In this document: positions 1-64,000 of the stretch, piece by piece
Numbering within the stretch: the stretch's first letter is position 1
Layout: every line of letters starts with the position of its first letter
Assembly (NCBI GenBank): GCA_017610205.1
Contig: JAFCCL010000007.1
Location: 1-64,000, forward strand
Direction of reading: 5' to 3'
Source of the DNA: Candidatus Iainarchaeum sp.
GTDB lineage: Archaea > Iainarchaeota > Iainarchaeia > Iainarchaeales > GCA-2688035
Length of the DNA: 64,000 bases
Notes under the pieces: model-generated
What the model was told of the DNA's origin: nothing
What the model saw: the letters and a program-made list of their open reading frames with translations, nothing else
The model's database searches: none
Position numbers and translations under genes: made by a program

Positions 1-99
1 ATAAAAAAAACTCCAACCAGAAGCCATAATAGGACTATTCTACAAAAATATAGTAGGCGAATAGATGACACGTTCAAGAGAATCCCTAAAACGAAATAA
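1..99 (+). pseudogene. Possible C-terminal tail of a gene cut by the window edge
   Basis: One frame is open from base 1 to a TAA at 97-99 and reads as about 32 residues rich in Lys, Arg and Thr. No start codon is in the window, so it can only be the end of a gene that begins upstream, or chance. I do not recognise the peptide. The rest of 100-257 shows no gene. Confidence 0.2.
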
Positions 100-213
100 T
101 ATCAGGATACCACAAGCCAAGTTTTTCGCCGAAACTCTTAAATATAACCTTGTGTATAATAGTAATGGTAACCTATAAGGGCTATAGGGGGCTGCTTCTT
201 GGGGTGCCTCTTG

Positions 214-240
214 GGGAGGCGGAATTACACAATCACACCG
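214..240 (+). repeat. 27-bp repeat upstream of toxin-antitoxin module, copy 1
   Basis: These 27 bases match 18084-18110 at 25 of 27 positions. Both copies lie 40-60 bp before the first gene of a toxin-antitoxin pair of different family. The copy at 18 kb forms an imperfect 9-bp hairpin (GGCGGGATT with AATCACGCC around an ACAC loop); in this copy the hairpin is weaker. Function unknown. Confidence 0.55.
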
Positions 241-257
241 AGCTGCAAAAAAGAAAG

Positions 258-296
258 CTTTAAATAGATTTCTACTTATTTTACTTATTTAAGGTG
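258..296 (+). promoter_or_regulatory. Promoter and RBS of toxin-antitoxin operon
   Basis: CTTTAAATAG at about 257-266 is a good archaeal TATA box, and AAGGTGA at 290-296 is a ribosome binding site 5 nt before the antitoxin ATG. ACTTATTT occurs twice in tandem between them (about 275-290), a possible site for the ribbon-helix-helix antitoxin to repress its own operon. Confidence 0.5.
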
Positions 297-301
297 ATTT
301 A

Positions 302-508
302 ATGGTTAACATGACTATGGCTATTCCTGAACAATTGCACAAGGTTATGAAAAAACACGCTGAAATAAAGTGGACTGAAGTGGCAAGGCAGGCAATAGAA
401 AAAAAAGCAAGAGAAGTAGAAGAAGAAAAAATGATTTGGATGAAACACGCCCACGAACACGCAGTCAAAAGAGGATGGAGTGAGGCACATGAGCTCTTCA
501 AGTTTTGA
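302..508 (+). CDS. Ribbon-helix-helix antitoxin (VapB/MazE-like)
   Basis: A 68-residue protein. Its N-terminal half has the pattern of an archaeal ribbon-helix-helix DNA-binding domain (beta strand MTMAIPEQL, then two helices with WTEVARQAIEKK). The C-terminal half is a long charged helix ending in an aromatic-rich tail (ELFKF), typical for the part that wraps the toxin. It overlaps the start of the MazF-like gene by 20 bases, so the two are translationally coupled. Expected role: neutralise the toxin and repress the operon. The family assignment is from pattern and context. Confidence 0.75.
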   Translation: MVNMTMAIPEQLHKVMKKHAEIKWTEVARQAIEKKAREVEEEKMIWMKHAHEHAVKRGWSEAHELFKF

Positions 509-839
509 ACAAGGAGAAATCGTAGTAGCACCAATTCCATTCTCAAGTCAATTTTCAGCTAAGATAAGGCCAGCACTTGTTATAAGTAAAGAAAAATACA
601 ACAACAAATCAGAAGATGTCATCGTACTAAAGGTCACAAGCAAGGGAAAAGACTATCCTTTTGACGTAGGACTATCAGCAAAAGATTTTTCAGCTGGAAA
701 ACTCAAACACGAAAGTGTAATCCAAGCAGACTTCCCAGTGGTTATAGAAAAAAGAAGCATATCACAAAAGATTGGGAAAGTTTCAAGCAAAAAACTCAAA
801 GAAGTAAAACAGAAGCTAAAGGAATTGTATGAGCTCTAA
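489..839 (+). CDS. PemK/MazF-family toxin, predicted endoribonuclease
   Basis: A protein of 116 residues from the ATG at 489 (a GTG at 480 would add three). It has the PemK/MazF fold signature: N-terminal GEIVVAPIPF strand, then KIRPALVIS with Arg27 and Pro28, then a conserved VLKVTS segment. Members cut mRNA or tRNA when free of antitoxin. It overlaps the antitoxin gene upstream, and its last 11 bases overlap a small zinc-ribbon gene. The three genes look like one transcript. Family fairly sure; RNA target unknown. Confidence 0.8.
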   Translation: MSSSSFEQGEIVVAPIPFSSQFSAKIRPALVISKEKYNNKSEDVIVLKVTSKGKDYPFDVGLSAKDFSAGKLKHESVIQADFPVVIEKRSISQKIGKVSSKKLKEVKQKLKELYEL

Positions 840-1001
840 AATAAAAAGAAGTTGTGTAGTTTGTGGCAAAAAAATGGGAATTAAAATAGCAGACAACGGC
901 AAATATGACAAGGGGCACTATTTTGGAAAAATGAAATTTTTGTCGGAATAAAAGGAATGCACTGCAATAGCTGTGCAAAAATAATTCAGGAAAAGTTTTG
1001 A
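829..1001 (+). pseudogene. Small zinc-ribbon protein, frameshifted
   Basis: The reading frame starts at ATG 829 inside the end of the toxin gene and has CVVCGKK, then meets a TAA after 40 codons. The next frame continues seamlessly with KGMHCNSCAKIIQ and ends at 999-1001. Restoring one A in the five-A run at 927-931 joins both into a 57-residue protein with two CxxC pairs, a plausible zinc ribbon. So either one base was lost in the genome or the run was misread in the assembly. Function unknown; the position suggests an accessory of the toxin-antitoxin operon. Confidence 0.5.
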
Positions 1002-1009
1002 AGTAATTC

Positions 1010-1393
1010 CTATTTTGATTTCCACAAAGCATGCAAGTTGCAGTAAATTCTTGCAGTAACGTTTGTTGCAGTTGTTTCAAATTCTGCTTTAGACGCCTGT
1101 CCTGGCTTTAGGAATTTTTTACAAGAACTTCCATCAGCAAGAATTTCAATCCATTCAATGAAATGCTTTTCTTCCATTGGATGAGGAATTGAACCAACCT
1201 TTACTTTTACGCCTTTTTCAGTCTTTTCAATTATTGGAACATGCTTTTCGTTTCCTTTGTCTTCAGTCTTTTCTTCAAGCAGGTTCATTGGCTGGCTGCA
1301 GCATACAAGCTCGCCGCCTCCAACGTGAAGCATTTCAACAATGTTTCCGCAGATTTGACATTTAAAAATTTGCCCGATTTTTTCCACAGCCAT
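1010..1393 (-). CDS. Desulfoferrodoxin / superoxide reductase (two-iron type)
   Basis: A 127-residue protein from the ATG at 1393. This start sits 14 bases after the rubrerythrin stop and has AAGGGTG nine bases before it; an in-frame ATG at 1423 would overlap rubrerythrin. The N-terminal desulforedoxin domain has the four Cys of centre I (C12, C15, C31, C32). The core carries the EKHVP motif (E49, K50, H51) and C-terminal CNLHALW, giving the His4Cys ligands of centre II. It reduces superoxide to peroxide without making oxygen. It forms an operon with rubrerythrin, which removes the peroxide. Confidence 0.93.
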
Positions 1394-1407
1394 TTTTTCA
1401 TGCACCC

Positions 1408-1992
1408 TTAGTATTCTTCGCATTTTAACTGAAAAAAGCCTTTGGCATGATTACAGCTTGGGCATTTTTCCGGAGGCTCTTTGCCAAAGTGGGCATAACC
1501 GCATTCCCTGCAAACCCACCAGACCTCTTTGCCTTTTTTGAAAAATGTTCCGGTTTCAACCTGTTTCAAAAGCTTGGCATACCTTTCCTCATGGTGCTCT
1601 TCGGCTTTTGCAATTGACTTGAGCCTTTTGGCAATTTCTATTAAGCCCTCTTTTTCTGCTGTTGCTGCAAAGCCAGGGTACATTTTTGAATGCTCGTAGT
1701 TTTCTCCTGCAATTGCCGCTTTAAGATTTTCTGCAGTAGTTCCAAAAGTTGTTGGAACTGAAGCTTCAACTTCTATTTCATCAAATATTTCACTGTTTTT
1801 CTTCTTCAATTCGCTTATGTGTTCAAAAAGCCTTTTTGCATGCTCTTTTTCGTTTTCTGCAGTAATAAGAAAAATCTCTGCAATCTGCTCAAAGCCTTCT
1901 TTCCTTGCCTGTTTTGCGTAAAAAGTGTAGCGGTTTCTTGCCTGGCTTTCGCCAATAAATGCTTTGGATAAATTTTTTAGTGTTTCCTTCAA
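1408..1992 (-). CDS. Rubrerythrin
   Basis: A protein of 194 residues with a four-helix ferritin-like domain (di-iron ligands in GES at residue 15, ENEKEH, GENYEH and EEHHEE) and a C-terminal rubredoxin domain with C161, C164, C177 and C180. It reduces hydrogen peroxide to water in the cytoplasm of anaerobes, taking electrons through the rubredoxin iron. First gene of the pair with superoxide reductase, preceded by a strong promoter and RBS. Length and motif order are normal for the family. Confidence 0.95.
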
Positions 1993-2002
1993 ATTAAAAA
2001 AA

Positions 2003-2047
2003 CTCCTTTCTTTTTTTAATTAATAGAACAAACGTATTATATTTATT
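2003..2047 (-). promoter_or_regulatory. Rubrerythrin promoter and RBS
   Basis: On the minus strand AAAGGAG (complement of 2003-2009) lies 10 bases before the rubrerythrin ATG, and AATAAATATAATA (2034-2047) is a TATA element about 45 bases upstream, so this transcript should have a short leader. Confidence 0.45.
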
Positions 2048-2079
2048 ATTTTAGGGCCAAAAATGCAAAAAAAAGGAAA

Positions 2080-2700
2080 TTAAACCAGTTTTCTTTCAGA
2101 AAAAGCAGTTTCAACAAGACCTTTTGTATCAAGCTTTTTTTCTTTCAATTCAATAAAGGCACGCTTTGCAGCGGTTGAAGGCTTGTCAGGAATTGAACAG
2201 CATGAGCTTGGCTGAGTGCTTATTTTAAAGGTTTCAAACTTTTTTGCAATTGCCTCAATTTCAAGCTTGTCCATTCCAAGCAACGGCCTTATTACAGGAA
2301 TTGAAATGCATCCTGCTTCAGCATTCAGATTGCTTAAGGTTTGCGATGCAACCTGTCCAAGGCTGTCGCCTTTAAGCAAGGCATTTGCATTTTCTTCAGC
2401 TGCAAGCCTTTCTCCAAGTCTTGACATCATTCTCTTACACAAAACACAGGCAAATTTCCTGTCACAGTTTTCAACAATTGCATTAAGAATTGGGAAAAAT
2501 GGAACAACAGCAAGCTTTATTTTTTTCCCGAATTTTTGCTCCAAATGCCTGACAAGGGAAATGGTTTTTTGTTCAGCCGTTTTGTCCAAAGCAACTGTAC
2601 TGCAATGCAATGCAACAACTTCCATGCCTTGTTCCAATGCAAGTGAGATTGCTGCAGCACTGTCAATGCCACCACTTAGCAAAACAATAACTTTTGCCAT
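2080..2700 (-). CDS. ThiI-like PP-loop sulfurtransferase domain protein
   Basis: A protein of 206 residues holding only the ATP-pyrophosphatase domain of ThiI: PP-loop SGGIDS at residues 9-14 and the family motif KGDSLGQVASQTL near 110-122. ThiI makes 4-thiouridine in tRNA and helps thiazole synthesis. The N-terminal NFLD and THUMP RNA-binding domains are missing. Cys residues at 85, 88, 131, 167 and 168 could carry sulfur or a cluster. It follows the DEAD-box helicase by 23 bases on the same strand, suggesting one transcript and an RNA-related role. Substrate uncertain without THUMP. Confidence 0.8.
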   Translation of the reverse strand: MAKVIVLLSGGIDSAAAISLALEQGMEVVALHCSTVALDKTAEQKTISLVRHLEQKFGKKIKLAVVPFFPILNAIVENCDRKFACVLCKRMMSRLGERLAAEENANALLKGDSLGQVASQTLSNLNAEAGCISIPVIRPLLGMDKLEIEAIAKKFETFKISTQPSSCCSIPDKPSTAAKRAFIELKEKKLDTKGLVETAFSERKLV

Positions 2701-2723
2701 AATATCAACTCAATTAATGAAGG

Positions 2724-4163
2724 TTAGTTTCTGTAAACGAAATCGCTTACATCACTGCTTTTTCTTGACCTGCGTTTTCTTGTGCTTCCGCTTCCGTGGA
2801 AACCACGCTGTTCAGGTCCTTTGTTCCTTGAATCATGTCCCTGGGTTTTGTTGCCAAATCTGCTTGAACCTCTGCTTGAACCTCTGCTTGAACCTCTGCT
2901 TGAACCTCTGCTTGAACCTCTGCTTGAACCTCTGCTTGAACCTCTGCTTGAACCTCTGCTTGAACCTCTGCTACCTCTGCTTTGACCTCTGCCGCCAAAG
3001 CTTCGGTTTCCAAAGCTACCTCTTTCGCCTGAACTGCTTCTGCCTCCAATGCCACCGCTTCTTTGACCTCGGCCCATTGGCATTGCCCTTCTTGATTTCA
3101 TTGGGTCAAACCACAGTTCCCTGCTTTCAGTGTCTTCAGGAACGAATGTTATTGCATGTCCTATTGCACCCATTCTTCCTGTTCTTCCAACACGGTGTTT
3201 GTAGGTGTCAGCATCGTTTGGCCTGTCAAAGTTTACAACAAATTCAACGTTGTCAATTTGCAAGCCGCGTGCTGCAACATCTGTTGCAATTAAAATATTT
3301 TTTCTTCCAAGCTTGAAATTTTTTAGGGCAATTTCCCTTCCTTTTTGGCTTTTGTCACCGTGAATGCTTGTTGATTTAAAGCCCTTGCCCTTTAATTCGT
3401 GGTTGAGTTTGTCAGCGTACCTTTTTGTTGAAACAAATACAAGAACCCTGTTTTTGCCAGCACTTGCAATTATTTCAAGTAATTCCCTTAGCTTACTGTT
3501 TCTTGAAACATTTATAGTTTTTTCAATTATGTTTTTTCCAATGATTTCATCTTCTATTAGCACTTCTTTGTAATCAGGAATATATTTTTTGATTAGTTGG
3601 GCAACGCTTCCGTCAAGCGTGGCTGAAAAGAGATGTGTGTATTCGGGTCTTATGAATGCAAGTATTTCTTTTATGTCTGAAATAAATCCCATATCAAGCA
3701 TGCGGTCAGCCTCATCAAGAACAACTGTGTCAAAGATTCTTGGATCAATTGCCCTTCGTTTGAAGTGGTCCAAGAGCCTTCCAGGGGTTGCACAAAGAAT
3801 GTCAACTCCTTTTTCTATCTCACGGAGCTCTGTGTTGATATTGTGACCGCCGTATACAGACACAACTCTGAAGCTTGTGAACTTTGTTATTCCCGAAATT
3901 TCTTTTCCGACCTGTGTTGCAAGTTCGCGTGTCGGGCAAAGTATGAGAATTGATTTTGACCTCCCTTGAAGCATTCTTTCAGCCAGGGATATTCCAAAGG
4001 CTGCTGTTTTGCCAGAGCCTGTAAAGCTTTTTGAAATAACGTTGTTTCCTTTTATTATTAGGGGGATTGTTTTTTCCTGCACTTCTGTTGGAGTCTTGTA
4101 TCCAAGCCCCTTTAATGCCCTTTTGAGCTCTTTGCTTAAAGGCATTTGTTCAAAATTTACCAT
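2724..4163 (-). CDS. DEAD-box RNA helicase with SSRG-repeat tail
   Basis: A protein of 479 residues from the ATG at 4163, which has AGGTGA eight bases upstream (an in-frame GTG lies at 4175). Helicase motifs are complete and in order: Q motif, Walker A SFTGSGKT (46-53), PTRELA, DEAD box (LDEADRML), SAT and HRVGRTGR. After about residue 345 the chain becomes a Gly/Arg/Ser-rich disordered tail with roughly nine tandem Gly-Ser-Ser-Arg units. It likely unwinds structured RNA, with the tail binding RNA non-specifically, like cold-shock helicases. Upstream of the ThiI-like gene. Confidence 0.92.
2859..2973 (-). repeat. 12-bp minisatellite coding for (GSSR)n
   Basis: The unit CCTCTGCTTGAA (plus strand) repeats about nine times almost perfectly within the helicase gene. 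Each unit adds four residues, so gain or loss of units keeps the frame. All six frames stay open here, which creates long false reading frames. The near identity of units points to recent expansion by slippage. Confidence 0.85.
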
Positions 4164-4189
4164 TAGATTTTTCACCTTTTTTTGTTTCT

Positions 4190-4330
4190 ATGCAAATTTT
4201 AGTTTTTTAAAATTTTTAAAAATTAAATTTTTTATAATTTTTTTTAAAATTTTTAAAATTAATTCTTTGCAATTTTTTAAATTTTAAATTTTTTTTTATT
4301 TTTTATTTTTATTTTTTTTATTGCTATACA
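4190..4330. other. Very AT-rich low-complexity spacer
   Basis: Between the divergent helicase gene and the hydrogenase operon is about 130 bp of almost pure A/T, built from AAATTTTTAAAA-like tracts with local dyad symmetry. No gene is visible from 4176 to 4499. The helicase promoter must lie here; I cannot place it reliably in such sequence. Easy melting or DNA bending are possible roles. Confidence 0.5.
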
Positions 4331-4458
4331 AACAGTATGTTAATTCATTAAAGAATTAGATAATGCTATTGTACTACATAATTCAATTCGTGAGTGTTTT
4401 TATACCTTTCTAAGAGGCCAAATTGTTACAAAATACTGAGCTATTGCTTGATAGCAAG

Positions 4459-4493
4459 TTTATTTAAGCGGTTTAGTCTTAATAACTTGGGAG
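4459..4493 (+). promoter_or_regulatory. Hydrogenase operon promoter
   Basis: TTTATTTAAG at 4459-4468 is a TATA box, and GGGAG at 4489-4493 lies seven bases before the mbhA ATG. This is the only clear promoter before the tightly packed 14-gene run, so I take it as the operon promoter. Confidence 0.5.
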
Positions 4494-4499
4494 AAAAAT

Positions 4500-5012
4500 A
4501 TGGCCGTGCTTGCAGTTGCGTTTGTTTTTTCGTTCTTGTTTTACCTAGTTTTGACGGCAGGTTCGGGAAAGGTTTTATTTTGGTCAATTGAAGAAATTGG
4601 CTTTGGGCTTGTTTTTGCTGCTTTTACAGCAGTTCTTGCAAAAAAGTTTTTTTGTTCTACAGGCACAAAGCTTGGTTTCCGGTCTTTGAATCCAAAAAGG
4701 TGGGTGTTTTTTTTAATTTATGCAATTGGCCCGCTTTTTTTTGAAATGGCAAAAGCCAATATTGAAGTGGCTTATAGGATGATAACCAAAAAAATAAAGC
4801 CAGGGATTGTAAAAATTTCTCCTGGGATGAAAAGCGATTTTGGTACTATGATGGTTGCAAATGGAATTACACTTACTCCCGGAACACTTTCGGTGGATGT
4901 TGATGAAAAGGGAAATATTTACGTGCACTGGATTTTTGTTGAAAGTAAAAACCCAAAATTGGAGGATGTATGTTCAAGCTTTCCAAAGTGGATTAGGAGG
5001 ATTGCTGAATAA
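4500..5012 (+). CDS. mbhA: Membrane-bound hydrogenase subunit A (MrpE-like)
   Basis: A 170-residue protein with two or three N-terminal membrane helices and a C-terminal cytoplasmic domain with the MrpE pattern (EMAKANIEVAYRMI, then GITLTPGTLSVDV). It is the E subunit of the Mrp-type Na+/H+ antiporter module of Mbh. First gene of the run, in the same place as mbhA of Pyrococcus. Family sure; symbol is by gene order. Confidence 0.85.
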   Translation: MAVLAVAFVFSFLFYLVLTAGSGKVLFWSIEEIGFGLVFAAFTAVLAKKFFCSTGTKLGFRSLNPKRWVFFLIYAIGPLFFEMAKANIEVAYRMITKKIKPGIVKISPGMKSDFGTMMVANGITLTPGTLSVDVDEKGNIYVHWIFVESKNPKLEDVCSSFPKWIRRIAE

Positions 5013-5035
5013 ACAGCTGGCAAAGGTGAAGGTTT

Positions 5036-5302
5036 ATGATTGGGTCTGGATTTGAATTCATGGTTGTGGCCGTTGCTTTGGTTGTGTTAATGCTTGTTTG
5101 CCTTGCAAGGGTTTTGCTTGGGCCAACAATGCCTGACAGGGTTGTTGCACTTGATACAATAAACACTTTAGTAATGGCTTTTCTTGTTGTTTTAGGCGTG
5201 GCTTTAAATGCAATAATTTACATTGATGTGGCAATTGTTTACGCATTGCTTGCATTTGTGTCAACATTGTTTATTTCGAAGTATCTGGAGGCAGAAGCAT
5301 GA
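5036..5302 (+). CDS. mbhB: Membrane-bound hydrogenase subunit B (MrpF-like)
   Basis: An 88-residue membrane protein with three predicted helices. LARVLLGPTMPDRVVALDTIN is the hallmark of MrpF subunits (GPTxxDRVVAxD). It belongs to the small-subunit part of the antiporter module. GGTGAAGG lies just upstream of the ATG. It sits between MrpE- and MrpG-like genes as in all Mrp operons. Confidence 0.88.
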   Translation: MIGSGFEFMVVAVALVVLMLVCLARVLLGPTMPDRVVALDTINTLVMAFLVVLGVALNAIIYIDVAIVYALLAFVSTLFISKYLEAEA

Positions 5303-5336
5303 TTGCTTTTGCAATTTACTTGGAGGGAAGGACAGG

Positions 5337-5699
5337 ATGATTATTTTGGTAATTTATGCATTTCTTGCAATTGGAATAATTTTTCAAACTTCTGGCGTGA
5401 TTGCGTTGCATCAGTTTCCCGATGTTTACACAAGGTTGCATGGGTCAACAAAGTGCACAACCTTTGGCTCAATTTTCATTTACTTGGCAGTGATTGTTTA
5501 CGGTGCATGGTTTGCTTTTTCCGGACAGCCAGAGTATGCTGTGCTTTCAATTCATACACTTATTGTAATGGTCTTGCTTCTTGTAACAAACCCAACCGGA
5601 GCGCATGCTATTGCACGGGCGGCTTACAGGTCTGGTGTTATGCCAAAGGGAGCTGTTGTTGACATGCTTAAGGAAAAGTACAGGGTGGGCAAAAAATGA
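5337..5699 (+). CDS. mbhC: Membrane-bound hydrogenase subunit C (MrpG-like)
   Basis: A 120-residue protein from the ATG at 5337, which has GGACAGG just before it; the frame is open further upstream, but that part overlaps mbhB and is not conserved in kind. Three membrane helices and the MrpG motif (LHQFPDVYTRLHGSTKCTTFG) are clear. Part of the Na+/H+ antiporter module. Its stop overlaps the next start by four bases. Confidence 0.88.
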   Translation: MIILVIYAFLAIGIIFQTSGVIALHQFPDVYTRLHGSTKCTTFGSIFIYLAVIVYGAWFAFSGQPEYAVLSIHTLIVMVLLLVTNPTGAHAIARAAYRSGVMPKGAVVDMLKEKYRVGKK

Positions 5700-5953
5700 T
5701 TTTTGAAATTTTGCAGGCTGTTTTGCTTTTGGGAATTGTTGTTTCAGGACTTTTGGCTGTGAAAAGCAGTGATTTGCTAAGGGCGGTAATTTTTCTTGCG
5801 GCAATGAGCATGCTTTTGTCAGCCCAGTTTTATTTGCTTCAGGCTCCTGATGTTGCAATCGCTGAAGCGGCTGTTGGAGCAGGTCTTTCAACAGCAATTT
5901 TTGTGATTGCAATCAGTAAAACGGAAAGGTGGGAGAATGGAAAAAAGCATTAA
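5696..5953 (+). CDS. mbhD: Membrane-bound hydrogenase subunit D (DUF4040, MrpB N-part)
   Basis: An 85-residue hydrophobic protein with three helices and the motif QAPDVAIAEAAVGAGLSTAIFV, typical of the DUF4040/MbhD domain that corresponds to part of MrpA/MrpB. The Glu and Asp in this motif sit in the proposed ion path. Overlaps mbhC by four bases and mbhE by 17. Confidence 0.87.
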   Translation: MIFEILQAVLLLGIVVSGLLAVKSSDLLRAVIFLAAMSMLLSAQFYLLQAPDVAIAEAAVGAGLSTAIFVIAISKTERWENGKKH

Positions 5954-6206
5954 AATATCAGTTCTTGTGTTGCTTTGCGCTTTTCTTTTAATGGCAGGAA
6001 TGCTGATGCATAACGAAGACATGCCTGATTCAACGCCAATGGATGATTATTTTATTGAAAACGGGCAGGTTCAAACAGGCAGCAACAATATTGTTGCCGC
6101 AATAGTGTTTGATTACAGGGGTCTTGACACGCTTGGAGAAGCAAGTGTGCTTTTTGGTGCGGCAACAGGAGTTTTGATTGCGTTAGGGGTGAAAAAGAGT
6201 GGATAA
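5937..6206 (+). CDS. mbhE: Membrane-bound hydrogenase subunit E
   Basis: An 89-residue protein from the ATG at 5937 (GGTGGGAGA upstream). It has an N-terminal helix, a polar loop with an acidic stretch, then NNIVAAIVFDYRGLDTLGE, which is the MbhE/MrpB-like signature, and a last helix. It corresponds to the C-terminal part of MrpA. Overlaps its neighbours by a few bases on both sides. Confidence 0.85.
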   Translation: MEKSIKISVLVLLCAFLLMAGMLMHNEDMPDSTPMDDYFIENGQVQTGSNNIVAAIVFDYRGLDTLGEASVLFGAATGVLIALGVKKSG

Positions 6207-6696
6207 GGAAATGTCTCCAATTGTAAAAAATGTTGCAGTTGTCCTTGTAATTCCAATAACCATGTTCGGCTTATACATAATTTTGCATGGGCATTTGACT
6301 CCTGGGGGAGGATTCCCAGGGGGGGCAATAATGGCAAGTCTTGTTGTGTTGTTCTTTGTTGCTTTTGGAAAAGAGTGGGCTAAGAAAATCAATAAGGGAA
6401 TTTTGTTTTTTGGGGAAAGCTTTGGGCTTGCATTGTTTGGGTTGCTTGCCTTCCTTGGTCTTGGAACAAGCTTTTTTCACAATTTTCTTGCAAATTCAGA
6501 TTCGTTGTTTGGAATGTCAATTCCTTTTGGGGCAAATTCTGGGTTTTTGTGGAGTGGTGGAATAATTCCTTTGATGAATATTGCTGTAGGGCTTGAGGTG
6601 TTTGCTGCACTTTCAATTATTGCAGTAGTAATGTTTTTAGAAAACGGCAAAGTAATGTTTTCAGAAAAGGAAAATAATGTAGGTGGCAAAAAATGA
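6199..6696 (+). CDS. mbhF: Membrane-bound hydrogenase subunit F (MrpB-like)
   Basis: A protein of 165 residues starting at GTG 6199, which has AGGGGTGA seven bases before it; ATG 6211 is the weaker alternative. Four membrane helices and the MrpB motif HGHLTPGGGFPGGAIMA are present. Part of the sodium-translocating module. Four-base overlap with mbhG. Confidence 0.88.
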   Translation: MDKEMSPIVKNVAVVLVIPITMFGLYIILHGHLTPGGGFPGGAIMASLVVLFFVAFGKEWAKKINKGILFFGESFGLALFGLLAFLGLGTSFFHNFLANSDSLFGMSIPFGANSGFLWSGGIIPLMNIAVGLEVFAALSIIAVVMFLENGKVMFSEKENNVGGKK

Positions 6697-7031
6697 TTGG
6701 TTTTGTTTTTCTTGCAGTGATTGCTCTTGCTGCAATTGGAATTTATGCCGCAATGTTTAAAAGAAACCTGATAAAGATTGTTGTTGGCATTAACATTATT
6801 GCTTCTGCTGCAAACCTTTTCCTTGTAAGTCTTGGATATAGGGAGGGGGGAATTGCTCCGATTTTTACAGGAGCTGAATCGCTTAATATGGTTCTTGCAA
6901 CCCCGCAGGCTTTGACTCTTACTTCAATTGTAATAAATCTTGCAGTAACTGCTTTGATGCTTTCTTTTGCAATAATGATTTATAGGCATTATGGCTCGCT
7001 TGATGCCCTTAAAAGGAGGCTTAAGGAATGA
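6693..7031 (+). CDS. mbhG: Membrane-bound hydrogenase subunit G (MrpC / NuoK-like)
   Basis: A protein of 112 residues with three membrane helices. KIVVGINIIASAANLFLVSLG and ATPQALTLTSIVINLAVTAL match MrpC and NuoK, small subunits that line the ion path of antiporters and complex I. Overlaps both neighbours by four bases. Confidence 0.9.
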   Translation: MIGFVFLAVIALAAIGIYAAMFKRNLIKIVVGINIIASAANLFLVSLGYREGGIAPIFTGAESLNMVLATPQALTLTSIVINLAVTALMLSFAIMIYRHYGSLDALKRRLKE

Positions 7032-8560
7032 TTCTTGAAAATGCACCTGCGCTTGCAATAGGCATTCCTCTTTTTGCTGCCTTTGCAGTATTTTTCTTCG
7101 GAAAACTTGGGAAAAGGGCAATGAAAGTGTGGGTTGTTGCAGGACTTTTGGCAGCCGAGGTTTTTATTATCTGGCTTGCTATGGATGCATTATCTGGCAT
7201 TAGCCATTTTTATGCTGTTGGAGCACAGGTTCCGGGAATTATAAGCCAGGCTGGTTTCCCGGTAAGGGTTGTGCTTGTGGTTGATGCTGTTTCTGCTCTT
7301 GTTGCCCTTGTTGCAATGTCTTTGTGTTTGCTTGCAGGGCTTTTTTCACTGCGGTTTTTTGAGAAAAAAGAGGGTGGCGAAAAATTTTATTCGCTGCTTT
7401 TGCTTTTGGCTGCAGGAATTACAGGCCTTAGTTTTACAGGGGATTTTTTTACAATGTTTGTTTTTCTGGAGGTAATTTCAATTTCTTCAGCAGGGCTTAT
7501 TGTATTTTTTAGGGAGGGAGAAGGTTTTGAAGCAGGGTTCAAATATCTTGTTCTTTTGGCAATTGGGGCATTGTTTTTGCTTTTTGGAGTGGGAATTTTT
7601 TATGGAAAATATGGCCTGCTGAACATTGGAGCAATTGCTTCACTTGTTGGTGTTAATGCTTCGTTTATTGATTTTACTGCTGTTGCATTGATTGCGTCTG
7701 CTCTTTTGCTTAAATGTGGTTCTTTTCCGGTGCATATGTGGAAGCCTGATGTTTATCAAAAGGCAAGCGGAATTGTTTCTGCAGTGCTTGTGGCTTCAGG
7801 GCTTGTCGGAATTTATGCATTGTTTAGGGTGCTTTTCCTAATGCTTGCAAATACGCCTCTTAGTGCAATGGTTGGATGGGTTATTGCAATTCTTGGAGTG
7901 TTTTCAATTTTTGTTGGGGTAACAATGGCTTTGAAGCAAACCAGTTTGAAAAGGCTTGTTGGTTATGCTGCTGTTGCTGAAACAGGGTTTGTGTTGCTTG
8001 CATTTGGAACTGGGTTAGCTGCTGTTACCAGTATGGATATTTTTTCATTTAGGGCAGTAATTGGGGGAATGTTCCAGTTGGTTAATGATGGGCTTGACCT
8101 GGGATTGCTTTTCCTTTTAATTGCTGCTGTTGGCTTTGTTACAAAAAAGAAAAGGATTGGGGAGATAAGCGGGCTTGCTCACAAAAGCCCTGTTCTTGCA
8201 GTTCTTTTTCTTATTGGCATGTTTGCAATTTCTGGGATGCCGCCTTTCAATGGATTTGCAAGCAAGATTATAATTTATGAATCTGTTTACATGGCAAGCC
8301 CTGTGTTTTCAATTGTTGGAATTTTGGGAAGTGTTATGCTTTTGGCAATTTTTGTAAAAGTGTTTGTTGCAATTTTCCTTGGTCCGCCTTATAAGGGAAA
8401 GGTGGAGGTTTTGCCAAAAAGCATGCTTTTGGTTATGTGCATTTTTGCATTTTTTATTTTGTTGCTTGGGCTTTTCCCAAAGCAGGCAATTGAGGGAGTG
8501 TTCCTGCCGGCTGCAAAGGCATTGATTAACAGCCAGGCTTATATTGGGGGAATTTTGTGA
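7028..8560 (+). CDS. mbhH: Membrane-bound hydrogenase subunit H (MrpD / NuoL-M-N-like)
   Basis: A 510-residue polytopic protein, about 14 helices, of the proton-translocating antiporter family. KCGSFPVHMWKPDVYQKA carries the conserved Lys and His of the ion channel, and SLKRLVGYAAVAETGFVLLA the second conserved Lys region. It is the largest antiporter subunit of the complex and is expected to exchange Na+ and H+ when the hydrogenase module runs. Length is usual for MrpD. Confidence 0.93.
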   Translation: MILENAPALAIGIPLFAAFAVFFFGKLGKRAMKVWVVAGLLAAEVFIIWLAMDALSGISHFYAVGAQVPGIISQAGFPVRVVLVVDAVSALVALVAMSLCLLAGLFSLRFFEKKEGGEKFYSLLLLLAAGITGLSFTGDFFTMFVFLEVISISSAGLIVFFREGEGFEAGFKYLVLLAIGALFLLFGVGIFYGKYGLLNIGAIASLVGVNASFIDFTAVALIASALLLKCGSFPVHMWKPDVYQKASGIVSAVLVASGLVGIYALFRVLFLMLANTPLSAMVGWVIAILGVFSIFVGVTMALKQTSLKRLVGYAAVAETGFVLLAFGTGLAAVTSMDIFSFRAVIGGMFQLVNDGLDLGLLFLLIAAVGFVTKKKRIGEISGLAHKSPVLAVLFLIGMFAISGMPPFNGFASKIIIYESVYMASPVFSIVGILGSVMLLAIFVKVFVAIFLGPPYKGKVEVLPKSMLLVMCIFAFFILLLGLFPKQAIEGVFLPAAKALINSQAYIGGIL

Positions 8561-8898
8561 GCGAAATAATTTTTAGCACAGGATCCGTTGCTTGGAGTCC
8601 TCTAATGCTTGTTGCAGGTGTTGCTATTGCAATAGCAATAGCTTATCTTGTAAGAGCTATGGGGAGCAATAACTACAAGCGTTCAGGGGAACAGGGTATG
8701 GCATTCTTTTCAGGGAACAGGCATCCTGATGACGGAATTGGAAGTGAAAATCTTTACTGGGGGTTTTTCAAATCAATGGAAGGCTATTATGAGTTTATGA
8801 AAAAAATGCATTCGGGAATTGTAAACGATTATGTTTTCTGGTTTGTGCTGGTTGTGGTTGTATTGCTTGCAGGAATGGCTTTTGGGGGAATTTTATGA
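8557..8898 (+). CDS. mbhI: Membrane-bound hydrogenase subunit I
   Basis: A 113-residue protein starting at GTG, four bases inside the end of mbhH. It has one N-terminal helix, a polar middle (NRHPDDGIGSENLYWGFFKS) and one C-terminal helix. In the known Mbh structure this subunit bridges the antiporter and hydrogenase modules. Its sequence is less conserved, so the assignment rests on size, topology and gene order. Confidence 0.8.
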   Translation: MSEIIFSTGSVAWSPLMLVAGVAIAIAIAYLVRAMGSNNYKRSGEQGMAFFSGNRHPDDGIGSENLYWGFFKSMEGYYEFMKKMHSGIVNDYVFWFVLVVVVLLAGMAFGGIL

Positions 8899-9323
8899 GC
8901 TTGAAGGATTTGAACAGGTCTTTGTGGGTTTTTCATGTAAATTCAGGAAGCTGTAATGGTTGTGATATTGAAATTGTTGCAACTTTGACTCCCAGATATG
9001 ACATTGAAAGGTTTGGAATGAAGCTTGTTGGAACGCCAAGGCATGCTGATGTTTTGCTTGTTACAGGGCCTGTTACAAGAGATATGGAAAAAAAGCTCAG
9101 AAGGGTTTTTGACCAGACACCTGACCCAAAGGTGGTTATGGTTATAGGAAATTGTGGAAGCACAGGCGGTGTTTTTTACGAGTCATATAATCTTGTAGGG
9201 CCTGTTGACAGAATTATTCCGGTAGATGTATATGTTGCCGGCTGTCCGCCAAGGCCTGAGGCAATAATTGAGGGTGTTGTAAAGGTCTGGGCAAAGCTTG
9301 AGAAAAGAGGTGAAAAGAAATGA
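8895..9323 (+). CDS. mbhJ: [NiFe] hydrogenase small subunit (NuoB-like)
   Basis: A 142-residue soluble subunit with the ligands of the proximal [4Fe-4S] cluster: C20 and C23 in GSCNGC, C87 in IGNCGSTGG and C117 in AGCPPRPE. It passes electrons from the ferredoxin-like subunit MbhN to the nickel-iron site of MbhL. It lacks a twin-arginine signal, so it faces the cytoplasm. Family sure. Confidence 0.93.
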   Translation: MSLKDLNRSLWVFHVNSGSCNGCDIEIVATLTPRYDIERFGMKLVGTPRHADVLLVTGPVTRDMEKKLRRVFDQTPDPKVVMVIGNCGSTGGVFYESYNLVGPVDRIIPVDVYVAGCPPRPEAIIEGVVKVWAKLEKRGEKK

Positions 9324-9913
9324 GTGCTGTGAAAATTAAGGCAGAGGAAGGCAAGGTCTTGGAAAAGACAGCAAACGGCAGAGGAAAAATTAGGCCAGAG
9401 CAAATTGTTAATGCTTTTGAGAAAAAGTTTGGAAAAAAGTTTAGTGCAAGAATTGAAACAAAAAAGCACAAGGCAAGAAAAATTGTTGTTGTGAAGATGG
9501 TTTGGGCAAAGATTGACAAAAGCCTGTTTAAAGAAGCTGTTGCATTCCTCTGTGAATTGTATCCAAGAGTACATTTTAGTGTTGCTTCAGGCTATGATTT
9601 GGGTAAAACAATTGAATTGATTTACCATTTTGCCATTGGGTTTGGCGGAAGCCTGGAGGAATTTTTGTTCAATTTAAAGGTTGTTTTGCCAAAAAAGGAT
9701 TTGGTTTTGGAAAGCATTACTGATTTGATTCCAGGAGCGCTTATTTCTGAACGGGAATTGCAGGAAATGCTTGGAGTAAAAATAAAGGGCATTCCTGATT
9801 CAAGAAGGCTGTTTTTGCCAAAAGAAATTCCAAAAGGGGTTTATCCTTTGAGAAGAGACAGCAAGGGCCCTGAAAAGCTTGTAAGAAATCTTAATGAGGC
9901 TGGTAAAAAATGA
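9320..9913 (+). CDS. mbhK: Hydrogenase subunit K (NuoC / 30-kDa-like)
   Basis: A protein of 197 residues matching the NuoC-type subunit. The middle has VHFSVASGYDLGKTIELIYHF and the end has IPDSRRLFLPKEIPKGVYPLRRD, the typical close of this family. A Lys-rich segment of about 60 residues at the N-terminus looks like an extra. It supports the large subunit structurally and holds no cofactor. Confidence 0.87.
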   Translation: MSAVKIKAEEGKVLEKTANGRGKIRPEQIVNAFEKKFGKKFSARIETKKHKARKIVVVKMVWAKIDKSLFKEAVAFLCELYPRVHFSVASGYDLGKTIELIYHFAIGFGGSLEEFLFNLKVVLPKKDLVLESITDLIPGALISERELQEMLGVKIKGIPDSRRLFLPKEIPKGVYPLRRDSKGPEKLVRNLNEAGKK

Positions 9914-11208
9914 ATTCTGGAAAAATTATTGAAAAAAAATACAGGGAACGGAAGCCTGATAAGCCTGTTAAGAAAAAAAGAGACAGGAAAAGCTATAGCC
10001 TTTCAATTGGCCCTATTCATCCAGCACTCAAGGAACCTGTAAGGTTTGATTTGAAAATTGAGGGAGAAAAGGTTGTAAATGTTGATTTTGAACTAAGCCA
10101 GGTGCATAGGGGAATTGAATGGGCAGGAACAAGAAGGAACCCTGTGCAAATTATTTACCTTGCAGAAAGGATTTGCGGAATTTGTAATATTTGCCATTCA
10201 GCATGCTTCTGTATTGCTGTTGAAAACATTGCAGGCATTGGGGTTCCGGCAAGAGCGCACTATATTAGAACAATTTATGGCGAGCTTGAAAGAATGCACT
10301 CGCATATTTTGTGGGCAGGAGTGGCAGCACACGAACTTGGCTTTGACAGCGTAATGTATTATACCTGGAAGGTCAGGGAAAAAGTTATGGATGTTATGGA
10401 AGCTCTTGCAGGAAACAGAATAACAAAGGGAATAATGATGATTGGAGGAGTAAGGCGTGACATTAAAGAAAAGCAGGTTCCAATGCTGAAAGAAGCCTTG
10501 GAGTATTACAAAAAAGGATTTGGAAAACTTGGGGATATTTTTCTAAAAGACCCGGTGATAAAATCAAGAACTGTTGACACAGGAATTTTAAGCAAGCAAG
10601 ACGGGCTTGCACTTTGTGCTGTTGGGCCAACAGCAAGGGCTTCAGGAATAAAAAAAGACGTAAGGCAGGATGCAGCATATGCAGCCTACTCTGATTTGGA
10701 TGTAAAAGCAATAACTCCAAAAAATCTTTTAGGAGAGGTTAAAGGAGATGTGTTTGACAGAATTGTGGTAAGGCTTTTGGAAGTAAAGCAGTCTGTTGAA
10801 ATAATAGAAGAGTGCCTTAAGCAGATGCCAAAGGGCAAAATAGTGTACGAGGAAAAAATTCCAAAGCTTTTGGCGGAATTAAGGTCTGTTGAAGGAGATG
10901 GCATTGGAAGAATTGAGGCTCCAAGAGGCGAAGTTATTCATTATGTTAAACTTGTTGGGGAGGAATCTCCTTTTTGCTGGAAGGTTAGAGCGCCAACATA
11001 CAACAATCTTTTGCCATGGGGCCCGATGTTGATGGGTGAACAGGTTGCAGACGTGCCAATAATTGCGGCTTCAACAGACCCGTGTATGTCGTGTACAAAC
11101 AGGGCGGTGGTAACCGATGGAAATAATGAAGAAGTTTTGGACAACGAAGCAATGCGCAGGCTTTCAGTTGAAAAAACAAATGCTTTGAAAAGGAGGGTTG
11201 GAAGATGA
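9910..11208 (+). CDS. mbhL: [NiFe] hydrogenase large (catalytic) subunit
   Basis: A 432-residue catalytic subunit. Both nickel-binding motifs are intact: RICGIC (C89, C92) and DPCMSC (C392, C395), so this is a real hydrogenase and not a NuoD-type descendant. Two more Cys (C95, C99) follow the first motif. After C395-T-N-R398 a tail of 34 residues remains, which fits removal by the maturation protease coded convergently downstream. It reduces protons to H2 with electrons from ferredoxin. The first 30 residues are a Lys/Arg-rich extension. Confidence 0.95.
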   Translation: MNSGKIIEKKYRERKPDKPVKKKRDRKSYSLSIGPIHPALKEPVRFDLKIEGEKVVNVDFELSQVHRGIEWAGTRRNPVQIIYLAERICGICNICHSACFCIAVENIAGIGVPARAHYIRTIYGELERMHSHILWAGVAAHELGFDSVMYYTWKVREKVMDVMEALAGNRITKGIMMIGGVRRDIKEKQVPMLKEALEYYKKGFGKLGDIFLKDPVIKSRTVDTGILSKQDGLALCAVGPTARASGIKKDVRQDAAYAAYSDLDVKAITPKNLLGEVKGDVFDRIVVRLLEVKQSVEIIEECLKQMPKGKIVYEEKIPKLLAELRSVEGDGIGRIEAPRGEVIHYVKLVGEESPFCWKVRAPTYNNLLPWGPMLMGEQVADVPIIAASTDPCMSCTNRAVVTDGNNEEVLDNEAMRRLSVEKTNALKRRVGR

Positions 11209-12203
11209 TTGAAGCTTTGCAGGCAATAGCATTGATTCCTGTTGTTGCAATTGTTGGAATTTTTATTAGTCTTTTGTTCAAGGGAATTGACAGAATTTTG
11301 GCGGCAAGAATGCAGGCAAGAATTGGACCGCCTTTAAGCCAGCCTTTTATTGATGTAAAAAAGCTTTTTATGAAAGAAAATATTGTTCCAAAAAATTCTG
11401 TTAAATGGCTTTTTGAAATTATGCCAATTGTTTCTTTAACAGCATCGCTTGTGGTCCTGCTTTATGTGCCATTGTTTGGATTTAAGCCATTGCTTGATGG
11501 CTATGGTGATTTAATTCTGGTAATTTATCTTTTTGCAATACCTTCACTTGCAATGGTTTTAGGAGGCTTTGCCTCATCTTCAAGATATGCAACAATAGGT
11601 GCGCAAAGGGAAATGGTTACAATGCTAAGCTACGAGTTTCCCTTGGCAATTTCAATTATTGCAATTGCATGGGTTATTTCAAAAACAGGGACGTGCATTC
11701 CTGCTTTTTCGCTTGGTACAATTTTTACAATTCCAGTATGGGGCCTTGTTGGACCAATTGGATTTTTGGGATTGGTTCTTTTGTCGCTGGTAATGTTATT
11801 TGTGATGCCTGGAGAAATTGGTACAGTTCCATTTGATGCGCCTGAAGCTGAAACAGAAATTGGAGGCGGGGTTTTAACAGAGTACAGTGGCAGAAATCTT
11901 GCTCTTTTTTATATTTCGTCTTCGGTAAAAACAATTGCGTTTGCAGCGCTTATTGTTGCATTGATTATACCGTGGAATATTTCAAACATATTATTGCTTG
12001 GTGGAACAGGGGCAATTGTGGCAGACGCTTTGTTTTTCCTGGCAAAATTGTTTATTGTTGTGTTCGTTGGCTCAACTTTTGTAAGAGTTGCAATAGCAAG
12101 ATTTAGAATAACACAAATTGTAAAAATTTACTGGGGATATGCAAGCCTTGCAGCTCTCTTTGGGCTTTTGCTTATTGCAATTGACTTAAGTTGGATGGTG
12201 TGA
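11205..12203 (+). CDS. mbhM: Membrane-bound hydrogenase subunit M (NuoH-like)
   Basis: A protein of 332 residues with eight or so membrane helices and the NuoH signatures RMQARIGPPLSQPFIDVKKL and PFDAPEAETEIGGGVLTEYSG. It anchors the soluble hydrogenase arm and couples redox change to ion movement. A 14-codon open frame (12206-12253) lies between it and the next gene; it looks like spacer. Confidence 0.93.
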   Translation: MIEALQAIALIPVVAIVGIFISLLFKGIDRILAARMQARIGPPLSQPFIDVKKLFMKENIVPKNSVKWLFEIMPIVSLTASLVVLLYVPLFGFKPLLDGYGDLILVIYLFAIPSLAMVLGGFASSSRYATIGAQREMVTMLSYEFPLAISIIAIAWVISKTGTCIPAFSLGTIFTIPVWGLVGPIGFLGLVLLSLVMLFVMPGEIGTVPFDAPEAETEIGGGVLTEYSGRNLALFYISSSVKTIAFAALIVALIIPWNISNILLLGGTGAIVADALFFLAKLFIVVFVGSTFVRVAIARFRITQIVKIYWGYASLAALFGLLLIAIDLSWMV

Positions 12204-12254
12204 AAATGTTTGGCGGCAAAATGGTTTTGAAGAAATTGAATGGAGGTGCATGAA

Positions 12255-12632
12255 ATGTTTGAAATGGCAAAAGAATTATTGAAACAGTTGTTCAGAAAGC
12301 CTTTTACTAACAGGTTTCCGTCAAAGCATGTGCCAAAGTCAACCACAAAGCTTTTGAAAAATGTTAAGGAAGGAATGGCAAAAGTAAACCGACCTGTTCC
12401 AATTCCCGAAGGGTTTAGGGGAAAAATTGCTTATGATAAAGAAAAATGCATTGGCTGCAAGCTCTGCATAAAAGTATGTCCTGCAAACTGCTATGATTTT
12501 CTTGAAAAAGAACGCAAGGTAAAATACCATTTGTCAAGATGCACTTTTTGTGCACAGTGTGTTGATGTCTGCCCAGTAAATGCTTTGACTTCAACAAAGG
12601 AATTTCTTTTATCAGATTACAAAACGCATTAA
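12255..12632 (+). CDS. mbhN: Hydrogenase ferredoxin-like subunit N (NuoI-like)
   Basis: A 125-residue protein from the ATG at 12255, chosen because GGAGGTG (12242-12248) lies six bases before it; the upstream ATG at 12240 overlaps that site. Two [4Fe-4S] motifs: C65, C68, C71, C75 and C96, C99, C102, C106. It is the entry point for electrons from reduced ferredoxin. Last gene of the operon, ending in a four-base overlap with the convergent protease gene. Confidence 0.93.
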   Translation: MFEMAKELLKQLFRKPFTNRFPSKHVPKSTTKLLKNVKEGMAKVNRPVPIPEGFRGKIAYDKEKCIGCKLCIKVCPANCYDFLEKERKVKYHLSRCTFCAQCVDVCPVNALTSTKEFLLSDYKTH

Positions 12633-13084
12633 TTGTCAAAAACTTCAATCTCATCCCAGGCTTCTCTTGAAATTATTTCAAGAAGTTTTTTCTTTGCTAT
12701 TTCAACTTGAGGCGATAAAGATTCAACAAGCATTATTTTGCCTGGTTGGACTCCGATAAAAATAATTTTTTCAGCGCTTTTTTCAAGCCTTTCAACAAGA
12801 TGCCTTAAAGGCATTCCGTGTGTTCCGACAACTGCGGAATTAAGCATTTCTTTTTGCAAAAGCCTGAATTTTCCTGCGGCAAGACCCATGACTGCAGCAT
12901 CAACTATTACAAGAAGTTTTGGTTTTTCCTTTTCAACAACACCTGCAAAGTTTTCAGGAACTGTTTCGCAAGGAAGAGAAAGCCAGCTCTCTTTTTTGGT
13001 TTTCTGAAAATCCGATGCGATTTTTGTGCCAATGCCATCATCGCCCTGCAGCTCGCTCCCAATTCCCATTAAGATTTTTTCCAA
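12629..13084 (-). CDS. Hydrogenase maturation protease (HycI-type)
   Basis: A protein of 151 residues of the HycI/HybD family. The metal-sensing residues are visible: GSELQGDDGIG (E11, D15, D16), D62 in VIVDAA and H89 in VGTHGM. It checks nickel insertion and then cuts the C-terminal tail of the hydrogenase large subunit. It faces mbhN tail to tail and is followed by hypA on its own strand. Confidence 0.9.
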   Translation of the reverse strand: MEKILMGIGSELQGDDGIGTKIASDFQKTKKESWLSLPCETVPENFAGVVEKEKPKLLVIVDAAVMGLAAGKFRLLQKEMLNSAVVGTHGMPLRHLVERLEKSAEKIIFIGVQPGKIMLVESLSPQVEIAKKKLLEIISREAWDEIEVFDN

Positions 13085-13107
13085 AAATATTCACCTGACC
13101 AAACATT

Positions 13108-13485
13108 TCATTTAAATTCCAATGCAAATATCAGAACTTCGTTTCCTTTGGCAATTTCAAAATCATGGCTTTTGCATTTTGGACAATGCATTTCAAAAGT
13201 TCCAAGATGAGCCATTTCGTGTGTTACATTGAAATCCGAAACCTTGCCGGAAAAGCCGCATTTGCAGTTTATTTCAGGACAAATTTCTTTCACTTTAATT
13301 TTTGTCTTCAAATCAGGACCAAATTCTTTTTTGAGCATTTCTTCAAGCCAAAATTTGACATTGTCAGCCTGAATATTTTTTAATGCACCTATTCCAACCT
13401 CAAGCTTTATCTCCTTTGGCTTTTTGCCTTTGGCTTCTTTAACAACTGCGTCTAAAATTCCTTGAATTACTGCAATATCATGCAT
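13108..13485 (-). CDS. hypA: Hydrogenase nickel chaperone HypA
   Basis: A 125-residue protein with Met-His at the N-terminus (His2 is the nickel ligand of HypA) and a zinc site made of CKCG (C74, C76) and CPKC (C101, C104). It hands nickel to the hydrogenase large subunit. Upstream of the protease gene on the same strand, 23 bases apart. No HypB, C, D, E or F is in the window; they must be elsewhere. Confidence 0.9.
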   Translation of the reverse strand: MHDIAVIQGILDAVVKEAKGKKPKEIKLEVGIGALKNIQADNVKFWLEEMLKKEFGPDLKTKIKVKEICPEINCKCGFSGKVSDFNVTHEMAHLGTFEMHCPKCKSHDFEIAKGNEVLIFALEFK

Positions 13486-13514
13486 TTAATTACCTTCCAT
13501 TCAAAAACAAACAG

Positions 13515-13982
13515 TCACTGCAGTTGTTCAACTGCGGTAATGAGTGAACCTGTGCAAATTTCAGTAGGGTTTTCCATTGAAAGCAAATCTGTTCCGCCAA
13601 TGGCATCTTGTGGAATGTTGCAAAGCATGTCCTTGCCTTTAAGGGTTTTAAACTGCTCTTGCAGTTGATCAAACAATTCCTGCTCTGAGGAATCTAACGG
13701 CACGTCAAGTGTTTTCATCTCAAATTTTGTCACTTTAAGATAGAAGATACAGTTATCGCCTACAGGTCCCCTGATTTCAGAGTACAATTCCATAATGCTT
13801 GATTCGTCTTCACGGGATATTGTTACCTTTGCAGGTTCACATGATTGCGTTGCTTCCTCAAAACAGGCAGGGTCTGAACCACAGTCCTTTAAAGCTGCAG
13901 ATGTTGTTCCATCAGGTGCAATGCAGCCTGAAAGAATTAAAGAAACAACCAGCAAAATAGCTATTGTAAAAACTTTTTTCAT
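13515..13982 (-). CDS. Predicted lipoprotein
   Basis: A protein of 155 residues with a signal peptide ending in a lipobox-like LSGC (Cys20), so probably lipid-anchored outside the membrane. The mature part has several Cys (DCGSDPACFEEATQSC and others) that could form disulfides. No family recognised. A TATA element TATTTAAATAAC lies about 25-35 bases upstream on the minus strand. Unrelated in strand order to hypA but could share its transcript. Confidence 0.6.
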   Translation of the reverse strand: MKKVFTIAILLVVSLILSGCIAPDGTTSAALKDCGSDPACFEEATQSCEPAKVTISREDESSIMELYSEIRGPVGDNCIFYLKVTKFEMKTLDVPLDSSEQELFDQLQEQFKTLKGKDMLCNIPQDAIGGTDLLSMENPTEICTGSLITAVEQLQ

Positions 13983-14109
13983 CTAAATAATAAGATATGT
14001 TGTTATTTAAATATTTACTTTTTTACCCTATTTTGCAGAAAAAAAAGTAACTGCCTTTTTATAGTTCAGTTCCTTTTAATTAACTGAAGAATAATAATGA
14101 GGCGTTTTT

Positions 14110-16266
14110 GTGAAAGGGCTGCAAAAGCTATTTGATCCAAAATCCATTGCAGTTATTGGTGCAAGCAATGAACAGGGAAGCATTGGCCTTTCACTGATGA
14201 AAAACCTTGTTGGAAGCGGGTATAAGGGAACTGTTTATCCTGTAAACCCAAATAGAAAAAATGTCTTTGGAATCAGGTGCTACAAAAGCGTTTTGACTCT
14301 CCCTGAAGAAATTGATCTTGCAATTGTTGCAACTCATGCAAAAATAGTTCCAATAATTATAAAACAGTGCATTAAAGCAAAAACCAAATCAATTATTGTT
14401 GTCAGTTCAGGGTTTGGAGAAATTGGCAAAGAAGGAAAAATGCTTGAAAAGGAAGTTAAAAAAATTCTCAGGGGGACAGGAGTAAGATTGCTTGGGCCAA
14501 ATTGCCTTGGCTATATCAGAACCGATAAAAAAATCAATGCAAGTTTTGCAATAAGAAATGCATTGCCTGGAAAGATTGCACTAATAAGCCAAAGCGGAGC
14601 ACTTTGCTCAGGCATTCTTGACTGGGCCTTGAAACAAAATGTCGGATTCAAATATTTTATTTCAATTGGTGCAATGCTGGACGTTGATTTTTCAGATTTA
14701 ATAGAATTTATTCAAAAGGACAAAAAGGTAGAAAGCATTGCAGTGTATATGGAAACAATCAAAGACGCAAAAGCATTTATGAAGGCGGCAACAAAGTTTT
14801 CAAAAAAAAGACCAATTATTGTTGCAAAATCAGGAAGGTTTGATGAAAGCGCAAGGGCAGCCATTTCCCATACAGGAAGCATGGCAGGAGATGATGAGGT
14901 TTTTGATGCAGCCTTTGAAAGAGCAGGCATTGTTAGAGTTGAAAATATACAGGAGTTGGTAGGATGCAGCCAGGCTCTTGCAAAACAGCCGCTTCCAAAA
15001 GGAAACAGGATTGCAATAATAACAAATGCCGGAGGACCAGGAGTGATGGCAACAGATGCAATAATTCAAAGAAAATGCAAGCTTGCACATCTTTCAAAAA
15101 GGGCGATGAAGGCACTTGAAAAGGAAATGCCAATGCATTGGAGCAGGGGAAATCCAATTGATTTGCTTGGTGATGCAGGACCAGACAGATACAAAAAAGC
15201 AATTGAAATAGTTTTGAAGGAAAAAAATGTTGACGGAATTGTAGTTATCCTTAGCCCGCAGGCAATTTCAAAGCCAGTAGAGGTTGCAAAAGCAATTGCT
15301 GAAAAGATAAGCGGTACAAGCAAAACTGTTTTGGCATGCTGGTTTGGTGAAAACTTTGTAGAAAAAGGCCGAGAGATTTTAAGAAAAATGAATGTGCCGT
15401 GCTATAGAACGCCTGAATCAGCAATAAGGGTTTTCAGTTATATGAACAGCTACCGGGAAAATATCAAAAATTTGTATGAAGCGCCTGTTGAAACAGAACT
15501 AAAAGTTAAACCAGATAAGGAAAAAATAAACGGAATTATAGCAAGTTATTTGAAAAGGGGACAAATTGTTGTTAACGAAATAGACAGCAAAGAAATACTC
15601 CGAGAATATGGGATTCCTATAAACAAAACATTTCTTTCAAAAAATGCAAAGCAGGCAGTTAAAGAAGCAGAACAAATTGGTTTTCCTGTGGCAATGAAAG
15701 TTGTTTCAGACGAAATAACTCACAAGACAGATATTGGAGGTGTAGCATTAAACATTGTGTCAAAAAAAGAGGTTGAATCACAATTTAAGAAAATAATTAA
15801 AAACGCGAAAAGGGTTAGGGGAGCAAAAATCAAGGGAGTTAGTGTTCAGAAAATGATTGAGGCAGGAAACATTGAATTGATTATTGGAAAAAAGAACGAC
15901 AGTGTTTTTGGGGCGGTTATAATTTTTGGAACAGGAGGAATTGCAACCGAAATATTCAAAGACAAAAGCATTGGGCTTCCGCCACTTAACCAAAATCTTG
16001 CACGCAGGATGATAAAAAATACAAAGGTTAACAAACTTCTTAACAGTCCAAGAATCAGACTAAAGGCAGATGTTTCAGAAATTACAGGAATACTTACCAG
16101 ATTTTCACATTTTGTGGTGGACTTTCCAGAAGTTGAAGAGGTTGACATCAATCCAATCATTGTTTCAAAAGGAAAATTTTATGCTGTCGACGCAAGAATG
16201 GTTTTAACAAGGCATGCAAAAAAGGGTTTTGAACACCTTGCAATAATGCCAAGCAGAAAAAAATAG
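14110..16266 (+). CDS. Acyl-CoA (acetyl-CoA) synthetase, ADP-forming, fused alpha-beta
   Basis: A 718-residue single-chain enzyme beginning at GTG. Order: CoA-binding Rossmann domain (SIAVIGAS at 12-19), CoA-ligase domains with the phosphorylated His254 in ISHTGSM, and an ATP-grasp domain from about 490 to the end (beta part). It converts acetyl-CoA or other acyl-CoA, ADP and phosphate to the acid, ATP and CoA, the main ATP-forming step in peptide- or sugar-fermenting archaea. Next to the hydrogenase operon, which would remove the electrons. Acyl specificity cannot be read. Confidence 0.92.
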   Translation: MKGLQKLFDPKSIAVIGASNEQGSIGLSLMKNLVGSGYKGTVYPVNPNRKNVFGIRCYKSVLTLPEEIDLAIVATHAKIVPIIIKQCIKAKTKSIIVVSSGFGEIGKEGKMLEKEVKKILRGTGVRLLGPNCLGYIRTDKKINASFAIRNALPGKIALISQSGALCSGILDWALKQNVGFKYFISIGAMLDVDFSDLIEFIQKDKKVESIAVYMETIKDAKAFMKAATKFSKKRPIIVAKSGRFDESARAAISHTGSMAGDDEVFDAAFERAGIVRVENIQELVGCSQALAKQPLPKGNRIAIITNAGGPGVMATDAIIQRKCKLAHLSKRAMKALEKEMPMHWSRGNPIDLLGDAGPDRYKKAIEIVLKEKNVDGIVVILSPQAISKPVEVAKAIAEKISGTSKTVLACWFGENFVEKGREILRKMNVPCYRTPESAIRVFSYMNSYRENIKNLYEAPVETELKVKPDKEKINGIIASYLKRGQIVVNEIDSKEILREYGIPINKTFLSKNAKQAVKEAEQIGFPVAMKVVSDEITHKTDIGGVALNIVSKKEVESQFKKIIKNAKRVRGAKIKGVSVQKMIEAGNIELIIGKKNDSVFGAVIIFGTGGIATEIFKDKSIGLPPLNQNLARRMIKNTKVNKLLNSPRIRLKADVSEITGILTRFSHFVVDFPEVEEVDINPIIVSKGKFYAVDARMVLTRHAKKGFEHLAIMPSRKK

Positions 16267-16914
16267 CTAGCTTTCCTTAACCTCAAAGCACTCGCAGTAA
16301 TCTCCCAATCCTGATATTATTCCGCGAAACCTGTTCAGGCATTTAACAGCTTTGTCATACCTGATGTCTTTTGTCTGGCTTTTAAAGCATTTGATGGCTT
16401 TAACTTTTTTTGAAATGGTTTTTGAAATGTCCTCAAAGTGTGCTGGTTTCTGTATTGGCGTCCAGATTTCATAGCACAAAACCTCTTTTACATCCCATGG
16501 CTTTCCGGTCCCCTTAAGCCAGGGCCCGCTTGCTTTCCACACAGAATCAAAAACAAGTTCTGACGTTACCCTGTGGTCCCTGTGCTGGTCTTTTGCATAA
16601 GGACAAATTACAAGCTCTGGTTTTTCTTTTCTGATAATTGAAACAATTTTCTGAAGGTTTTTTTTGTCAAATTCAAGAAAGCCGTCAGGATTCCTAAGAA
16701 AAATTGTCTTCTTCACGCCCAAAATTCTCGCGGATTTTTTTGCCTCTGCTTCCCTTTGCCTTGCAAGCTTTTTTTCAGAAATTTTTATGCTTCCGCTTTC
16801 ACCAGAAGTCAGGTAAACAATTGCAATTTTGTTTTTTTTAGTCAGGTTGGCAATTGTGCCACCGCAGCCGATTGCTGCATCGTCAGGATGTGGTGCAAAT
16901 ACAAGCACATTCAT
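16267..16914 (-). CDS. PIG-L / LmbE-type deacetylase
   Basis: A protein of 215 residues from the ATG at 16914, chosen because the fold starts there (MNVLVFAPHPDDAAIG) and CATTAAATG at about 16937-16946 is a TATA box 27 bases before it, giving a leaderless mRNA. HPDD (9-12) and HRDH near 100-110 are the zinc-binding motifs of N-acetylglucosaminyl deacetylases. It probably deacetylates an N-acetylated sugar conjugate. Divergent from the MscS gene. Confidence 0.87.
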   Translation of the reverse strand: MNVLVFAPHPDDAAIGCGGTIANLTKKNKIAIVYLTSGESGSIKISEKKLARQREAEAKKSARILGVKKTIFLRNPDGFLEFDKKNLQKIVSIIRKEKPELVICPYAKDQHRDHRVTSELVFDSVWKASGPWLKGTGKPWDVKEVLCYEIWTPIQKPAHFEDISKTISKKVKAIKCFKSQTKDIRYDKAVKCLNRFRGIISGLGDYCECFEVKES

Positions 16915-17002
16915 GGCAGAATAAACTGTTTCAAAACATTTAATGCTTTCGGAAACAGACAAACACAATGATTAAAAAGGACTTTGCGCTTTCTTAATTA
17001 AA

Positions 17003-18058
17003 ATGATTGAATGGCTTTCTGCACCTAATTATTGGGAGAATTCCCTTGCACAAATTATTCTTTTTTTTGCATGCATTGTGCTGTCTGTTATTATTGGAAA
17101 AGTAATTTATTATATGATTAAGACAAGGGCAAGAGAGGTTACAAAGAAAAGCGAGTCAAAAATTGACGACCTGTTTTTGCATACAATTGAAAAGCCGCTG
17201 ATTTTTTTCCTTATAATGATAGGAATAGGAATTGGCCTTAATGTTCTGACAATTACCGAAAACATGCGTCCAATAGTTGATGCAATTTCCAACATTTTGA
17301 TTACAGTTGGAGCCGCGTGGATTGTAATAAACCTTATTGACGCAGTAATAAAGCTTTACTTTATGCCATTGGCTGAGACAACAGACACAAGGCTTGACGA
17401 CCAGCTTATTCCTATTGCAAGCAAGGTTATGAAATGGCTTGTTATAATTTTTGCATTTCTGATAATAGTAAACAGTTTTGGATATGACATAACAGCAATC
17501 CTTGCAGGGCTTGGAATAGGAGGTCTTGCATTTGCGTTTGCAGCAAAGGAAACAATTGCCGACATGTTTGGAGGGCTAAGCATTCTTATAAGCAAGCCGT
17601 TTATGGTAGGAGACTGGATTGACTTTGACGGAACAGTTGGACAGGTTGAAAAAGTAAGCTTAAGGCATACAACAATCAGAAACCTTGACAAAAGAGAGGT
17701 AAGTGTTCCAAACAGTAAGATTTCAAAAAGCTCAGTTATAAACATTAGTTCTGCTCCGTCAAGAAAAATCATTATTAATCTGGGTCTTACCTATGAAACA
17801 CCTGTGAAGAAAATAAACAAGGCAATAGAGCTTGTAACAGGCATTATCAACAACCACAAGGACTGTGAAAATTACCCAATTGTGCAGTTTTCCGAATTCA
17901 AGGACAGTTCACTAAATCTCCTTGTAATCTACTATGCAGACAACAAAAAATGGTTTGCTGCAAGGCACGACATAAACATGTCAATAAAAGAAGCTTTTGA
18001 AAAGGCAAAAATAGACTTTGCATATCCAACGCAAACGATTTACACAGCAAAAGCCTGA
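17003..18058 (+). CDS. Small-conductance mechanosensitive channel (MscS family)
   Basis: A 351-residue protein with four or so N-terminal membrane helices, the pore-lining helix with its Gly/Ala pattern (ILAGLGIGGLAFAFAAKETI), the beta domain start (ISKPFMVGDWI) and a C-terminal alpha/beta domain. It opens under membrane tension to release solutes. ATTAAAAAGG 27 bases before the ATG suggests leaderless transcription. Confidence 0.92.
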   Translation: MIEWLSAPNYWENSLAQIILFFACIVLSVIIGKVIYYMIKTRAREVTKKSESKIDDLFLHTIEKPLIFFLIMIGIGIGLNVLTITENMRPIVDAISNILITVGAAWIVINLIDAVIKLYFMPLAETTDTRLDDQLIPIASKVMKWLVIIFAFLIIVNSFGYDITAILAGLGIGGLAFAFAAKETIADMFGGLSILISKPFMVGDWIDFDGTVGQVEKVSLRHTTIRNLDKREVSVPNSKISKSSVINISSAPSRKIIINLGLTYETPVKKINKAIELVTGIINNHKDCENYPIVQFSEFKDSSLNLLVIYYADNKKWFAARHDINMSIKEAFEKAKIDFAYPTQTIYTAKA

Positions 18059-18083
18059 ATAAAAGGAAACCAGGCGCAAATCC

Positions 18084-18110
18084 GGGAGGCGGGATTACAC
18101 AATCACGCCG
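18084..18110 (+). repeat. 27-bp repeat upstream of toxin-antitoxin module, copy 2
   Basis: Match to 214-240 at 25 of 27 positions. GGCGGGATT and AATCACGCC form a 9-bp stem with one mismatch around ACAC. The ten bases before it (GCGCAAATCC) have a looser echo at 19049-19058 (GTGCAAATCC), on the other side of the toxin-antitoxin pair, so the module may be bracketed by related sequence. Confidence 0.55.
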
Positions 18111-18117
18111 GACGGCA

Positions 18118-18154
18118 GTATATTTATAAACTGTTTACATTACAATATAATGTA
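18118..18154 (+). promoter_or_regulatory. Toxin-antitoxin promoter with operator dyad
   Basis: ATATTTATAAAC (18118-18129) is the TATA box. A perfect 7-bp inverted repeat, TACATTA (18136-18142) and TAATGTA (18148-18154), lies between it and the start codon. Transcription should begin at or next to the ATG, so a bound antitoxin would block it directly. Confidence 0.6.
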
Positions 18155-18690
18155 TGACAAGATTGCTTGTTATTAGCGACAGCAGTTCATTAATCATTGG
18201 AACCAAAGCAGGATTGTTGGATGTGATATGTGAAGAATTTGAGGTTGAAATCCCTGAAAAGGTTTTTGAAGAAACGGTCGTGGCAGGAAAAGAGTTACAG
18301 AAAATTGATGCGTTAAGGATAGAGGAAGCAATTGAAGAAAACAAAATCGTGATTAGAAAAACAGAACCTTTGAAAAAAAGTAAAGCGAGCAAGTGGTTAA
18401 GCCAACTTAATTTGGATAAAGGAGAAACAGAGGCCATAAAATTGTACCTTCAAACAAACGCAAAATTACTATTGGTTGATGACAGACAGGCAATAAACGC
18501 AGCAAAGTTGCTTGAAATAAACTGGGCAACAATCCCGGACATTATCGTTGGCTTTGCTGAAAGGAAAAAAATCTCAAGAGAGAAAGCATTAGAAGCATTA
18601 AAGATTGCCCAAAGGGAAGGAAGATACAAAATTGGTTTTATTCTTAAAGCATTTACCAAAATTGAAGAACTCAAAGGAGGGAAAAAATGA
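18154..18690 (+). CDS. PIN-domain toxin (DUF3368-like)
   Basis: A protein of 178 residues with the acidic residues of a PIN nuclease: SDSSSLI near residue 9, LDKGETEAIKL (D/E pair) and LLVDDRQA. It matches the COG2405/DUF3368 branch usually paired with UPF0175 antitoxins. Likely a Mg-dependent ribonuclease. The C-terminal 40 residues form a charged helix pair. Overlaps the antitoxin start by four bases. The toxin comes first, the usual order for this family. Confidence 0.8.
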   Translation: MTRLLVISDSSSLIIGTKAGLLDVICEEFEVEIPEKVFEETVVAGKELQKIDALRIEEAIEENKIVIRKTEPLKKSKASKWLSQLNLDKGETEAIKLYLQTNAKLLLVDDRQAINAAKLLEINWATIPDIIVGFAERKKISREKALEALKIAQREGRYKIGFILKAFTKIEELKGGKK

Positions 18691-19001
18691 AAACAGAACT
18701 CGTTTCCGCAAGGTTTGAGAAGAAGGACACTGCATTGATAGAAGAAGTTGCCAGAGAAGAAAAAACAGACAAAACCACAGCGCTAAAAAGAATATTTGTA
18801 CTTGGCGCAAAACAATACAAGCTAGAAAAAGCAATAAAACAGTACCAAGAAGGGAAGATAAGCCTGGGCAAAGCAGCAGAAAATGCAGGAACAAGCCTCT
18901 GGGAAATAATGGATGAACTAAAAGAAAGAAACATATCAAACCCGCTAAGCGAAGAAGAATTTAAAGAAGGGCTCAAAAACCTTGAAAAGGTTTGGAAATG
19001 A
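18687..19001 (+). CDS. UPF0175-like / ribbon-helix-helix antitoxin
   Basis: A 104-residue protein. The N-terminal part (VSARFEKKDTALIEEVAREE) resembles a ribbon-helix-helix domain. The middle (KRIFVLGAKQYKLEKAIKQY and ISLGKAAENAGTSLWEIMDEL) has the UPF0175 HTH pattern. It should bind the PIN toxin and repress the operon through the dyad at 18136-18154. Assignment from pattern plus partner. Confidence 0.75.
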   Translation: MKTELVSARFEKKDTALIEEVAREEKTDKTTALKRIFVLGAKQYKLEKAIKQYQEGKISLGKAAENAGTSLWEIMDELKERNISNPLSEEEFKEGLKNLEKVWK

Positions 19002-19376
19002 AGAAGCCACAAACCACTAACTACCTACTACCCACTAAAGCCCCTGTGTGCAAATCCTGGAAGGGCAGAAATCACTACTTTTTTAAACTCTTAAATGCAG
19101 TATTGTTTTGGTTGAAATGTTGAAGACCACTGATTACAGGAATTTAACAACAAAGCATTACGGAAACTTTTCTTTTAAATACTAACCTGGAACAGTGCAG
19201 TTCTTGTGCATTCAGATAAATGCAAGGTACAAATAATGAAACATAAAACAAAACCTATTTACACAACTCAATTTTATTCCGAAATTTTAAATAAAAAAAT
19301 AATATTGAATTTCCTGGATATTGCCCAGCTTGCAAAATAGGAAAGGAATAAAAGAAAGTTTGCTTTTAATAAAGGC
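19002..19376. other. Intergenic stretch without a clear gene
   Basis: About 375 bp. It holds the GTGCAAATCC echo of the toxin-antitoxin repeat at 19049, a TTTTAAATACT TATA-like element near 19173, and a 34-codon open frame at 19236-19340 with no recognisable features or RBS. The last part is probably the promoter of the ZIP gene. Nothing else seen. Confidence 0.4.
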
Positions 19377-20117
19377 ATGGAAACCATTGCATGGATTTTG
19401 CTTGCAACAATTGCAAACAGTCTTTTGGCTCTTGTTGGTGCAGTAACTCTTGGCTGGAGCAGGAAAACACTTGAAAGGATTTTGCACGCTCTTGTAGGAT
19501 TTAGCGCAGGAGCCCTTCTTGGAGGGGCATTCTTTCACCTTATTGCAGAATCACTTGAAGAAATGCCAACAATGGAAAGCTTTTACATTGTCTTTGTTGG
19601 CTTTATTCTATTCTTTTTGATTGAAAGATTTTTGCACTGGCATCACTGCCACAAAGGAAAATGTGATGTACACGCCTTTTCCTATTTGATTCTTGTTGGA
19701 GACGCAATTCACAATTTTATTGATGGTTTGATTATTGCCGCAAGCTTTCTAGTAGACATTGGCGTTGGCATTGTAACAACACTTGCAGTAATGAGCCACG
19801 AGCTTCCGCAGGAATTAGGAGATTTTGGAGTTTTGGTATACGGCGGGTTTAGCAGGAAAAAAGCATTGTTGTACAATTTTGCCTCACAGCTTACAAGCGT
19901 TGCCGGAGGCATAGTTGGCTTCTTTTTCCTTGGAACAAGCGAATTTGCAGTTTACCTTTTGCCTTTTGCAGCAGGCGGATTCATTTACATTGGAGCATCT
20001 GATTTAATTCCTGAATTGCACAAGCAGAAGAATATGAAAAAGGCAATGGAGGCATTTGTGTTTTTCCTGTTTGGGGTAGGGTTTATGATTGCAATAAAAC
20101 TGTTTTTTGCAGTATGA
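19377..20117 (+). CDS. ZIP-family metal transporter
   Basis: A protein of 246 residues with eight predicted helices. Metal-binding helix 4 is GDAIHNFIDGLIIAASF and helix 5 is SHELPQELGDFGVL, so the His, Asn, Asp and Glu ligands of ZIP proteins are present. A His-rich loop (HWHHCHKGKCDVH) precedes helix 4. It should import Zn2+ or Fe2+. Followed by a second ZIP gene. Confidence 0.9.
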   Translation: METIAWILLATIANSLLALVGAVTLGWSRKTLERILHALVGFSAGALLGGAFFHLIAESLEEMPTMESFYIVFVGFILFFLIERFLHWHHCHKGKCDVHAFSYLILVGDAIHNFIDGLIIAASFLVDIGVGIVTTLAVMSHELPQELGDFGVLVYGGFSRKKALLYNFASQLTSVAGGIVGFFFLGTSEFAVYLLPFAAGGFIYIGASDLIPELHKQKNMKKAMEAFVFFLFGVGFMIAIKLFFAV

Positions 20118-20148
20118 AAAAACTTTTTGGAGCTAAGGTGGCGATTGG

Positions 20149-20877
20149 ATGCAGGATTTTTTTTTAATTGTTTTTCTTATTTTTGTCGGGCAGACTTTAG
20201 GGGCATTGTTAGGACTTGTCAAAAAACCAAGCAAGAGCTTTCTGTATTACTCACTTGCGTTTGCCGGCGCAATGATGATTGGAATTTCAGTCTTTGAATT
20301 GATTCCTGAAGCACTTGCAACAGCGCCTTATCACTATGCATTAATCGGATTTCTGATAGGAATCCTTGCAATAATTGCGATTGACAGGACATTGCCGCAT
20401 ATAAATCCGCAATTGGGAAAAAAGGAAAAGCCAAGCATTAAAAGAAGCGTTACAATGCTTGTTACAGGAATTGCATTGCACAACATTCCAGAAGGGCTTG
20501 CAATCGGAATAGGATACGCACTTGACCCTGCACTAGGGTTGCTAATAGCAATAGGAATTGCAATGCAGGACATTCCAGAAAATATTGCAACAATCGTTCC
20601 GCTTTATGCCCTTACTGGAAAAAAAATGAAGTCTTTTGCAATACTTGTTGGAACAGTATTGTTTGAAGTATTTGGATTTGTTTTAGGCTGCTTTTTGCTT
20701 TGTGATATGCCTCCAAGTGTTTTAAGTGTGGCACTGGGAGCAGCAGCAGGAATAATGATTTACATTTCTCTTGACGAGCTTTTTCCAACAGCAAAGTTAA
20801 TGGAAAATCCCTACAAAAAGGCATCAACACTTCTTGTAGGCTTTGTATTAGTTGCTTTGATGATAATGCTTTTTTAA
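20149..20877 (+). CDS. ZIP-family metal transporter, second copy
   Basis: A 242-residue ZIP-like protein, diverged from its neighbour. Helix 4 reads ALHNIPEGLAIGIGYA, the classic ZIP motif. Helix 5 reads AMQDIPENIA where HELPQE or HNIPE-like residues are usual, so the first His is replaced by Gln. No His-rich loop. Substrate could differ from the first copy. The two may be one transcript, 31 bases apart. Confidence 0.88.
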   Translation: MQDFFLIVFLIFVGQTLGALLGLVKKPSKSFLYYSLAFAGAMMIGISVFELIPEALATAPYHYALIGFLIGILAIIAIDRTLPHINPQLGKKEKPSIKRSVTMLVTGIALHNIPEGLAIGIGYALDPALGLLIAIGIAMQDIPENIATIVPLYALTGKKMKSFAILVGTVLFEVFGFVLGCFLLCDMPPSVLSVALGAAAGIMIYISLDELFPTAKLMENPYKKASTLLVGFVLVALMIMLF

Positions 20878-20897
20878 AAAAAAAGACCAAAACAAAC

Positions 20898-20927
20898 CTT
20901 TAAATACTATTATGAGCATATGTTCAT
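20898..20927 (+). promoter_or_regulatory. Promoter and near-perfect operator of DUF134 gene
   Basis: CTTTAAATAC (20898-20907) is a TATA box. ATGAGCAT and ATGTTCAT (20912-20927) form an inverted repeat with seven of eight pairs, placed exactly between the TATA box and the expected leaderless start at 20929. A repressor bound here would block transcription; the DUF134 protein itself is the natural candidate. Confidence 0.55.
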
Positions 20928-20928
20928 T

Positions 20929-21234
20929 ATGGCTAGGCCAAAAAAGGCAAGATTTATAGCTAGCAATCCAGAGGTTACATACTTTAAGCCAAGGGCAATT
21001 CCACTAGCAGAACTGGAGGAAGTAAAGCTTGGTTTGGAGGAGATTGAGGCATTAAAGCTCAAGTTTTTGGAAAATCTTGAGCAAAAGGATGCAGCAAAGA
21101 AAATGAAGGTTAGCAGGACAACATTTTGGCGTGTTTTTAACAGTGCGGGAAAAAAGGTTTCAGATGCACTAATTAATGGCAAGGCTATTAAGATTGAAGG
21201 AGGGCATTATGCCCTTGAAAAGGAGGTAACATAA
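20929..21234 (+). CDS. DUF134-family DNA-binding protein
   Basis: A protein of 101 residues from the ATG at 20929, where the family normally starts (MARPKKAR); an ATG at 20920 would add three. It has a helix-turn-helix region (LEQKDAAKKMKVSRTTFWRVFNSA). DUF134 proteins usually sit beside NifX-like and small zinc-ribbon genes in anaerobes, as here. Likely a transcriptional regulator of this island, possibly autoregulated. Confidence 0.85.
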   Translation: MARPKKARFIASNPEVTYFKPRAIPLAELEEVKLGLEEIEALKLKFLENLEQKDAAKKMKVSRTTFWRVFNSAGKKVSDALINGKAIKIEGGHYALEKEVT

Positions 21235-21390
21235 ATGCCTGGAAGAGGAAGAATGGGCGGTTTTGGCATGGGTCTAGGAGGCAACTGCATTTGCCCGAAA
21301 TGTGGGGCAATAGCAGTGCATCAAAGAGGCATGCCTTGCACTCAGCAAAAATGCCCAAAATGCGGAAGTATTATGACAAGGAAAATGTAA
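21235..21390 (+). CDS. Small Gly-rich zinc-ribbon protein
   Basis: A 51-residue protein starting immediately after the DUF134 stop, with AAGGAGG 6-12 bases upstream. The N-terminus is Gly/Met/Arg-rich, then CICPKCG and CPKCG form a zinc ribbon. Such proteins accompany DUF134 and NifX genes in other anaerobes. Exact function unknown. Confidence 0.75.
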   Translation: MPGRGRMGGFGMGLGGNCICPKCGAIAVHQRGMPCTQQKCPKCGSIMTRKM

Positions 21391-21429
21391 TTGCTTTGAA
21401 AATAATTCAATCAAACAAAGGAAGTTATA

Positions 21430-22614
21430 ATGAATAAGCTTGAGAAAGCAGCTGTTATTTCAGCCTTGGGAAACGCATTTGTTTCGGTAATCAAATTTGC
21501 TGCCGGAACCGCTTTTGGTTCAGTGGCACTGATAGCAGACGCCATACACTCTTTCACTGACATAATTGGAAGCATCGCTGTTTTCTTTGGAGTAAGGTTT
21601 GCAGATGTTAAAAGCGAAAAATTCCCTTACGGACTTTACAAGCTTGAAAACCTCATAAGCCTTTTTATTGCACTTATAATTTTTTGGTCAGGCATTGAAA
21701 TCGCCTTAGAATCAATTGCAAAGCTCGCTTCCCCAATTCAGGTAACAAGCTTTGAGGCAATAATTGTCGCAATTTTTGCACTTGCAATCGTTTATGCTTT
21801 GGCAAAGTATAAGGAAAGAATTGGCAAAGCAGAGCACAGCCCAAGCATGATTTCAGAGGCAAAACACAGCATGCTTGACGCATATGGAAGCATTGGCGTT
21901 GTTGCAGCTATTGGCTTAAGCTTTGCAGGGTTTCCAATATTTGACCCGCTAATAGGACTTGTCATTGCGGTTCTTGTATTTAAGGCAGGTGCAGAAATTT
22001 TCATTGACTCTGCAAAGGTTTTGCTTGACATAAGCCTTGACTACAAAACCATAAAGAAAATTGAAAAAATTGCTTCAGCACAAAAAGGAGTCAAGATTAA
22101 GGAAATTCTTGCAAGGAACTCTGGAAGGTATATCTTTGTTGACCTAAAGCTTGAAACAGGCTTGAAAGATTTGAAAAGAGTTGACCAGCTACATAGGCAA
22201 TGCGAAGCCGAGATAATGAAAGCAGTACCAAGAATTGACAAAATAATGGTTGACATTCACTACAAGAAAAAACCTGTACTTGTTTATGCTACACCCTTGG
22301 AGAAAAGAAGTGAAAAAAGCCCTATTGCAAAAGAATTTGGAACTGCAAAATTTTTTGGCATCTTTAAGGCGGAAAACAGGGCAGGAAAAAGCGGGCTTAT
22401 TGAAAGCAAAATAATTGAAAATCCAAACTGGAAAAGCAAGGAAAGGAAAGGAATTCTTGCAGCGCAGTTGCTTGCAAAGAACAAAATTGATGTGCTTTTT
22501 GCAAAAGAGGAAATGCACAAGGGCGGCGCTTTTTATGCACTGCAAGAATCATTTATTGAAATGAGAAAAACACCGGAAAAAACTTTTAGTAAGTTGTTGG
22601 GGGAATTCAAATAA
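21430..22614 (+). CDS. CDF cation efflux protein fused to NifX-like domain
   Basis: A 394-residue protein. Residues 1-200 are a cation diffusion facilitator: six helices, with ALIADAIHSFTDIIGS (helix 2) and SEAKHSMLDAYGSIG (helix 5) carrying the Asp/His metal ligands. Residues 205-280 are the cytoplasmic CDF domain. From about 285 the chain reads as a dinitrogenase iron-molybdenum cofactor (NifX/NifB-C) domain: SPIAKEFGTAKFFGIF, ENPNWK, then GILAAQLLAKNKIDVLFAKE. It links metal export to the NifX-like proteins coded just downstream. Confidence 0.88.
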   Translation: MNKLEKAAVISALGNAFVSVIKFAAGTAFGSVALIADAIHSFTDIIGSIAVFFGVRFADVKSEKFPYGLYKLENLISLFIALIIFWSGIEIALESIAKLASPIQVTSFEAIIVAIFALAIVYALAKYKERIGKAEHSPSMISEAKHSMLDAYGSIGVVAAIGLSFAGFPIFDPLIGLVIAVLVFKAGAEIFIDSAKVLLDISLDYKTIKKIEKIASAQKGVKIKEILARNSGRYIFVDLKLETGLKDLKRVDQLHRQCEAEIMKAVPRIDKIMVDIHYKKKPVLVYATPLEKRSEKSPIAKEFGTAKFFGIFKAENRAGKSGLIESKIIENPNWKSKERKGILAAQLLAKNKIDVLFAKEEMHKGGAFYALQESFIEMRKTPEKTFSKLLGEFK

Positions 22615-22634
22615 TAGAAAATGAAACAATTAGT

Positions 22635-22892
22635 TTGATTGGATTTATTGTTCTTGCCTTTTCGCTTGTCTTTGCCTATGCAGGCACACTTTCTCAATGC
22701 ACTTACAGGAAATATATTGTTCCTGCAATGCTTTTGGTTATAGCAATAATGTTTTTGTCAGAAACAATTTCGGCATTGATGGTTGCTGTTTCAGCAGTAT
22801 TGTTTTACAGTGGATACAAAGGGTATGGTATAGAAATAAGGAAAGAAGAGCAAGCGAAAGCAGAAGAAGAAACAAAGGAGGAGAGTAAATGA
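22635..22892 (+). CDS. Small membrane protein with charged tail
   Basis: A protein of about 85 residues, probably starting at TTG 22635; no ATG is available in frame. Two or three membrane helices are followed by a highly charged tail (repeated Glu/Lys). Unknown family. Between the CDF-NifX fusion and the first free NifX-like gene, overlapping the latter by four bases, so co-translated. The start is uncertain. Confidence 0.5.
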   Translation: MIGFIVLAFSLVFAYAGTLSQCTYRKYIVPAMLLVIAIMFLSETISALMVAVSAVLFYSGYKGYGIEIRKEEQAKAEEETKEESK

Positions 22893-23416
22893 AGGTAGCG
22901 GTTAGCGCAGTATCGGAAGATATAAAACAGCCAGTAAACCTTGTATTTGGCAGATGCCCTGGCTATGTGATAGCGGAAATTGACGAAAAAGAAGTAAGGG
23001 AAACAAAGTTTGTGCAAAATCCTGGAATGAACACAGGAATGGGTGCAGGAATTGCCGCAGCACAGGTAGTTGCATCACAGGGTGTGCAGGCAGTAATTAG
23101 CGGGAATGTAGGTCCAAATGCATTTATGGTTTTGCAACAGTCAGAAATAAAGGTTTATAGGGTAGCTAGTGCAAGTGTTGAACAGGCTTTGCAGCAATTT
23201 GCTGAAGGAAAGCTTGAAGAAGTAAAGGGCTCAACAGCACCAGGTCACTTTGGAATGGGAAAAGGAACTGGAAGAGGTGCCGGAGCAGGTACAGGAAGAG
23301 GAATGGGCAGAGGTGCCGGAGCAGGTACAGGAAGAGGAATGGGCAGTGGAATGAACCGTGGTTCAGACACTGGAAAAGGAATGAGAACAGGTCTTGGAAG
23401 AGACTCGCCAATGTAA
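22889..23416 (+). CDS. NifX-like protein with Gly/Arg-rich tail
   Basis: A 175-residue protein. The first 115 residues are a NifX/NifB-C type domain (VSAVSEDIKQ, FGRCPGYVIAEID, ENPG-like QNPGMNTGMG, GIAAAQVVASQGVQAVISGNVG). This family binds Fe-S or Mo-containing cofactors; the orange protein of Desulfovibrio is a member. The last 55 residues are Gly, Arg, Thr and Met, including a 13-residue unit repeated twice. Strong RBS AAAGGAGG upstream. Confidence 0.87.
   Translation: MKVAVSAVSEDIKQPVNLVFGRCPGYVIAEIDEKEVRETKFVQNPGMNTGMGAGIAAAQVVASQGVQAVISGNVGPNAFMVLQQSEIKVYRVASASVEQALQQFAEGKLEEVKGSTAPGHFGMGKGTGRGAGAGTGRGMGRGAGAGTGRGMGSGMNRGSDTGKGMRTGLGRDSPM
23267..23345 (+). repeat. Tandem 39-bp duplication in NifX-like gene
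   Basis: A 39-base unit beginning AGAGGTGCCGGAGCAGG occurs twice back to back without change and encodes two copies of a Gly/Ala/Arg/Thr/Met unit. The perfect identity marks a recent duplication in the disordered tail. Confidence 0.7.
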
Positions 23417-23434
23417 AAAAGGAGGTTTTTTGAT

Positions 23435-23812
23435 ATGAAGGTTGCTGTTTCAACTGATAGTGGAAATGTGGCAGAGCATTTTGGAAGATGCCCTCAATTC
23501 ACAATTGCAGAAATTGAGAATGGTAAGGTTGTAAAAAAAGAGGTTATTGAAAACCCGGGACATACGACAGGGTCTTTGCCGCGGTTTTTTAATGAGAAAG
23601 AGGTTTCGGTTGTGATTGCAGGCGGTGCAGGCTTTAGGGCACAACAGTTCTTTGAAGAGTTTGGAATAAGGCTGGTGGTTGGCATTTCAGGAAGCGTTGA
23701 TAATGCATTGCAAGCTCTTTCCGAAGGAAAACTTGAAAGCGGAAAAGGCAGTTGCAGTCCTGGTGCAGGAAAAGGGTATGGAATTCCAAAGGAAGACGGT
23801 CACGGAGAATAG
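23435..23812 (+). CDS. NifX-like (orange-protein-like) protein
   Basis: A 125-residue NifX-family protein: VAVSTDSGNVAEHFGRCPQF at the start, VIENPGHTTGSLP, VVIAGGAGFRAQQFFEEFGI, and a tail with KGSCSP. AAAAGGAGG lies upstream. Domain length and motifs match the metal-cofactor-binding proteins of Mrp/ORP clusters. Second of two free NifX proteins, which may form a heterodimer or act at successive steps (inference). Confidence 0.88.
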   Translation: MKVAVSTDSGNVAEHFGRCPQFTIAEIENGKVVKKEVIENPGHTTGSLPRFFNEKEVSVVIAGGAGFRAQQFFEEFGIRLVVGISGSVDNALQALSEGKLESGKGSCSPGAGKGYGIPKEDGHGE

Positions 23813-23853
23813 ATTTATCCAAAGCACTGCAGGAAAAATAAGTTTGGGATAAA

Positions 23854-24504
23854 ATGAAGCTAAAAATTTTGGTTGACAACCAAGCAATGTCTAACTTTAG
23901 GGCAGAATGGGGCTTCAGTTGCCTTGTTGAAGCAAAGGAAAATGTTCTGTTTGATACAGGGACAAGCGCTGATGTGCTGGCGTTCAATGCAGAAAAGTTC
24001 GGCATAAAGCCAGAGCAGATTAGCAAAGTTGTTTTGTCGCATGATCATTTTGACCACACTGGCGGCCTTGAATGGGTTTTGCAAAATCCAAAAGTTAAGG
24101 TTTTTGTTTTAGATTCATTTTCTGATGAAACAAAACAGAGTATTGAAAAAAAGGCTGAATTGATTGAAGTAAGCAAGCCTGTTGAAATAAGCAGAAGTGT
24201 TTTTTCTACAGGAAAATTAAGCAATTCAATTGACGAGCAGGGTTTGGTTCTGGAAGTAAAAGAAGGAGTAATAGTTTTGGTTGGCTGTTCCCACCCAGGT
24301 TTGGAAAAAATTTTGAAAAAAGCCAGGAAGTATGGAAGGATTCACGCTGTAATCGGAGGATTCCACGATTTTAACAAGTTTGATGCACTGGAAAAGGTTA
24401 AGATTATTGCTGGAACACACTGTACTGAGCATAAGACAGAAATTCAAAAACTTTTTCCAAAAGCGTTTACAGAATGCTCTGCCGGAACAGAATTTGAATT
24501 TTAA
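23854..24504 (+). CDS. Metallo-beta-lactamase fold hydrolase
   Basis: A 216-residue protein with the dinuclear metal motif SHDHFDHTGG (H63, H65, D67, H68), then GCSHPG and GTHCTEH. It resembles the archaeal enzyme group annotated as dihydropterin-ribofuranosyl-aminobenzene phosphate synthase, but similar proteins are common in NifX/Mrp clusters with unknown substrate. In the same direction as the NifX genes, 41 bases downstream. Confidence 0.82.
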   Translation: MKLKILVDNQAMSNFRAEWGFSCLVEAKENVLFDTGTSADVLAFNAEKFGIKPEQISKVVLSHDHFDHTGGLEWVLQNPKVKVFVLDSFSDETKQSIEKKAELIEVSKPVEISRSVFSTGKLSNSIDEQGLVLEVKEGVIVLVGCSHPGLEKILKKARKYGRIHAVIGGFHDFNKFDALEKVKIIAGTHCTEHKTEIQKLFPKAFTECSAGTEFEF

Positions 24505-24514
24505 GGCGACTTTA

Positions 24515-24601
24515 ATGCGAAAGGAATGCAAGTGGTTTCAGGCTTGCCAGATGAAAAGATTTTGGGGAGATGGAAGGGTTTGCCATTTACGCTTCCATTA
24601 A
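24515..24601 (+). CDS. Tiny Cys-containing protein, doubtful
   Basis: A 28-codon frame right after the MBL gene, with MRKECKWFQACQMKRFWGDG and a later Cys. The spacing C-x5-C followed by MKRF resembles the start of small Cys-rich proteins that I have a pattern memory of, but the frame ends early and its 3' end overlaps the convergent glycosylase gene. It may be a truncated remnant. Confidence 0.3.
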   Translation: MRKECKWFQACQMKRFWGDGRVCHLRFH

Positions 24602-25165
24602 AATGGAAAAGTCTTTTTTGAGGGGTTCAAGCATTCCTGCATTATAGGTTGCCACTGCTGGATGGTACAAGGGAATTATTTCTATTTGGCCTGTAAGGGT
24701 TGATACAGCAAAAGTTTTTCCATGGATTAGACTTATCCCAGCAAGCTTATCCTGCAAACCGAATTTTTTCATGATGAATGATGCAGCAAAGTTTCCAAGG
24801 CAGCAGATTTTTTCTGGCCTTATTGTTTCAATTTGGCTGCCGAGGTAAAGCGAGCAGGCTTTGATTTCACTTGGAAACGGGTTCCTGTTTTGAGGAGGCC
24901 TGCATTTCAAAACATTTGTAATGTAAATATCTTGCCTCTTCAGGTTAATTGAGTTTAAAAGCTGGTCAAATATTGTGCCTGCCTTTCCAACAAATGGCTT
25001 GCCCTGCCTATCCTCATTAAAGCCTGGTGCTTCACCTACAAACAATATTTTGGCATTCAAGCTGCCCTCTCCCAAAACAGGGCTGCCCCTCGTTTTCCAC
25101 AGGTCACAGCGCCTGCAGTTTGCCACTGCCTGTCTCAATCCAGCAATTGCTTCATCTTTTAACAT
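24587..25165 (-). CDS. Uracil-DNA glycosylase, family 4
   Basis: A protein of 192 residues with the four Cys of the [4Fe-4S] cluster (CRRC at 17-20, C88 region in LKCRPPQNR, and ICCLGN) and the active-site motifs GEAPGFNED and PLYHPAVATYN. It removes uracil produced by cytosine deamination, important for AT-rich archaea. On the opposite strand within the island, so it is probably unrelated to it. Confidence 0.92.
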   Translation of the reverse strand: MLKDEAIAGLRQAVANCRRCDLWKTRGSPVLGEGSLNAKILFVGEAPGFNEDRQGKPFVGKAGTIFDQLLNSINLKRQDIYITNVLKCRPPQNRNPFPSEIKACSLYLGSQIETIRPEKICCLGNFAASFIMKKFGLQDKLAGISLIHGKTFAVSTLTGQIEIIPLYHPAVATYNAGMLEPLKKDFSILMEA

Positions 25166-25335
25166 TTTGGTTCAAACCATACTGCACTAAACCCTTTTTC
25201 AGTGCTATTTTTCCACTAGAAAAGTATATGAAAATGTTTACAGAAAACCCCTTAAAAGCTTCTTTCATTACTTTTATTCAATTAAAGAAAAGAGTAAAAA
25301 GGATAACCCCCCTTAAAAAAAGTTTTGATTGAGCG

Positions 25336-26673
25336 ATGGCAATGAAGGTTTGTATTGTTGGAGGTGGCGGGGCAGGCGTAACCGCTGCAAACAAGATTAG
25401 GCAATTGGATCAAAAATCCGAAATCACAATTTTTACAAAAAGAAAGGTGATTGGCTATCCTCCTTGTGAAATGCCCTATGTTTTGGGAAGAGACATTGCT
25501 TCTTTTGAGGAAATTGTTCACTCGAAGAAACAAGATTTTACAAAGAAAAAAATAAAGGTCTTGTTTGAAACAACTGTTGAAAAAATAGATCTGGGCAAAA
25601 AATTCGTTTTGGCAAAGGGAAAAAGACACCACTATGACAAGCTTGTGTTAGCAGTTGGTGCAGAACCCTTTGTTCCGCCTATAAAAGGAACAGATGGAAA
25701 AAACGTTTATTGCTTGGGCACTGATATAAGCCCTGCAAAAAGACTGGACAAAGCAATTTCGCACTTTGACAGTGCTGTTGTGGTTGGTGCTGGTGGAATC
25801 GGGCTAGAGATGGCAATTGCGTTAAAGAAAAGAGGGTATAAAAGAGTTTATCTTGTTGAACTTGCTGATAGAATTCTTCAAAGCAGCCTTGACAAAGACA
25901 TGAGCAAAATAGTTGAAAACTACTTAGAAGAAGCTGGAATACAGTTAATGCTTTCAACTAAAATAAGTGAAATAAGAGACTTGATGGACAAAAAGATTGT
26001 GACATTGAATGGCAGGGAGATTAGCGTCAGCCTTATCCTGTTTGCTGCAGGCAGCAGACCGAGAACCAAGCTGGCAAAAGAAGCAGGTTTGACTGTTGGC
26101 AAAACAGGAGGAATACTGGTAAACAATTACTTGCAAGCAAGCGACCCGAATGTGTTTGTCATTGGAGATTGCATGGAAAGCTGGGAAGCCCTAACAGGAA
26201 AAAAGACATTAAACATGCTTGCAAGCAACGTTGTTAGAAGCGCAAAAATAGCCGCAAAAAACATCGTGGAAAAAGAGCTTACTCCTTTTAATGGGACTAT
26301 TTACTCGTTTGCAATCCAGGTTGGAAAATTTTTGATTGCATGCACAGGCTACAGTGAAAGCTATGCAAAGAAAGTTGGATTGGATGTTATCACAAGCACA
26401 CACGAGGCATTGACCAGGCACCCTGCTTTGGGCGGAAAGCCAGTCTACATTAAATTGATTATGGGCAAGGCCAGCCGCTGTATGGTTGGAGGTCAAATCA
26501 TTTCCCAGGACAACATTGTTGTAGGCTGGGTTGACAAGTTGGTTGTGGCAATAAGTGAAAAAATTCCTTGTAGCAAGCTGTCTTTGATTGAAAACCCTTA
26601 TACGCCGGCCATTGACAACCCTTACAATGCTTTAACCCAGGCAATTGACAAACTGATAGCGGAAAAGGTTTAA
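25336..26673 (+). CDS. FAD/NAD(P)-dependent disulfide reductase (CoA-disulfide reductase / NADH oxidase family)
   Basis: A 445-residue flavoprotein. FAD motif VGGGGAGV (8-15), a single redox Cys44 in PPCEMPYV as in CoA-disulfide reductases and NADH oxidases, NAD motif VVGAGGIGLEMA around 150, and FVIGDC near the second FAD contact. The C-terminal dimerisation domain is complete. It could reduce CoA disulfide, polysulfide or oxygen. With thioredoxins, FTR and a CoA-binding protein in the island, a low-molecular-weight thiol or sulfur role is likely. Confidence 0.88.
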   Translation: MAMKVCIVGGGGAGVTAANKIRQLDQKSEITIFTKRKVIGYPPCEMPYVLGRDIASFEEIVHSKKQDFTKKKIKVLFETTVEKIDLGKKFVLAKGKRHHYDKLVLAVGAEPFVPPIKGTDGKNVYCLGTDISPAKRLDKAISHFDSAVVVGAGGIGLEMAIALKKRGYKRVYLVELADRILQSSLDKDMSKIVENYLEEAGIQLMLSTKISEIRDLMDKKIVTLNGREISVSLILFAAGSRPRTKLAKEAGLTVGKTGGILVNNYLQASDPNVFVIGDCMESWEALTGKKTLNMLASNVVRSAKIAAKNIVEKELTPFNGTIYSFAIQVGKFLIACTGYSESYAKKVGLDVITSTHEALTRHPALGGKPVYIKLIMGKASRCMVGGQIISQDNIVVGWVDKLVVAISEKIPCSKLSLIENPYTPAIDNPYNALTQAIDKLIAEKV

Positions 26674-26727
26674 TCAGAACAAGAAAGGGGAATTTTGCCC
26701 GTGTTTTTTGCTTTATGCCCTTTTTTA

Positions 26728-27606
26728 CTATTTTGTATACTTTAAAACAATGTCCCCTTCTTTGACTCCCAAATCAAAGGCGATTACATTGCATTTGGCT
26801 ATTAGCATAAAAAACACGCCATTGAACTGGCTTAACCCCTCATAATTCCCTTGCCCTTTTGAAATAGTCACATCATGGTTTTTTATCCAACTCCTGACTT
26901 CTGGAGAGTTTCTTACAGGCCCTGTGCCTGGCAGCCCGTTGTCTGTTGCCCTGAATTCAACTAGGGGAATTTTGTCCATGCCAATGTATTTAGCGTCTTC
27001 CATTGTAGCATCATTTATTATGGGCCCGCCTTTTATTACCACAGTAACCATTAGGTTTGCAAGCCCTGCTTTCTTTCGCAATTTTAAGATTGTTTCTATC
27101 AGCAGCTTGTCAAAGGCTATTTCTCCAGCGTTGTCTGTAAAGAATAAAAGGCTTTTTGCATTACTTAGCTTTTCTTTGAATTTTTCATAGTCGTTTATTG
27201 CAAACTCTTTGCCCAAAACCTCTTCAACCGTTTTTTCAACGTTAAATGAACCGCCTGTGGGGCCAAAATCCATAATGTTTCCGGCAATCGAAATTCTTAT
27301 TGCTGCAAGCAGCGGGTCAGGGCTAGTGTCAACCTCGCACTTTATTTTGGGAAGCATTTTCATTGCAAGGTTATTGCAGTCTTTCTTCACTTTTTTGTAC
27401 GGGTCGTCTATTCCAATTTCCTTTCTAATAATTCCATGCACCGCATGTGCCATCTCCGGCGGTGTCAGAGACCAATCCAAATCCAACAGATGGCGCATAA
27501 CCTGCCTTAACAGTTTCTCCTGCAATTTTTCGTCCCTGGTATTCATTCTCAGGGCTTTTAGCAATTGCCTTTGAAAACAGGGAATGCAATCCAGATTAGC
27601 TTTCAT
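26728..27606 (-). CDS. DUF89-family metal-dependent phosphatase
   Basis: A 292-residue protein with CIPC at residues 7-10 and the DUF89 motifs TDNAGEIAFDKLL and SKGQGNYEGL. DUF89 proteins are Mn/Co/Ni-dependent phosphatases thought to remove damaged phosphometabolites. The archaeal branch has the N-terminal CxxC. Convergent with the disulfide reductase gene and divergent from the Mrp gene. Confidence 0.87.
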   Translation of the reverse strand: MKANLDCIPCFQRQLLKALRMNTRDEKLQEKLLRQVMRHLLDLDWSLTPPEMAHAVHGIIRKEIGIDDPYKKVKKDCNNLAMKMLPKIKCEVDTSPDPLLAAIRISIAGNIMDFGPTGGSFNVEKTVEEVLGKEFAINDYEKFKEKLSNAKSLLFFTDNAGEIAFDKLLIETILKLRKKAGLANLMVTVVIKGGPIINDATMEDAKYIGMDKIPLVEFRATDNGLPGTGPVRNSPEVRSWIKNHDVTISKGQGNYEGLSQFNGVFFMLIAKCNVIAFDLGVKEGDIVLKYTK

Positions 27607-27743
27607 TTTAATCTCCTTCTATGTCTTCCATTAGATTTTATACAGTACTTCAAATAAAGCTTTTCTTTCGAAAACCCTAAAAAGTGTTGCAATCATTTAC
27701 TTTTCTATTCACTATTTTCTAGGGAATTTGGCGGTAAGCAACA

Positions 27744-28517
27744 ATGAACAAAATTGAATTAAAAAATGTTGGAAAAAGGATTGCGGTAGTTAGTGGAAAG
27801 GGAGGCACAGGAAAAAGCACTTTTTCCACTTTGCTTGCTTTGAGTTTGGCAGCCAAAGGAGAAAGAGTTGGCTTGCTTGATATTGATGTGCATGGCCCAA
27901 ACATCCCTCTAATGCTTGGGATTGAGGGAAAAAACATGGGTGTTGACAGCAACAAAAGGCTACTGCCTGTTAAGGCCGAGCCAAACCTAAAAGTCGTTTC
28001 CACCAGCTTTATGCTTAAAAAAGACCAAGCACTTATTTGGAGAGGGCCACTAAAATCAAACCTTATAAAACAGGCAGTGGAGCAGACTGACTGGGGCAGC
28101 CTGGATTTTCTCATTGTTGACAATCCCCCAGGAACAGGTGATGAAACAATTACCCTGACCCAATTAATTGATTTGAACGGAGCAATAATTGTGGGAACGC
28201 CGCAAACAGCGTCAGTATACGATGTAAGAAAAGCAGTAAACATGATGAAAACCGTCAATGTCCAGGTTTTAGGATTAGTGGAGAACATGAGTTATTGCAT
28301 TTGCCCGCATTGCAAAGAAAAAATTGACTTGTTTGGAAAAGGCAGAATAAAACAGCTGGCAAAAGAGGAAAAAGTGCCCTTTTTGGGTGAAATTCCCATA
28401 GACATTAAACTAAGGGAAATGGCTGACAAAGGTGGCATCAAGCTAAACAACCTTAACCCGAAAATAAAGAAAACTATCAATGACATAATCAAAAACATAG
28501 GCAACAAAAGCTTTTGA
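27744..28517 (+). CDS. Mrp/NBP35-family Fe-S carrier ATPase
   Basis: A 257-residue P-loop ATPase: deviant Walker A GKGGTGKST (18-26), switch and Walker B (LLDIDVHGPN, IVDNPPGTGDE), and a CxCPHC motif in VENMSYCICPHCKEKIDLFG, which binds a [4Fe-4S] cluster at the dimer interface. It transfers Fe-S clusters to target proteins. In ORP-type clusters an Mrp protein stands beside NifX proteins; the same holds here. Confidence 0.93.
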   Translation: MNKIELKNVGKRIAVVSGKGGTGKSTFSTLLALSLAAKGERVGLLDIDVHGPNIPLMLGIEGKNMGVDSNKRLLPVKAEPNLKVVSTSFMLKKDQALIWRGPLKSNLIKQAVEQTDWGSLDFLIVDNPPGTGDETITLTQLIDLNGAIIVGTPQTASVYDVRKAVNMMKTVNVQVLGLVENMSYCICPHCKEKIDLFGKGRIKQLAKEEKVPFLGEIPIDIKLREMADKGGIKLNNLNPKIKKTINDIIKNIGNKSF

Positions 28518-28558
28518 ATGGAAAAGAGACCAGCCAAGAGTATAAATCAAATAAACAC

Positions 28559-28576
28559 ATAAACAAACGTTTATAT
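28559..28576 (+). promoter_or_regulatory. ArsR operator-like dyad
   Basis: ATAAAC (28559-28564) and GTTTAT (28569-28574) form an inverted repeat around AAAC, overlapping the TATA-like TTTATATGG region before the ArsR gene. The location and the 16-bp size fit an ArsR/SmtB operator, suggesting autoregulation. Confidence 0.45.
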
Positions 28577-28608
28577 GGTTTTTGTTTCATAATTATTATT
28601 AGTTGCAA

Positions 28609-28986
28609 ATGATTAACCCAAAGGACTCACAAACCGCAATGGCTTTCGCAAGAGTATTTGCCACATTGTCAGACCCGAACAGGTTGCTGATACTGAAAAC
28701 GCTTGGAGACAAGGAAAAGTCAGTAAACCAGCTTGCGATTGAATTAAACCTTTCACAGCCACTGGTTTCACACCACTTGGCTGCGCTTAAAGCAAACGGC
28801 CTGGTGAAAGCAAAAAAAGCAGGCAGCTTTGTATTTTACAACACGGCAACAAAAAAAATCGCTGAGTTGGTTAATAGCTTGGAGAACACTTTGGAAGACA
28901 TAGCAAAAAACATGGAATTAACACCTTTTCCCCAGCCACTTTTTCCTTTCAGAAGAAGAGGCAGAAGGGGAAGAGGGTGGATGTAA
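28609..28986 (+). CDS. ArsR-family transcriptional regulator
   Basis: A 125-residue protein from the ATG at 28609. Winged helix region: LSDPNRLLILKTLGDKEKSVNQLA, recognition helix LSQPLVSHHLAALK, wing GSFVFYNT. No Cys is present, so it does not sense metal through the usual Cys sites. The tail ends in an Arg/Gly-rich piece (RRRGRRGRG) like the disordered tails of the next gene. Likely controls the genes from 28.6 kb on. Confidence 0.88.
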   Translation: MINPKDSQTAMAFARVFATLSDPNRLLILKTLGDKEKSVNQLAIELNLSQPLVSHHLAALKANGLVKAKKAGSFVFYNTATKKIAELVNSLENTLEDIAKNMELTPFPQPLFPFRRRGRRGRGWM

Positions 28987-29005
28987 AAAAGGAGGTGAGA
29001 TAAAT

Positions 29006-29416
29006 ATGCCATTTGGAGATAGAACAGGACCAAACGGACTTGGCCCAATGACAGGTAGAGGAGCAGGCTACTGCGCCGGCTATTCAACGCCTGGATATGC
29101 CAACCCTGTTGGGAGCAGAGGCTTCTATGGTAGAGGTGCCGGCTTTGGAAGAGGTGGCGGCAGGGGCTTTGGACGCGGCTTTGGAAGAGACAACAGGCAG
29201 CGCTTTTACGCAACAGGCGTGCCAAGTAGGGTATACGGAACTTATGACCCTTATGCAGTGCCTTACGCAGCGCCTTACAACTCTGCTCAAGCACCAGCAC
29301 AGCCTTCAGAAGCTGAACTGCGCAGACAGGAAAAGGAAGCCCTGGGACAAGAAGCAAGTGCCTTGGAGCAAGAGCTTGCCGAGATAAAGAAAAGACTTGT
29401 CGAATTAGGCAAGTGA
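29006..29416 (+). CDS. DUF5320-family Gly/Arg-rich protein
   Basis: A 136-residue protein with the family start MPFGDRTGPNGLGPMTGRGAG and GYCAGY, a Gly/Arg/Phe-rich middle, a Pro/Ala/Tyr stretch and a C-terminal coiled coil (about 100-135). DUF5320 proteins are found next to NifX and MinD-ferredoxin genes in many anaerobes. Molecular role unknown. AAAAAAGGAGGTGAG is a very strong RBS, so the protein is probably abundant. Confidence 0.85.
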   Translation: MPFGDRTGPNGLGPMTGRGAGYCAGYSTPGYANPVGSRGFYGRGAGFGRGGGRGFGRGFGRDNRQRFYATGVPSRVYGTYDPYAVPYAAPYNSAQAPAQPSEAELRRQEKEALGQEASALEQELAEIKKRLVELGK

Positions 29417-29435
29417 ACGGCAAGAAGCAAGTAGG

Positions 29436-29474
29436 CTGGCAGCCTTTGAAGGCTGTCAGTTTGGATTTTTTTTT
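29436..29474 (+). terminator. Intrinsic terminator after DUF5320 gene
   Basis: CTGGCAGCCT (29436-29445) pairs with AGGCTGTCAG (29450-29459) over ten positions with one G-T, followed within six bases by nine T. This closes the ArsR-DUF5320 transcript. Confidence 0.75.
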
Positions 29475-29635
29475 GCTTACATGAATTCCAAGGCAGAATA
29501 GCCCACAAAGTATTCAAAGATTTAAGTTTAATAGTGGCTTTTAGGCTGTTCTAATTTCACTACTCGCTTGCCATTTAAAAATGGGTGTGGGCACAATAAT
29601 CACTATCAAAACTTGTTTTTGAGTGGTGTTTTTTT

Positions 29636-30043
29636 TTGTCTGACCTTGATGTAGAAAGAATCAAAGCAGAAAAATTAAGGAAAATGCAGGAGCAAATGCA
29701 TCAAAACGAGGTGAAAAAAGTGGAGATTGAAGTAAACGACGAAAATTTTCAAAAAGAAGTAATTGACAAAAGCAGAAATGTTCCGGTTGTGGTTGACTTT
29801 TGGGCAACTTGGTGCGCACCCTGCCTTACTCTTAGTCCGACCCTTGAAAAGCTTGCAAAAAAATTCAATGGAAAGTTTGTGCTGGCAAAAGCAAACGTTG
29901 ACGAAAGCAAGGCCGCAAGCACAAAATATGCCATCTCATGCATTCCTGCAGTGAAAATGTTTAAGAATGGAAAGGTAACAAACGAATTCATCGGAGCTTT
30001 GCCAGAAGCAGCGGTTGAACAGTGGCTTCGCAAAAACATCTGA
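29636..30043 (+). CDS. Thioredoxin with charged N-terminal helix
   Basis: A protein of 135 residues, starting at TTG 29636. A 30-residue charged helix (DVERIKAEKLRKMQEQMHQ) precedes a normal thioredoxin domain with WCAPC (C60, C63) and the cis-Pro in SCIPAVKMF. First gene of the ABC/GTPase block. The helical extension is unusual for thioredoxin and might dock it onto a partner. Start codon inferred from lack of alternatives. Confidence 0.88.
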   Translation: MSDLDVERIKAEKLRKMQEQMHQNEVKKVEIEVNDENFQKEVIDKSRNVPVVVDFWATWCAPCLTLSPTLEKLAKKFNGKFVLAKANVDESKAASTKYAISCIPAVKMFKNGKVTNEFIGALPEAAVEQWLRKNI

Positions 30044-30055
30044 AGGCAGTTAAAA

Positions 30056-30865
30056 ATGAAGATAAAAAAAATAACTATTTTTCCCGGCCGCAGCAAGCAA
30101 GGCGAAAAAGAATCCTTTGAAAAAATCGAGATATTAGCCGGGCAAAAAATAGGAATTGTCGGTCCAACAGGCTCGGGGAAAAGCCAATTGTTATATGACA
30201 TTGAAAAGCTTAGCCGAGGAGAAACAAAGACCCTAAGAAAGATTTTGATAAACGATAACAAAGTGCAGAAAGGCCTTAGAACAGACCCGGCAAGAAAAAT
30301 AATTGGCTATTTAACCCAGCATATGAATTTTATGACAGACACAACAGTCCAAAATTTTTTGGAAACCCATATAATGACAAGAGGCCGGCACAGGTCAGAG
30401 GAAAGCACCAAAGAGCTGGTTGAAAAGATAATAGAGTCCGCAAACACCATAACAGGCGAGGAAATCAACAAGAATACGAATTTACTTATTTTGTCAGGCG
30501 GGCAGTCAAGAGCTTTAATGGTTGCAGACCTTGCATATATCAGTGAGTCCCCAATTATCCTGATAGATGAAATAGAAAACGCTGGCATAAGAATCAGTGA
30601 AGCCCTTGACCTGTTAATCAAAAAGGGAAAAATAATCTTCTTGGTAACACACAACCCGATTCTTGCTTTGGATACTGACAAAAGGATGGTCATGAAAAAC
30701 GGGGCAATAAGCAACATTATTTATACCTCAGTTAAGGAAAGAGGAATTGCAAACTATCTTTCATGGATTGATAACTACATGTTAGATGTTAGAGAAGAGG
30801 TAAGAATGGGGAAAAAAGTGGAAGAACTGCGGCTGATATGTACGCCAATGGGGGTAAAAAGATGA
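30056..30865 (+). CDS. Soluble ABC-type ATPase
   Basis: A 269-residue ABC ATPase without membrane segments: Walker A GPTGSGKS (36-43), Q loop in LTQHMNF, signature LSGGQSRALM, Walker B PIILIDEIE, and switch His in LVTHNP. No permease gene lies nearby. It overlaps by four bases with a P-loop GTPase gene carrying Fe-S type Cys motifs. I infer that the two ATPases work together in cofactor maturation, not in transport. I cannot name a characterised homologue. Confidence 0.82.
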   Translation: MKIKKITIFPGRSKQGEKESFEKIEILAGQKIGIVGPTGSGKSQLLYDIEKLSRGETKTLRKILINDNKVQKGLRTDPARKIIGYLTQHMNFMTDTTVQNFLETHIMTRGRHRSEESTKELVEKIIESANTITGEEINKNTNLLILSGGQSRALMVADLAYISESPIILIDEIENAGIRISEALDLLIKKGKIIFLVTHNPILALDTDKRMVMKNGAISNIIYTSVKERGIANYLSWIDNYMLDVREEVRMGKKVEELRLICTPMGVKR

Positions 30866-31653
30866 AAATAGCAATTTTTGGCGGAACACCAGGAAGCGGA
30901 AAAACAAGTGTAATCAAATTTGTAATGCAGGAACTGAAAGACTTAAGCATTCATTATGCAAAATTTGATGTTGTATCCACAGAAGACCACCTGCTAATAA
31001 AAAACAAGTTTGGGATAAACACTGAAAAGAAAATATCTGGAGAAATATGCCCAGACCATTACGCTGCACTTGAAATCCCAAAAATCGTTGAAAAGCACAA
31101 AAACAAAGATCTAATTATAATAGAAACAGCTGGGCTTTGCCTAAGGTGCTCGCCATATATAAACGAAGGACTTGCAATCAACATCCTGAACATTTTGGCA
31201 GGAAAGCCTTCAAGTTATGGTCCACTGCTAACACACGCTGACCTAGTGGCTACAACCAAGGGCGACCTGATTTCACAGGCAGAAAGGGAAATCTTCAGGT
31301 CGGAAGTTCTGAAAGTTGCCAAAAATGCTTCAATAATTGAAGCAAACGGCCTAACAGGCGAAGGTGCGATTGACATAGCAGAGGCAGTGAAAGAAAGCCC
31401 TGAAATAAAAGGAAAACTTACCTTGAAGCATTCCATGCCAACCGCTGTTTGCGGATACTGCTATGGAAACAAAACAATTGATTCAGAGGAAACATTGAAG
31501 CGTTACTCACTTGGCAAGGAACTGAAAGCAAGGATTCCAAACCTGAACTGCGGAAAATGCGGATTCAAATCATGCAATGAATTCATAAGAGCGGTTTTGG
31601 ATAAAAAAGTGAATGAAGATACGTGCCCTTACTTGAAAGGCAAGAAGGGATAG
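30862..31653 (+). CDS. P-loop GTPase (UreG/HypB/CobW-like) with C-terminal Fe-S domain
   Basis: A 263-residue protein from the ATG at 30862. Walker A GTPGSGKT (8-15), then IIIETAGLCLRC (C93, C96) at the Walker B position, and ADLVATTKGDL as the guanine-specificity-like motif of SIMIBI metallochaperone GTPases. C63 lies in GEICPDH. The end has CGYC (C197, C200) and a Fes-type [4Fe-4S] motif C-x2-C-x4-C-x16-C (C230, C233, C238, C255) as in RnfB and corrinoid Fe-S proteins. Predicted metal or cluster inserter. Coupled to the ABC ATPase gene. Confidence 0.8.
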   Translation: MKIAIFGGTPGSGKTSVIKFVMQELKDLSIHYAKFDVVSTEDHLLIKNKFGINTEKKISGEICPDHYAALEIPKIVEKHKNKDLIIIETAGLCLRCSPYINEGLAINILNILAGKPSSYGPLLTHADLVATTKGDLISQAEREIFRSEVLKVAKNASIIEANGLTGEGAIDIAEAVKESPEIKGKLTLKHSMPTAVCGYCYGNKTIDSEETLKRYSLGKELKARIPNLNCGKCGFKSCNEFIRAVLDKKVNEDTCPYLKGKKG

Positions 31654-31655
31654 AA

Positions 31656-32000
31656 ATGAAAAAAGGGCTTAAAAAAGAACTTGATAATGCAATAGACACA
31701 TCGGGTACTGAATTAAAATGGGTTCCAGACCCAAAGGGATATTTTACAATAAAACCCATTTTCTCACAAAAAAAAGTTTTTGTAAGACATTATAACTCAA
31801 AAGATGTTTTAGAACAAACCTTTGCAGGAACAATCACACCAGAAATAGTTCAGGCAATTATCCAAAGAAAACTAATCTCAAGATTAGACCATGCTGCCTA
31901 TCTTGGAAAGGAAACAGAAAAAGCAATAATCGCATTAAAAAACAAACTAGAGTATGTTCAAGGCAACAAATTGCACTTAGAAAGTAAAATAAGGGATTAA
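31656..32000 (+). CDS. DUF4346-like small protein
   Basis: A 114-residue protein two bases after the GTPase stop (ATG 31656, AAGGGA upstream). It reads DPKGYFTIKPI, VRHYNSKDVLEQTFAG, LDHAAYLGKETEKAIIAL, LEYVQG. This pattern resembles DUF4346, a small domain seen in methanopterin-related and other archaeal proteins. No catalytic motif is obvious. As part of the block it may be the target or scaffold of the GTPase (inference). Confidence 0.6.
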   Translation: MKKGLKKELDNAIDTSGTELKWVPDPKGYFTIKPIFSQKKVFVRHYNSKDVLEQTFAGTITPEIVQAIIQRKLISRLDHAAYLGKETEKAIIALKNKLEYVQGNKLHLESKIRD

Positions 32001-32057
32001 TTGAAACGTTTCAAACCTGAAAATTTTATGGACTGGAGATAAATTGGAGTTGGTAAA

Positions 32058-32411
32058 ATGCCATGGGTAGACAAAGAAAAATGCACAGGCTGCACTATTT
32101 GTGTGAAAAACTGCCCGGTAGAAGCTATTAGTATGGAAAATGGAAACGCCGAAATAGATATGGATAAATGCATAAGATGCGGCAAATGCCATGAAGTATG
32201 TCCTCAAGAAGCAGTCAGGCATGACAGCGAGAAAATTCCACAAGAAATTGAAGAAAATATTGAATGGGCAAAAAGACTAATGAAACACTACAAAACAAAA
32301 AAAGAAAAGAAGGAATTTCTGAAAAGAATGGTTAAACATTTTAACAAAGAAAAAAAGGTTGCGGAAGAAAGCCTTAACAAGATTAAAGAAATCGAGGCTG
32401 ACAAAAAATGA
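32058..32411 (+). CDS. 2[4Fe-4S] ferredoxin with helical tail
   Basis: A 117-residue protein. Residues 1-55 are a bacterial-type ferredoxin with CTGCTICVKNCP and CIRCGKCHEVCP. The remaining 60 residues are a long, charged, probably coiled-coil helix. It likely delivers electrons inside the complex encoded by this block. It overlaps the methyltransferase gene by four bases. Confidence 0.88.
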   Translation: MPWVDKEKCTGCTICVKNCPVEAISMENGNAEIDMDKCIRCGKCHEVCPQEAVRHDSEKIPQEIEENIEWAKRLMKHYKTKKEKKEFLKRMVKHFNKEKKVAEESLNKIKEIEADKK

Positions 32412-32992
32412 ACAAAGAAATGAGAAACTGGGAAGGAAAAGAAGGAATCAGATTCCTAAAGAGAATTGGAATTAAGCCAGGCCAGAAAGTCTTGGATTTT
32501 GGGGCGAGAGTCGGACACTATTCGATTCCGGCGGCAGTGGTTGTTGGAAACCGCGGAAAAGTTTACGCCTTGGATAAAAACAAAGACCCTTTAAACGAAT
32601 TAAAAAGAAAGGCTACAGAACAAAAACTGGAAAACATAATCTTGGTCAAAACCAATGGCAGGTTGAAAACCGAGCTGGAAAATAACTCTGTTGACGCTGC
32701 ACTTGCTTATGACGTATTGCACTTGATAGACGACAGAAAAAAGTTGTACATGGAAATCAACCGAGTTCTTCAAAAGAATGGCCTGTTTTCAGTATATCCA
32801 AAACACAACAAATTAGACCAACCAGAACAAAGCTTGAAAAATCTGGGACCAAAAGACATTGTGAAAGAAATAGAAGCCCACAACTTTTATTTTGAAAAAA
32901 AGCATTGTGGGCTTATAAGCCATGATGATTTTTTCAACAAAGGATGCGTTTTGAATTTCAGGAAAAAGAGAACTCCTAGAGGCAAGAAATAA
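32408..32992 (+). CDS. Class I SAM-dependent methyltransferase
   Basis: A 194-residue protein with motif I VLDFGARVGHYS (about 28-39), acidic VYALDKN for the SAM ribose, and AYDVLHLI for motif IV region. Substrate not recognisable. Fully embedded in the operon by overlaps at both ends, so it probably modifies a component of the cofactor system. Confidence 0.8.
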   Translation: MNKEMRNWEGKEGIRFLKRIGIKPGQKVLDFGARVGHYSIPAAVVVGNRGKVYALDKNKDPLNELKRKATEQKLENIILVKTNGRLKTELENNSVDAALAYDVLHLIDDRKKLYMEINRVLQKNGLFSVYPKHNKLDQPEQSLKNLGPKDIVKEIEAHNFYFEKKHCGLISHDDFFNKGCVLNFRKKRTPRGKK

Positions 32993-33198
32993 TGAAAAAA
33001 ACAATAAACGGCTGGTTGTTTAACAGAATAGAAAAGCTTGGAAACAAGGAATTTAACCATATTGGATGCGAAGGCGAAAACAGCTCTTTTGGAGACTTTC
33101 TTGCCTCGTTTGTGCCAAAAATAGGAACAAGAAGGAAAGCAAGGTTTACAATAGAAACGCTTGACAATTCTGAAAAAAAGGCGAGGAATAAGCACTAA
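32992..33198 (+). CDS. Small hypothetical protein
   Basis: A 68-residue basic protein starting on the last base of the methyltransferase stop. It contains NHIGCEGENSSFGDFLASFVPKIG and no recognised domain. It has one Cys. Kept as a gene because of its coupling to the neighbour and a following RBS. Confidence 0.5.
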   Translation: MKKTINGWLFNRIEKLGNKEFNHIGCEGENSSFGDFLASFVPKIGTRRKARFTIETLDNSEKKARNKH

Positions 33199-33218
33199 AA
33201 AGGAGGCAGTGATGGAAA

Positions 33219-33395
33219 ATGGTTAAAATAAACAAAAAGTTATGCGCTGGATGCGGAAACTGTGTGGAAGCATGCCCTTTTGAAGTATTAAAAATTAAAG
33301 ATGGAAAAGCAGTGGTTGTAGATTCGGAAAAATGCCAAAAATGCGGGGCCTGCATGTCAATCTGCCCAAACAACGCAATCAAAATTGAGGAATGA
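33219..33395 (+). CDS. Small 2[4Fe-4S] ferredoxin
   Basis: A 58-residue ferredoxin made only of two cluster motifs, CAGCGNCVEACP and CQKCGACMSICP. The RBS AAAAGGAGG (about 33198-33206) lies 12 bases upstream. It sits directly before the ferredoxin:thioredoxin reductase gene, one base apart, and is the obvious electron donor for it. Confidence 0.9.
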   Translation: MVKINKKLCAGCGNCVEACPFEVLKIKDGKAVVVDSEKCQKCGACMSICPNNAIKIEE

Positions 33396-33396
33396 T

Positions 33397-33663
33397 ATGA
33401 ACAGAAAAATCAAAAAACTTATCAAAGAATTTGAGGGATATGCAAAAGAAAACGGCTTTAGGCTAAATCCTGATTCAAAAATAGCGAAAGAAACGATAAG
33501 AGGGCTGCTTGAAAACGAGAAAAAGCATGGACAAAGGTACTGTCCCTGCAGAAGAGTAACAGGAAATAAGGAGGAAGACAAAAAAATAATCTGCCCCTGC
33601 ATTTATCACGAAAAAGAAATCAAAACACAGGGCCACTGCCTTTGCCAGTTGTTTTTCAAGTGA
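33397..33663 (+). CDS. Ferredoxin:thioredoxin reductase catalytic subunit-like
   Basis: An 88-residue protein from the ATG at 33397. It has CPC (C49, C51), CPC (C66, C68) and CLC (C81, C83), matching the three motifs of the FTR catalytic (beta) chain that hold a [4Fe-4S] cluster and a redox disulfide. In plant and cyanobacterial FTR the third motif is CHC; here the His is replaced by Leu, though His80 precedes it. No FTR alpha chain is seen, as in other archaea. A thioredoxin-like gene follows. Confidence 0.88.
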   Translation: MNRKIKKLIKEFEGYAKENGFRLNPDSKIAKETIRGLLENEKKHGQRYCPCRRVTGNKEEDKKIICPCIYHEKEIKTQGHCLCQLFFK

Positions 33664-33669
33664 TTCAAA

Positions 33670-33987
33670 ATGCAGCTGCTTGTTTTTGTTTCATCACATT
33701 GCCCACACTGTCCAAAAGCAGTAACAGCCGTAAAAGAAGCTGTTTCCCAATACAGTGACTACAATTTGAGTTACAGAAAAATAAGGGCAAAAACAGCGGA
33801 AGCAAAACAAATTTCGGGCAAATATGGCATAAGGGCATACCCCACAATAATAGGCCTAAACGACCGTGAGGAAACAGTATGCAAAATTATTGGAGTGCCA
33901 AGCGAAGAAAAACTTAGGAAAGAAATTGAAAAAGCCCTTGGCCTGAGAAAATCGCTTTTCAGAAAAATTTTTGGCGGCAGGACATGA
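33670..33987 (+). CDS. Thioredoxin/glutaredoxin-like protein
   Basis: A 105-residue protein with redox motif CPHC (C11, C14), cis-Pro in IRAYPTIIG and a basic C-terminus. It resembles the small archaeal glutaredoxin-like thioredoxins and is the likely partner of the reductase encoded just upstream. It overlaps the CoA-binding gene by four bases. Confidence 0.85.
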   Translation: MQLLVFVSSHCPHCPKAVTAVKEAVSQYSDYNLSYRKIRAKTAEAKQISGKYGIRAYPTIIGLNDREETVCKIIGVPSEEKLRKEIEKALGLRKSLFRKIFGGRT

Positions 33988-34382
33988 ACCCAAACGATTT
34001 TTTAAACAAGGGAAACAAAATTGCAGTAGTGGGCGTTTCAGCCAATCAGAAAAAATGGGGCTTTAAAATATATGAAGAGCTAAAGTCTTCTGGCTTTCGC
34101 GTTTACCCAATAAACCCAAAACAAAAAATAATAGGGCAGGATGTCTGTTACCCAAATTTGGAAGCCTTGGCAGAAATCCCTGATGTTGTAATAACAGTTG
34201 TTCCCCCAAAGGTTACGGAACAAGTTGTAAAGCAGTGCAGAAAACTTGGCATAAAAAGAGTTTGGATGCAACCAGGCTCTGAATCAGAAAAAGCAATAAA
34301 GTTTTGCAAACACAATAATATTGAAATAATGCATGATGCTTGTTTTATTGTTAATGGTTTAAAAATGGGGGAAAAAAGATGA
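33984..34382 (+). CDS. CoA-binding domain protein (COG1832 type)
   Basis: A 132-residue Rossmann protein with IAVVGVSANQKKWG at the start, YPINPKQ, DVVITVVPP and WMQPGSES, the pattern of stand-alone CoA-binding proteins (YccU-like). It may sense or bind CoA or a CoA persulfide; role unproven. Overlaps both neighbours by four bases. Confidence 0.87.
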   Translation: MNPNDFLNKGNKIAVVGVSANQKKWGFKIYEELKSSGFRVYPINPKQKIIGQDVCYPNLEALAEIPDVVITVVPPKVTEQVVKQCRKLGIKRVWMQPGSESEKAIKFCKHNNIEIMHDACFIVNGLKMGEKR

Positions 34383-34723
34383 TAACTTTTGCATGCAAAA
34401 AAATAAGGCTGGATGAAATTGTCAGATGTTCATTTAGTTTGAACAAGACAGAATACAATGCGCTAATGTTTTTGCTTAAAAAAGAAAAAGAATTTGATAT
34501 TTACACTCTTTCTAAAAAAATGGGTTTAGAGAGGACAACCTTGCAAAAGGCACTAAAAAAGCTTTTAGACAAAAAGCTGGCAAAAAGAAGGCAGGTAAAT
34601 ATAGAAACAGGCGGCTATTTTTTTCTATACAATGTAAAAAACAAAGGCTCAATAAAGATGCGGCTTTTGGAGATAATTAGGCAATGGGAAAAAACCGCTG
34701 AAGAGGAAATACAAACCCTATAA
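34379..34723 (+). CDS. HTH transcriptional regulator (MarR/TrmB-like)
   Basis: A 114-residue protein with a winged helix-turn-helix (LNKTEYNALMFLL, IYTLSKKMGLERTTLQKALKKLLDKKL). Two Cys near the N-terminus (C6, C17) could sense redox or metal. Its place at the end of the operon just before the MinD pair suggests it controls one or both. Confidence 0.75.
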   Translation: MITFACKKIRLDEIVRCSFSLNKTEYNALMFLLKKEKEFDIYTLSKKMGLERTTLQKALKKLLDKKLAKRRQVNIETGGYFFLYNVKNKGSIKMRLLEIIRQWEKTAEEEIQTL

Positions 34724-34726
34724 TAA

Positions 34727-34756
34727 TGCACATATGCACAAAACCTATTTAAATTG
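34727..34756 (+). promoter_or_regulatory. Promoter and TGCA dyad before MinD pair
   Basis: CTATTTAAATTG (34745-34756) is a TATA box about 30 bases before the ATG at 34784. TGCA-CATA-TGCA (34727-34738) is a short inverted repeat just upstream, with the CATATG core also seen in the DUF134 operator at 20917-20922. It could be an activator or repressor site. Confidence 0.4.
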
Positions 34757-34783
34757 TTTGACATGCATTTGAATTGGTTTAAG

Positions 34784-35617
34784 ATGAAACAAATTGCAAT
34801 TACAGGTGGCAAGGGAGGGACAGGAAAAAGCACTGTTGCAACAGCTATTGCTGTAGAGCTTGGGAAAAGGCATAAAGTGCTTTTAGTTGACGCAGATGTT
34901 GACTGCCCCAATGACCACCTGCTGCTTGGAATTGAGAGAACGAAAGTCAGGACAGTATACCAAAGAATTCCAACGTGGGATTTTGAAAAATGCACCAAAT
35001 GCGGCAAGTGTGCAGAGACCTGCAAGGTCAATTCCATTTTTGGCCCAAAAGGAAAACAGCCCATTTTTTTACCACAGCAATGCAATGGTTGTGGCGCATG
35101 CGTTATAACCTGCCCTGCAAATGCAATAAGCTGGAGTGAAAAGGAAATCGGCGAAATTTTTAGGGGAAACGGCCATGGCATTGGTTTTATTTCAGGCGAG
35201 TTAAAGGTAAATGAAGCTGTTTCCGAATTTGTTGTCAATGCGTTAAAAGAGGAAGTTAAAAAAATTGGGAAAGGATACGATTTTATTTTGTTTGACACAG
35301 CAGCTGGAACCCATTGTGATGTGATTTCTGCTTTGGAAGGAAGCAGCATTGCTTTGGCTGTTACAGAGCCAACTCCGCTTGGAGAGCATGACCTTGAATT
35401 GATTATGAAGCTGTTGAAAAGGCTTGGCATAAAATTTGAAATTGTTTTGAACAGGTTTGAAGAAGGCATGGAAAAGCTGATTGAAAAAGTTGCTGAAAGC
35501 AACGGAAAAAAGATTGCGTCAAAAATACCCTACAGCAAAAAAATAATGGAAAACTACAGCAAAGGCATTCCAGTAAAACATGAAAGCATTGAAAAGATTG
35601 CGGAGCTGGTTGAATGA
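34784..35617 (+). CDS. MinD-type ATPase with inserted ferredoxin domain
   Basis: A 277-residue protein from the ATG at 34784. Deviant Walker A GGKGGTGKST (8-17), then after the switch a 2[4Fe-4S] ferredoxin insert (C70, C73, C76, C80 and C100, C103, C106, C110), then Walker B FDTAAGTHCD. Pairs of such proteins form the core of the ORP complex of Desulfovibrio and occur beside NifX proteins in methanogens. Predicted to load or carry Fe-S or Mo/Cu-S clusters using ATP. Confidence 0.92.
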   Translation: MKQIAITGGKGGTGKSTVATAIAVELGKRHKVLLVDADVDCPNDHLLLGIERTKVRTVYQRIPTWDFEKCTKCGKCAETCKVNSIFGPKGKQPIFLPQQCNGCGACVITCPANAISWSEKEIGEIFRGNGHGIGFISGELKVNEAVSEFVVNALKEEVKKIGKGYDFILFDTAAGTHCDVISALEGSSIALAVTEPTPLGEHDLELIMKLLKRLGIKFEIVLNRFEEGMEKLIEKVAESNGKKIASKIPYSKKIMENYSKGIPVKHESIEKIAELVE

Positions 35618-36495
35618 AAAAAATAACAGTTTTAAGCGGAAAAGGTGGTGTTGGAAAAAGCAGTATTGCCGGTTCGCTTGCAGTTCTTTTGGCAAAAAAG
35701 CATGAAGTTATCTGTGCCGACTGTGATGTTGACGCCTCAAACCTTGGGCTTGTTCTGGGATTAAAGGAAAAGGATTTTGAGGAATGGGAAAGAATTTCAA
35801 CAAACGAAAAGGCTGTTTTGGACGAAAAGAAGTGCAATGGCTGCAAAAAATGCGTTGAAAGCTGTTACTTTAAGGCAATCAAATGGAACAAGGAAAAAAA
35901 ACAGCCTGTTTTTGACAGCCTTATATGTGAAGGATGCGGCGCATGTGAAATAGTTTGCCCTGAAAACGCAATAATTCTTGAAAAAGTGCAAAATGCAAAA
36001 ATTGGATTTGGGAAAACAAAATACGGTTTTGGCATTGTTTCAGGACAGCTTGAAATGGGCGAATCTGGTTCTGGAAAGGTAGTGGCAGAAGTAAGAAAGC
36101 TTGCAGAAAAAAAAGGCAAGGGAGCGGAAATTATGGTTATTGATGCTGCAGCAGGAATAGGATGCCCTGTAATTGCCTCAGTTGTTGGAAGCGACTTTGT
36201 CATAGGGGTTACTGAACCAACGCCGTCAGGACTCTCAGACTTGAAGAGGGCTTTGCAGATGACAGAGCATTTTGGAATTGGTTGCGGGATTGTGATAAAT
36301 AAGCACGACCTTAATCCAAAATTTACAAAAAGGATTGAGGCATTTGCAAAAGAAAATGGTTTGGAAGTTCTTGCAAAAATTCCTTATGAAAAGGCATTTG
36401 TTGAGGCATTAATTAACCTTGTGCCAATAATTGAATTCAAATCAGAAACGAAAAAGTTTTTTGAAGAAATAATTGGCAAGCTTCCTAAGGATTAA
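35614..36495 (+). CDS. MinD-type ATPase with inserted ferredoxin domain, second copy
   Basis: A 293-residue paralogue of the preceding gene, overlapping it by four bases. Walker A SGKGGVGKSS (8-17), ferredoxin insert with C74, C77, C80, C84 and C105, C108, C111, C115, and VIDAAAGIGCP. The strict pairing suggests a heterodimer, as proposed for ORP1/ORP2-type proteins. Confidence 0.92.
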   Translation: MKKITVLSGKGGVGKSSIAGSLAVLLAKKHEVICADCDVDASNLGLVLGLKEKDFEEWERISTNEKAVLDEKKCNGCKKCVESCYFKAIKWNKEKKQPVFDSLICEGCGACEIVCPENAIILEKVQNAKIGFGKTKYGFGIVSGQLEMGESGSGKVVAEVRKLAEKKGKGAEIMVIDAAAGIGCPVIASVVGSDFVIGVTEPTPSGLSDLKRALQMTEHFGIGCGIVINKHDLNPKFTKRIEAFAKENGLEVLAKIPYEKAFVEALINLVPIIEFKSETKKFFEEIIGKLPKD

Positions 36496-36555
36496 GAAAC
36501 TTACTTAAAGGTTATGCACATTTAATAAATTCAATAAAAAAAGAAGTTGTTTTAA

Positions 36556-37392
36556 ATGAAAAAAATGCTTTTACTTGCATTAATTGCGTTTCTTTTCATG
36601 GCTTCAAGCGTAAGCGCTGAAACAGTATGTGGAGTCTATTTTACAAAAATTGGATGCCCTGTATGCTCAAAAGTAGACCCTGTTATTTTGGATCAATGGA
36701 TTTCAAGCAGGGATGATGCAGTGGTAATAGAATATGTTATGGACTCATGGTATGAACCACATGCAATCCTGATGGGAGAATACAATTTGGCACACGGGAC
36801 AGGCAGCTCTGTTCCATTAATGATAAAGAATGCTAATGAAACATGGGCAGGAATTCCTGCATTTTACACAAACGACAACATTTTTCAGCATGCTGAAGAA
36901 TTCTTTAAAGATGACGAAGGAAAATGCCTGCTTGTTGAAGGGGAAATTTCCTTTGAAGAAATTAATTTGAATGAATTGCCTGAAAAACCAAAGCTTTGGG
37001 CAGGCAAAAGGCTTTTGGTCAGGACAGGCGTTGCTGAAATTGAAAGCGATTTCCTAAAAGAGCTTTTGTTTAAAGAGGATTTGGTAGCAGTGCTTGCAGG
37101 CACGCAGTATGAGTTGAAGGAAGTAAAGGCAGAGCCAGCTCCCTACTCAGGCGGAGAAATTCCCTTTGCACAAGCGATTGACATTGGAGATGGATGGGTT
37201 TTAAAGCTAAAGGAAGCAATTGAATTGCCTGAAAATGTTGAGCAACTGCAAAATGGAGGCAATGGCGGGAATGGAAATGGCAATGAAGGTAATGGAAATG
37301 CTGTAGAAGCAAACCCGTTTGTTTTTCCTGCAATAGCAATGATTGTCTGTATTATTGCATTAATTATTTTCATTAAGGTGAAAAAGAAATGA
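36556..37392 (+). CDS. Exported membrane-anchored thioredoxin-like protein
   Basis: A 278-residue protein: signal peptide (cleavage likely after SSVSA, residue 21), an extracytoplasmic domain with CPVC (C34, C37) in a thioredoxin-like setting, a Gly/Asn linker (about 235-250) and a C-terminal membrane helix followed by Lys residues. It should exchange disulfides outside the cell. It overlaps by four bases the CcdA-like gene that would feed it electrons. Confidence 0.75.
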   Translation: MKKMLLLALIAFLFMASSVSAETVCGVYFTKIGCPVCSKVDPVILDQWISSRDDAVVIEYVMDSWYEPHAILMGEYNLAHGTGSSVPLMIKNANETWAGIPAFYTNDNIFQHAEEFFKDDEGKCLLVEGEISFEEINLNELPEKPKLWAGKRLLVRTGVAEIESDFLKELLFKEDLVAVLAGTQYELKEVKAEPAPYSGGEIPFAQAIDIGDGWVLKLKEAIELPENVEQLQNGGNGGNGNGNEGNGNAVEANPFVFPAIAMIVCIIALIIFIKVKKK

Positions 37393-38204
37393 CTGACTTG
37401 ACTATTCCGGCAATTGTTTCCCTTGCATTGGTTGACTCTATAAACCCATGTGCAATCGCTGTTTTGTCCCTTTTGATTATTGCATACATGACACACAATC
37501 CACATGAGAAAAAAAAAGCCTTGCTTGCAGGATTTTTCTTCATCTCAGCTGTTTACATTGTTTACCTTATTTATGCCATTGTTCTTGTTGAAACAATAGG
37601 CACCTTTATAGAAGTCATTTCCGGCTCGGAACTGTTTATTTACGGCGGCTTCAGCCTTGTTGCAATAGCATTAGGTGTTTTCAACATAAAGGACTTTTTC
37701 TGGTACAAACCAGGCGGTCTCTTGAGGGAAATGCCAGTGAAATGGAGGCCTGCAGTTCAAAAACTGTTAAGTGGAATTGAAAGCCCTAAAGGCGGCTTTA
37801 TTCTCGGAATTTTTGTAACAATTTTCCTCTTGCCATGTACAATTGGGCCATTGCTAATGGCCTGCACTTTGCTTGCAAAATACGGCTCGCTTTTCGCATT
37901 GCCATGGCTTTTGCTTTATAATTTAATCTTTGTTCTGCCAATGCTTGTAATTGTAATAGCAATTTACATTGGCTTGACAATGGTTGAAAGCGTAACAGAA
38001 TGGAAAGACAAGAACATCAAATACCTGCATTTGGTTGCCGGAATTATAATGGCAGCTATTGGATTATACCTTGCATGGGATGCAGAAAATGCATTTCACA
38101 TAATGCTTGGGCCAATTGACTTGAACTTTTTCACAATTGGAATAATTGAAATCCCTGTGCTGCTTGCAATAATTCTGTTCAGGCACAAAGCAAAGAAAGA
38201 ATAG
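37389..38204 (+). CDS. CcdA/DsbD-like transmembrane electron transporter
   Basis: A 271-residue membrane protein with about seven helices. INPCAI (C21) and LLPCTIG (C150) are the two membrane Cys of the CcdA/DsbD-beta family, which pass reducing power from cytoplasmic thioredoxin to exported thiol proteins. Partner: the thioredoxin-like protein just upstream. Cytoplasmic donors could be the thioredoxins at 29.6 and 33.7 kb. Confidence 0.85.
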   Translation: MTDLTIPAIVSLALVDSINPCAIAVLSLLIIAYMTHNPHEKKKALLAGFFFISAVYIVYLIYAIVLVETIGTFIEVISGSELFIYGGFSLVAIALGVFNIKDFFWYKPGGLLREMPVKWRPAVQKLLSGIESPKGGFILGIFVTIFLLPCTIGPLLMACTLLAKYGSLFALPWLLLYNLIFVLPMLVIVIAIYIGLTMVESVTEWKDKNIKYLHLVAGIIMAAIGLYLAWDAENAFHIMLGPIDLNFFTIGIIEIPVLLAIILFRHKAKKE

Positions 38205-38234
38205 TGCCTTTTTCTTTTTTTCCTCAATTAAATA

Positions 38235-39335
38235 ATGCAAATGATTCCAAAAAACCTGAAGGATTTGGTTACATTTGTTCCAAACAAGGGCGAGCCAATT
38301 CACAACTGGTTTTACTATAAAGAAGGTTACAGCGGCGGGTTTGTGGAATGGGCTGTGAAAGAATTTGAACTGAAGGAACCAATAGTTGACCCCTTCTGCG
38401 GTGTTGGAACAACACTTTTAGTATGCAAAAAACTTGGACTGGAAAGCATTGGCTTTGATGTAAGCCCTCTGGCAGCATTTGTTTCAGAGGCAAAAACAAG
38501 GGATTATGATACTAAAAAAGTAATGGCGGAACTGCAAAAGTTTAAGGAAATGGAGCCAAAGCAGGCTGGAAAATTTCCAAATAAAAATGTAAGAAGGCTT
38601 TTTTACGAAAAGCAGCTTGACGACATTTACTTTTATTACAGGAAAATTGACAAAATACAGGACGCGCGTGTGAGGGTATTGTTCCTGCTTGCATTGATTG
38701 ACACCACGTCAAGGGTTGCAAATGTTGTCAAAGTAGGAGGCTCTTTAAGGAAGCAGAAGAAGCCAAAGATGCCTGTGAAAAAACTTTTTTTGGGAAAGGT
38801 AAAAAAGATGGTTTTGGATTTAAAAAGAGTGCAGGCAAAAGGGCCTGAGCCAGAGGTGTTTCAGGCAGATGCAAGGAATGTAAAGCTTGAGGAAAACAGT
38901 GTCGGAGCTGTTGTCACAAGCCCTCCTTATCTGAACAAAATTGAATACACTTTAATTTACAAGATTGAATTAGGGCTGTTTTTCAGGGAGCAGGAAACAA
39001 GGCTTAGGGCACACATTCAGGACAGTGCAACAGGAAGGGATTTTGGAAGCAGGATGCCTTTGGTGGCAAAAGCCTACTTTGATGACATGAAAAAGGTTTT
39101 GGAAAACATGTTTAAGTTTCTGAAACCCGGCGGCAAGGCAGTCATTGTTGTTGGAGGAGGGTGCTTTCCATATGAGGTTGTTGAATCAGATGACATTTTG
39201 ATTGAGGAAGCTGAAAAAATCGGCTTTAAAAAGCTTGACAAGATTGTGGCAAGGAAATACCAGTGCATGCGAAACAGGACAATAAAGGTGGGAATAGTGA
39301 GGGAAAGCGTTCTTGTACTGGAAAAGCCTGCTTAG
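38235..39335 (+). CDS. DNA methyltransferase (N4-cytosine/N6-adenine type)
   Basis: A 366-residue protein with SAM motif I DPFCGVGTT (52-60) ahead of catalytic TSPPYL (228-233), and FLKPGGKAVIVVGGG. This is the layout of amino-methyltransferases of the D12/N4 group, though some relatives in archaea methylate RNA. No restriction nuclease gene is adjacent, so it may be an orphan methylase. The start may be ATG 38235 or 38241. Confidence 0.82.
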   Translation: MQMIPKNLKDLVTFVPNKGEPIHNWFYYKEGYSGGFVEWAVKEFELKEPIVDPFCGVGTTLLVCKKLGLESIGFDVSPLAAFVSEAKTRDYDTKKVMAELQKFKEMEPKQAGKFPNKNVRRLFYEKQLDDIYFYYRKIDKIQDARVRVLFLLALIDTTSRVANVVKVGGSLRKQKKPKMPVKKLFLGKVKKMVLDLKRVQAKGPEPEVFQADARNVKLEENSVGAVVTSPPYLNKIEYTLIYKIELGLFFREQETRLRAHIQDSATGRDFGSRMPLVAKAYFDDMKKVLENMFKFLKPGGKAVIVVGGGCFPYEVVESDDILIEEAEKIGFKKLDKIVARKYQCMRNRTIKVGIVRESVLVLEKPA

Positions 39336-39750
39336 GCCCCAAACTTGTCGAAAGCGTGTTTTGCAAGTTTTAAATAATTTGTTTTTGGCGTACTGCCGCC
39401 TATTTTTCCAAACATTATAATCTCTGGTTTTATCTTGAAATCTTTAACAAGTAATTTCGCCTTTGAAGCAATTGCAGGAGTGAAGGCTACAATAATGTCA
39501 GCGGTAAGAAGTTTTGATATAAAGCTTATTGAGTTTGATTTGCTTCCAGAAGAGGAGACATGAAATCGGTGACTGATATTTTTTGAACGAACATACTCTA
39601 AAAATGCTTGAGCATTCCTTGGACTTCTTAATGCACTAACTTCACAAACAAAAAGAATGTTAATTATTTTAGGTCTCTTTCGAGTAGTATGCTTTTTGGT
39701 CTTTTTTTAGCAGTTTTTTTCTTGTTAACTTTGTTTGAAATGAAAATCAT
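39332..39750 (-). pseudogene. Low-molecular-weight phosphatase-like gene, frameshifted
   Basis: Reading the minus strand, ATG 39750 opens a basic N-terminus that shifts frame at a run of seven A (complement of about 39703-39709). The next frame continues for about 125 codons with IINILFVCEVSALRSPRNAQ, the C-x5-R-S P-loop of low-molecular-weight tyrosine phosphatases and arsenate reductases, then DIIVAFTP, and ends at 39332. One added A would restore a protein near 139 residues. The stop overlaps the methyltransferase stop. Broken gene or assembly error. Confidence 0.55.
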
Positions 39751-39880
39751 GTATAAAATAGATTTCTTTGAAAAATAAAAAAACTTACCTTTGTTTGGAA
39801 GAAATGCACTACTGAAAGCTTTAAAAGCAGGAAAGTCATATTATTATCAAATTCTTTAACAGTTTGGGAGGTTGAAAATT

Positions 39881-40039
39881 ATGCCAGCGAAAAAACCATT
39901 TGGCGGATATGCAATTTGCTTCAAAGGATGTACAGAAACAGCGGAAGACATTTTTGGAAGCGGAAAAATTCCACCAAGCGAAATGACCAAAAAGATTTGG
40001 GCTTACGTTAAAAAGAAAGGCATTGCCGGAAAAGATTAA
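39881..40039 (+). CDS. Small conserved-looking protein, possibly SWIB-like
   Basis: A 52-residue protein with a strong RBS GGGAGGT (39866-39872) before the ATG. It has ICFKGCTE and EDIFGSGKIPPSEMTKKIWAYVKKKG. The second half resembles the first helix of SWIB/MDM2 domains (KKIWxYIKK), but it is too short for a full domain. A CTTTAAAAG TATA element lies at about 39818. Function unknown. Confidence 0.55.
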   Translation: MPAKKPFGGYAICFKGCTETAEDIFGSGKIPPSEMTKKIWAYVKKKGIAGKD

Positions 40040-40175
40040 GGCAATGCATTTTTTCCTTTTTTAAAATACTCAAAAAACAACGACTTAGGAAAATAATTTC
40101 CTTTAAAAAAACAACTGATACCAATTATTTCAGACATTTCTTTGCTTTGTTTTATAAAGGCAAACAAAGTAAGAC

Positions 40176-40206
40176 GTGCTATACTGAGCAAAGCGAAGTA
40201 TAGCAC
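40176..40206. repeat. REP-like hairpin upstream of tRNA-Asp
   Basis: GTGCTATACT and AGTATAGCAC pair perfectly over ten bases with an 11-base loop containing CAAAGCGA. A relative (stem GTGCCATA, loop with ACAAAGTGA) lies at 51148-51179. These two share stem start and loop core, so they may be members of a small interspersed hairpin family. Confidence 0.5.
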
Positions 40207-40229
40207 AACGATACCATATGTTAATTGGT

Positions 40230-40301
40230 GCCCTGGTAGTCTATCGGTTAGGATACGGCCCTGTCGAGGCTGTGAGGCGGGTTCAACTCCCGCCCAGGGC
40301 G
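40230..40301 (+). tRNA. tRNA-Asp (GTC)
   Basis: Full cloverleaf: acceptor GCCCTGG/CCAGGGC, D arm with GGTTAGG, anticodon stem CGGCC/GGCTG (one G-T) with loop CTGTCGA giving anticodon GTC, T arm GCGGG-TTCAACT-CCCGC, discriminator G at 40301. No intron, CCA not encoded. Its 3' end is repeated 2056 bp downstream. Confidence 0.95.
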
Positions 40302-40440
40302 CTAACCCAGGGGCATTACGCCCCTTTTTTTCTTTTTACCGCAAAAACGCTTTTAGCCAAAGCTTTACTATAATATAATAGTATAACGTAACGAATAAAT
40401 GAGTAACTAAAAGGAAAGGCTTTAAATGAAAAAAGTATAA
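40290..40440 (+). repeat. tRNA-Asp 3' end plus downstream 140 bp, copy 1
   Basis: Starts inside the T stem of tRNA-Asp. The first 21 bases are identical to 42346-42366, and similarity continues with scattered changes through the terminator and the following AT-rich 110 bp (GTAACTAA, AAATGAAAAAA). Confidence 0.85.
40310..40332 (+). terminator. Terminator of tRNA-Asp
   Basis: GGGGC-ATTAC-GCCCC followed by seven T, starting eight bases after the tRNA. The second copy (42366 onward) has a weaker stem because of a G to A change. Confidence 0.8.
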
Positions 40441-40505
40441 GGATTTCTATATCATTTTTAGTAACGAAACAATTAAGTAAAAGTTAGCCTTATTAATAAA
40501 TAATC

Positions 40506-40907
40506 ATGTTTTTTTGGAAAAAGTATTCTAAGCCAGTTTTCATAGCCTTGTTTTTGCTACTTAGCTTTTTGGTCCTGTTTTTGGATGTTAAAGCAATTCC
40601 ATTTTTTGGCTTAACCTTTGAAGAGGAAATCCTCTTCCCTGCTTTCGGAGTACTGCTTTTGGGCTTTGGATTGCTGGTCTTGAACAAAAAGCTTTCAGGC
40701 AAGTCAAACCTGATTGAAGAACTGCGAGAAATGACTATTGCTTCAAAATTCTTTGGCTTGCTTTCGCTTCTCTCGCTTGTAATCATAATCATTCTGATAA
40801 TTTTCCAAGGCTTTTCCCTGTTCAGTTTTACACCCGCCATAATTACTGAGGAAAGAATTGTTGCTATCGTAATGCTTGTGTCTGCCGTGATTTTCATTCT
40901 TGTTTAG
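40506..40907 (+). CDS. Small membrane protein of unknown function
   Basis: A 133-residue protein with four predicted membrane helices and short charged loops (KLSGKSNLIEELREM between helices 2 and 3). Starts at ATG 40506; no family recognised. It lies inside the segment bracketed by tRNA-Asp repeats. Confidence 0.6.
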   Translation: MFFWKKYSKPVFIALFLLLSFLVLFLDVKAIPFFGLTFEEEILFPAFGVLLLGFGLLVLNKKLSGKSNLIEELREMTIASKFFGLLSLLSLVIIIILIIFQGFSLFSFTPAIITEERIVAIVMLVSAVIFILV

Positions 40908-41017
40908 TGTAGAAAAACTGAGGGCATTTTAATCTGTTTAGTGTTCTGCGTTTATTTTTTTGAGGTAACCAAAAGCGAAAATAAAGTATTAAATAACACA
41001 TCTGTGTTTATACAAGT

Positions 41018-42178
41018 ATGGAAGAAGTTTTTTTGTTTCTAGCCTTTGCCTTTTCACTTACTTTTGCAATTGGGCTATTGTTGGAAAAAATAAGGGTTCC
41101 TTGGATTTTTGCAGCCTTGTTAATAGGTGCTTCACTCACTTTTTATAACCCCTTTTATTCTGTTACGTCTTCTCAAACATTTAGTCTCTTAGCACAACTA
41201 GGAATGTATTTTTTGCTTTTTGTGATAGGTTTTGAGATAGACCTAACTAAGATGAAAAAAGCAGGCCGGTTTATTTTAAAAAGCACCTTCTTTATCATTT
41301 TCTTAGAAGCTCTTTTTGGAACAGCTCTTATCCATCTTGTTTTTGGATACGACTTATTCATTTCATTTATTGTAGCATTATCTTTTGCAACAGTTGGCGA
41401 AGCAATATTAATTCCTATTCTGGATGAGTTCAAAATAATAAACACAAAATTAGGGCAAAGCATTATTGGAATAGGCCTCTTAGATGACATACTAGAAATC
41501 CTCATTTTAATAGTCGTAATATTTGTAGTAGGCACTACCACTCACACACCTACAGGCATAAGTATGACAATAGCAGCACTCTTTCTTTTATTTGGCCTGA
41601 CCTTTGCATTAACAAAACTGGAAAAAGCAAGCAAAAAGTTTAACTTCTTAAACGTCGAAATTTTATTTCTTTTTATCCTTTTTGTTTTCTTTTTGTTTTT
41701 AGGAATAGGAGGATACGCACATGCCATTCCAATTGCTGCTTTTCTTGCAGGAATTGCCCTAAAAACATTTATTCCGGAAAAAAGGCTGAAAAAAGTAGAA
41801 TCAGAAGTTAAAACAATGTGCTATGGTTTTTTTGCTCCAATATTCTTCTTAGGGGTTGGCTTGTCAATGGACATCAAATATATTATTGCTTTCCCACTGC
41901 TCATACTTTTGATTGTAATTGTTTCCAATGGAGCAAAGCTCCTCGGTAGCTATATTGTTGCAAGAAAAGAACTTGGGTCAAAACAATCCATTCTGCTTGG
42001 AATAGGCTTATCGGTAAGGTTCAGTACAAGCATCGTTATCGTAAAAATTCTGTTTGAAAACAACATAATAGGAAGCAAATTATTCTCCATTATAATAGCC
42101 TCAAGCATAGTGTTTACATTCCTCGTCCCACTCTTATTCTCCAATTTGCTCGTAAGATGGAAAGTCGCCCACACCTAA
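41018..42178 (+). CDS. CPA2-family Na+(K+)/H+ antiporter
   Basis: A 386-residue protein with about 12 helices, of the KefB/NapA group: RVPWIFAALLIGASL, GMYFLLFVIGFEIDLTKM, SFATVGEAILIPIL, IGIGLLDDILEILIL with the two ion-binding Asp, and LGVGLSMDIKY. No C-terminal TrkA domain. It exchanges cations for protons. TATTAAATA lies 27 bases before the ATG, and a small dyad ACACA-TC-TGTGT follows it, a possible operator. Confidence 0.9.
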   Translation: MEEVFLFLAFAFSLTFAIGLLLEKIRVPWIFAALLIGASLTFYNPFYSVTSSQTFSLLAQLGMYFLLFVIGFEIDLTKMKKAGRFILKSTFFIIFLEALFGTALIHLVFGYDLFISFIVALSFATVGEAILIPILDEFKIINTKLGQSIIGIGLLDDILEILILIVVIFVVGTTTHTPTGISMTIAALFLLFGLTFALTKLEKASKKFNFLNVEILFLFILFVFFLFLGIGGYAHAIPIAAFLAGIALKTFIPEKRLKKVESEVKTMCYGFFAPIFFLGVGLSMDIKYIIAFPLLILLIVIVSNGAKLLGSYIVARKELGSKQSILLGIGLSVRFSTSIVIVKILFENNIIGSKLFSIIIASSIVFTFLVPLLFSNLLVRWKVAHT

Positions 42179-42345
42179 ACCCAGGCAGCAAATCCATTCC
42201 ATGCCAAAATAAAAACAAGGCAAAGGCCTGTTTTAGCTTACTTAAAAAAAAAACGATGATTTAATTAACTTCTTGCACTACACTATTTCTACAGAAAATT
42301 CGCCAAATTAATTGGTTTGGGGCACTTGATTTTAAGGAATGCGTT
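42179..42345. other. Intergenic stretch before second tRNA-end copy
   Basis: About 170 bp downstream of the antiporter gene with no gene seen. Together with the repeat and hairpin up to 42701 it forms a 520-bp gene-free stretch. Confidence 0.4.
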
Positions 42346-42495
42346 CCGCCCAGGGCGCTAACCCAGAGGCATTACGCCCCCTTTTTTCTTTTTACCGCAA
42401 AATGCTTTTAGCCAAAGCTTTTACTGGAATATAATAATATAATGGTAAACATTTATGGGTAACTAATAGGAAAAGCTGTAAATGAAAAAAAGGTA
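42346..42495 (+). repeat. tRNA-Asp 3' end plus downstream sequence, copy 2
   Basis: Begins with the last 12 bases of tRNA-Asp (T-stem end and acceptor 3' strand with discriminator) and follows copy 1 for about 150 bp with small substitutions and one-base indels. The upstream half of the tRNA is absent, so this is not a tRNA gene. Confidence 0.85.
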
Positions 42496-42496
42496 A

Positions 42497-42578
42497 GTAT
42501 TTAGTTGGATCTATTTTCAAGGCTCAGAAATACGTTAAAACGGCCAAAATTGAAAAATAGCACTCAGTAACTAAATAC
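42497..42578. ncRNA. 82-nt nested hairpin, candidate structured RNA or DNA cruciform
   Basis: GTATTTAGTT (42497-42506) pairs perfectly with AACTAAATAC (42569-42578). Inside it CTATTTTCAA (42511-42520) pairs with TTGAAAAATAG (42550-42560) with one bulged A, and GGC/GCC pairs further in. It begins right where the tRNA-end repeat stops. Could be an RNA, or a recombination or replication structure. Confidence 0.4.
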
Positions 42579-42701
42579 GTACAAAAAAAAGCATAAGCAG
42601 TTCTACACCGCCGCACTGTTCAAAACAATAAAAAAAAGGCAAACCAAAAAATATAATAACTAAAAAAGCAATATTATAACCAGAAAAAAGAGGTTCAAAG
42701 A

Positions 42702-43676
42702 ATGTCATTAAAACTAAACCTTACAGTTCCAAACAAGGCAATCCACGCACTCATAGCAGTCATCATTGTTTCTGCCTTGGTTACAGGAGCTGTTGCTTAT
42801 GCTAACAGTGGGGATGTGCTAAATCTTGCTCCGCCAACAACAATTCCCAACCCAGGACACTCTTCCACACAGATAATGATTAACCTTGGGGTAGCAGTCG
42901 CAGGTGACCCATGCACAGGTGATATCACATTACAGCAGGCTTTGGAAGACGGGTGTTTTAAGATATCAGAACCCTCTATTCCTGCCTGTGCCGACAACGA
43001 AATTCTCAAATTCAATGCCACTAGTGGAGCGTGGGAATGCAACATGCCTGTCACAGTACCGTTTATTCCATCCTGTGCTGGTGATGAAATCCTCAAGTTT
43101 GATGCCACTGCTGGAGATTGGGTATGCAGCACAGATGAAAGCCTAGGGCTGGTTTCGTGTGCTAACGAAGACTATTTGAGATTTGATACCATTGCAGGGG
43201 ATTGGGTTTGCGACAGCGGAGGCAGCCCATGCATTGCAAACCCTGCCTGTGCTGCCACCACCTGTGTTGGTGACACTTGTACTGATTCATGTGGCAACGT
43301 GTATAATGGCCTTTCCAGCAGCGGGTCTTGCTGCGTTGACACCAGCTGGACACCTGCCACTTCAACTTTTTGTTCAGGTACAAACTTTACCCAGACAAGC
43401 AACTGTGGCAGGACTAGGGTTGCTGTTGGAACTAAATCATGTTGTACTACTTATACCGATTCCTTCAATTGTGCTTTTGGTAATTATGGAGAGGTCACTT
43501 GCCCACCTGGTTATTATGTGAACAGTTACAGTTGTGCTCAAACAAGTTATCATTATCCTCCAGCTGTTTGTAATATTTGGAGCTCGGATTGGTTTAACCG
43601 TAATGCGGGGTGTAGTTGTTTGATGAGTTCGGGAACTGGTACGTGTCGTGTTTCAGTAGAATGCTGCCAAAGCTAA
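42702..43676 (+). CDS. Cys-rich surface protein with internal repeats
   Basis: A 324-residue protein with an N-terminal membrane helix (signal anchor near 15-33), then about 28 Cys. Three repeats of about 35 residues share C-A-x-x-E-I-L-K-F-x-A-T-x-G-x-W-x-C (starts near 92, 123 and 150). The C-terminal half is Cys/Ser/Thr-rich with CC pairs. Likely disulfide-stabilised and exported, possibly attached to the cell surface. No family recognised. Exported thiol-oxidation systems at 36.5 and 44.4 kb could serve it. Confidence 0.65.
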   Translation: MSLKLNLTVPNKAIHALIAVIIVSALVTGAVAYANSGDVLNLAPPTTIPNPGHSSTQIMINLGVAVAGDPCTGDITLQQALEDGCFKISEPSIPACADNEILKFNATSGAWECNMPVTVPFIPSCAGDEILKFDATAGDWVCSTDESLGLVSCANEDYLRFDTIAGDWVCDSGGSPCIANPACAATTCVGDTCTDSCGNVYNGLSSSGSCCVDTSWTPATSTFCSGTNFTQTSNCGRTRVAVGTKSCCTTYTDSFNCAFGNYGEVTCPPGYYVNSYSCAQTSYHYPPAVCNIWSSDWFNRNAGCSCLMSSGTGTCRVSVECCQS

Positions 43677-43696
43677 GAGGAAAAAAAAACGAAAAA

Positions 43697-43861
43697 ATGG
43701 ATAAAAAGGGAAAAAATCCAGGCGCTATTACAAACCCAGAGTATGTTTTGAGCATAATTCAGGGCTACTTTGTAGGCGATGCTTCGCTTGAAGACAGATT
43801 GACAAAGCTTCAGTGGGTTTTCAGAGCTTGCAGAACAATGCTCTTTAGGAGACCCTATTAG
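43697..43861 (+). CDS. Small hypothetical protein
   Basis: A 54-residue frame just after the surface protein, with NPEYVLSIIQGYFVGDASLEDRLTKLQWVFRACRTM. It looks like a folded helical peptide and not random sequence, but there is no clear RBS. Unknown function. Confidence 0.4.
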   Translation: MDKKGKNPGAITNPEYVLSIIQGYFVGDASLEDRLTKLQWVFRACRTMLFRRPY

Positions 43862-43876
43862 AATATTAAAACGAAT

Positions 43877-43993
43877 GGAGCCCTAACCTGTGAGGCAGAT
43901 GATGTTGGGAGTGCAGAAGACACTCCCACAAGCAGTATAATTAGACACTTGGGAGTGTGAAATTTTGATGCAACAGGGTTAGGCTTTGGCTCC
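43877..43993. ncRNA. Candidate structured RNA with alternative helices
   Basis: GGAGCC (43877-43882) pairs with GGCTCC (43988-43993), and CTAACCTGT (43883-43891) with ACAGGGTTAG (43973-43982, one bulge), closing a 117-nt domain. Inside, GGGAGTG (43907-43913) pairs with CACTCCC (43921-43927); a second GGGAGTG at 43951-43957 could compete for the same CACTCCC. No gene occupies 43862-44165. Orientation unknown; no known class recognised. Confidence 0.5.
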
Positions 43994-44165
43994 GTGAATA
44001 TTTAAACAAATGGAAAGGTGGTTTCCTGTAAACAAATTATTCTGTTAACCAAAGCACTAAAAATGGTTATGGTCTTAAATGAATGATTATTCCTTGAAAG
44101 AAAAGCGAAGGAAAATAACTTGAAGGCAAAAAAACAACAAAAAAAGGTTTTAAAGTACGGTTAAG

Positions 44166-44390
44166 GTGATTGTTTACACATCCCCAACATGCACTTACTG
44201 CTATGTTGTGAAAATCTTTTTAAAGAAAAACAAAATAGAGTTTGAAGAGATTGATATCTCAGAAGATAAGGAAAGCGGAAAACGCTTGGAGAAAAAAACA
44301 GGTGTTGAAACTGTTCCTGTAACCTTTGTCGGAGAAAAGTTTGTTATAGGATATAACAAGAAAAAACTAAAGGAACTTTTGGGGCTGTAA
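44166..44390 (+). CDS. Glutaredoxin-like protein
   Basis: A 74-residue protein starting at GTG 44166, with CTYC (C9, C12) in a glutaredoxin fold (VYTSPTCTYCYVVKIFL, cis-Pro in ETVPVTFVG, then GYNKKKLKELL). Cytoplasmic thiol-disulfide exchange. It is three bases ahead of a thioredoxin-DsbD fusion gene and may donate electrons to it. Confidence 0.87.
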   Translation: MIVYTSPTCTYCYVVKIFLKKNKIEFEEIDISEDKESGKRLEKKTGVETVPVTFVGEKFVIGYNKKKLKELLGL

Positions 44391-44393
44391 AAA

Positions 44394-45596
44394 ATGGAAG
44401 TTGTTTCTGCAGCAAAAAGATTTTTCAGCTCAAAATTTAACTTATACCTTGTAATTGCCCTTGTTTTGATTGGCACCGCACTTGTTGCCCATGGATATTT
44501 CGCTGAGCCTGTTGAAGAAGAGGGCTTGATATTGCATTACTTTTACTTGCCGACTTGCCCACACTGCAAGGAACAGGAGCCTATAGTAAGGGAGCTTGAG
44601 GCAGAGATGGCTGAAGTGAAGTTCTTTTACCACGATGCTTCAACACAAGATGGTGCTACCCTGTTCTACAAGATGGCTTCTGAGATAGGTTTGAATACTT
44701 CAAGACTTGGAACGCCAACTGTAATTCTGAACCATGGCTATCTTTTAGGTTTACATAGCAAGGAGGAGATAATTTCGGCAATCGAAGACTGCAGGATAAC
44801 GTGTGAGGCCGAAACGCAAAGAGAAATAGAGGTCAGGGAAGTAAGCACTTCTTTTACAGAATTTGAGCTTCCTTTTTTTGGCAGGGTAAACCTGATGTCA
44901 ATTTCACTGCCTGCCCTTGCAGCAATGCTTGGGTTGGTTGACGGCTTTAACCCGTGTGCAATGTGGGTGCTTGTTTACCTGATTGCCTTGCTGATAGATG
45001 TTGAAGACAAGAGAAAAATGTGGATTGTTGTCGGAACTTTTGTGCTTGCTTCAGGCCTTCTTTACTTCTTTTTTATGACTGCATGGCTCAATATATTCCT
45101 TTTAGTTGGATATGTAAGAATCCTGACAATAATAATCGGACTTATTGCCCTGGGAGGGGGAATCCTGAGCATGAAAGATTATATTACAACAAAGGGCGAC
45201 CTTGAATGCAAGGTCGAAACCGATGGGTCGCACAAGAAAACCATGCAAAGGATCCAGGACATTGTGAAACAGCCTTTGACAATTCCAATTATTCTGGCAA
45301 TTTTTGTCCTTGCATTTGTTGTAAATTCTGTTGAGTTTGTTTGCTCTGCAGCCATTCCGGCGGTTTTTACACAGATACTTGCATTAAGCAATATTTCAAT
45401 CTTTGAGCAATATGGTTACATTCTTCTTTATGTGTTTTTCTTTATGCTTGACGACCTGATAATATTCAGCCTGGCAGTATTTGCCATAAGCAGCAGTTTT
45501 GTCCAAAAGTATGCAAAGTACTGCAGGTTTATAGGAGGAATTATTCTTTTTATTCTTGGAATGTTGCTTCTCTTTGCCCCAGGACTTTTGGGCTAG
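44394..45596 (+). CDS. Thioredoxin-CcdA/DsbD fusion membrane protein
   Basis: A 400-residue protein: one membrane helix (17-35), an exported thioredoxin-like domain with CPHC (C55, C58), two more Cys (133, 137), then a DsbD-beta/CcdA-like domain of six or so helices with NPC (C188) and VEFVCSAA (C317). It combines in one chain the two proteins coded separately at 36.6-38.2 kb. It carries reducing power across the membrane. Confidence 0.85.
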   Translation: MEVVSAAKRFFSSKFNLYLVIALVLIGTALVAHGYFAEPVEEEGLILHYFYLPTCPHCKEQEPIVRELEAEMAEVKFFYHDASTQDGATLFYKMASEIGLNTSRLGTPTVILNHGYLLGLHSKEEIISAIEDCRITCEAETQREIEVREVSTSFTEFELPFFGRVNLMSISLPALAAMLGLVDGFNPCAMWVLVYLIALLIDVEDKRKMWIVVGTFVLASGLLYFFFMTAWLNIFLLVGYVRILTIIIGLIALGGGILSMKDYITTKGDLECKVETDGSHKKTMQRIQDIVKQPLTIPIILAIFVLAFVVNSVEFVCSAAIPAVFTQILALSNISIFEQYGYILLYVFFFMLDDLIIFSLAVFAISSSFVQKYAKYCRFIGGIILFILGMLLLFAPGLLG

Positions 45597-45612
45597 GACT
45601 TAAATTAAATGT

Positions 45613-46572
45613 CTAAAAAAAAGCGGTTTGTGGAGCAAGGAGTTCAAGAGACAAAATTAGGAAAATTGCATAAATGGCAAGCAGGAAAAATGCTGATTTT
45701 TTTGAGATGGCGCCTTTTTTTCTTAGCACAGCCCAGATAAAAATAGCTGCTGCAAAAGTAAGAAGAACTGGCGCAAGCAATGGAAGAGTATTTATTTTCG
45801 AAGGGCTTAGGATTGCCAGGGTTCCAAGAACGAGGGTTATGTTTGTAACAGCCGAGCCAAACAAGTCACCCATTGCAAGGGCATACTCCTTTTTCTTTAT
45901 TGCTCTAATTTCAACACTAAGTTCAGGCAAGGTTGTCCCAATTGCCACAGCAGTTGCGCCAAAAATGGTTTGGGGAATAAGAAGAATTGAAGTTATTTGA
46001 ATTGCGCTGTCAACCATGAACTTGCTTGATAACAGCAGCAGCAAAACACTTGCAGCAAAAGCTGCAACCAGCTTCTTTTTGTTATGTGAAACATTGTTTG
46101 AAAAGCCAGTTGGAACCTTTCCGCGCTTGTACAGCCTTATGATTAGGAAGGCAAACAGCACAATGCAGACCACGCCGTAGGAAAAATTTACTGAGCCGGA
46201 ACTGAAAATAAAAAGGCTTATGACAGTTGCAATCAAAAGCAATTCAATCAGGTTATCAACCTCATGTTTCTTAAGGTAGACCGCCCCGCCGAATATCAGG
46301 CACAGGGGAAGAACCAATGCCAGGTCAGCAAGATTTGCACCAAAAATGTCACCAATGGCAAGTGCTGGTGCATTTTCAAAAGCCGAAAAAATTGCAACCA
46401 TCAGCTCTGGCAACGAGGTTGAAACTGAAAGAACAATAAAGCCTATTGCCAGGGTTGAAATTCCAAATGCTTTGCTAAGCAGAAGTGCATGCTCAACAAC
46501 ATACTTGCTGCTTTTGAATAAGATAATGGCACTTGCGATGAAAACAAAAACTGGAAAAACAATGGATTGCAT
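45613..46572 (-). CDS. Ca2+/Na+ antiporter (CaCA family, YrbG-like)
   Basis: A 319-residue protein with about ten helices in two inverted halves, each with the alpha-repeat motif: SVSTSLPELMVAI with GDIFGANLADLAL, and AIGTTLPELSVEI with GDLFGSAVTNITL. It exports Ca2+ against Na+, using the gradient the Mbh complex should create. Convergent with the thiol-relay operon. Confidence 0.92.
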   Translation of the reverse strand: MQSIVFPVFVFIASAIILFKSSKYVVEHALLLSKAFGISTLAIGFIVLSVSTSLPELMVAIFSAFENAPALAIGDIFGANLADLALVLPLCLIFGGAVYLKKHEVDNLIELLLIATVISLFIFSSGSVNFSYGVVCIVLFAFLIIRLYKRGKVPTGFSNNVSHNKKKLVAAFAASVLLLLLSSKFMVDSAIQITSILLIPQTIFGATAVAIGTTLPELSVEIRAIKKKEYALAMGDLFGSAVTNITLVLGTLAILSPSKINTLPLLAPVLLTFAAAIFIWAVLRKKGAISKKSAFFLLAIYAIFLILSLELLAPQTAFF

Positions 46573-46683
46573 AATGATAATAACTGCTTAACACAAATAA
46601 AAATAATTGCTTTTTTTGGTTTCATTCAGTTTTGTGCACTATTGCCTTTTTATTATTTCTTTTATATATTTTAATTGGTTCAG

Positions 46684-47265
46684 ATGGCTGAAGGCAAAGA
46701 ACTCAAAAATCTTGTTGAATTTTTTCACATTGCAGGAAAGCTAAAGCTGGAGAAAAGGCGCGGGTGGGTTATCAAAAAAGTCAAGGAGCCTGAAAGTGTA
46801 AGTGACCACAGTTTCAGGCTTGCATTAATGGCAATGGTTTTTGCTGAAAGGCAAAGGCTTGATATATGCAAGGCAATGAAGATGGCTTTGTTGCATGATT
46901 TGCCCGAAGCAATTTGCGGAGATGTTGCTGTTCGCATTGAGGAAGAAATGCAGGAAATACCAAACAAGGAAAAAGAGGAAATGGAACAAAAGGCGTTTGA
47001 GCATGAGCTAAAGCTTTTGCCAAAAGGTGTTGCAGAGGAATTCAAAAGTCTTTTTGAAGAGTTTAACAGAAGGGAAAGCAGGGAGGCAAAGCTTGTTTAT
47101 GAATTGGACAGGCTTGAGGCATTATTTCAAGCGGTTGAATATGAAAATGAAGGACATTTGGAAACAAGCCTGCAGGAATTTTTTGATTATGCAGAAAGCA
47201 GATTGAAAGATGTGGAACTGAAACAGGTTTTTGGTTTGCTTATGAAGGAAGGGAAAAAAGAATAG
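46684..47265 (+). CDS. HD-domain hydrolase (YfbR/HDDC2-like)
   Basis: A 193-residue protein from the ATG at 46684. HD motifs: SDHSFRLAL, LLHDLPEAICGD and a later Asp in LVYELDRLEAL. This family acts as 5'-deoxynucleotidases. TTTATATATTTTAA lies directly upstream, consistent with a leaderless mRNA. Substrate not determined. Confidence 0.88.
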   Translation: MAEGKELKNLVEFFHIAGKLKLEKRRGWVIKKVKEPESVSDHSFRLALMAMVFAERQRLDICKAMKMALLHDLPEAICGDVAVRIEEEMQEIPNKEKEEMEQKAFEHELKLLPKGVAEEFKSLFEEFNRRESREAKLVYELDRLEALFQAVEYENEGHLETSLQEFFDYAESRLKDVELKQVFGLLMKEGKKE

Positions 47266-47581
47266 TGGCAGAATGGGCTGAAAGGATGCAGATCCTGTGT
47301 GGAAAATTTCCACAGGAATTGGGAAAAATTCTTGAAAAAGTGGGTTTTTTTGTAAAAAAATGGCTTTTTGGTTGCAAAAAAGGGCTTTTGAAGGGCTTGG
47401 TTTGGGAAGCTTTAAATGGTTTTCCATTTTTAATTTAATAGATTATTTTTATAATCAACGATTTTTTGGATTGAGAGTAAATTGTTTAAGATTGGTGCCA
47501 TCTAAACAGAACCATCATTAGAGTGGATTCAGCCAAGAGCATGGTTTCCGAAAATCGTGAAAGAGAAACGAGGGGCTAAGC
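47266..47581. other. Leader region of RNA polymerase operon
   Basis: About 315 bp. It holds a hairpin (CCTGTG at 47294-47299 with CACAGG at 47311-47316), a doubtful 50-codon frame at 47286-47438, a TATA-like TTTTTATAATC near 47446-47456, and a 12-codon frame at 47541-47579 that ends two bases before the rpoH TTG and contains its RBS (GAGGGGC). The last could couple translation. No sure gene. Confidence 0.4.
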
Positions 47582-47824
47582 TTGCCGGTTAAATCTGTTG
47601 AAACAGCGTACGATCATTTTCTTGTTCCAAAGCAGGTAATGATTTCAAAGGAACAGGCTGCAGAACTTCTTAAAAAATATAATTTAACACTTAATCAGCT
47701 TCCAAAAATTTCAAGCAAGGATGCTGCAATAGCAGAACTCAAACCGGTAAAAGATGAAATTGTAAAGATTATCAGAAACAGCCCTACTGCCGGAAAAACT
47801 GTTTATTATAGGAGGGTTGTCTGA
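47582..47824 (+). CDS. rpoH: RNA polymerase subunit H (Rpo5)
   Basis: An 80-residue protein starting at TTG. FLVPKQVMISKEQAAELLKKYN and VYYRRVV are the conserved parts of archaeal subunit H, equal to the C-terminal part of eukaryotic Rpb5. It heads the polymerase operon, directly followed by rpoB''. Confidence 0.93.
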   Translation: MPVKSVETAYDHFLVPKQVMISKEQAAELLKKYNLTLNQLPKISSKDAAIAELKPVKDEIVKIIRNSPTAGKTVYYRRVV

Positions 47825-49291
47825 ATGAACAATTGGGAATTAATTAATACGTATTTTAGAGACAAGAATTTTGCCCAAATGGAAATTGACAGCTTTGACC
47901 AGTTTGTTGAAAAAAAGCTTCCTGAAATTGTTGAAGAAAGCGGGGAGATAGTTCCAAAGATTGAAGAGGTTAAAATCGAATTAAGCGATATAGAAGTTTT
48001 AAAGCCAAAAATTGTCGAAGCTGACGGAAGCCCTAGAACAGAATTTTACCCAATGGAAGCAAGGACCAGAAATAGGTCTTATGCAGGTCCGATTTTTCTC
48101 ACAATGAGAATGCTAAGACGTGATGTTGAACAGGATGTAAGGCGTGCATTCATTGGTGAACTGCCAATAATGGTTAATTCAAAGCTTTGCTGGCTTAATG
48201 AAAAAAGTGTTGAAGAACGAATAGAAGCAGGTGAAGATCCTTTGGACACCGGTGGATATTTTATTATAAACGGTTCTGAAAAAGTTTTGATGACTCAGGA
48301 GGTTCTTGCAAGCGACCGTGTTTTAATAAGCAAGGGGTTGAAGGGAATTGATGCAGAGGTTATTTCAACAAAGGGTGCATTCAAAGGAAGAGTGCGTGTT
48401 TCAAGAAAGCCAGATGGTATGCTAAATATTACGTTTCCTTCTTCTCCAAAAAAGCTTAAGCTGTTTGTTTTGCTTAAGGCACTTGGCCTTAAAACAATGA
48501 GGGAATTCAGGGATGCTTTTCCTGTAGAGAAAGAAATTGAAAATGACATTCTTTTAAACTGGCAGAATACTTTTGTAAAAAATGAGGAAGAGGCTCTTGA
48601 CAGGCTTGGAAAATATGTTGCACCAGGCCAGGTAATTGATTACAGACTTAGAAGAGCACAAGAGGTAATTGACGCATTCCTGCTTCCGCACATTGGCCAA
48701 GCAAAGGAAGACAGGCTTGCAAAGGCATATTATTTGACAATGATGGCAACAAAGGCAATTGAAAGGTCATATGGCTTAAGGTCTGATGATGACAAAGACC
48801 ATTATTCAAACAAAAGGCTTGAGCTTTCAGGAAAGCTAATGGAACACTTATTCAGGTACAGTTTCAAATACTTTATTAAGGACTTAAAATTCCAAATTGA
48901 CAGGACTGTTACAAGAAGAAGAAAGCTAAACATTAGCACTGTTGTAAGACCTGGAGCAGTAAGTGAAAGAATCAGGTTTGCTATGAGCACAGGAAACTGG
49001 ATTGGAAGAGCAACTGGTGTTAGCAAGTTTATGGACAGAGTAAATTATTTGAGTCCTTTAACAGATTTAAGAAAGGTAAAAAGCCCGTTGAACAAGAACC
49101 GTGAACTGTATGAGGCAAGGGATGTTCATGGAACTCATTGGGGAAGGCTTGGACCGGTTGAAACACCAGATGGACCGCAATGTGGTTTGGTAAAAAACCT
49201 TGCTTTGATGGCAGAGGTTACAACAGAATCTGAAGAGACTGCTATTGAAGACCTTTTGCACAAAAAGGGCGTAAAAATGAGGAAGTTGTGA
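47825..49291 (+). CDS. rpoB2: RNA polymerase subunit B'' (N-terminal half of beta)
   Basis: A 488-residue protein: protrusion and lobe domains, with GYFIINGSEKVLMTQE and the end VHGTHWGRLGPVETPDGPQCGLVKNLAL. The second-largest subunit is split here, as in methanogens and other euryarchaea. It overlaps rpoB' by four bases. Confidence 0.96.
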   Translation: MNNWELINTYFRDKNFAQMEIDSFDQFVEKKLPEIVEESGEIVPKIEEVKIELSDIEVLKPKIVEADGSPRTEFYPMEARTRNRSYAGPIFLTMRMLRRDVEQDVRRAFIGELPIMVNSKLCWLNEKSVEERIEAGEDPLDTGGYFIINGSEKVLMTQEVLASDRVLISKGLKGIDAEVISTKGAFKGRVRVSRKPDGMLNITFPSSPKKLKLFVLLKALGLKTMREFRDAFPVEKEIENDILLNWQNTFVKNEEEALDRLGKYVAPGQVIDYRLRRAQEVIDAFLLPHIGQAKEDRLAKAYYLTMMATKAIERSYGLRSDDDKDHYSNKRLELSGKLMEHLFRYSFKYFIKDLKFQIDRTVTRRRKLNISTVVRPGAVSERIRFAMSTGNWIGRATGVSKFMDRVNYLSPLTDLRKVKSPLNKNRELYEARDVHGTHWGRLGPVETPDGPQCGLVKNLALMAEVTTESEETAIEDLLHKKGVKMRKL

Positions 49292-51120
49292 TTGAAATGG
49301 TGGCAAAATCAAAAATTGGAAAGGTTTACATTAATGGGAGACTTATTGGATTCCACGAGCATGTTGAAAAGCTTACTAATGAATTGATTAAAGCCAGAAG
49401 GGCAAACAAGATAAATCACCAGATAAACATTGCCTTTCACGAGGACACAAACGAATTGTACATTAACACAGATGCAGGAAGAGTGCAAAGACCTGTTATT
49501 GTTGTTGAAAATGGAAAGTCAACAATTAGTGAAGAACAATTGAAACAGGTTGTAGAAGGAAAAATGCATTGGGAAGATCTTGTAAAAGAAGGATTAATTG
49601 AATACCTTGACTCAGAAGAAGAAGAAAATGCACTTATTGCCATTGACGAAAAGGCGCTTACAAAAGAGCATACTCATTTGGAGATAAATCCAATTGCAAT
49701 TTTGAGTGTTATTAGCTCAATGATTCCGTATATTCAACATGATATGGCAGGAAAGGCATTGCATGGGGCAAAGATGTTCAAGCAAAGCCTTGGAATTGGA
49801 GGCATAAATTACAATCTTAGGTCTGATACTGAAAGCTATCTTTTGCATTACCCGCAAAAAAGCATGGTAAAAAGCAAAACTATGGGATTACTTGATCTTG
49901 ACAAAAGACCACAAACACAAAACCTTGTTGTTGCAATTGTCCCTTACAGAATTTTTAACACACTTGATGCTTATGTAATAAACCAAGCTGCTCTTGACAG
50001 AGGCATGGGAAGAAGCTGTTATTTTAGGAATTATGATGTCATTGAACAAAGATATCCAGGCGGTCAAGCAGACCGGTTTGAGCTTCCTGACGACGAAACA
50101 GTTGGATATTTGGGTGAAAACGTTTACAAAAAAATAGGCGACGACGGCATTGTAAACATTGAAACATATGTTGCAGAAAAAGATATTGTTGTTGGACGAA
50201 CAAGCCCTCCGCGTTTTTTGGAGGAAGTCAGTGAATTTGGAGTTGTTAAGGAAAAGAGACGAGACAGCAGTGTTGCTACAAGAAAGGGAAAACCAGGATT
50301 TGTTGACAAAGTAATGCTTACTGAAAGCAGTGACGGAAACAAGCTTGTAAAGATAAAAATAAGAACAACGATGATTCCGGAAGTTGGTGACAAGTTCAGC
50401 AGCAGACACGGACAAAAAGGAGTTGTTGGAGCAATTATTCCAGAAGCAGATATGCCTTTTACAATTGACGGAATAAAACCCGACCTAATACTAAATCCAC
50501 ATAGTATTCCAAGCAGAATGACCATGGGACATTTGCTTGAGATGCTTGGCGGCAAGGTAAGCAGTTTGAAAGGAGAAGATATTGACGGAACTCCATTCAA
50601 CAGCATGACAAAAGATGATTTGGAAAACATGCTTGAAGGAACAGGATTTAGAAAGGATGGAAAGGAAACATTTTATGACGGTATTACAGGTAAAAGAATT
50701 ACAGGACAGATTTTTTCAGGAATTATTGCTTACAGAAGACTTTTCCATATGGTTGCACACAAAATGCAGGCAAGAGCAAGAGGGCCGGTGCAAATTCTTA
50801 CAAGACAGCCAACAGAAGGAAAAGAAAAAGATGGCGGCCTAAGATTTGGTGAAATGGAAGGAGAAACACTTGTAGGACACGGAGCAGCAATGCTTTTACA
50901 GGAAAAATTTATTGAAAACAGCGATCGCATTGTAGAACTTGTATGTGAAAAATGCGGAGTTATAGGAGTGCATGACCAGATAAGAAACAGGCGTTATTGC
51001 CCTTTGTGCGACAGCAGCAGGGTTTATCCTGTTGAAATGAGTTATGGCTTCAAATTAATGCTTGATGAATTAAAGGCACTGGGAATATACCCAAAAATTG
51101 TAATTGGAGACAAGGCGTGA
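49288..51120 (+). CDS. rpoB1: RNA polymerase subunit B' (C-terminal half of beta)
   Basis: A 610-residue protein starting at GTG. It has SRHGQKGVVG of the catalytic region, MTMGHLLEMLGGK, GEMEGETLVGHG, and a C-terminal zinc site (CEKCG and CPLC). Together with B'' it forms the beta-like subunit. Confidence 0.96.
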   Translation: MIEMVAKSKIGKVYINGRLIGFHEHVEKLTNELIKARRANKINHQINIAFHEDTNELYINTDAGRVQRPVIVVENGKSTISEEQLKQVVEGKMHWEDLVKEGLIEYLDSEEEENALIAIDEKALTKEHTHLEINPIAILSVISSMIPYIQHDMAGKALHGAKMFKQSLGIGGINYNLRSDTESYLLHYPQKSMVKSKTMGLLDLDKRPQTQNLVVAIVPYRIFNTLDAYVINQAALDRGMGRSCYFRNYDVIEQRYPGGQADRFELPDDETVGYLGENVYKKIGDDGIVNIETYVAEKDIVVGRTSPPRFLEEVSEFGVVKEKRRDSSVATRKGKPGFVDKVMLTESSDGNKLVKIKIRTTMIPEVGDKFSSRHGQKGVVGAIIPEADMPFTIDGIKPDLILNPHSIPSRMTMGHLLEMLGGKVSSLKGEDIDGTPFNSMTKDDLENMLEGTGFRKDGKETFYDGITGKRITGQIFSGIIAYRRLFHMVAHKMQARARGPVQILTRQPTEGKEKDGGLRFGEMEGETLVGHGAAMLLQEKFIENSDRIVELVCEKCGVIGVHDQIRNRRYCPLCDSSRVYPVEMSYGFKLMLDELKALGIYPKIVIGDKA

Positions 51121-51147
51121 TAACATGAAAGCGAATGAAATGAGCAT

Positions 51148-51179
51148 GTGCCATAGCGAACAAAGTGAGCGTATGGCAC
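51148..51179. repeat. REP-like hairpin between rpoB1 and rpoA1
   Basis: GTGCCATA (51148-51155) pairs with TATGGCAC (51172-51179); the loop GCGAACAAAGTGAGCG is itself partly self-complementary (GCG/CGC-like). It sits in the only sizeable gap of the polymerase operon. Related to the hairpin at 40176-40206. Confidence 0.5.
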
Positions 51180-51204
51180 CCGCATTCAAGGGGCGTGACC
51201 TTGC

Positions 51205-55079
<3,875 letters not shown>

Positions 55080-55081
55080 AA

Positions 55082-55384
55082 ATGGTTGAGGCAGGAAAGG
55101 AATTAAGAAGAGCTGTTGACACAGGAAATGTTCTCTTTGGAAAAAGAGGAGTTGAAAAAAGCGTTTTAAAAGGCAAATGCAAACTTGTTATTATAAGCAG
55201 TAATGCTGAAAAGTATGCTAAAGAAAGGGTAGAACAGTTGTGTAAAACAGCAGGAACTCCTTTTTTTGAATTTGAAGCAACAGGAATTGACATTGGAAGC
55301 TACTGCGGAAAACCATTTGTTGTTTCCTTTGCAGGAATAGAAAATGCAGGCAAAAGCAAGGTTCTTGGGCTTATAAAAAAGTAA
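55082..55384 (+). CDS. rpl30e: Ribosomal protein L30e
   Basis: A 100-residue protein of the L7Ae/L30e RNA-binding fold (GNVLFGKRGVEKSVLKG, LVIISSNAEKYAKERVEQLC, DIGSYCGKPF). Its place between rpoA'' and NusA is the standard archaeal order. Confidence 0.93.
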   Translation: MVEAGKELRRAVDTGNVLFGKRGVEKSVLKGKCKLVIISSNAEKYAKERVEQLCKTAGTPFFEFEATGIDIGSYCGKPFVVSFAGIENAGKSKVLGLIKK

Positions 55385-55395
55385 GTAGTGTAACA

Positions 55396-55818
55396 GTGTT
55401 CAGAATGCGATTGACAAGTGATGAAATTTTTTATTTGAATGAGCTTAACAGCGCAAGCGGTGCAAATGCACGCGATTGTGTTATAGGCGGAAATGTAATT
55501 ACATTTCTTGTAAAAAAAAAGGAATTGGGAAAGGCAATCGGAAAAGATGCGGTTGCAGTAAAAAAACTGAGGCTAAAACTCAAGCTTAATGTTGAATTAT
55601 TGGAATATACAGAGGAAGGAAAGGAGTTTATCAAAAAGGCATTGTATGATATTAAGATAAAAGAAATTAAATTTGTTGAAAAAAATGGTAAAAAAATTGC
55701 AAATGTTATGCTTGAATCAGGCGAAAGACGTAAAATATTGAGTCAAACAGGCAGACTGAAAAGAATTAAAGCTTTAGCACGAAGGAATTATAAAGTTGAG
55801 GATATAAAAATTCATTAA
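55396..55818 (+). CDS. nusA: Archaeal NusA-like KH-domain protein
   Basis: A 140-residue protein starting at GTG, holding the two KH domains of archaeal NusA (VIGGNVITFLVKKKELGKAIGKDA and VMLESGERRKILSQTGRLKRI). It lacks the bacterial N-terminal domain. Involved in transcription elongation or termination. Confidence 0.92.
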   Translation: MFRMRLTSDEIFYLNELNSASGANARDCVIGGNVITFLVKKKELGKAIGKDAVAVKKLRLKLKLNVELLEYTEEGKEFIKKALYDIKIKEIKFVEKNGKKIANVMLESGERRKILSQTGRLKRIKALARRNYKVEDIKIH

Positions 55819-55833
55819 GTTAAGTGATTTATT

Positions 55834-56262
55834 ATGGCAAAAGGAGAATTTGCAGCAAGAAAGTTGGAGTCCGACAGGCAGAAGTGGAACTGGAAGAACC
55901 CACGCTATAAGCGAAAAAAGCTTGGAATGGATAAAAAGCACAACCTGCTTGAAGGAAGCCCGCAGGGCAGAGGAATTGTTATTGAAAAAAGAGGGGTAAC
56001 AGCAAAACAGCCTAATTCAGGTATTAGAAAATGTGTAAGGGTACAGCTTATAAAAAACGGAAAACAGCTTACAGCTTTAGCACCAAAAGATGGTGCAATA
56101 AAATTTATTGACGAACACGACGAAGTAATAGTTGAAGGAATTGGCGGAGCACAAGGAGGACCAAAGGGAGACCTTTGGGGAGTAAAGTACAGGGTAACAC
56201 ACGTTAACAATCAGGCTCTTGAAATGCTCAGGTCAGGAAAAAAGGAAAAGGTTAAAAGATAA
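55834..56262 (+). CDS. rps12: Ribosomal protein S12
   Basis: A 142-residue uS12 of archaeal type, with [29 protein letters not shown], the universally conserved decoding-centre stretch, and [20 protein letters not shown]. Normal length. Confidence 0.96.
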
Positions 56263-56280
56263 ATTTAAGGTGCTTTTTTT

Positions 56281-56883
56281 ATGGCAAAAGTTTTTGACAA
56301 GTGGGATTCTGAAGGCGTTAAAATAACTGATTTGAGTATTGCACGCTATATAGTGCTTGATTCAAAAACAGTGCCGCACACATTTGGCAAACAAACTCAA
56401 AAAATGTTTGCAAAAGGAAAAATGAGCATTGTTGAAAGGCTTATTAACAAAATTATGAGAAGCGGACAGGGAAAAAGAAAGCTTTCAGGAAAATATATAA
56501 GAAACAGGCAGGGCTGCGGAAAAAAATTACAAGCAATGCGAATTGTTGAAGAGGCTTTTGAAATAGTTGAACAGAAAACAAAACAGAATCCACTGCAGGT
56601 TCTTGTAAAAGCTCTTGAAAATGCAGCTCCAAGAGAAGATACTACAAAAATTAAAAGAGGCGGAATTGCTTACGCAGTAGCAGTTGACGTTGCTCCAATT
56701 ACAAGACTTGACGAAGCATTGAAAAACATTGCTTTGGCAGGATTTGTTGGTTCATTCAATAAGAAAAAAACTGCCGGAGAAGCTTTGGCAGAAGAACTTA
56801 TTCTTGCTTCACAGGAAGACCAAAAAAGCCTTAGTGTAAAAAGACGGGATGAAGTTGAAAGAATTGCAAAGAGCAGCAGATAA
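56281..56883 (+). CDS. rps7: Ribosomal protein S7
   Basis: A 200-residue uS7 of archaeal type (KMSIVERLINKIMRSGQGKRKLSGK, VLVKALENAAPREDTTKIKRGGIAY). It binds the 3' domain of 16S rRNA. In the usual S12-S7-EF-2 order. Confidence 0.96.
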   Translation: MAKVFDKWDSEGVKITDLSIARYIVLDSKTVPHTFGKQTQKMFAKGKMSIVERLINKIMRSGQGKRKLSGKYIRNRQGCGKKLQAMRIVEEAFEIVEQKTKQNPLQVLVKALENAAPREDTTKIKRGGIAYAVAVDVAPITRLDEALKNIALAGFVGSFNKKKTAGEALAEELILASQEDQKSLSVKRRDEVERIAKSSR

Positions 56884-56903
56884 TTTTTAAAAGTTGTTTT
56901 TTT

Positions 56904-59096
56904 ATGGGAAGAAAAGAGGACATGGTAAAACTTGCAGAATCCCTAATGAATGACAGGGAACATATCAGAAATATTGGTGTTGTCGCACACATTGACCACG
57001 GCAAGACTACGATGACAGATTCGCTGATTGCCGCCGCAGGTCTGATGAGCGAAGAACTTGCAGGCAAGCAAAGGATGATGGACTACTACGAACTTGAGCA
57101 AGCAAGAGGAATTACGATTAATGCTGCAAACATTAGTCTTGTGCACGAGTTTGAGGGAAAAAAGCACCTGATTAACATTATTGACACGCCAGGGCACATT
57201 GACTTCGGAGGAGAAGTGATTAGAGCAATGAGGGCTGTTGACGGAGTAATTGTTGTTGTTGATTCTGTTGAAGGAGTAATGCCACAAACTGAAACAGTTA
57301 TAAGGCAGGCTTTGAAGGAAAGGGTAAAGCCAACTTTGTTCATTAACAAGGTTGACAGGCTTGTAAACGAATTGCAGCTTACTGCTGAACAAATGCAGGA
57401 AAGGTTTGTAAAAACAATTGCACAGGTAAACAACCTGATTAAAAAAAATGCTTCAAAGGAATATGTTGAAGAATGGCAGGTTAGGGTAAATAACGGCTCG
57501 GTTTCATTTGGTTCAGCTTACAACAATTGGGCAATAAGCAGCCATTCAATGAAGGAAACAGGAATCAGCTTCAAGGACGTGTTTGATTACTGCAAAAGCG
57601 AGGACCAAAAGACTTTGGCAAAAAAGAGCCCGTTGCATGAAATTCTTTTAAGAATGGTTATAGAGCATCTTCCAAACCCAATTGAGGCACAAAAGTACAG
57701 GGCAGCAGTTATTTGGGCAGGTGACAAAGAATCAGAAGTTGGAAAGGCAATGATTTCCTGTGACAAAGACGGGCCTATTTCAATGATGGTTACAGATGTT
57801 ACAGTTGACCCGCATGCAGGAGATATTGCAACAGGAAGGATTTATTCAGGAACGTTAAAAGCAGGCACAAAAGTCAGGGCAATTGGAATGCAAAAGGAGG
57901 TTGCCATACAACAGGTTGTTCTTTTTATGGGACAGGAAAGAATAAAGGTTGACGAGGTTCCCGCAGGAAACATTGCAGGCATTACAGGATTAAAAGAGGT
58001 TTTTGCAGGAGAAACAATTGGAAGTGAGGAAATAAAGCCGTTTGAAAGCTTTAAGAGTTCAGCAGAACCAGTTATGACAATAAGCGTTGAACCAAAGCAA
58101 ACAAAGGATTTGCCAAAGCTAATAGAAGTAATAAGGCAGATTTCAAAAGAGGATCCAAACATTGTTTCAAGCTTAAACCAGGAAACAGGAGAACATTTGC
58201 TTTCAGGAATGGGAGAACTGCATTTGGAAGTAACACAATACAGAATTGAATCAGACCACAAAATTCCAATTGAAGTAAGCCCGCCAATTGTTGTTTACAG
58301 GGAAACTATTTTGAAGGAAAGCCCTACTTTGGAGGGAAAAAGCCCTAACAGGCACAACAAATTCAAAATGAAAGCAACTCCAATTCCAAAGGAACAGCTT
58401 GAAAAACTTATTGAGTCAAAAATTTTGGGAAAAATAAAACCAAAGGACAAGGAAATGATTGCAAAGTTTGAAGAAATGGGATTTGGGAGGGACACAAGCA
58501 GGAGAATTTGGGCAGTTCACAATAATTGCATTCTTGCAGATATGACAAGAGGAATTGTTGCATTGCACGAAATCAGAGAACTTGTTATACAGGCATTTAA
58601 TGACGCAATGGACCAGGGTCCTTTGGCAAAAGAAAAATGCTTTGGAGTAATGATAGAACTTGAAGATGCAACCCTGCACGAGGATGCAATCCACAGAGGG
58701 CCTGCACAGGTCTTGCCAGCAGTTACAAGAACATGCTATGCCGGCATGCTAAGCGCAGACGCTGTTTTGTTTGAACCAAAACAGACTTTGTTTATTTCAT
58801 GCCCACAGGATTACATGGGGTCTGTTTCAAAGGAATTGGGTCAGAGAAGAACTCAGATTACTGAAATGAAACAGGAAGGAGACGCAAGCATTTTCATAGC
58901 AAAGGCTCCTGTAAAAGAACTTATTGGCTTCTCAGCAGCCATCAGAGGCGCTACACAGGGAAGAGCAATCTGGACAGCAGAATACGCAGGATATGAACAG
59001 CTCCCACGTGAGATGCAGAAAACTGTTATAGAAGAAGTAAGGAAAAGAAAGGGCATGGACCTAACAGTTAAAAGCGCGCAATTCTTTTTGGAATAA
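56904..59096 (+). CDS. Translation elongation factor EF-2
   Basis: A 730-residue GTPase with G1 AHIDHGKTT, G3 DTPGHIDF and G4 NKVD. The diphthamide site is present in ATLHEDAIHRGPAQ, where the His before RG is modified in archaea. Drives ribosome translocation. Length normal. Confidence 0.97.
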   Translation: MGRKEDMVKLAESLMNDREHIRNIGVVAHIDHGKTTMTDSLIAAAGLMSEELAGKQRMMDYYELEQARGITINAANISLVHEFEGKKHLINIIDTPGHIDFGGEVIRAMRAVDGVIVVVDSVEGVMPQTETVIRQALKERVKPTLFINKVDRLVNELQLTAEQMQERFVKTIAQVNNLIKKNASKEYVEEWQVRVNNGSVSFGSAYNNWAISSHSMKETGISFKDVFDYCKSEDQKTLAKKSPLHEILLRMVIEHLPNPIEAQKYRAAVIWAGDKESEVGKAMISCDKDGPISMMVTDVTVDPHAGDIATGRIYSGTLKAGTKVRAIGMQKEVAIQQVVLFMGQERIKVDEVPAGNIAGITGLKEVFAGETIGSEEIKPFESFKSSAEPVMTISVEPKQTKDLPKLIEVIRQISKEDPNIVSSLNQETGEHLLSGMGELHLEVTQYRIESDHKIPIEVSPPIVVYRETILKESPTLEGKSPNRHNKFKMKATPIPKEQLEKLIESKILGKIKPKDKEMIAKFEEMGFGRDTSRRIWAVHNNCILADMTRGIVALHEIRELVIQAFNDAMDQGPLAKEKCFGVMIELEDATLHEDAIHRGPAQVLPAVTRTCYAGMLSADAVLFEPKQTLFISCPQDYMGSVSKELGQRRTQITEMKQEGDASIFIAKAPVKELIGFSAAIRGATQGRAIWTAEYAGYEQLPREMQKTVIEEVRKRKGMDLTVKSAQFFLE

Positions 59097-59129
59097 AGGA
59101 TTGTTTTTTAAAGACCTTTTTGAAGCAAG

Positions 59130-60242
59130 CTATTTTTCAACGCAATACATTTTTAGCGGAGTGCATTTTTCCAAATCCTTTGAGGCCTTTTTGCCAAGCA
59201 CTTCTTTAAAGTGTTTTGGAGTAAGGCCGTTGTTTGGCCGCCTGATGATAATGTTTTCTTTGGATAAGATTTCGCCTGCTTTAACGTCTTCCTTTACCCA
59301 GATTGAGGGCCTGAAAATTATATTTTTTGCTTCTTCTTCACCAGGACCATAAGAAGGAGTTCCAAGCATTGTTTTTGTAGTTGGATTTGTTTTGTCAATG
59401 GAAATGTTTTCCTTTTCTACCAGCCTTACCTTTTCAACTAAAGCGCTGAATTCTTGTGGTTCTAAAGAAAAAGCAGCGTCAGGTCCGCCTTCATCTCTTA
59501 AAATAATTAAGTGCTTTTCAATTACACAGGCACCAAGCTGTGTTGCGATGACTGCATCTTCTGTACCAGGAACATGGCTTGAAAGACCTGAGAGAACAGA
59601 GAAATTTTTCTCAAGTTCTGGAATTGTTGCAAGGTTCATTTCTTCTGGTTTGGCAGGGTAAGAGCTGATGCAGTGAAGAAGGATAATATTTGGACAGCCT
59701 GCTTGCTTAAGGGTTTGAATTGCAAGCGCTATCTCTTCCTTGCTGCAAAGACCGGTTGACATTATTACCGGTTTCTTTGTTTGCCCAATTTTTTTAAGCA
59801 AGGGAATGTGAACAACTTCAAAGGAAGAAACCTTGTACAAGGAAACATTCATTTTTTCAAGAAAGTCAACTGCTGTAGCGTCAAAAGGCGCAGAGAAAAG
59901 GAAAAGTCCTTTTTCTTCAGCGTATTCTTTGAGCTTTGGTTGCCATTCCCAGGGAGTGTGAGCTTCTTTGTAAAGGCTGTATAATGTTCTGCCTTTCCAG
60001 AGATTGTCTTCGGTTATTACAAAAAATTCGTTTTCACAATTTAAGGTAATTGTGTCAGCAGTGTAGGTTTGAAGCTTTACTGCGTCTGCTCCTGCTGCAG
60101 CTGCAGCGTCAATTATTTCAAGCGCCTTGTCATAGCTTTGGTGATGATTTGCAGACATTTCTGCAATTATGAAAGCAGACTGGTTTTGGCCAATTTTTCG
60201 CTTTAGCTTGCCTTGCCTTAATTCAAATTCTTGCACTGGCAT
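59130..60242 (-). CDS. N-acetylneuraminate/pseudaminate synthase (NeuB family)
   Basis: A 370-residue protein from the ATG at 60242; TTATTTAAAT (60265-60274) is a TATA box 27 bases before it, so leaderless. The TIM barrel has IIAEMSANHHQ, AVKLQTYTADTIT, SAPFDATAVDFLE, and the C-terminal SAF domain starts near 305 (DVKAGEILSKENIIIRRPNNG). It condenses phosphoenolpyruvate with an N-acetyl hexosamine to give a nonulosonic acid. Isolated on the opposite strand in the translation block, with no other sugar genes near. Confidence 0.9.
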   Translation of the reverse strand: MPVQEFELRQGKLKRKIGQNQSAFIIAEMSANHHQSYDKALEIIDAAAAAGADAVKLQTYTADTITLNCENEFFVITEDNLWKGRTLYSLYKEAHTPWEWQPKLKEYAEEKGLFLFSAPFDATAVDFLEKMNVSLYKVSSFEVVHIPLLKKIGQTKKPVIMSTGLCSKEEIALAIQTLKQAGCPNIILLHCISSYPAKPEEMNLATIPELEKNFSVLSGLSSHVPGTEDAVIATQLGACVIEKHLIILRDEGGPDAAFSLEPQEFSALVEKVRLVEKENISIDKTNPTTKTMLGTPSYGPGEEEAKNIIFRPSIWVKEDVKAGEILSKENIIIRRPNNGLTPKHFKEVLGKKASKDLEKCTPLKMYCVEK

Positions 60243-60264
60243 AGAAAGAAAATGGCGTGAAATG

Positions 60265-60274
60265 TTATTTAAAT
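60265..60274 (-). promoter_or_regulatory. TATA box of NeuB-family gene
   Basis: ATTTAAATAA on the minus strand, centred 27 bases before the chosen ATG. It decides between the ATG at 60242 and an upstream in-frame start at 60299, which would lie before the promoter. Confidence 0.5.
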
Positions 60275-60334
60275 GAATTCTTGCAGGGCTTGTACCCAAA
60301 AATGTTTAAATAGCTTGAAGGCAAGGATATTATT

Positions 60335-60784
60335 ATGAGTAGAGCCAGTTTGTATGGGAGAAGACCAAATCCTGGGAGGAAAACTAGAACTGGGCAGGAC
60401 AGGGTTGAACTCGCACAAAAACTTGCAGGACCCGGAGGAAGAGTTTCAAAGGGTTTGGCTAAAAGTCTTGATGAAAGCCTTGGAAGAAGGCGGGTTAGGA
60501 AATTGCTTAAGGCAAACTTTTCTTTTCCGGCAATTGAACGCTGGTTGAATGTTTATGGCAGCAATAGAACTACTTTAAAGCATTTGATGGATGTGGTTAG
60601 TCCAAAGTTTCCAATGACGTTTTACAATATTTTGGGATGGGAAAGGTTCAAAATGGTTGTAAAGCATGTTGGAGGCCTTTCAAAGGAGAAATTAAAAATA
60701 ATTTTAAATGAGGCAAAAGCTGGAAAAAGCGGGAAAGAACTTGTTGAAATGATTAAAAGCAATTTTAAAGGAAAAAGGTTTTGA
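60335..60784 (+). CDS. Basic protein of unknown function
   Basis: A 149-residue protein with pI clearly basic. It begins with an Arg/Gly/Pro-rich segment (SLYGRRPNPGRKTRTGQDR) and continues with helices (VRKLLKANFSFPAIERWLNVYG, LGWERFKMVVKHVGGLSKEKLKIIL). No family recognised. Between NeuB and EF-1alpha; the basic character suggests binding to nucleic acid or ribosome. Confidence 0.6.
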   Translation: MSRASLYGRRPNPGRKTRTGQDRVELAQKLAGPGGRVSKGLAKSLDESLGRRRVRKLLKANFSFPAIERWLNVYGSNRTTLKHLMDVVSPKFPMTFYNILGWERFKMVVKHVGGLSKEKLKIILNEAKAGKSGKELVEMIKSNFKGKRF

Positions 60785-60958
60785 TGGAATAAAAATGCCT
60801 TGTGGTAAGAACCATCAGAAAAAAATCTAAAACCCAAAATTCAGCCTTTAATAAAGTGTTTTTAAAGCTTTTGGAATAAGAGATTGTAATTGAGAGTTAG
60901 TGGTTTCCAATTTCTCCATAAAAGAATTGGTGGCGAATTCAGTTTGGAGGTATAGAAA

Positions 60959-62236
60959 ATGGCTGATAAACCACACGTTAACCTTGTCTTTATTGGACAC
61001 GTTGACCATGGAAAAAGTACACTGGTTGGAAGACTTTTGTATGACTCAGGCGCATTGCCTGAACAAGAATATAGAAAACTTGAGGCTGAGGCAAAATCTG
61101 TTGGAAAGGGAACCTTTGCATTTGCTTTTGCAATGGACAACCTTAAAGAAGAAAGGGAGCGAGGGGTAACAATTGACGTTTCCTACAAGAAATTTGAAGG
61201 AAAAAAGAACAATTTTACCATAATTGATGCACCAGGCCACAAGGACTTTATTAAAAATATGATTACCGGAACAAGTCAGGCTGACGCCGCTGTTTTGGTT
61301 ATTGCTGCAAAAGAAGGCGTAATGGCACAGACAAAAGAACACGCTTTCCTTGCACAGGTAATGGGCTTAAAGCAGCTTATTATTGCAGTAAACAAAATGG
61401 ACGAAGTCAACTATGATGAGGCAAAATTCAAAGAAGTTCATGAACAAGCAGAAAAGCTTCTAAAAGGTGTTGGATATAAAGGAGAGCAAATGAAATTTAT
61501 CCCGGTTTCTGCATGGGTTGGAGACAACGTTGCAAAGAAATCTGACAAAATGACATGGTATAAGGGACCAGCACTAATAGATGCTTTGGATGAAATTATT
61601 CCGCCAAAACCACCGACAAATAAGCCTCTAAGACTACCTGTTCAAGATGTATACAACATCAAGGGCGTAGGAATTGTGCCAGTCGGAAGGGTTGAAACAG
61701 GAATTGTAAAGCCAGGTGATAAAATAATTGTTGAGCCAAGCGGAGCAACAGGTGAAATAAAAACACTTGAAATGCACCATGAGCAATTGAAACAGGCAAT
61801 TCCAGGCGACAACATTGGCTTTAATGTAAGAGGACTTGAAAAGGGAGACATTGCAAGAGGCGATGTAATCGGACCAGTAAGTGACCCACCAACTGTAGCA
61901 AAAGAATTCGAAGCACAGATTGTGGTTTTGTCACACCCTACAGCAATACCTGTTGGATACACTCCAGTATTCCACCTTCACACAGCCCAGCTTTCATGTA
62001 AAATAACAGAAATTTTGAAAAAGCTGGACCCTAAAACAGGCCAAACAAAGGAAGAAAATCCAAAATTCCTGAAAACAGGAGACGCAGCAATTGTAAAGAT
62101 TGTGCCAACCAAGCCGGTTGTAGTGGAAGAATATAAGAAATTCCCACAGCTTGGCAGATTTGCAATCAGGGACATGGGCCAGACTGTTGCGGCAGGAATG
62201 GTCACAAAGGTTGTGCCAAGGGAGAAAAAGAAGTAA
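60959..62236 (+). CDS. tuf: Translation elongation factor EF-1alpha
   Basis: A 425-residue GTPase with G1 [10 protein letters not shown]3 DAPGHKDF, G4 NKMD, and beta-barrel domains 2 and 3 complete. RBS GGAGG about ten bases upstream. Delivers aminoacyl-tRNA to the ribosome. Followed by S10 as in many archaea. Confidence 0.97.
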
Positions 62237-62327
62237 TTTTGGAATACATAAAAAGTAAATAAAACAGGGAAACAGTGCTTTTACTGTTTTCCTTTTTTCC
62301 ATTTTTTTTAAGCAAAGGTGAACATGG

Positions 62328-62636
62328 ATGCAAAAAGCAAGAATTAAACTGACATCTCCTGAATTTGGGCAGATAACAGAAATCTCTCAAAGAATGGTTG
62401 AAATTGCAGAAAGAACAGGTGTTAAGCATTCAGGAATTATCCCCTTGCCAACCAAAAAACTAATTGTGCCAACAAGGAAATCTCCCTGCGGCGGCGGAAC
62501 AGAAAGCTATGAAAGATGGCAATTAAGAATTCATAAAAGACTAATTGACGTTGAAGCAGACGAGCGAACCCTTAGAAGAATTATGAGGGTTGAAATCCCA
62601 GAATCAGTTCACGTTGAAATAGAATTAAAAGAATAG
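62328..62636 (+). CDS. rps10: Ribosomal protein S10
   Basis: A 102-residue uS10 (ARIKLTSPEFGQITEISQRM, GIIPLPTKKLIVPTRKSPCGGGTESYERW). AAAGGTGA precedes the ATG. Normal length. Confidence 0.96.
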   Translation: MQKARIKLTSPEFGQITEISQRMVEIAERTGVKHSGIIPLPTKKLIVPTRKSPCGGGTESYERWQLRIHKRLIDVEADERTLRRIMRVEIPESVHVEIELKE

Positions 62637-62695
62637 GACTTTAAGACGAAACTGTTTTAAATAACACAACCCTATTTCTTTTGAGGGATTCAAAA

Positions 62696-63217
62696 ATGCA
62701 GTATTATATCGGCTCAGACCACGCAGGATTTAACCTTAAGGAAATTATTAAGGAAAAGCTTAAGGGCAAGTACAAGTTTGAGGATATGGGAACCTTTTCT
62801 GCTACAAGAATCGATTATGCAATAGTTGGCTTTGAGGTTGCAAAAAAGGTTGCATCTGAAAAAAATGCAATTGGAGTATTAATTTGCGGGACAGGAATTG
62901 GAATGAGCATGGTTGCAAACAAGGTTCCAGGAATAAGGGCAGCACTGATTTATGACGGATTTACAGCAAAAATGGCAAGGCAACACAATAATGCAAACAT
63001 TGCATGCATTGGAGCAAGAAAGATTTCACCGCAGGCAACAATTTCAATTATTGACACCTTTTTGTCAGCAGGCTTTGACGGAAATAAGAAAGGCGGAGAA
63101 AGGCATAAGAAAAGGGTAGAGCAGATAGTGGCAATTGAAAAAGAGCATTTTAAGGAAGATGCAATTAAAAAAGGATTTTCTCTGGAAAACCTGTTTGGCA
63201 GCAAAAAAAAGGTTTAA
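62696..63217 (+). CDS. rpiB: Ribose-5-phosphate isomerase B (RpiB/LacAB family)
   Basis: A 173-residue protein from the ATG at 62696 (GAGGGATT upstream). SDHAGFNLKE, the catalytic Cys in LICGTGIGMSMVANK, and ARQHNNANIACIGARKIS match RpiB. It interconverts ribose- and ribulose-5-phosphate. A Lys/Arg-rich tail of about 40 residues is longer than usual. Confidence 0.9.
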   Translation: MQYYIGSDHAGFNLKEIIKEKLKGKYKFEDMGTFSATRIDYAIVGFEVAKKVASEKNAIGVLICGTGIGMSMVANKVPGIRAALIYDGFTAKMARQHNNANIACIGARKISPQATISIIDTFLSAGFDGNKKGGERHKKRVEQIVAIEKEHFKEDAIKKGFSLENLFGSKKKV

Positions 63218-63246
63218 ATAAAACTCTTTTCCTATTAGATTATTTT

Positions 63247-63681
63247 ATGGGCAAACAGATTTATCCAGAACCAACTGTGGGGGCACTTATATTGAATGAA
63301 AAGAAAGAAGTACTGCTTTGCAAAAGCCCTAAATTTAACGGAAAATTCATTGTGCCAGGTGGGCATGTGGAGGTAGGAGAAACGCTTGAGCAGGCGATGA
63401 AGCGAGAAATAAAGGAAGAAACAGGGCTTGAAATAGAGCCTGTGAAATTTATTGCTTTTTACAATGCGATTTATCCAAAGGATTTTTTTGAAAAACGGCA
63501 CTTCATTTTCTTTGATTTCCTTTGCAGGGCAAAAGAAGGTGCAAGGGAATGCCTGGACAATGAGGAGTTAATTAAGGCTGTTTGGATTAAACCAAAAAAG
63601 GCATTGAAAGAATTGAATCTTGAACTTTACACTCAAAAAACTATTGAAACCTACCTTGAAGGTGAAAAAGGCAATGTTTGA
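63247..63681 (+). CDS. Nudix hydrolase
   Basis: A 144-residue protein with a complete Nudix box: G followed by HVEVGETLEQAMKREIKEETGLEI, holding the REUXEEXGU catalytic part. It hydrolyses a nucleoside diphosphate derivative that cannot be told from sequence. Overlaps archease by eight bases. Confidence 0.92.
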   Translation: MGKQIYPEPTVGALILNEKKEVLLCKSPKFNGKFIVPGGHVEVGETLEQAMKREIKEETGLEIEPVKFIAFYNAIYPKDFFEKRHFIFFDFLCRAKEGARECLDNEELIKAVWIKPKKALKELNLELYTQKTIETYLEGEKGNV

Positions 63682-64000
63682 ATTGTTTGAGCACAAGGCC
63701 GATGCAGGCGTAAGAGGAGTTGGCAAAAGCAAAGAGGAAGCATTTGCAGAATGCGCAAAGGCAATGTTTTCTGTAATGGCTGATTTGAAAAAAATTGGTT
63801 CCGAAGAAAAGTTCGATGTAGAGATTGAAACAAATGACCTTGAAAGCCTTTTGGTTGATTTCCTAAACCATTTGCTTTACCTAAGAGATGTGAATGAAAT
63901 GCTGTTCAGTAGGTTTGACTTATACATAACAAATGATGGCGGTGGATGGAAGCTTAGGGGAAGGGCATTCGGAGAAAAAATTAATAAGGAAAAGCACGGC
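63674..64000 (+). CDS. Archease, cut by window end
   Basis: 109 residues of the N-terminal part are present. EHKADAGVRGVGKSKEEAFAECAKAMF and LLVDFLNHLLYLRDVNE, then GEKINKEKHG, match archease, the cofactor that activates RtcB RNA ligase in tRNA splicing and repair. The last 30 or so residues, including the final Asp-rich site, lie outside the window. Confidence 0.92.
   Translation, partial: MFELFEHKADAGVRGVGKSKEEAFAECAKAMFSVMADLKKIGSEEKFDVEIETNDLESLLVDFLNHLLYLRDVNEMLFSRFDLYITNDGGGWKLRGRAFGEKINKEKHG

Follow-up and report, generated by a model that had tools for sequence, protein, structure and literature searches.

The ORP complex of Desulfovibrio vulgaris comprises Orp3, Orp4, Orp5, Orp8 and MrpORP, a fusion of Mrp to a Di-Nase part, and binds an S2MoS2CuS2MoS2 cluster. 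In Pyrococcus furiosus, IssA (IssX, PF2025) joins a NifX-type domain (IPR003731) to a Gly-rich cationic C-terminal tail, binds thioferrate and forms nanoparticles. IssA thioferrate supplies clusters to apo-ferredoxin in the presence of DTT, and the natural thiol was termed unknown by the authors (PMC5524996). Methanogens carry a trio of an ATPase, a Ni-binding GTPase and an Fe-S protein, whose role is published as unknown (PMC12068725). In our comparisons this trio adjoins coenzyme M (CoM) genes, either ComA or cysteate synthase.

We analyzed a 64-kb window (the whole stretch under study) of contig JAFCCL010000007.1 from the tiny uncultured archaeon Candidatus Iainarchaeum sp. (GCA_017610205.1), which carries an island of ZIP, NifX and MinD genes; all genes located below are on the + strand. 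We read directly the genes present and their synteny, the fusion of domains, the conserved cysteines, the fold, the cationic tails, and the co-occurrence and distribution across Archaea and Bacteria. Between 29636 and 38204, 16 same-strand genes follow each other; no gap exceeds 60 bases, and several junctions are 4-base overlaps. Genome comparison showed that the cluster is retained in the genus, the family and one further family of the order, which, together with the co-occurrence of MinD and NifX genes described below, places it beyond chance. A UDG, a DUF89 gene and a CoA-disulfide-reductase-like gene had no constant membership in the relatives compared, and no RNA families were found in the island region. 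The window also contains a group-4-type hydrogenase cluster (4500-13084).

Every family that a preliminary description had reported here in near-continuous runs was found in its place, the third NifX domain being weak. That description treated the island as one enlarged ORP system; this view gave way, as the island consists of two separable modules, A and B, which occur apart: the cassette of module B without MinD-ferredoxin proteins, and MinD and NifX genes without the cassette. Module A comprises DUF134, a CDF-NifX protein, two NifX proteins, Mrp, DUF5320, ArsR and paired MinD-ferredoxin ATPases. Module B comprises a GTPase-FeS fusion, a soluble ABC ATPase, two ferredoxins, a ferredoxin:thioredoxin reductase (FTR) and thioredoxins.

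Module A is preceded by two ZIP metal transporters, at 19377..20117 (PF02535, 148 bits), which stays beside NifX genes in relatives, and at 20149..20877 (PF02535, 82 bits). They are followed by a DUF134 putative DNA-binding protein (20920..21234; PF02001, 96.5 bits) and by a CDF cation transporter with a C-terminal NifX domain (21430..22614; PF01545, 140 bits). This NifX domain (PF02579, 24-27 bits) is weak, scoring 24.4 bits by hmmscan and 27.4 in the genome search against a cut-off of 26.3, and the top NCBIfam equivalogs of the protein, MamB, MamM and FieF, each fall below cut-off. A small conserved membrane protein with no Pfam match (22635..22892), which also occurs in relatives, adjoins NifX1 (22889..23416; PF02579, 77.5 bits). 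The one-domain NifX2 (23435..23812; PF02579, 71 bits) aligns with positions 265-359 of NF041136 (88.8 bits), is nearest to the Di-Nase half of MrpORP and has structural matches of the MTH1175/TM1290 type. A metallo-beta-lactamase-fold protein comes next (23854..24504; PF00753, 50 bits), a conserved neighbour in relatives of the family. The one-domain Mrp/NBP35 iron-sulfur carrier (27744..28517; PF10609, 303 bits) matches only positions 1-249 of the 365 of NF041136 (318 versus 450 bits). It is followed by an ArsR-family regulator (28603..28986; PF01022), which is cysteine-free and has a Pro-rich stretch and then an Arg/Gly-rich tail, and by a Gly/Arg/aromatic-rich DUF5320 protein with a single cysteine (29006..29416; PF17253, 77 bits). 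The MinD/ParA ATPases MinD1 (34754..35617) and MinD2 (35614..36495), paralogues with 39% identity, match PF01656 and Fer4, with an inserted 2x[4Fe-4S] ferredoxin.

Module A is of a known kind, an ORP-like iron-sulfur set. Like ORP, it groups Mrp in one cluster with a NifX protein of a single domain and a pair of paralogous MinD/ParA ATPases that have two [4Fe-4S] motifs apiece. In ORP, however, Mrp and the Di-Nase part are fused, whereas in the island they are separate genes, the latter being NifX2. No counterpart of the Orp5-like [2Fe-2S] gene was recognised in the island, the sigma-54 control of ORP is not expected because the organism is archaeal, and the CDF-NifX protein, DUF134, DUF5320 and the transporters have no place in ORP. 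NifX1 has the IssA architecture, a NifX domain followed by a cationic tail of 70 residues (36% Gly, net charge +6) rich in Gly, Arg, Ala, Thr and Met, the repeats of which are visible at the DNA level. The IssA tail of P. furiosus and other Thermococcales is rich in aromatic residues, whereas the NifX1 tail has hardly any; some relatives do have aromatic-rich tails, and similar or Trp-richer tails were seen in 14 of the 26 NifX-region proteins of relatives that were checked. Thioferrate binding and nanoparticles are IssA traits, and NifX1 is likened to IssA by its sequence. Iron-sulfide storage would be at least as good a reading of this tail as the Mo-Cu-S cofactor proposed in the preliminary description. 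The latter proposal loses ground, since within ORP the Mo-Cu-S link comes from Orp8 only, Mrp lacks a fused Di-Nase part and the tail is IssA/IssX-like.

To follow the distribution of module A, we scored 113 related genomes for NifX and MinD-ferredoxin genes. The two occur together in 31 of 35 genomes, mostly adjacent (within 15 kb in 27/31), and the association over the 113 genomes (Fisher p ~6e-15) is only indicative because related genomes are not independent. The ORP-like unit of NifX with paired MinD-ferredoxin proteins proposed earlier is thus real and conserved across relatives, and its genes are not scattered. Within the class, the GTPase cassette is present in 7 genomes, every one of which also encodes MinD and NifX, and many relatives have MinD and NifX without it. 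True ferritin was found in 1/24 MinD-bearing versus 6/19 MinD-lacking genomes, a difference (p ~0.03) obtained post hoc with a threshold picked afterwards and confounded by kinship. Relatives without the island also miss SufBD and nonetheless encode Fe-S enzymes, which rules out the island as a necessary replacement of SUF.

Module B opens with thioredoxin 1 (29636..30043; PF00085, 95 bits), and a thioredoxin gene lies 5' of the ABC gene in most fused-type loci. A soluble ABC ATPase without permease (30056..30865; PF00005, 56 bits) is followed by a UreG/HypB-type GTPase with a C-terminal FeS domain (30838..31653; PF02492, PF04060); the start of this gene is probably at 30862. The best PDB matches of the GTPase are HypB and UreG, both by profile and by fold (model pLDDT 85; E ~1e-8 to 6e-10, TM ~0.6-0.7 depending on the target), and its score against the NCBIfam HypB model (39.2 bits) is below the cut-off of 121.2. 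Sequence comparison of the family showed that the motifs CPDH, GLCxRC and CxxC are invariant. The CPDH motif, a sequence feature, is in itself no proof of nickel binding. Then come a DUF4346 pterin-binding-type domain resembling the MtrA C terminus (31656..32000; PF14251, 70 bits; NF002128, 62 bits), found only in genomes of the archaeon's family, a 2x[4Fe-4S] ferredoxin (32058..32411; Fer4 families), a class I SAM methyltransferase (32408..32992; PF08241, 48 bits), whose top NCBIfam match, arsenite methyltransferase, is well under cut-off, and a conserved 68-residue protein without Pfam match that is retained in relatives (32992..33198). A second small 2x[4Fe-4S] ferredoxin (33219..33395; an ORF of 58 residues with two CxxCxxC motifs) precedes the FTR catalytic chain (33385..33663; PF02943, 83 bits), which has the catalytic-chain spacing CPC-x16-CPC-x8-CHC, with the three motifs invariant across the family. 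The run continues with thioredoxin 2, of the small redox-disulfide type (33670..33987; TIGR00411, 50.6 of 92.75 bits), a CoA-binding domain protein (33984..34382; PF13380, 112 bits) and a TrmB/MarR-type HTH regulator (34379..34723; PF01978, 32 bits). The ABC ATPase, the GTPase-FeS fusion, DUF4346, the methyltransferase, the CoA-binding protein and the TrmB-type regulator were absent from the preliminary description.

Module B resembles the CoM-linked trio of methanogens in having a homologous soluble ABC ATPase, then the GTPase, with a PF04060 FeS domain next. The trio has a separate full-length COG2000 Fe-S protein, whereas module B has only the FeS domain, fused to the GTPase, the remainder being missing. 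By homology, module B is a fused variant of this trio. Its GTPase has the fold of the nickel-chaperone GTPases HypB and UreG and, like them, Cys/His motifs downstream of the P-loop, but differs by an extra CxxC, the FeS domain and the ABC ATPase partner. We found 28 fused-type loci, nearly all of them in DPANN archaea, CPR bacteria and Dependentiae with small genomes, and compared the genes within 6 kb of the GTPase with those of 52 unfused loci; Labilibaculum is an example of a carrier that can be cultured. Every one of the 28 loci has the ABC ATPase directly beside the GTPase, and 50/52 unfused loci have it within this distance. Ferredoxin (26/28 versus 10/52), thioredoxin (20/28 versus 1/52) and FTR (16/28 versus 0/52) accompany the fused type. 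The dedicated reduction by FTR and thioredoxin proposed earlier holds in that these proteins and ferredoxin are dedicated neighbours, but they track the GTPase and not NifX. Gly/Arg-rich segments on NifX, DUF5320, DUF134 or ferredoxin proteins were seen at about 14/28 fused-cassette versus 3/52 unfused loci. CoM genes flank the methanogen trio, whereas ferredoxin, FTR and thioredoxin flank module B, whose carriers lack CoM synthase: MMP16 is below cut-off in every non-methanogen carrier and above it only in four methanogens, and neither ComA nor cysteate synthase lies beside any of the 28 loci. Dependentiae and most CPR carriers have the GTPase/ABC/ferredoxin/FTR cassette without MinD-ferredoxin proteins, so that the function of module B cannot depend on module A. 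Mis-binning is an unlikely source of the bacterial matches: the genomes hold bacterial EF-G-type factors and, in our sequence reading, LepA, TypA or MraY adjoins the cassette on several contigs.

We tentatively propose, at somewhat less than an even chance, that in the island a gene set of the ORP/IssA kind for storing and carrying iron-sulfur (module A) is joined to a nucleotide-driven delivery machine (module B). The ZIP and CDF transporters would fix the metal level, and anionic iron-sulfide would be kept on the cationic tails of NifX1 and the DUF5320 protein, with NifX2, Mrp and the two MinD-ferredoxin ATPases taking up and transferring clusters. Module B most likely serves metal or sulfur delivery driven by nucleotides, with thiol reduction fed by ferredoxin. 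Its GTPase, with a putative metal site formed by CPDH, GLCxRC and CxxC and a fused low-potential [4Fe-4S] domain, would work with the soluble ABC ATPase; electrons would pass from ferredoxin to the FeS domain, and from ferredoxin through FTR and thioredoxin to the GTPase cysteines and the stored iron-sulfide, and hydrolysis of GTP and ATP would release metal and/or sulfide to acceptors. We infer all three of the metal or sulfur cargo, the electron route and the co-operation of A with B. Companion permeases differ by locus (SLAC1, SBF-CBS, ArsP_1, CDF), which suggests a non-iron cargo in some genomes.

Several rival explanations were weighed against this proposal. A stress system, in which the cassette and thioredoxins reduce and clear persulfide, sulfite or arsenic/tellurium species, with exporters that vary, with the metal genes following from co-regulation, is rather unlikely. 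Support for it comes from the CsoR-family regulator that precedes the cassette at CPR and Babeliales loci: it has Asn where His is usual, and at X and Z it has the two Cys that have been linked to sulfide sensing in CstR (PMC5146963). SLAC1, SBF-CBS plus DUF302, and ArsP_1 permeases nearby, ArsR and the arsenite methyltransferase match fit as well, but exporters differ between loci and are missing at many, the methyltransferase is far under family cut-offs, the island's ArsR has no cysteine, and a HypB-like GTPase is no known component of such systems. ComA and cysteate synthase of the CoM pathway both use sulfite, and their place beside the methanogen trio also speaks for this reading. An enlarged ORP system, with NifX proteins building a Mo-Cu-S or other heterometal cluster that the MinD-ferredoxins move and FTR/thioredoxin reduce, is still less probable: NifX, the paired ATPases and Mrp match the Desulfovibrio orp genes, yet Mrp has no Di-Nase domain, FTR and thioredoxin go with the GTPase, and the IssA-type tails favour iron-sulfide.

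The two remaining rivals concern the GTPase cassette. Synthesis of a CoM-like thiol or a pterin-linked methyl-transfer cofactor, involving DUF4346 and the methyltransferase, would agree with the CoM genes beside the homologous trio and with the likeness of DUF4346 to MtrA, but is very improbable given the restriction of MMP16 to four methanogens, the lack of ComA and cysteate synthase beside fused-type loci and the confinement of DUF4346 to one family. A role in CoM or MMP16 maturation was rejected, as the non-methanogen carriers have no MMP16. We give almost no credence to the GTPase as a nickel chaperone replacing HypB for the archaeon's NiFe hydrogenases. In favour are its HypB/UreG fold, the hydrogenase cluster in the same window and the fact that no DPANN genome of the order that bears the cassette has a HypB above cut-off. 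However, within the family hydrogenases are found both in genomes that have the cassette and in genomes that lack it, NiFe hydrogenase is missing from all carriers among CPR and Dependentiae, and methanogens encode both a true HypB and the trio. This role is largely refuted, as hydrogenase distribution does not track the cassette.

Module B is of interest for its distribution, which hardly reaches beyond lineages with reduced genomes, archaeal as well as bacterial. As it recurs in small-genome archaea and bacteria, it may be a portable machine that handles metal and sulfur. In a bolder and doubtful form, this ATP-/GTP-driven machine would be exchanged among DPANN, CPR and Dependentiae symbionts, with ferredoxin, FTR and thioredoxin tapping an iron-sulfide store on Gly/Arg-rich tails of several unrelated proteins; if true, it would also give a clue to what the CoM-linked trio does in methanogens. 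No description of module B, in which a GTPase-FeS fusion is combined with an ABC ATPase and a dedicated thiol-reduction chain, was present in the literature searched, and nothing useful was found on DUF134 and DUF5320 or on the cassette in CPR and DPANN. Module B places three methanogen genes (PMC12068725) in another setting, one without CoM, and FTR/thioredoxin could be the natural thiol that mobilises IssA-type thioferrate (PMC5524996); both points are testable with single proteins. Downstream of the MinD pair, a thioredoxin-like-group protein, secreted or membrane-bound, with a CxxC and no clear family (36556..37392), and a CcdA/SfLAP-like membrane protein (37389..38204; PF11139, 30 bits, below cut-off) are retained together in relatives.

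The window is contig 13 of an archaeal genome of 1.37 Mb, and its named relatives in the GTDB scan bear the title Candidatus Diapherotrites. Three same-genus records (L049, L050 and L051) are mistitled as Chloroflexi, Thaumarchaeota and Falkowbacteria, and titles in this MAG series are unreliable. Searches with Pfam and NCBIfam recovered every family that the preliminary description had listed for a 15-kb metal-sulfur cofactor island. The sixteen genes at 29636-38204 share one strand, are never more than 60 bases apart and in several places overlap by 4 bases, a layout which suggests an operon. The middle of this run encodes three components that had gone unnamed: a DUF4346 domain, a soluble ABC ATPase and, between the two, a GTPase (30838-31653) of CobW/HypB-like type with an FeS domain (PF04060) at its C terminus.

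A profile search of this GTPase against solved structures returned HypB and UreG only, and its AlphaFold model (pLDDT 85) best matches UreG and HypB, so that it resembles these proteins in both profile and predicted fold. The motifs CPDH, GLCxRC and CxxC are invariant in GTPases of all types; from their position, CPDH and GLCxRC look like putative counterparts of the Cys/His residues that bind metal in UreG (CPH) and HypB. That the protein is HypB itself was ruled out, since its score of 39 bits falls short of the cut-off of 121, and since some carriers have no NiFe hydrogenase at all. The CoM synthase MMP16 was not found in the non-methanogen carriers of the GTPase.

A scan of 84,980 species gave 449 GTPase relatives, of which the best 80 were analyzed. 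Among these 80, 28 loci are of the fused type, with the FeS domain on the GTPase (57 to 96% identity); below them lies a clear gap, the next loci, at 43% or less, belonging to methanogens, Bacteroidota and a few others and usually encoding the Fe-S protein as its own gene. The GTPase tree parts fused from unfused types with support of 100/99, one long-branch row being flagged. Within 6 kb of these same 80 GTPases, an ABC gene is found at 28/28 fused and 50/52 unfused loci, whereas ferredoxin (26/28 vs 10/52), thioredoxin (20/28 vs 1/52) and FTR (16/28 vs 0/52) separate the two types (Fisher p < 1e-8 each, kinship ignored), the fused counts being lower bounds because many contigs are short. Cassettes of CPR and Babeliales often begin with a regulator of the CsoR family in which Cys-Asn-Cys replaces Cys-His-Cys, and the permeases beside the cassette differ by locus (SLAC1, SBF-CBS, ArsP_1, CDF). 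A DUF89/ARMT1-like gene on the opposite strand is found close to the ABC-GTPase genes both in the window (26728-27606) and at two distant archaeal loci (L044:11268-12134 and L098).

Nearly the whole gene set of the island stays together in five genomes from the window's own genus and family (G003, G004, G005, G013 and G014) and in G030, from another family of the order; the UDG, DUF89 and CoA-disulfide-reductase-like genes are its unsteady members. MinD-ferredoxin genes, a pair at 34754-36495 in the window, occur in 35 of 113 relatives, 31 of which also carry NifX, at most 15 kb away in 27 of the 31. The predicted co-occurrence is thus upheld, and the scattering that the preliminary description had set against it was not seen. 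The GTPase is rarer, occurring in 7 of 75 genomes of the order, all seven with MinD and NifX. It is present without any MinD-ferredoxin protein in Dependentiae and most CPR carriers, and many relatives have MinD/NifX without the GTPase. The island is therefore two modules joined together: module A (transporters, DUF134, NifX, Mrp, ArsR, DUF5320 and the MinD pair) and module B (Trx-ABC-GTPase/FeS-Fd-FTR-Trx, plus lineage-specific additions such as DUF4346). While the families and their clustering stand, the proposal of one enlarged ORP system is not supported, since the modules occur apart. Besides its own copy at 78%, G030 holds a 3-kb contig (L048, G030:C10:1-3195) with 85-97% identity to the window Mrp-ArsR-DUF5320-Trx-ABC-GTPase, probably MAG contamination or a very recent transfer.

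The gene set of module A matches the composition of the ORP complex, which comprises the NifX-type Orp8, Orp3 and Orp4 of MinD type with two [4Fe-4S] motifs, and MrpORP (PMC6345978), but in the window the Di-Nase domain is not fused to Mrp and forms a protein of its own. IssA has a Gly-rich, cationic, aromatic tail, and the related clade IssX has Gly-rich tails of high pI (PMC5524996). NifX1 (22889-23416, + strand) ends in a tail of 70 residues with 36% Gly and a net charge of +6. In relatives, 14 of the 26 NifX-region proteins that were checked bear such tails, some with Trp/Gly/Arg repeats; their ORFs were chosen automatically, and a few of them could instead represent the adjacent DUF5320 gene (29006-29416 in the window). 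Roughly half of the fused-cassette loci encode Gly/Arg-rich segments on DUF5320, DUF134 and ferredoxin proteins, and such segments are rare elsewhere. The cationic tails beside the cassette sit on differing families, DUF134 at L056, L060 and L075 and ferredoxin at L057 and L062, and are also found at L063, L065 and L070. True ferritin (at least 55 bits) was detected in 1 of 24 MinD-bearing versus 6 of 19 MinD-lacking genomes, which is only suggestive of ferritin being rarer where MinD is present. No SufB/SufD core domain was found in 22 tested genomes of the order (that of the window and 21 relatives), while control genomes were all positive.

The best-supported reading of this anatomy is that module A would store and carry iron-sulfide and clusters, and module B would deliver metal and/or sulfur using GTP and ATP. 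Ferredoxin, FTR and thioredoxin, the latter two of which the preliminary description had given a dedicated reducing role, may keep module B reduced. Thioferrate is mobilised by a thiol whose identity is called still unknown by the authors (PMC5524996), and the same ferredoxin-FTR-thioredoxin chain could also provide the thiol freeing stored iron-sulfide, if the two modules co-operate. The strongest rival is that the genes serve a reactive-sulfur or metalloid response.

Among the best 80 of the 449 relatives, the 28 fused loci belong to DPANN archaea, one Altiarchaeales single-cell genome, CPR bacteria and Dependentiae/Babeliales, with three records titled only "bacterium" and one short Syntrophaceae MAG contig. 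Whole-genome EF-2/EF-G searches found archaeal EF-2 in the archaeal-titled carriers and bacterial-type factors in the rest; most of these genomes measure 0.5 to 1.1 Mb. On several contigs, the genes beside the cassette are, from reading their sequence, presumably the bacterial LepA, TypA and MraY. The window GTPase shares 57 to 67% identity with bacterial GTPases, whereas its EF-2 shares only 47 to 52% with those of other DPANN/Altiarchaeal carriers. This excess, together with the patchy distribution, suggests that the GTPase moved between domains by transfer. The Syntrophaceae locus (L062), a 4.9-kb contig that belongs to a 3.4-Mb MAG and bears genes named HdrBC-like from sequence beside the GTPase, is the only fused-type GTPase among the best 80 outside small-genome lineages, barring a 2.5-Mb Altiarchaeales record, and is either a binning error or a real transfer.

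Elsewhere in the window, the genes at 4500-13084 look like a cluster for a membrane-bound NiFe hydrogenase of group 4 (Mbh-type). The cluster includes a maturation protease gene and cation-antiporter-like subunits; its large subunit scores above the PF00374 cut-off, and the remaining subunits were named from sequence. Positions 2724-4175 encode a DEAD-box helicase-like protein with a C-terminal tail of tandem RGSS/RGG repeats.

Follow-up and report, generated by a model that had tools for sequence, protein, structure and literature searches.

Probable site-specific integration of two tandem integrase-less cassettes at a tRNA-Asp 3' end in an Iainarchaeum genome

Results

A direct repeat of the tRNA-Asp 3' end

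The window analyzed here is a 64,000-nt stretch of contig C13 from a 1.37-Mb draft genome (G000) of Candidatus Iainarchaeum sp.; five congeners were compared, and all genomes are drafts. The locus of interest (Table 1) begins with a tRNA-Asp(GTC) gene called by both ARAGORN and Rfam. Downstream lie genes for a membrane protein with no Pfam or NCBIfam match and a CPA2 antiporter (PF00999 at 1.1e-35; TIGR00932 at 2.6e-29, under that model's cut-off), followed by an adhesin-like gene, whose product belongs to no Pfam or NCBIfam family, and a glutaredoxin-like gene.

The first-pass annotation had noticed that the tRNA-Asp 3' end, with some 150 bp beginning in the T stem, recurs at 42346, and that the DNA in between holds only a membrane protein and an antiporter, with no integrase. 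Both observations were confirmed. The direct repeat (40290-40446 and 42346-42502) opens within the T stem, is 157 nt long with a spacing of 2056 and has 80% ungapped identity; BLAST within the window's own genome aligns the copies at 86% over 145 nt (E=1.5e-42). ORF, Pfam and NCBIfam analyses recovered the same two genes between the repeats. No integrase was found by Pfam or NCBIfam among the ORFs of 40304-44162, and a PF00589 search of the genome gave no match on contig C13.

The 14-bp sequence CCGCCCAGGGCGCT, at the start of each repeat, has exactly two matches in the window at up to two mismatches, against 0.06 expected from shuffles. Alignment with relatives indicates that the att core is really 14-15 bp and that the remaining ~140 bp of the repeat are a common insert end.

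Table 1. Coordinates of features at the tRNA-Asp locus and of hairpin units elsewhere
Feature	Position	Strand	Evidence
tRNA-Asp(GTC) gene, putative insertion target	40230-40302	+	ARAGORN; Rfam RF00005, 57.6 bits
Putative att core copy 1, CCGCCCAGGGCGCT: T-stem 3' strand, acceptor 3' strand and 1 nt	40290-40303	+	repeat and core search; boundary set by G004
R1, putative conserved insert end: hairpin GGGGC-ATTAC-GCCCC, T-run, 60-bp motif (40351-40413)	40304-40446	+	repeat; BLAST
133-aa membrane protein, putative cargo of insert A	40506-40907	+	accompanies antiporter in G003 and G005
386-aa CPA2 cation/proton antiporter, putative cargo of insert A	41018-42178	+	PF00999; TIGR00932
Inverted repeat closing insert A, immediately ahead of core 2	42319-42347	+	sequence; folds
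Putative att core copy 2, distal tRNA-Asp 3' end	42346-42359	+	repeat and core search; borders glutaredoxin directly in G004
R2, putative conserved end of insert B (84% identity with R1)	42360-42502	+	repeat; BLAST; not at this place in G004
324-aa Cys-rich adhesin-like protein, putative cargo of insert B	42702-43676	+	no match in G004
Glutaredoxin-like gene, chromosomal right neighbor of site	44166-44390	+	also in G004 and G005
Gene-free hairpin units	L110:8453-9170, L148, L168, L172, L178, L226		covarying stems; conserved TTGARCCCAAGCRAA loop

The same site in related genomes

The closest comparison is with a sister genome, G004 (about 89% DNA identity). Its alignment to the window covers tRNA-Asp, R1 and the genes for the membrane protein and the antiporter, breaks off after position 42359, where the core ends, and resumes at 44163. 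Insert A in G004 is bounded by a 15-bp tRNA core, and the glutaredoxin-like gene comes immediately after the distal core. Since this core runs straight into glutaredoxin with neither a second repeat flank nor an adhesin-like gene (for which we found no counterpart in G004), the window appears to contain two tandem inserts and not one, A with the antiporter and B with the Cys-rich adhesin-like gene. The single integration event originally proposed is therefore retained as integration and revised in number, the second repeat copy being the opening of insert B (42360 to ~44162), which is absent in G004. The inverted repeat at the end of insert A is intact in G004 (GGGCAC...GTGCCC) and partly decayed in G000.

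Insert A keeps both att ends and has no integration or transfer genes. No core was found at the right end of insert B, so that B is not bounded on both sides, a point against the integration reading; this core was either lost from G000 or never there. In G004, B may not yet have joined A, or it may have been excised between two cores.

An empty tRNA-Asp site, which had been proposed as a check, was sought in the other relatives and found in antiporter-free form in G005 and G003. Glutaredoxin lies directly behind tRNA-Asp in G005 and other genes do in G003, and in both the antiporter is located elsewhere in the genome. The G005 site is not pristine: it carries a small 3'-end duplication scar, which counts against the integration reading. 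G002 has tRNA-Asp and the R segment (~130-bp flank; 87% identity over tRNA plus R) followed by a different Cys-rich gene. The site is thus occupied by A and B in G000, by A only in G004, by other cargo in G002 and by none in G003 and G005. Homology to the G003 antiporter module starts at 40443, where R1 ends; consequently, R reads as the insert end and the two genes as its cargo. R is outside the homology to the antiporter modules of both G003 and G005.

The G005 tRNA-Asp gene itself (L045, G005:C36, 280-391, - strand) has an insertion of ~37 nt in the T arm followed by a second 3'-end copy, and its altered 5' acceptor pairs with this second copy and not with the first (A6-U67). Either an intron in the T arm or a scar left by integration could account for this insertion.

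Antiporter identities to G004, G003 and G005 (93/79/78%) are like those of neighboring core genes (92/81/80, 92/85/77 and 88/77/77). This similar divergence, and the fact that G003 and G005 have the gene at other places, make a foreign origin of the antiporter unlikely; these comparisons suggest a gene that is old in the genus and was later relocated. Outside the genus, its distribution is patchy across DPANN.

Divergence of the repeats and a possible local duplication

The earlier annotation took the divergence of the repeats as a sign of an old event. The divergence is real (84% identity between R1 and R2), but the age argument is weak, because R1 is no more diverged from R2 than from its counterpart in G004 (83%). 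The same figures look as if R had been copied or converted within one genome, and could be explained by a segmental duplication in which a 157-bp piece starting in the tRNA T stem was copied downstream independently of any integrase and ordinary rearrangement brought in the antiporter. Such a duplication would also fit the lack of a nearby integrase and of a third core. Furthermore, R1 and R2 have common states that are missing from the R1 of G004, which implies conversion or local duplication and which we count against integration as the best explanation. However, the distal core in G004 has no R flank and ends exactly at the tRNA 3' end, R occurs with other cargo in G002, and cognate 3'-end repeats are found at unrelated tRNAs as well (see below). 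We therefore regard segmental duplication as improbable.

The R flank and its 60-bp motif

R contains a hairpin plus T-run that resembles a terminator behind the tRNA, and at sites away from tRNAs in G004 and G001 its 60-bp motif precedes promoter-like sequences. This raises the question of whether R is a conserved regulatory region (a tRNA terminator plus promoter/operator) instead of an insert end, the locus then being some other kind of recombination hot spot. We consider this quite unlikely, given that the tRNA-Asp genes of G003 and G005 lack R entirely, and that in three genomes R accompanies tRNA-Asp inserts, whose cargoes are of three different kinds altogether. The motif is confined to the genus, none of 69 further genomes in the order having it. 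Its presence off tRNAs on G004:C84, beside an integrase and a RelE-like locus, counts against the integration reading.

At this G004:C84 locus (L051:4207-6739) the 60-bp motif occurs in two copies ahead of small winged-helix-like ORFs, with a tyrosine integrase adjoining; behind one of these ORFs lies a RelE-like frame that contains an in-frame TAG. A decayed copy of the integrase, with stops, is present at G000:C1:76032-77142. The tRNA-Asp core is absent from G004:C84, from the decayed integrase on G000:C1 and from the motif sites on G004:C86 and G001:C127. Since there is no tRNA-Asp core beside the motif on G004:C84, we did not assign its integrase to the tRNA-Asp site.

Integrases linked to tRNA genes

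It had also been suggested that elements with an integrase be looked for at the same tRNA. Tyrosine integrase genes indeed start ~80 bp behind tRNA-Asp in G054, G056 and G058, which belong to two other families of the order; within the genus, no integrase was found at tRNA-Asp and no integrase relic was seen there. Elsewhere in G000, an integrase gene (PF00589) lies behind tRNA-Arg(GCG), and the 14-bp core CCCGGCGGGGGCAT, which begins at the same place of the tRNA as the Asp core (the T-stem 3' strand), occurs again 4.2 kb downstream. A decayed integrase remnant is found behind a core at tRNA-Ser (C3:205766).

The leaders of tRNA-linked integrases (L110:4229-4300, L111:4100-4170, and L117-L119 behind the tRNA) contain a candidate stem in which the GAGGAG ribosome-binding site pairs with a CCTCC-type stretch; the sequence of the stem varies between elements and its complementarity is kept. 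At G004:C11:904-2637, a single 721-aa frame contains a XerA-like recombinase domain in split form, and a RadA-like protein on G005:C47 (L046:8018-10252) carries an insertion; both interruptions look like inteins.

Recurrence at other tRNA genes

Within the genus, inserts at tRNA-Arg, Leu, Ser, Ala, Gly and Glu are likewise bounded by tRNA 3'-end repeats of 14-24 bp. They comprise HicBA and RelBE/ParE-like cassettes, an integrase element and gene-free hairpin units of ~75 bp. Searches of the stretches around the 41-42 tRNAs of G000, leaving out matches on neighboring tRNA genes (C14, C20, C16:6054), detected downstream cognate 3'-end repeats in 5 of 41 tRNAs, namely Asp, Arg, Ser (C3:205766), Leu (C10:103626) and Ala (C16:89587), whereas non-cognate ends gave an expectation of 0.3-0.5. 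A match of 13 bp behind tRNA-Ser C17:97669 was discounted because of its position inside an ORF. The corresponding count for G004 and G002 together is 6 of 72 tRNAs versus 0.17 expected.

Behind tRNA-Leu(GAG) of G004 there are two cassettes of ~590 bp, each bounded by the tRNA 3' end and with start and end sequences in common; one carries HicBA and the other a ParE/RelE-like toxin (PF05016, E=0.0017, under the curated cut-off). A related RelBE-like cassette is found behind tRNA-Leu C10 in G000. G000 and G004 alike have a HicBA cassette between cores at tRNA-Arg, and in G000 extra ~80-bp hairpin units stand exactly at the cores. Such units are gene-free, 74-83 bp long, and consist of two hairpins between duplicated tRNA 3' ends; their stems covary (ACCCAT/ATGGGT, TGCCAT/ATGGCA, CACTAT/ATAGTG, GCATAT/ATATGC), the loop is conserved, and no Rfam family matched them.

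A diverged second copy of tRNA-Ala is located ~350 bp downstream of the first (L148, G000:C16), with two tandem 95-bp hairpin units in between. Away from tRNAs (L166, L170, L174, L184) there is a related dispersed hairpin repeat (CATTGAGCCCAAGCGAAATG plus CACCAGCCGGGCGTGACGGCT), for which a control with the pattern read backwards gave no matches.

Discussion

The first-pass annotation saw in this locus the footprint of integration at a tRNA gene. Three findings favor integration at the tRNA 3' end, namely the antiporter-free sites in G005 and G003, the G004 boundary that falls exactly at the core and the integrases behind tRNA-Asp in three other genomes of the order; the extent of the core, the number of inserts, the foreign nature of the antiporter and the age argument all needed correction. 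In our judgment, the tRNA-Asp 3' end is likely a site-specific integration site with the core CCGCCCAGGGCGCT, holding two tandem integrase-less cassettes that accumulated by CIME-like accretion.

Cassette A would consist of the core, R1, the membrane protein, the antiporter and the end hairpin, and cassette B of the core, R2 and the adhesin-like gene. Probably a tyrosine integrase like those whose genes lie behind tRNAs in this order joins the core of a circular cassette to the tRNA core, the putative recombination sequence at the tRNA-Asp 3' end being CCGCCCAGGGCGC. Each insertion would rebuild the tRNA and push the older 3' end downstream as the distal copy, and repeated insertion at one core would produce tandem arrays. 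As A and B are without an integrase, the enzyme must have acted in trans or been lost by decay. We infer the mobility of the cassettes itself, along with their circular intermediates, the identity of the integrase and mobilization in trans.

Loss by decay would make the inserts remnants (CIMEs) of larger integrase elements, with the integrase and middle deleted in place. This variant, which does not exclude integration as described above, seems to us possible and no better than tentative. Decay to CIMEs followed by accretion is a documented route in streptococci (PMC5704250), and the integrase remnant at tRNA-Ser in G000 is what such decay might leave. However, the tRNA-Leu cassettes of G004 have both ends alike and different, complete toxin-antitoxin cargo, and the related RelBE-like cassette of G000 lies behind a different tRNA-Leu.

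More speculatively, in this DPANN lineage tRNA 3' ends might be the recombination sites of an integron-like cassette system, in which single-gene, toxin-antitoxin and gene-free hairpin units (~75 bp), with one tRNA-derived core each, are shuffled in trans by tRNA-linked tyrosine integrases. We hold this to be rather unlikely. If tRNA 3' ends were general landing sites for integrase-less micro-cassettes in these small-genome archaea, they would offer a simple route for gene relocation and exchange, and would explain the scattered partial tRNAs and the toxin-antitoxin loci beside tRNA genes in this lineage.

Among the closest known systems are two of which the tRNA-Asp locus is a new example. 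In Streptococcus, ICE, IME and CIME accrete in tandem at tRNA 3' ends (PMC5704250). The inserts described here share with them integrase-less DNA, bounds made of att repeats of a gene 3' end and tandem stacking, but they measure 0.07-2 kb, carry one or two genes or none and reside in DPANN archaea; descent from ICE/IME is only a possibility at tRNA-Asp. The additive flexible genomic islands of Ca. Methylopumilus, with repeated tRNA-Lys ends (PMC10872708), similarly combine repeated tRNA 3' ends with variable gene blocks that differ between relatives, whereas here several tRNAs per genome are involved and a single cassette may consist of no more than a toxin-antitoxin pair or a hairpin.

Cryptic integrated elements of Thaumarchaeota also occupy tRNA gene 3' ends with short att sites (median 17 bp) and form arrays through site re-use (PMC6563490); unlike these, both tRNA-Asp inserts are without an integrase. 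Partial tRNAs left behind by integration (PMC9897764) are among the closest comparisons too. Tycheposons, as characterized in PMC10872708 with reference to the original paper, have a tRNA border and cargo genes in common with our inserts; they are 4-200 kb in size and have a tyrosine recombinase, in contrast to tRNA-Asp inserts of 2 kb with none. Archaeal integrons and CALINs (PMC9668308) resemble the present system in having small tandem cassettes with one recombination site each, but integrons use attC, whereas the site here is the tRNA 3' end, as judged by repeat identity, and no IntI was identified. Against the open-access literature searched, the unusual features are the very small size of the cassettes, the variety of tRNAs and the gene-free hairpin units.
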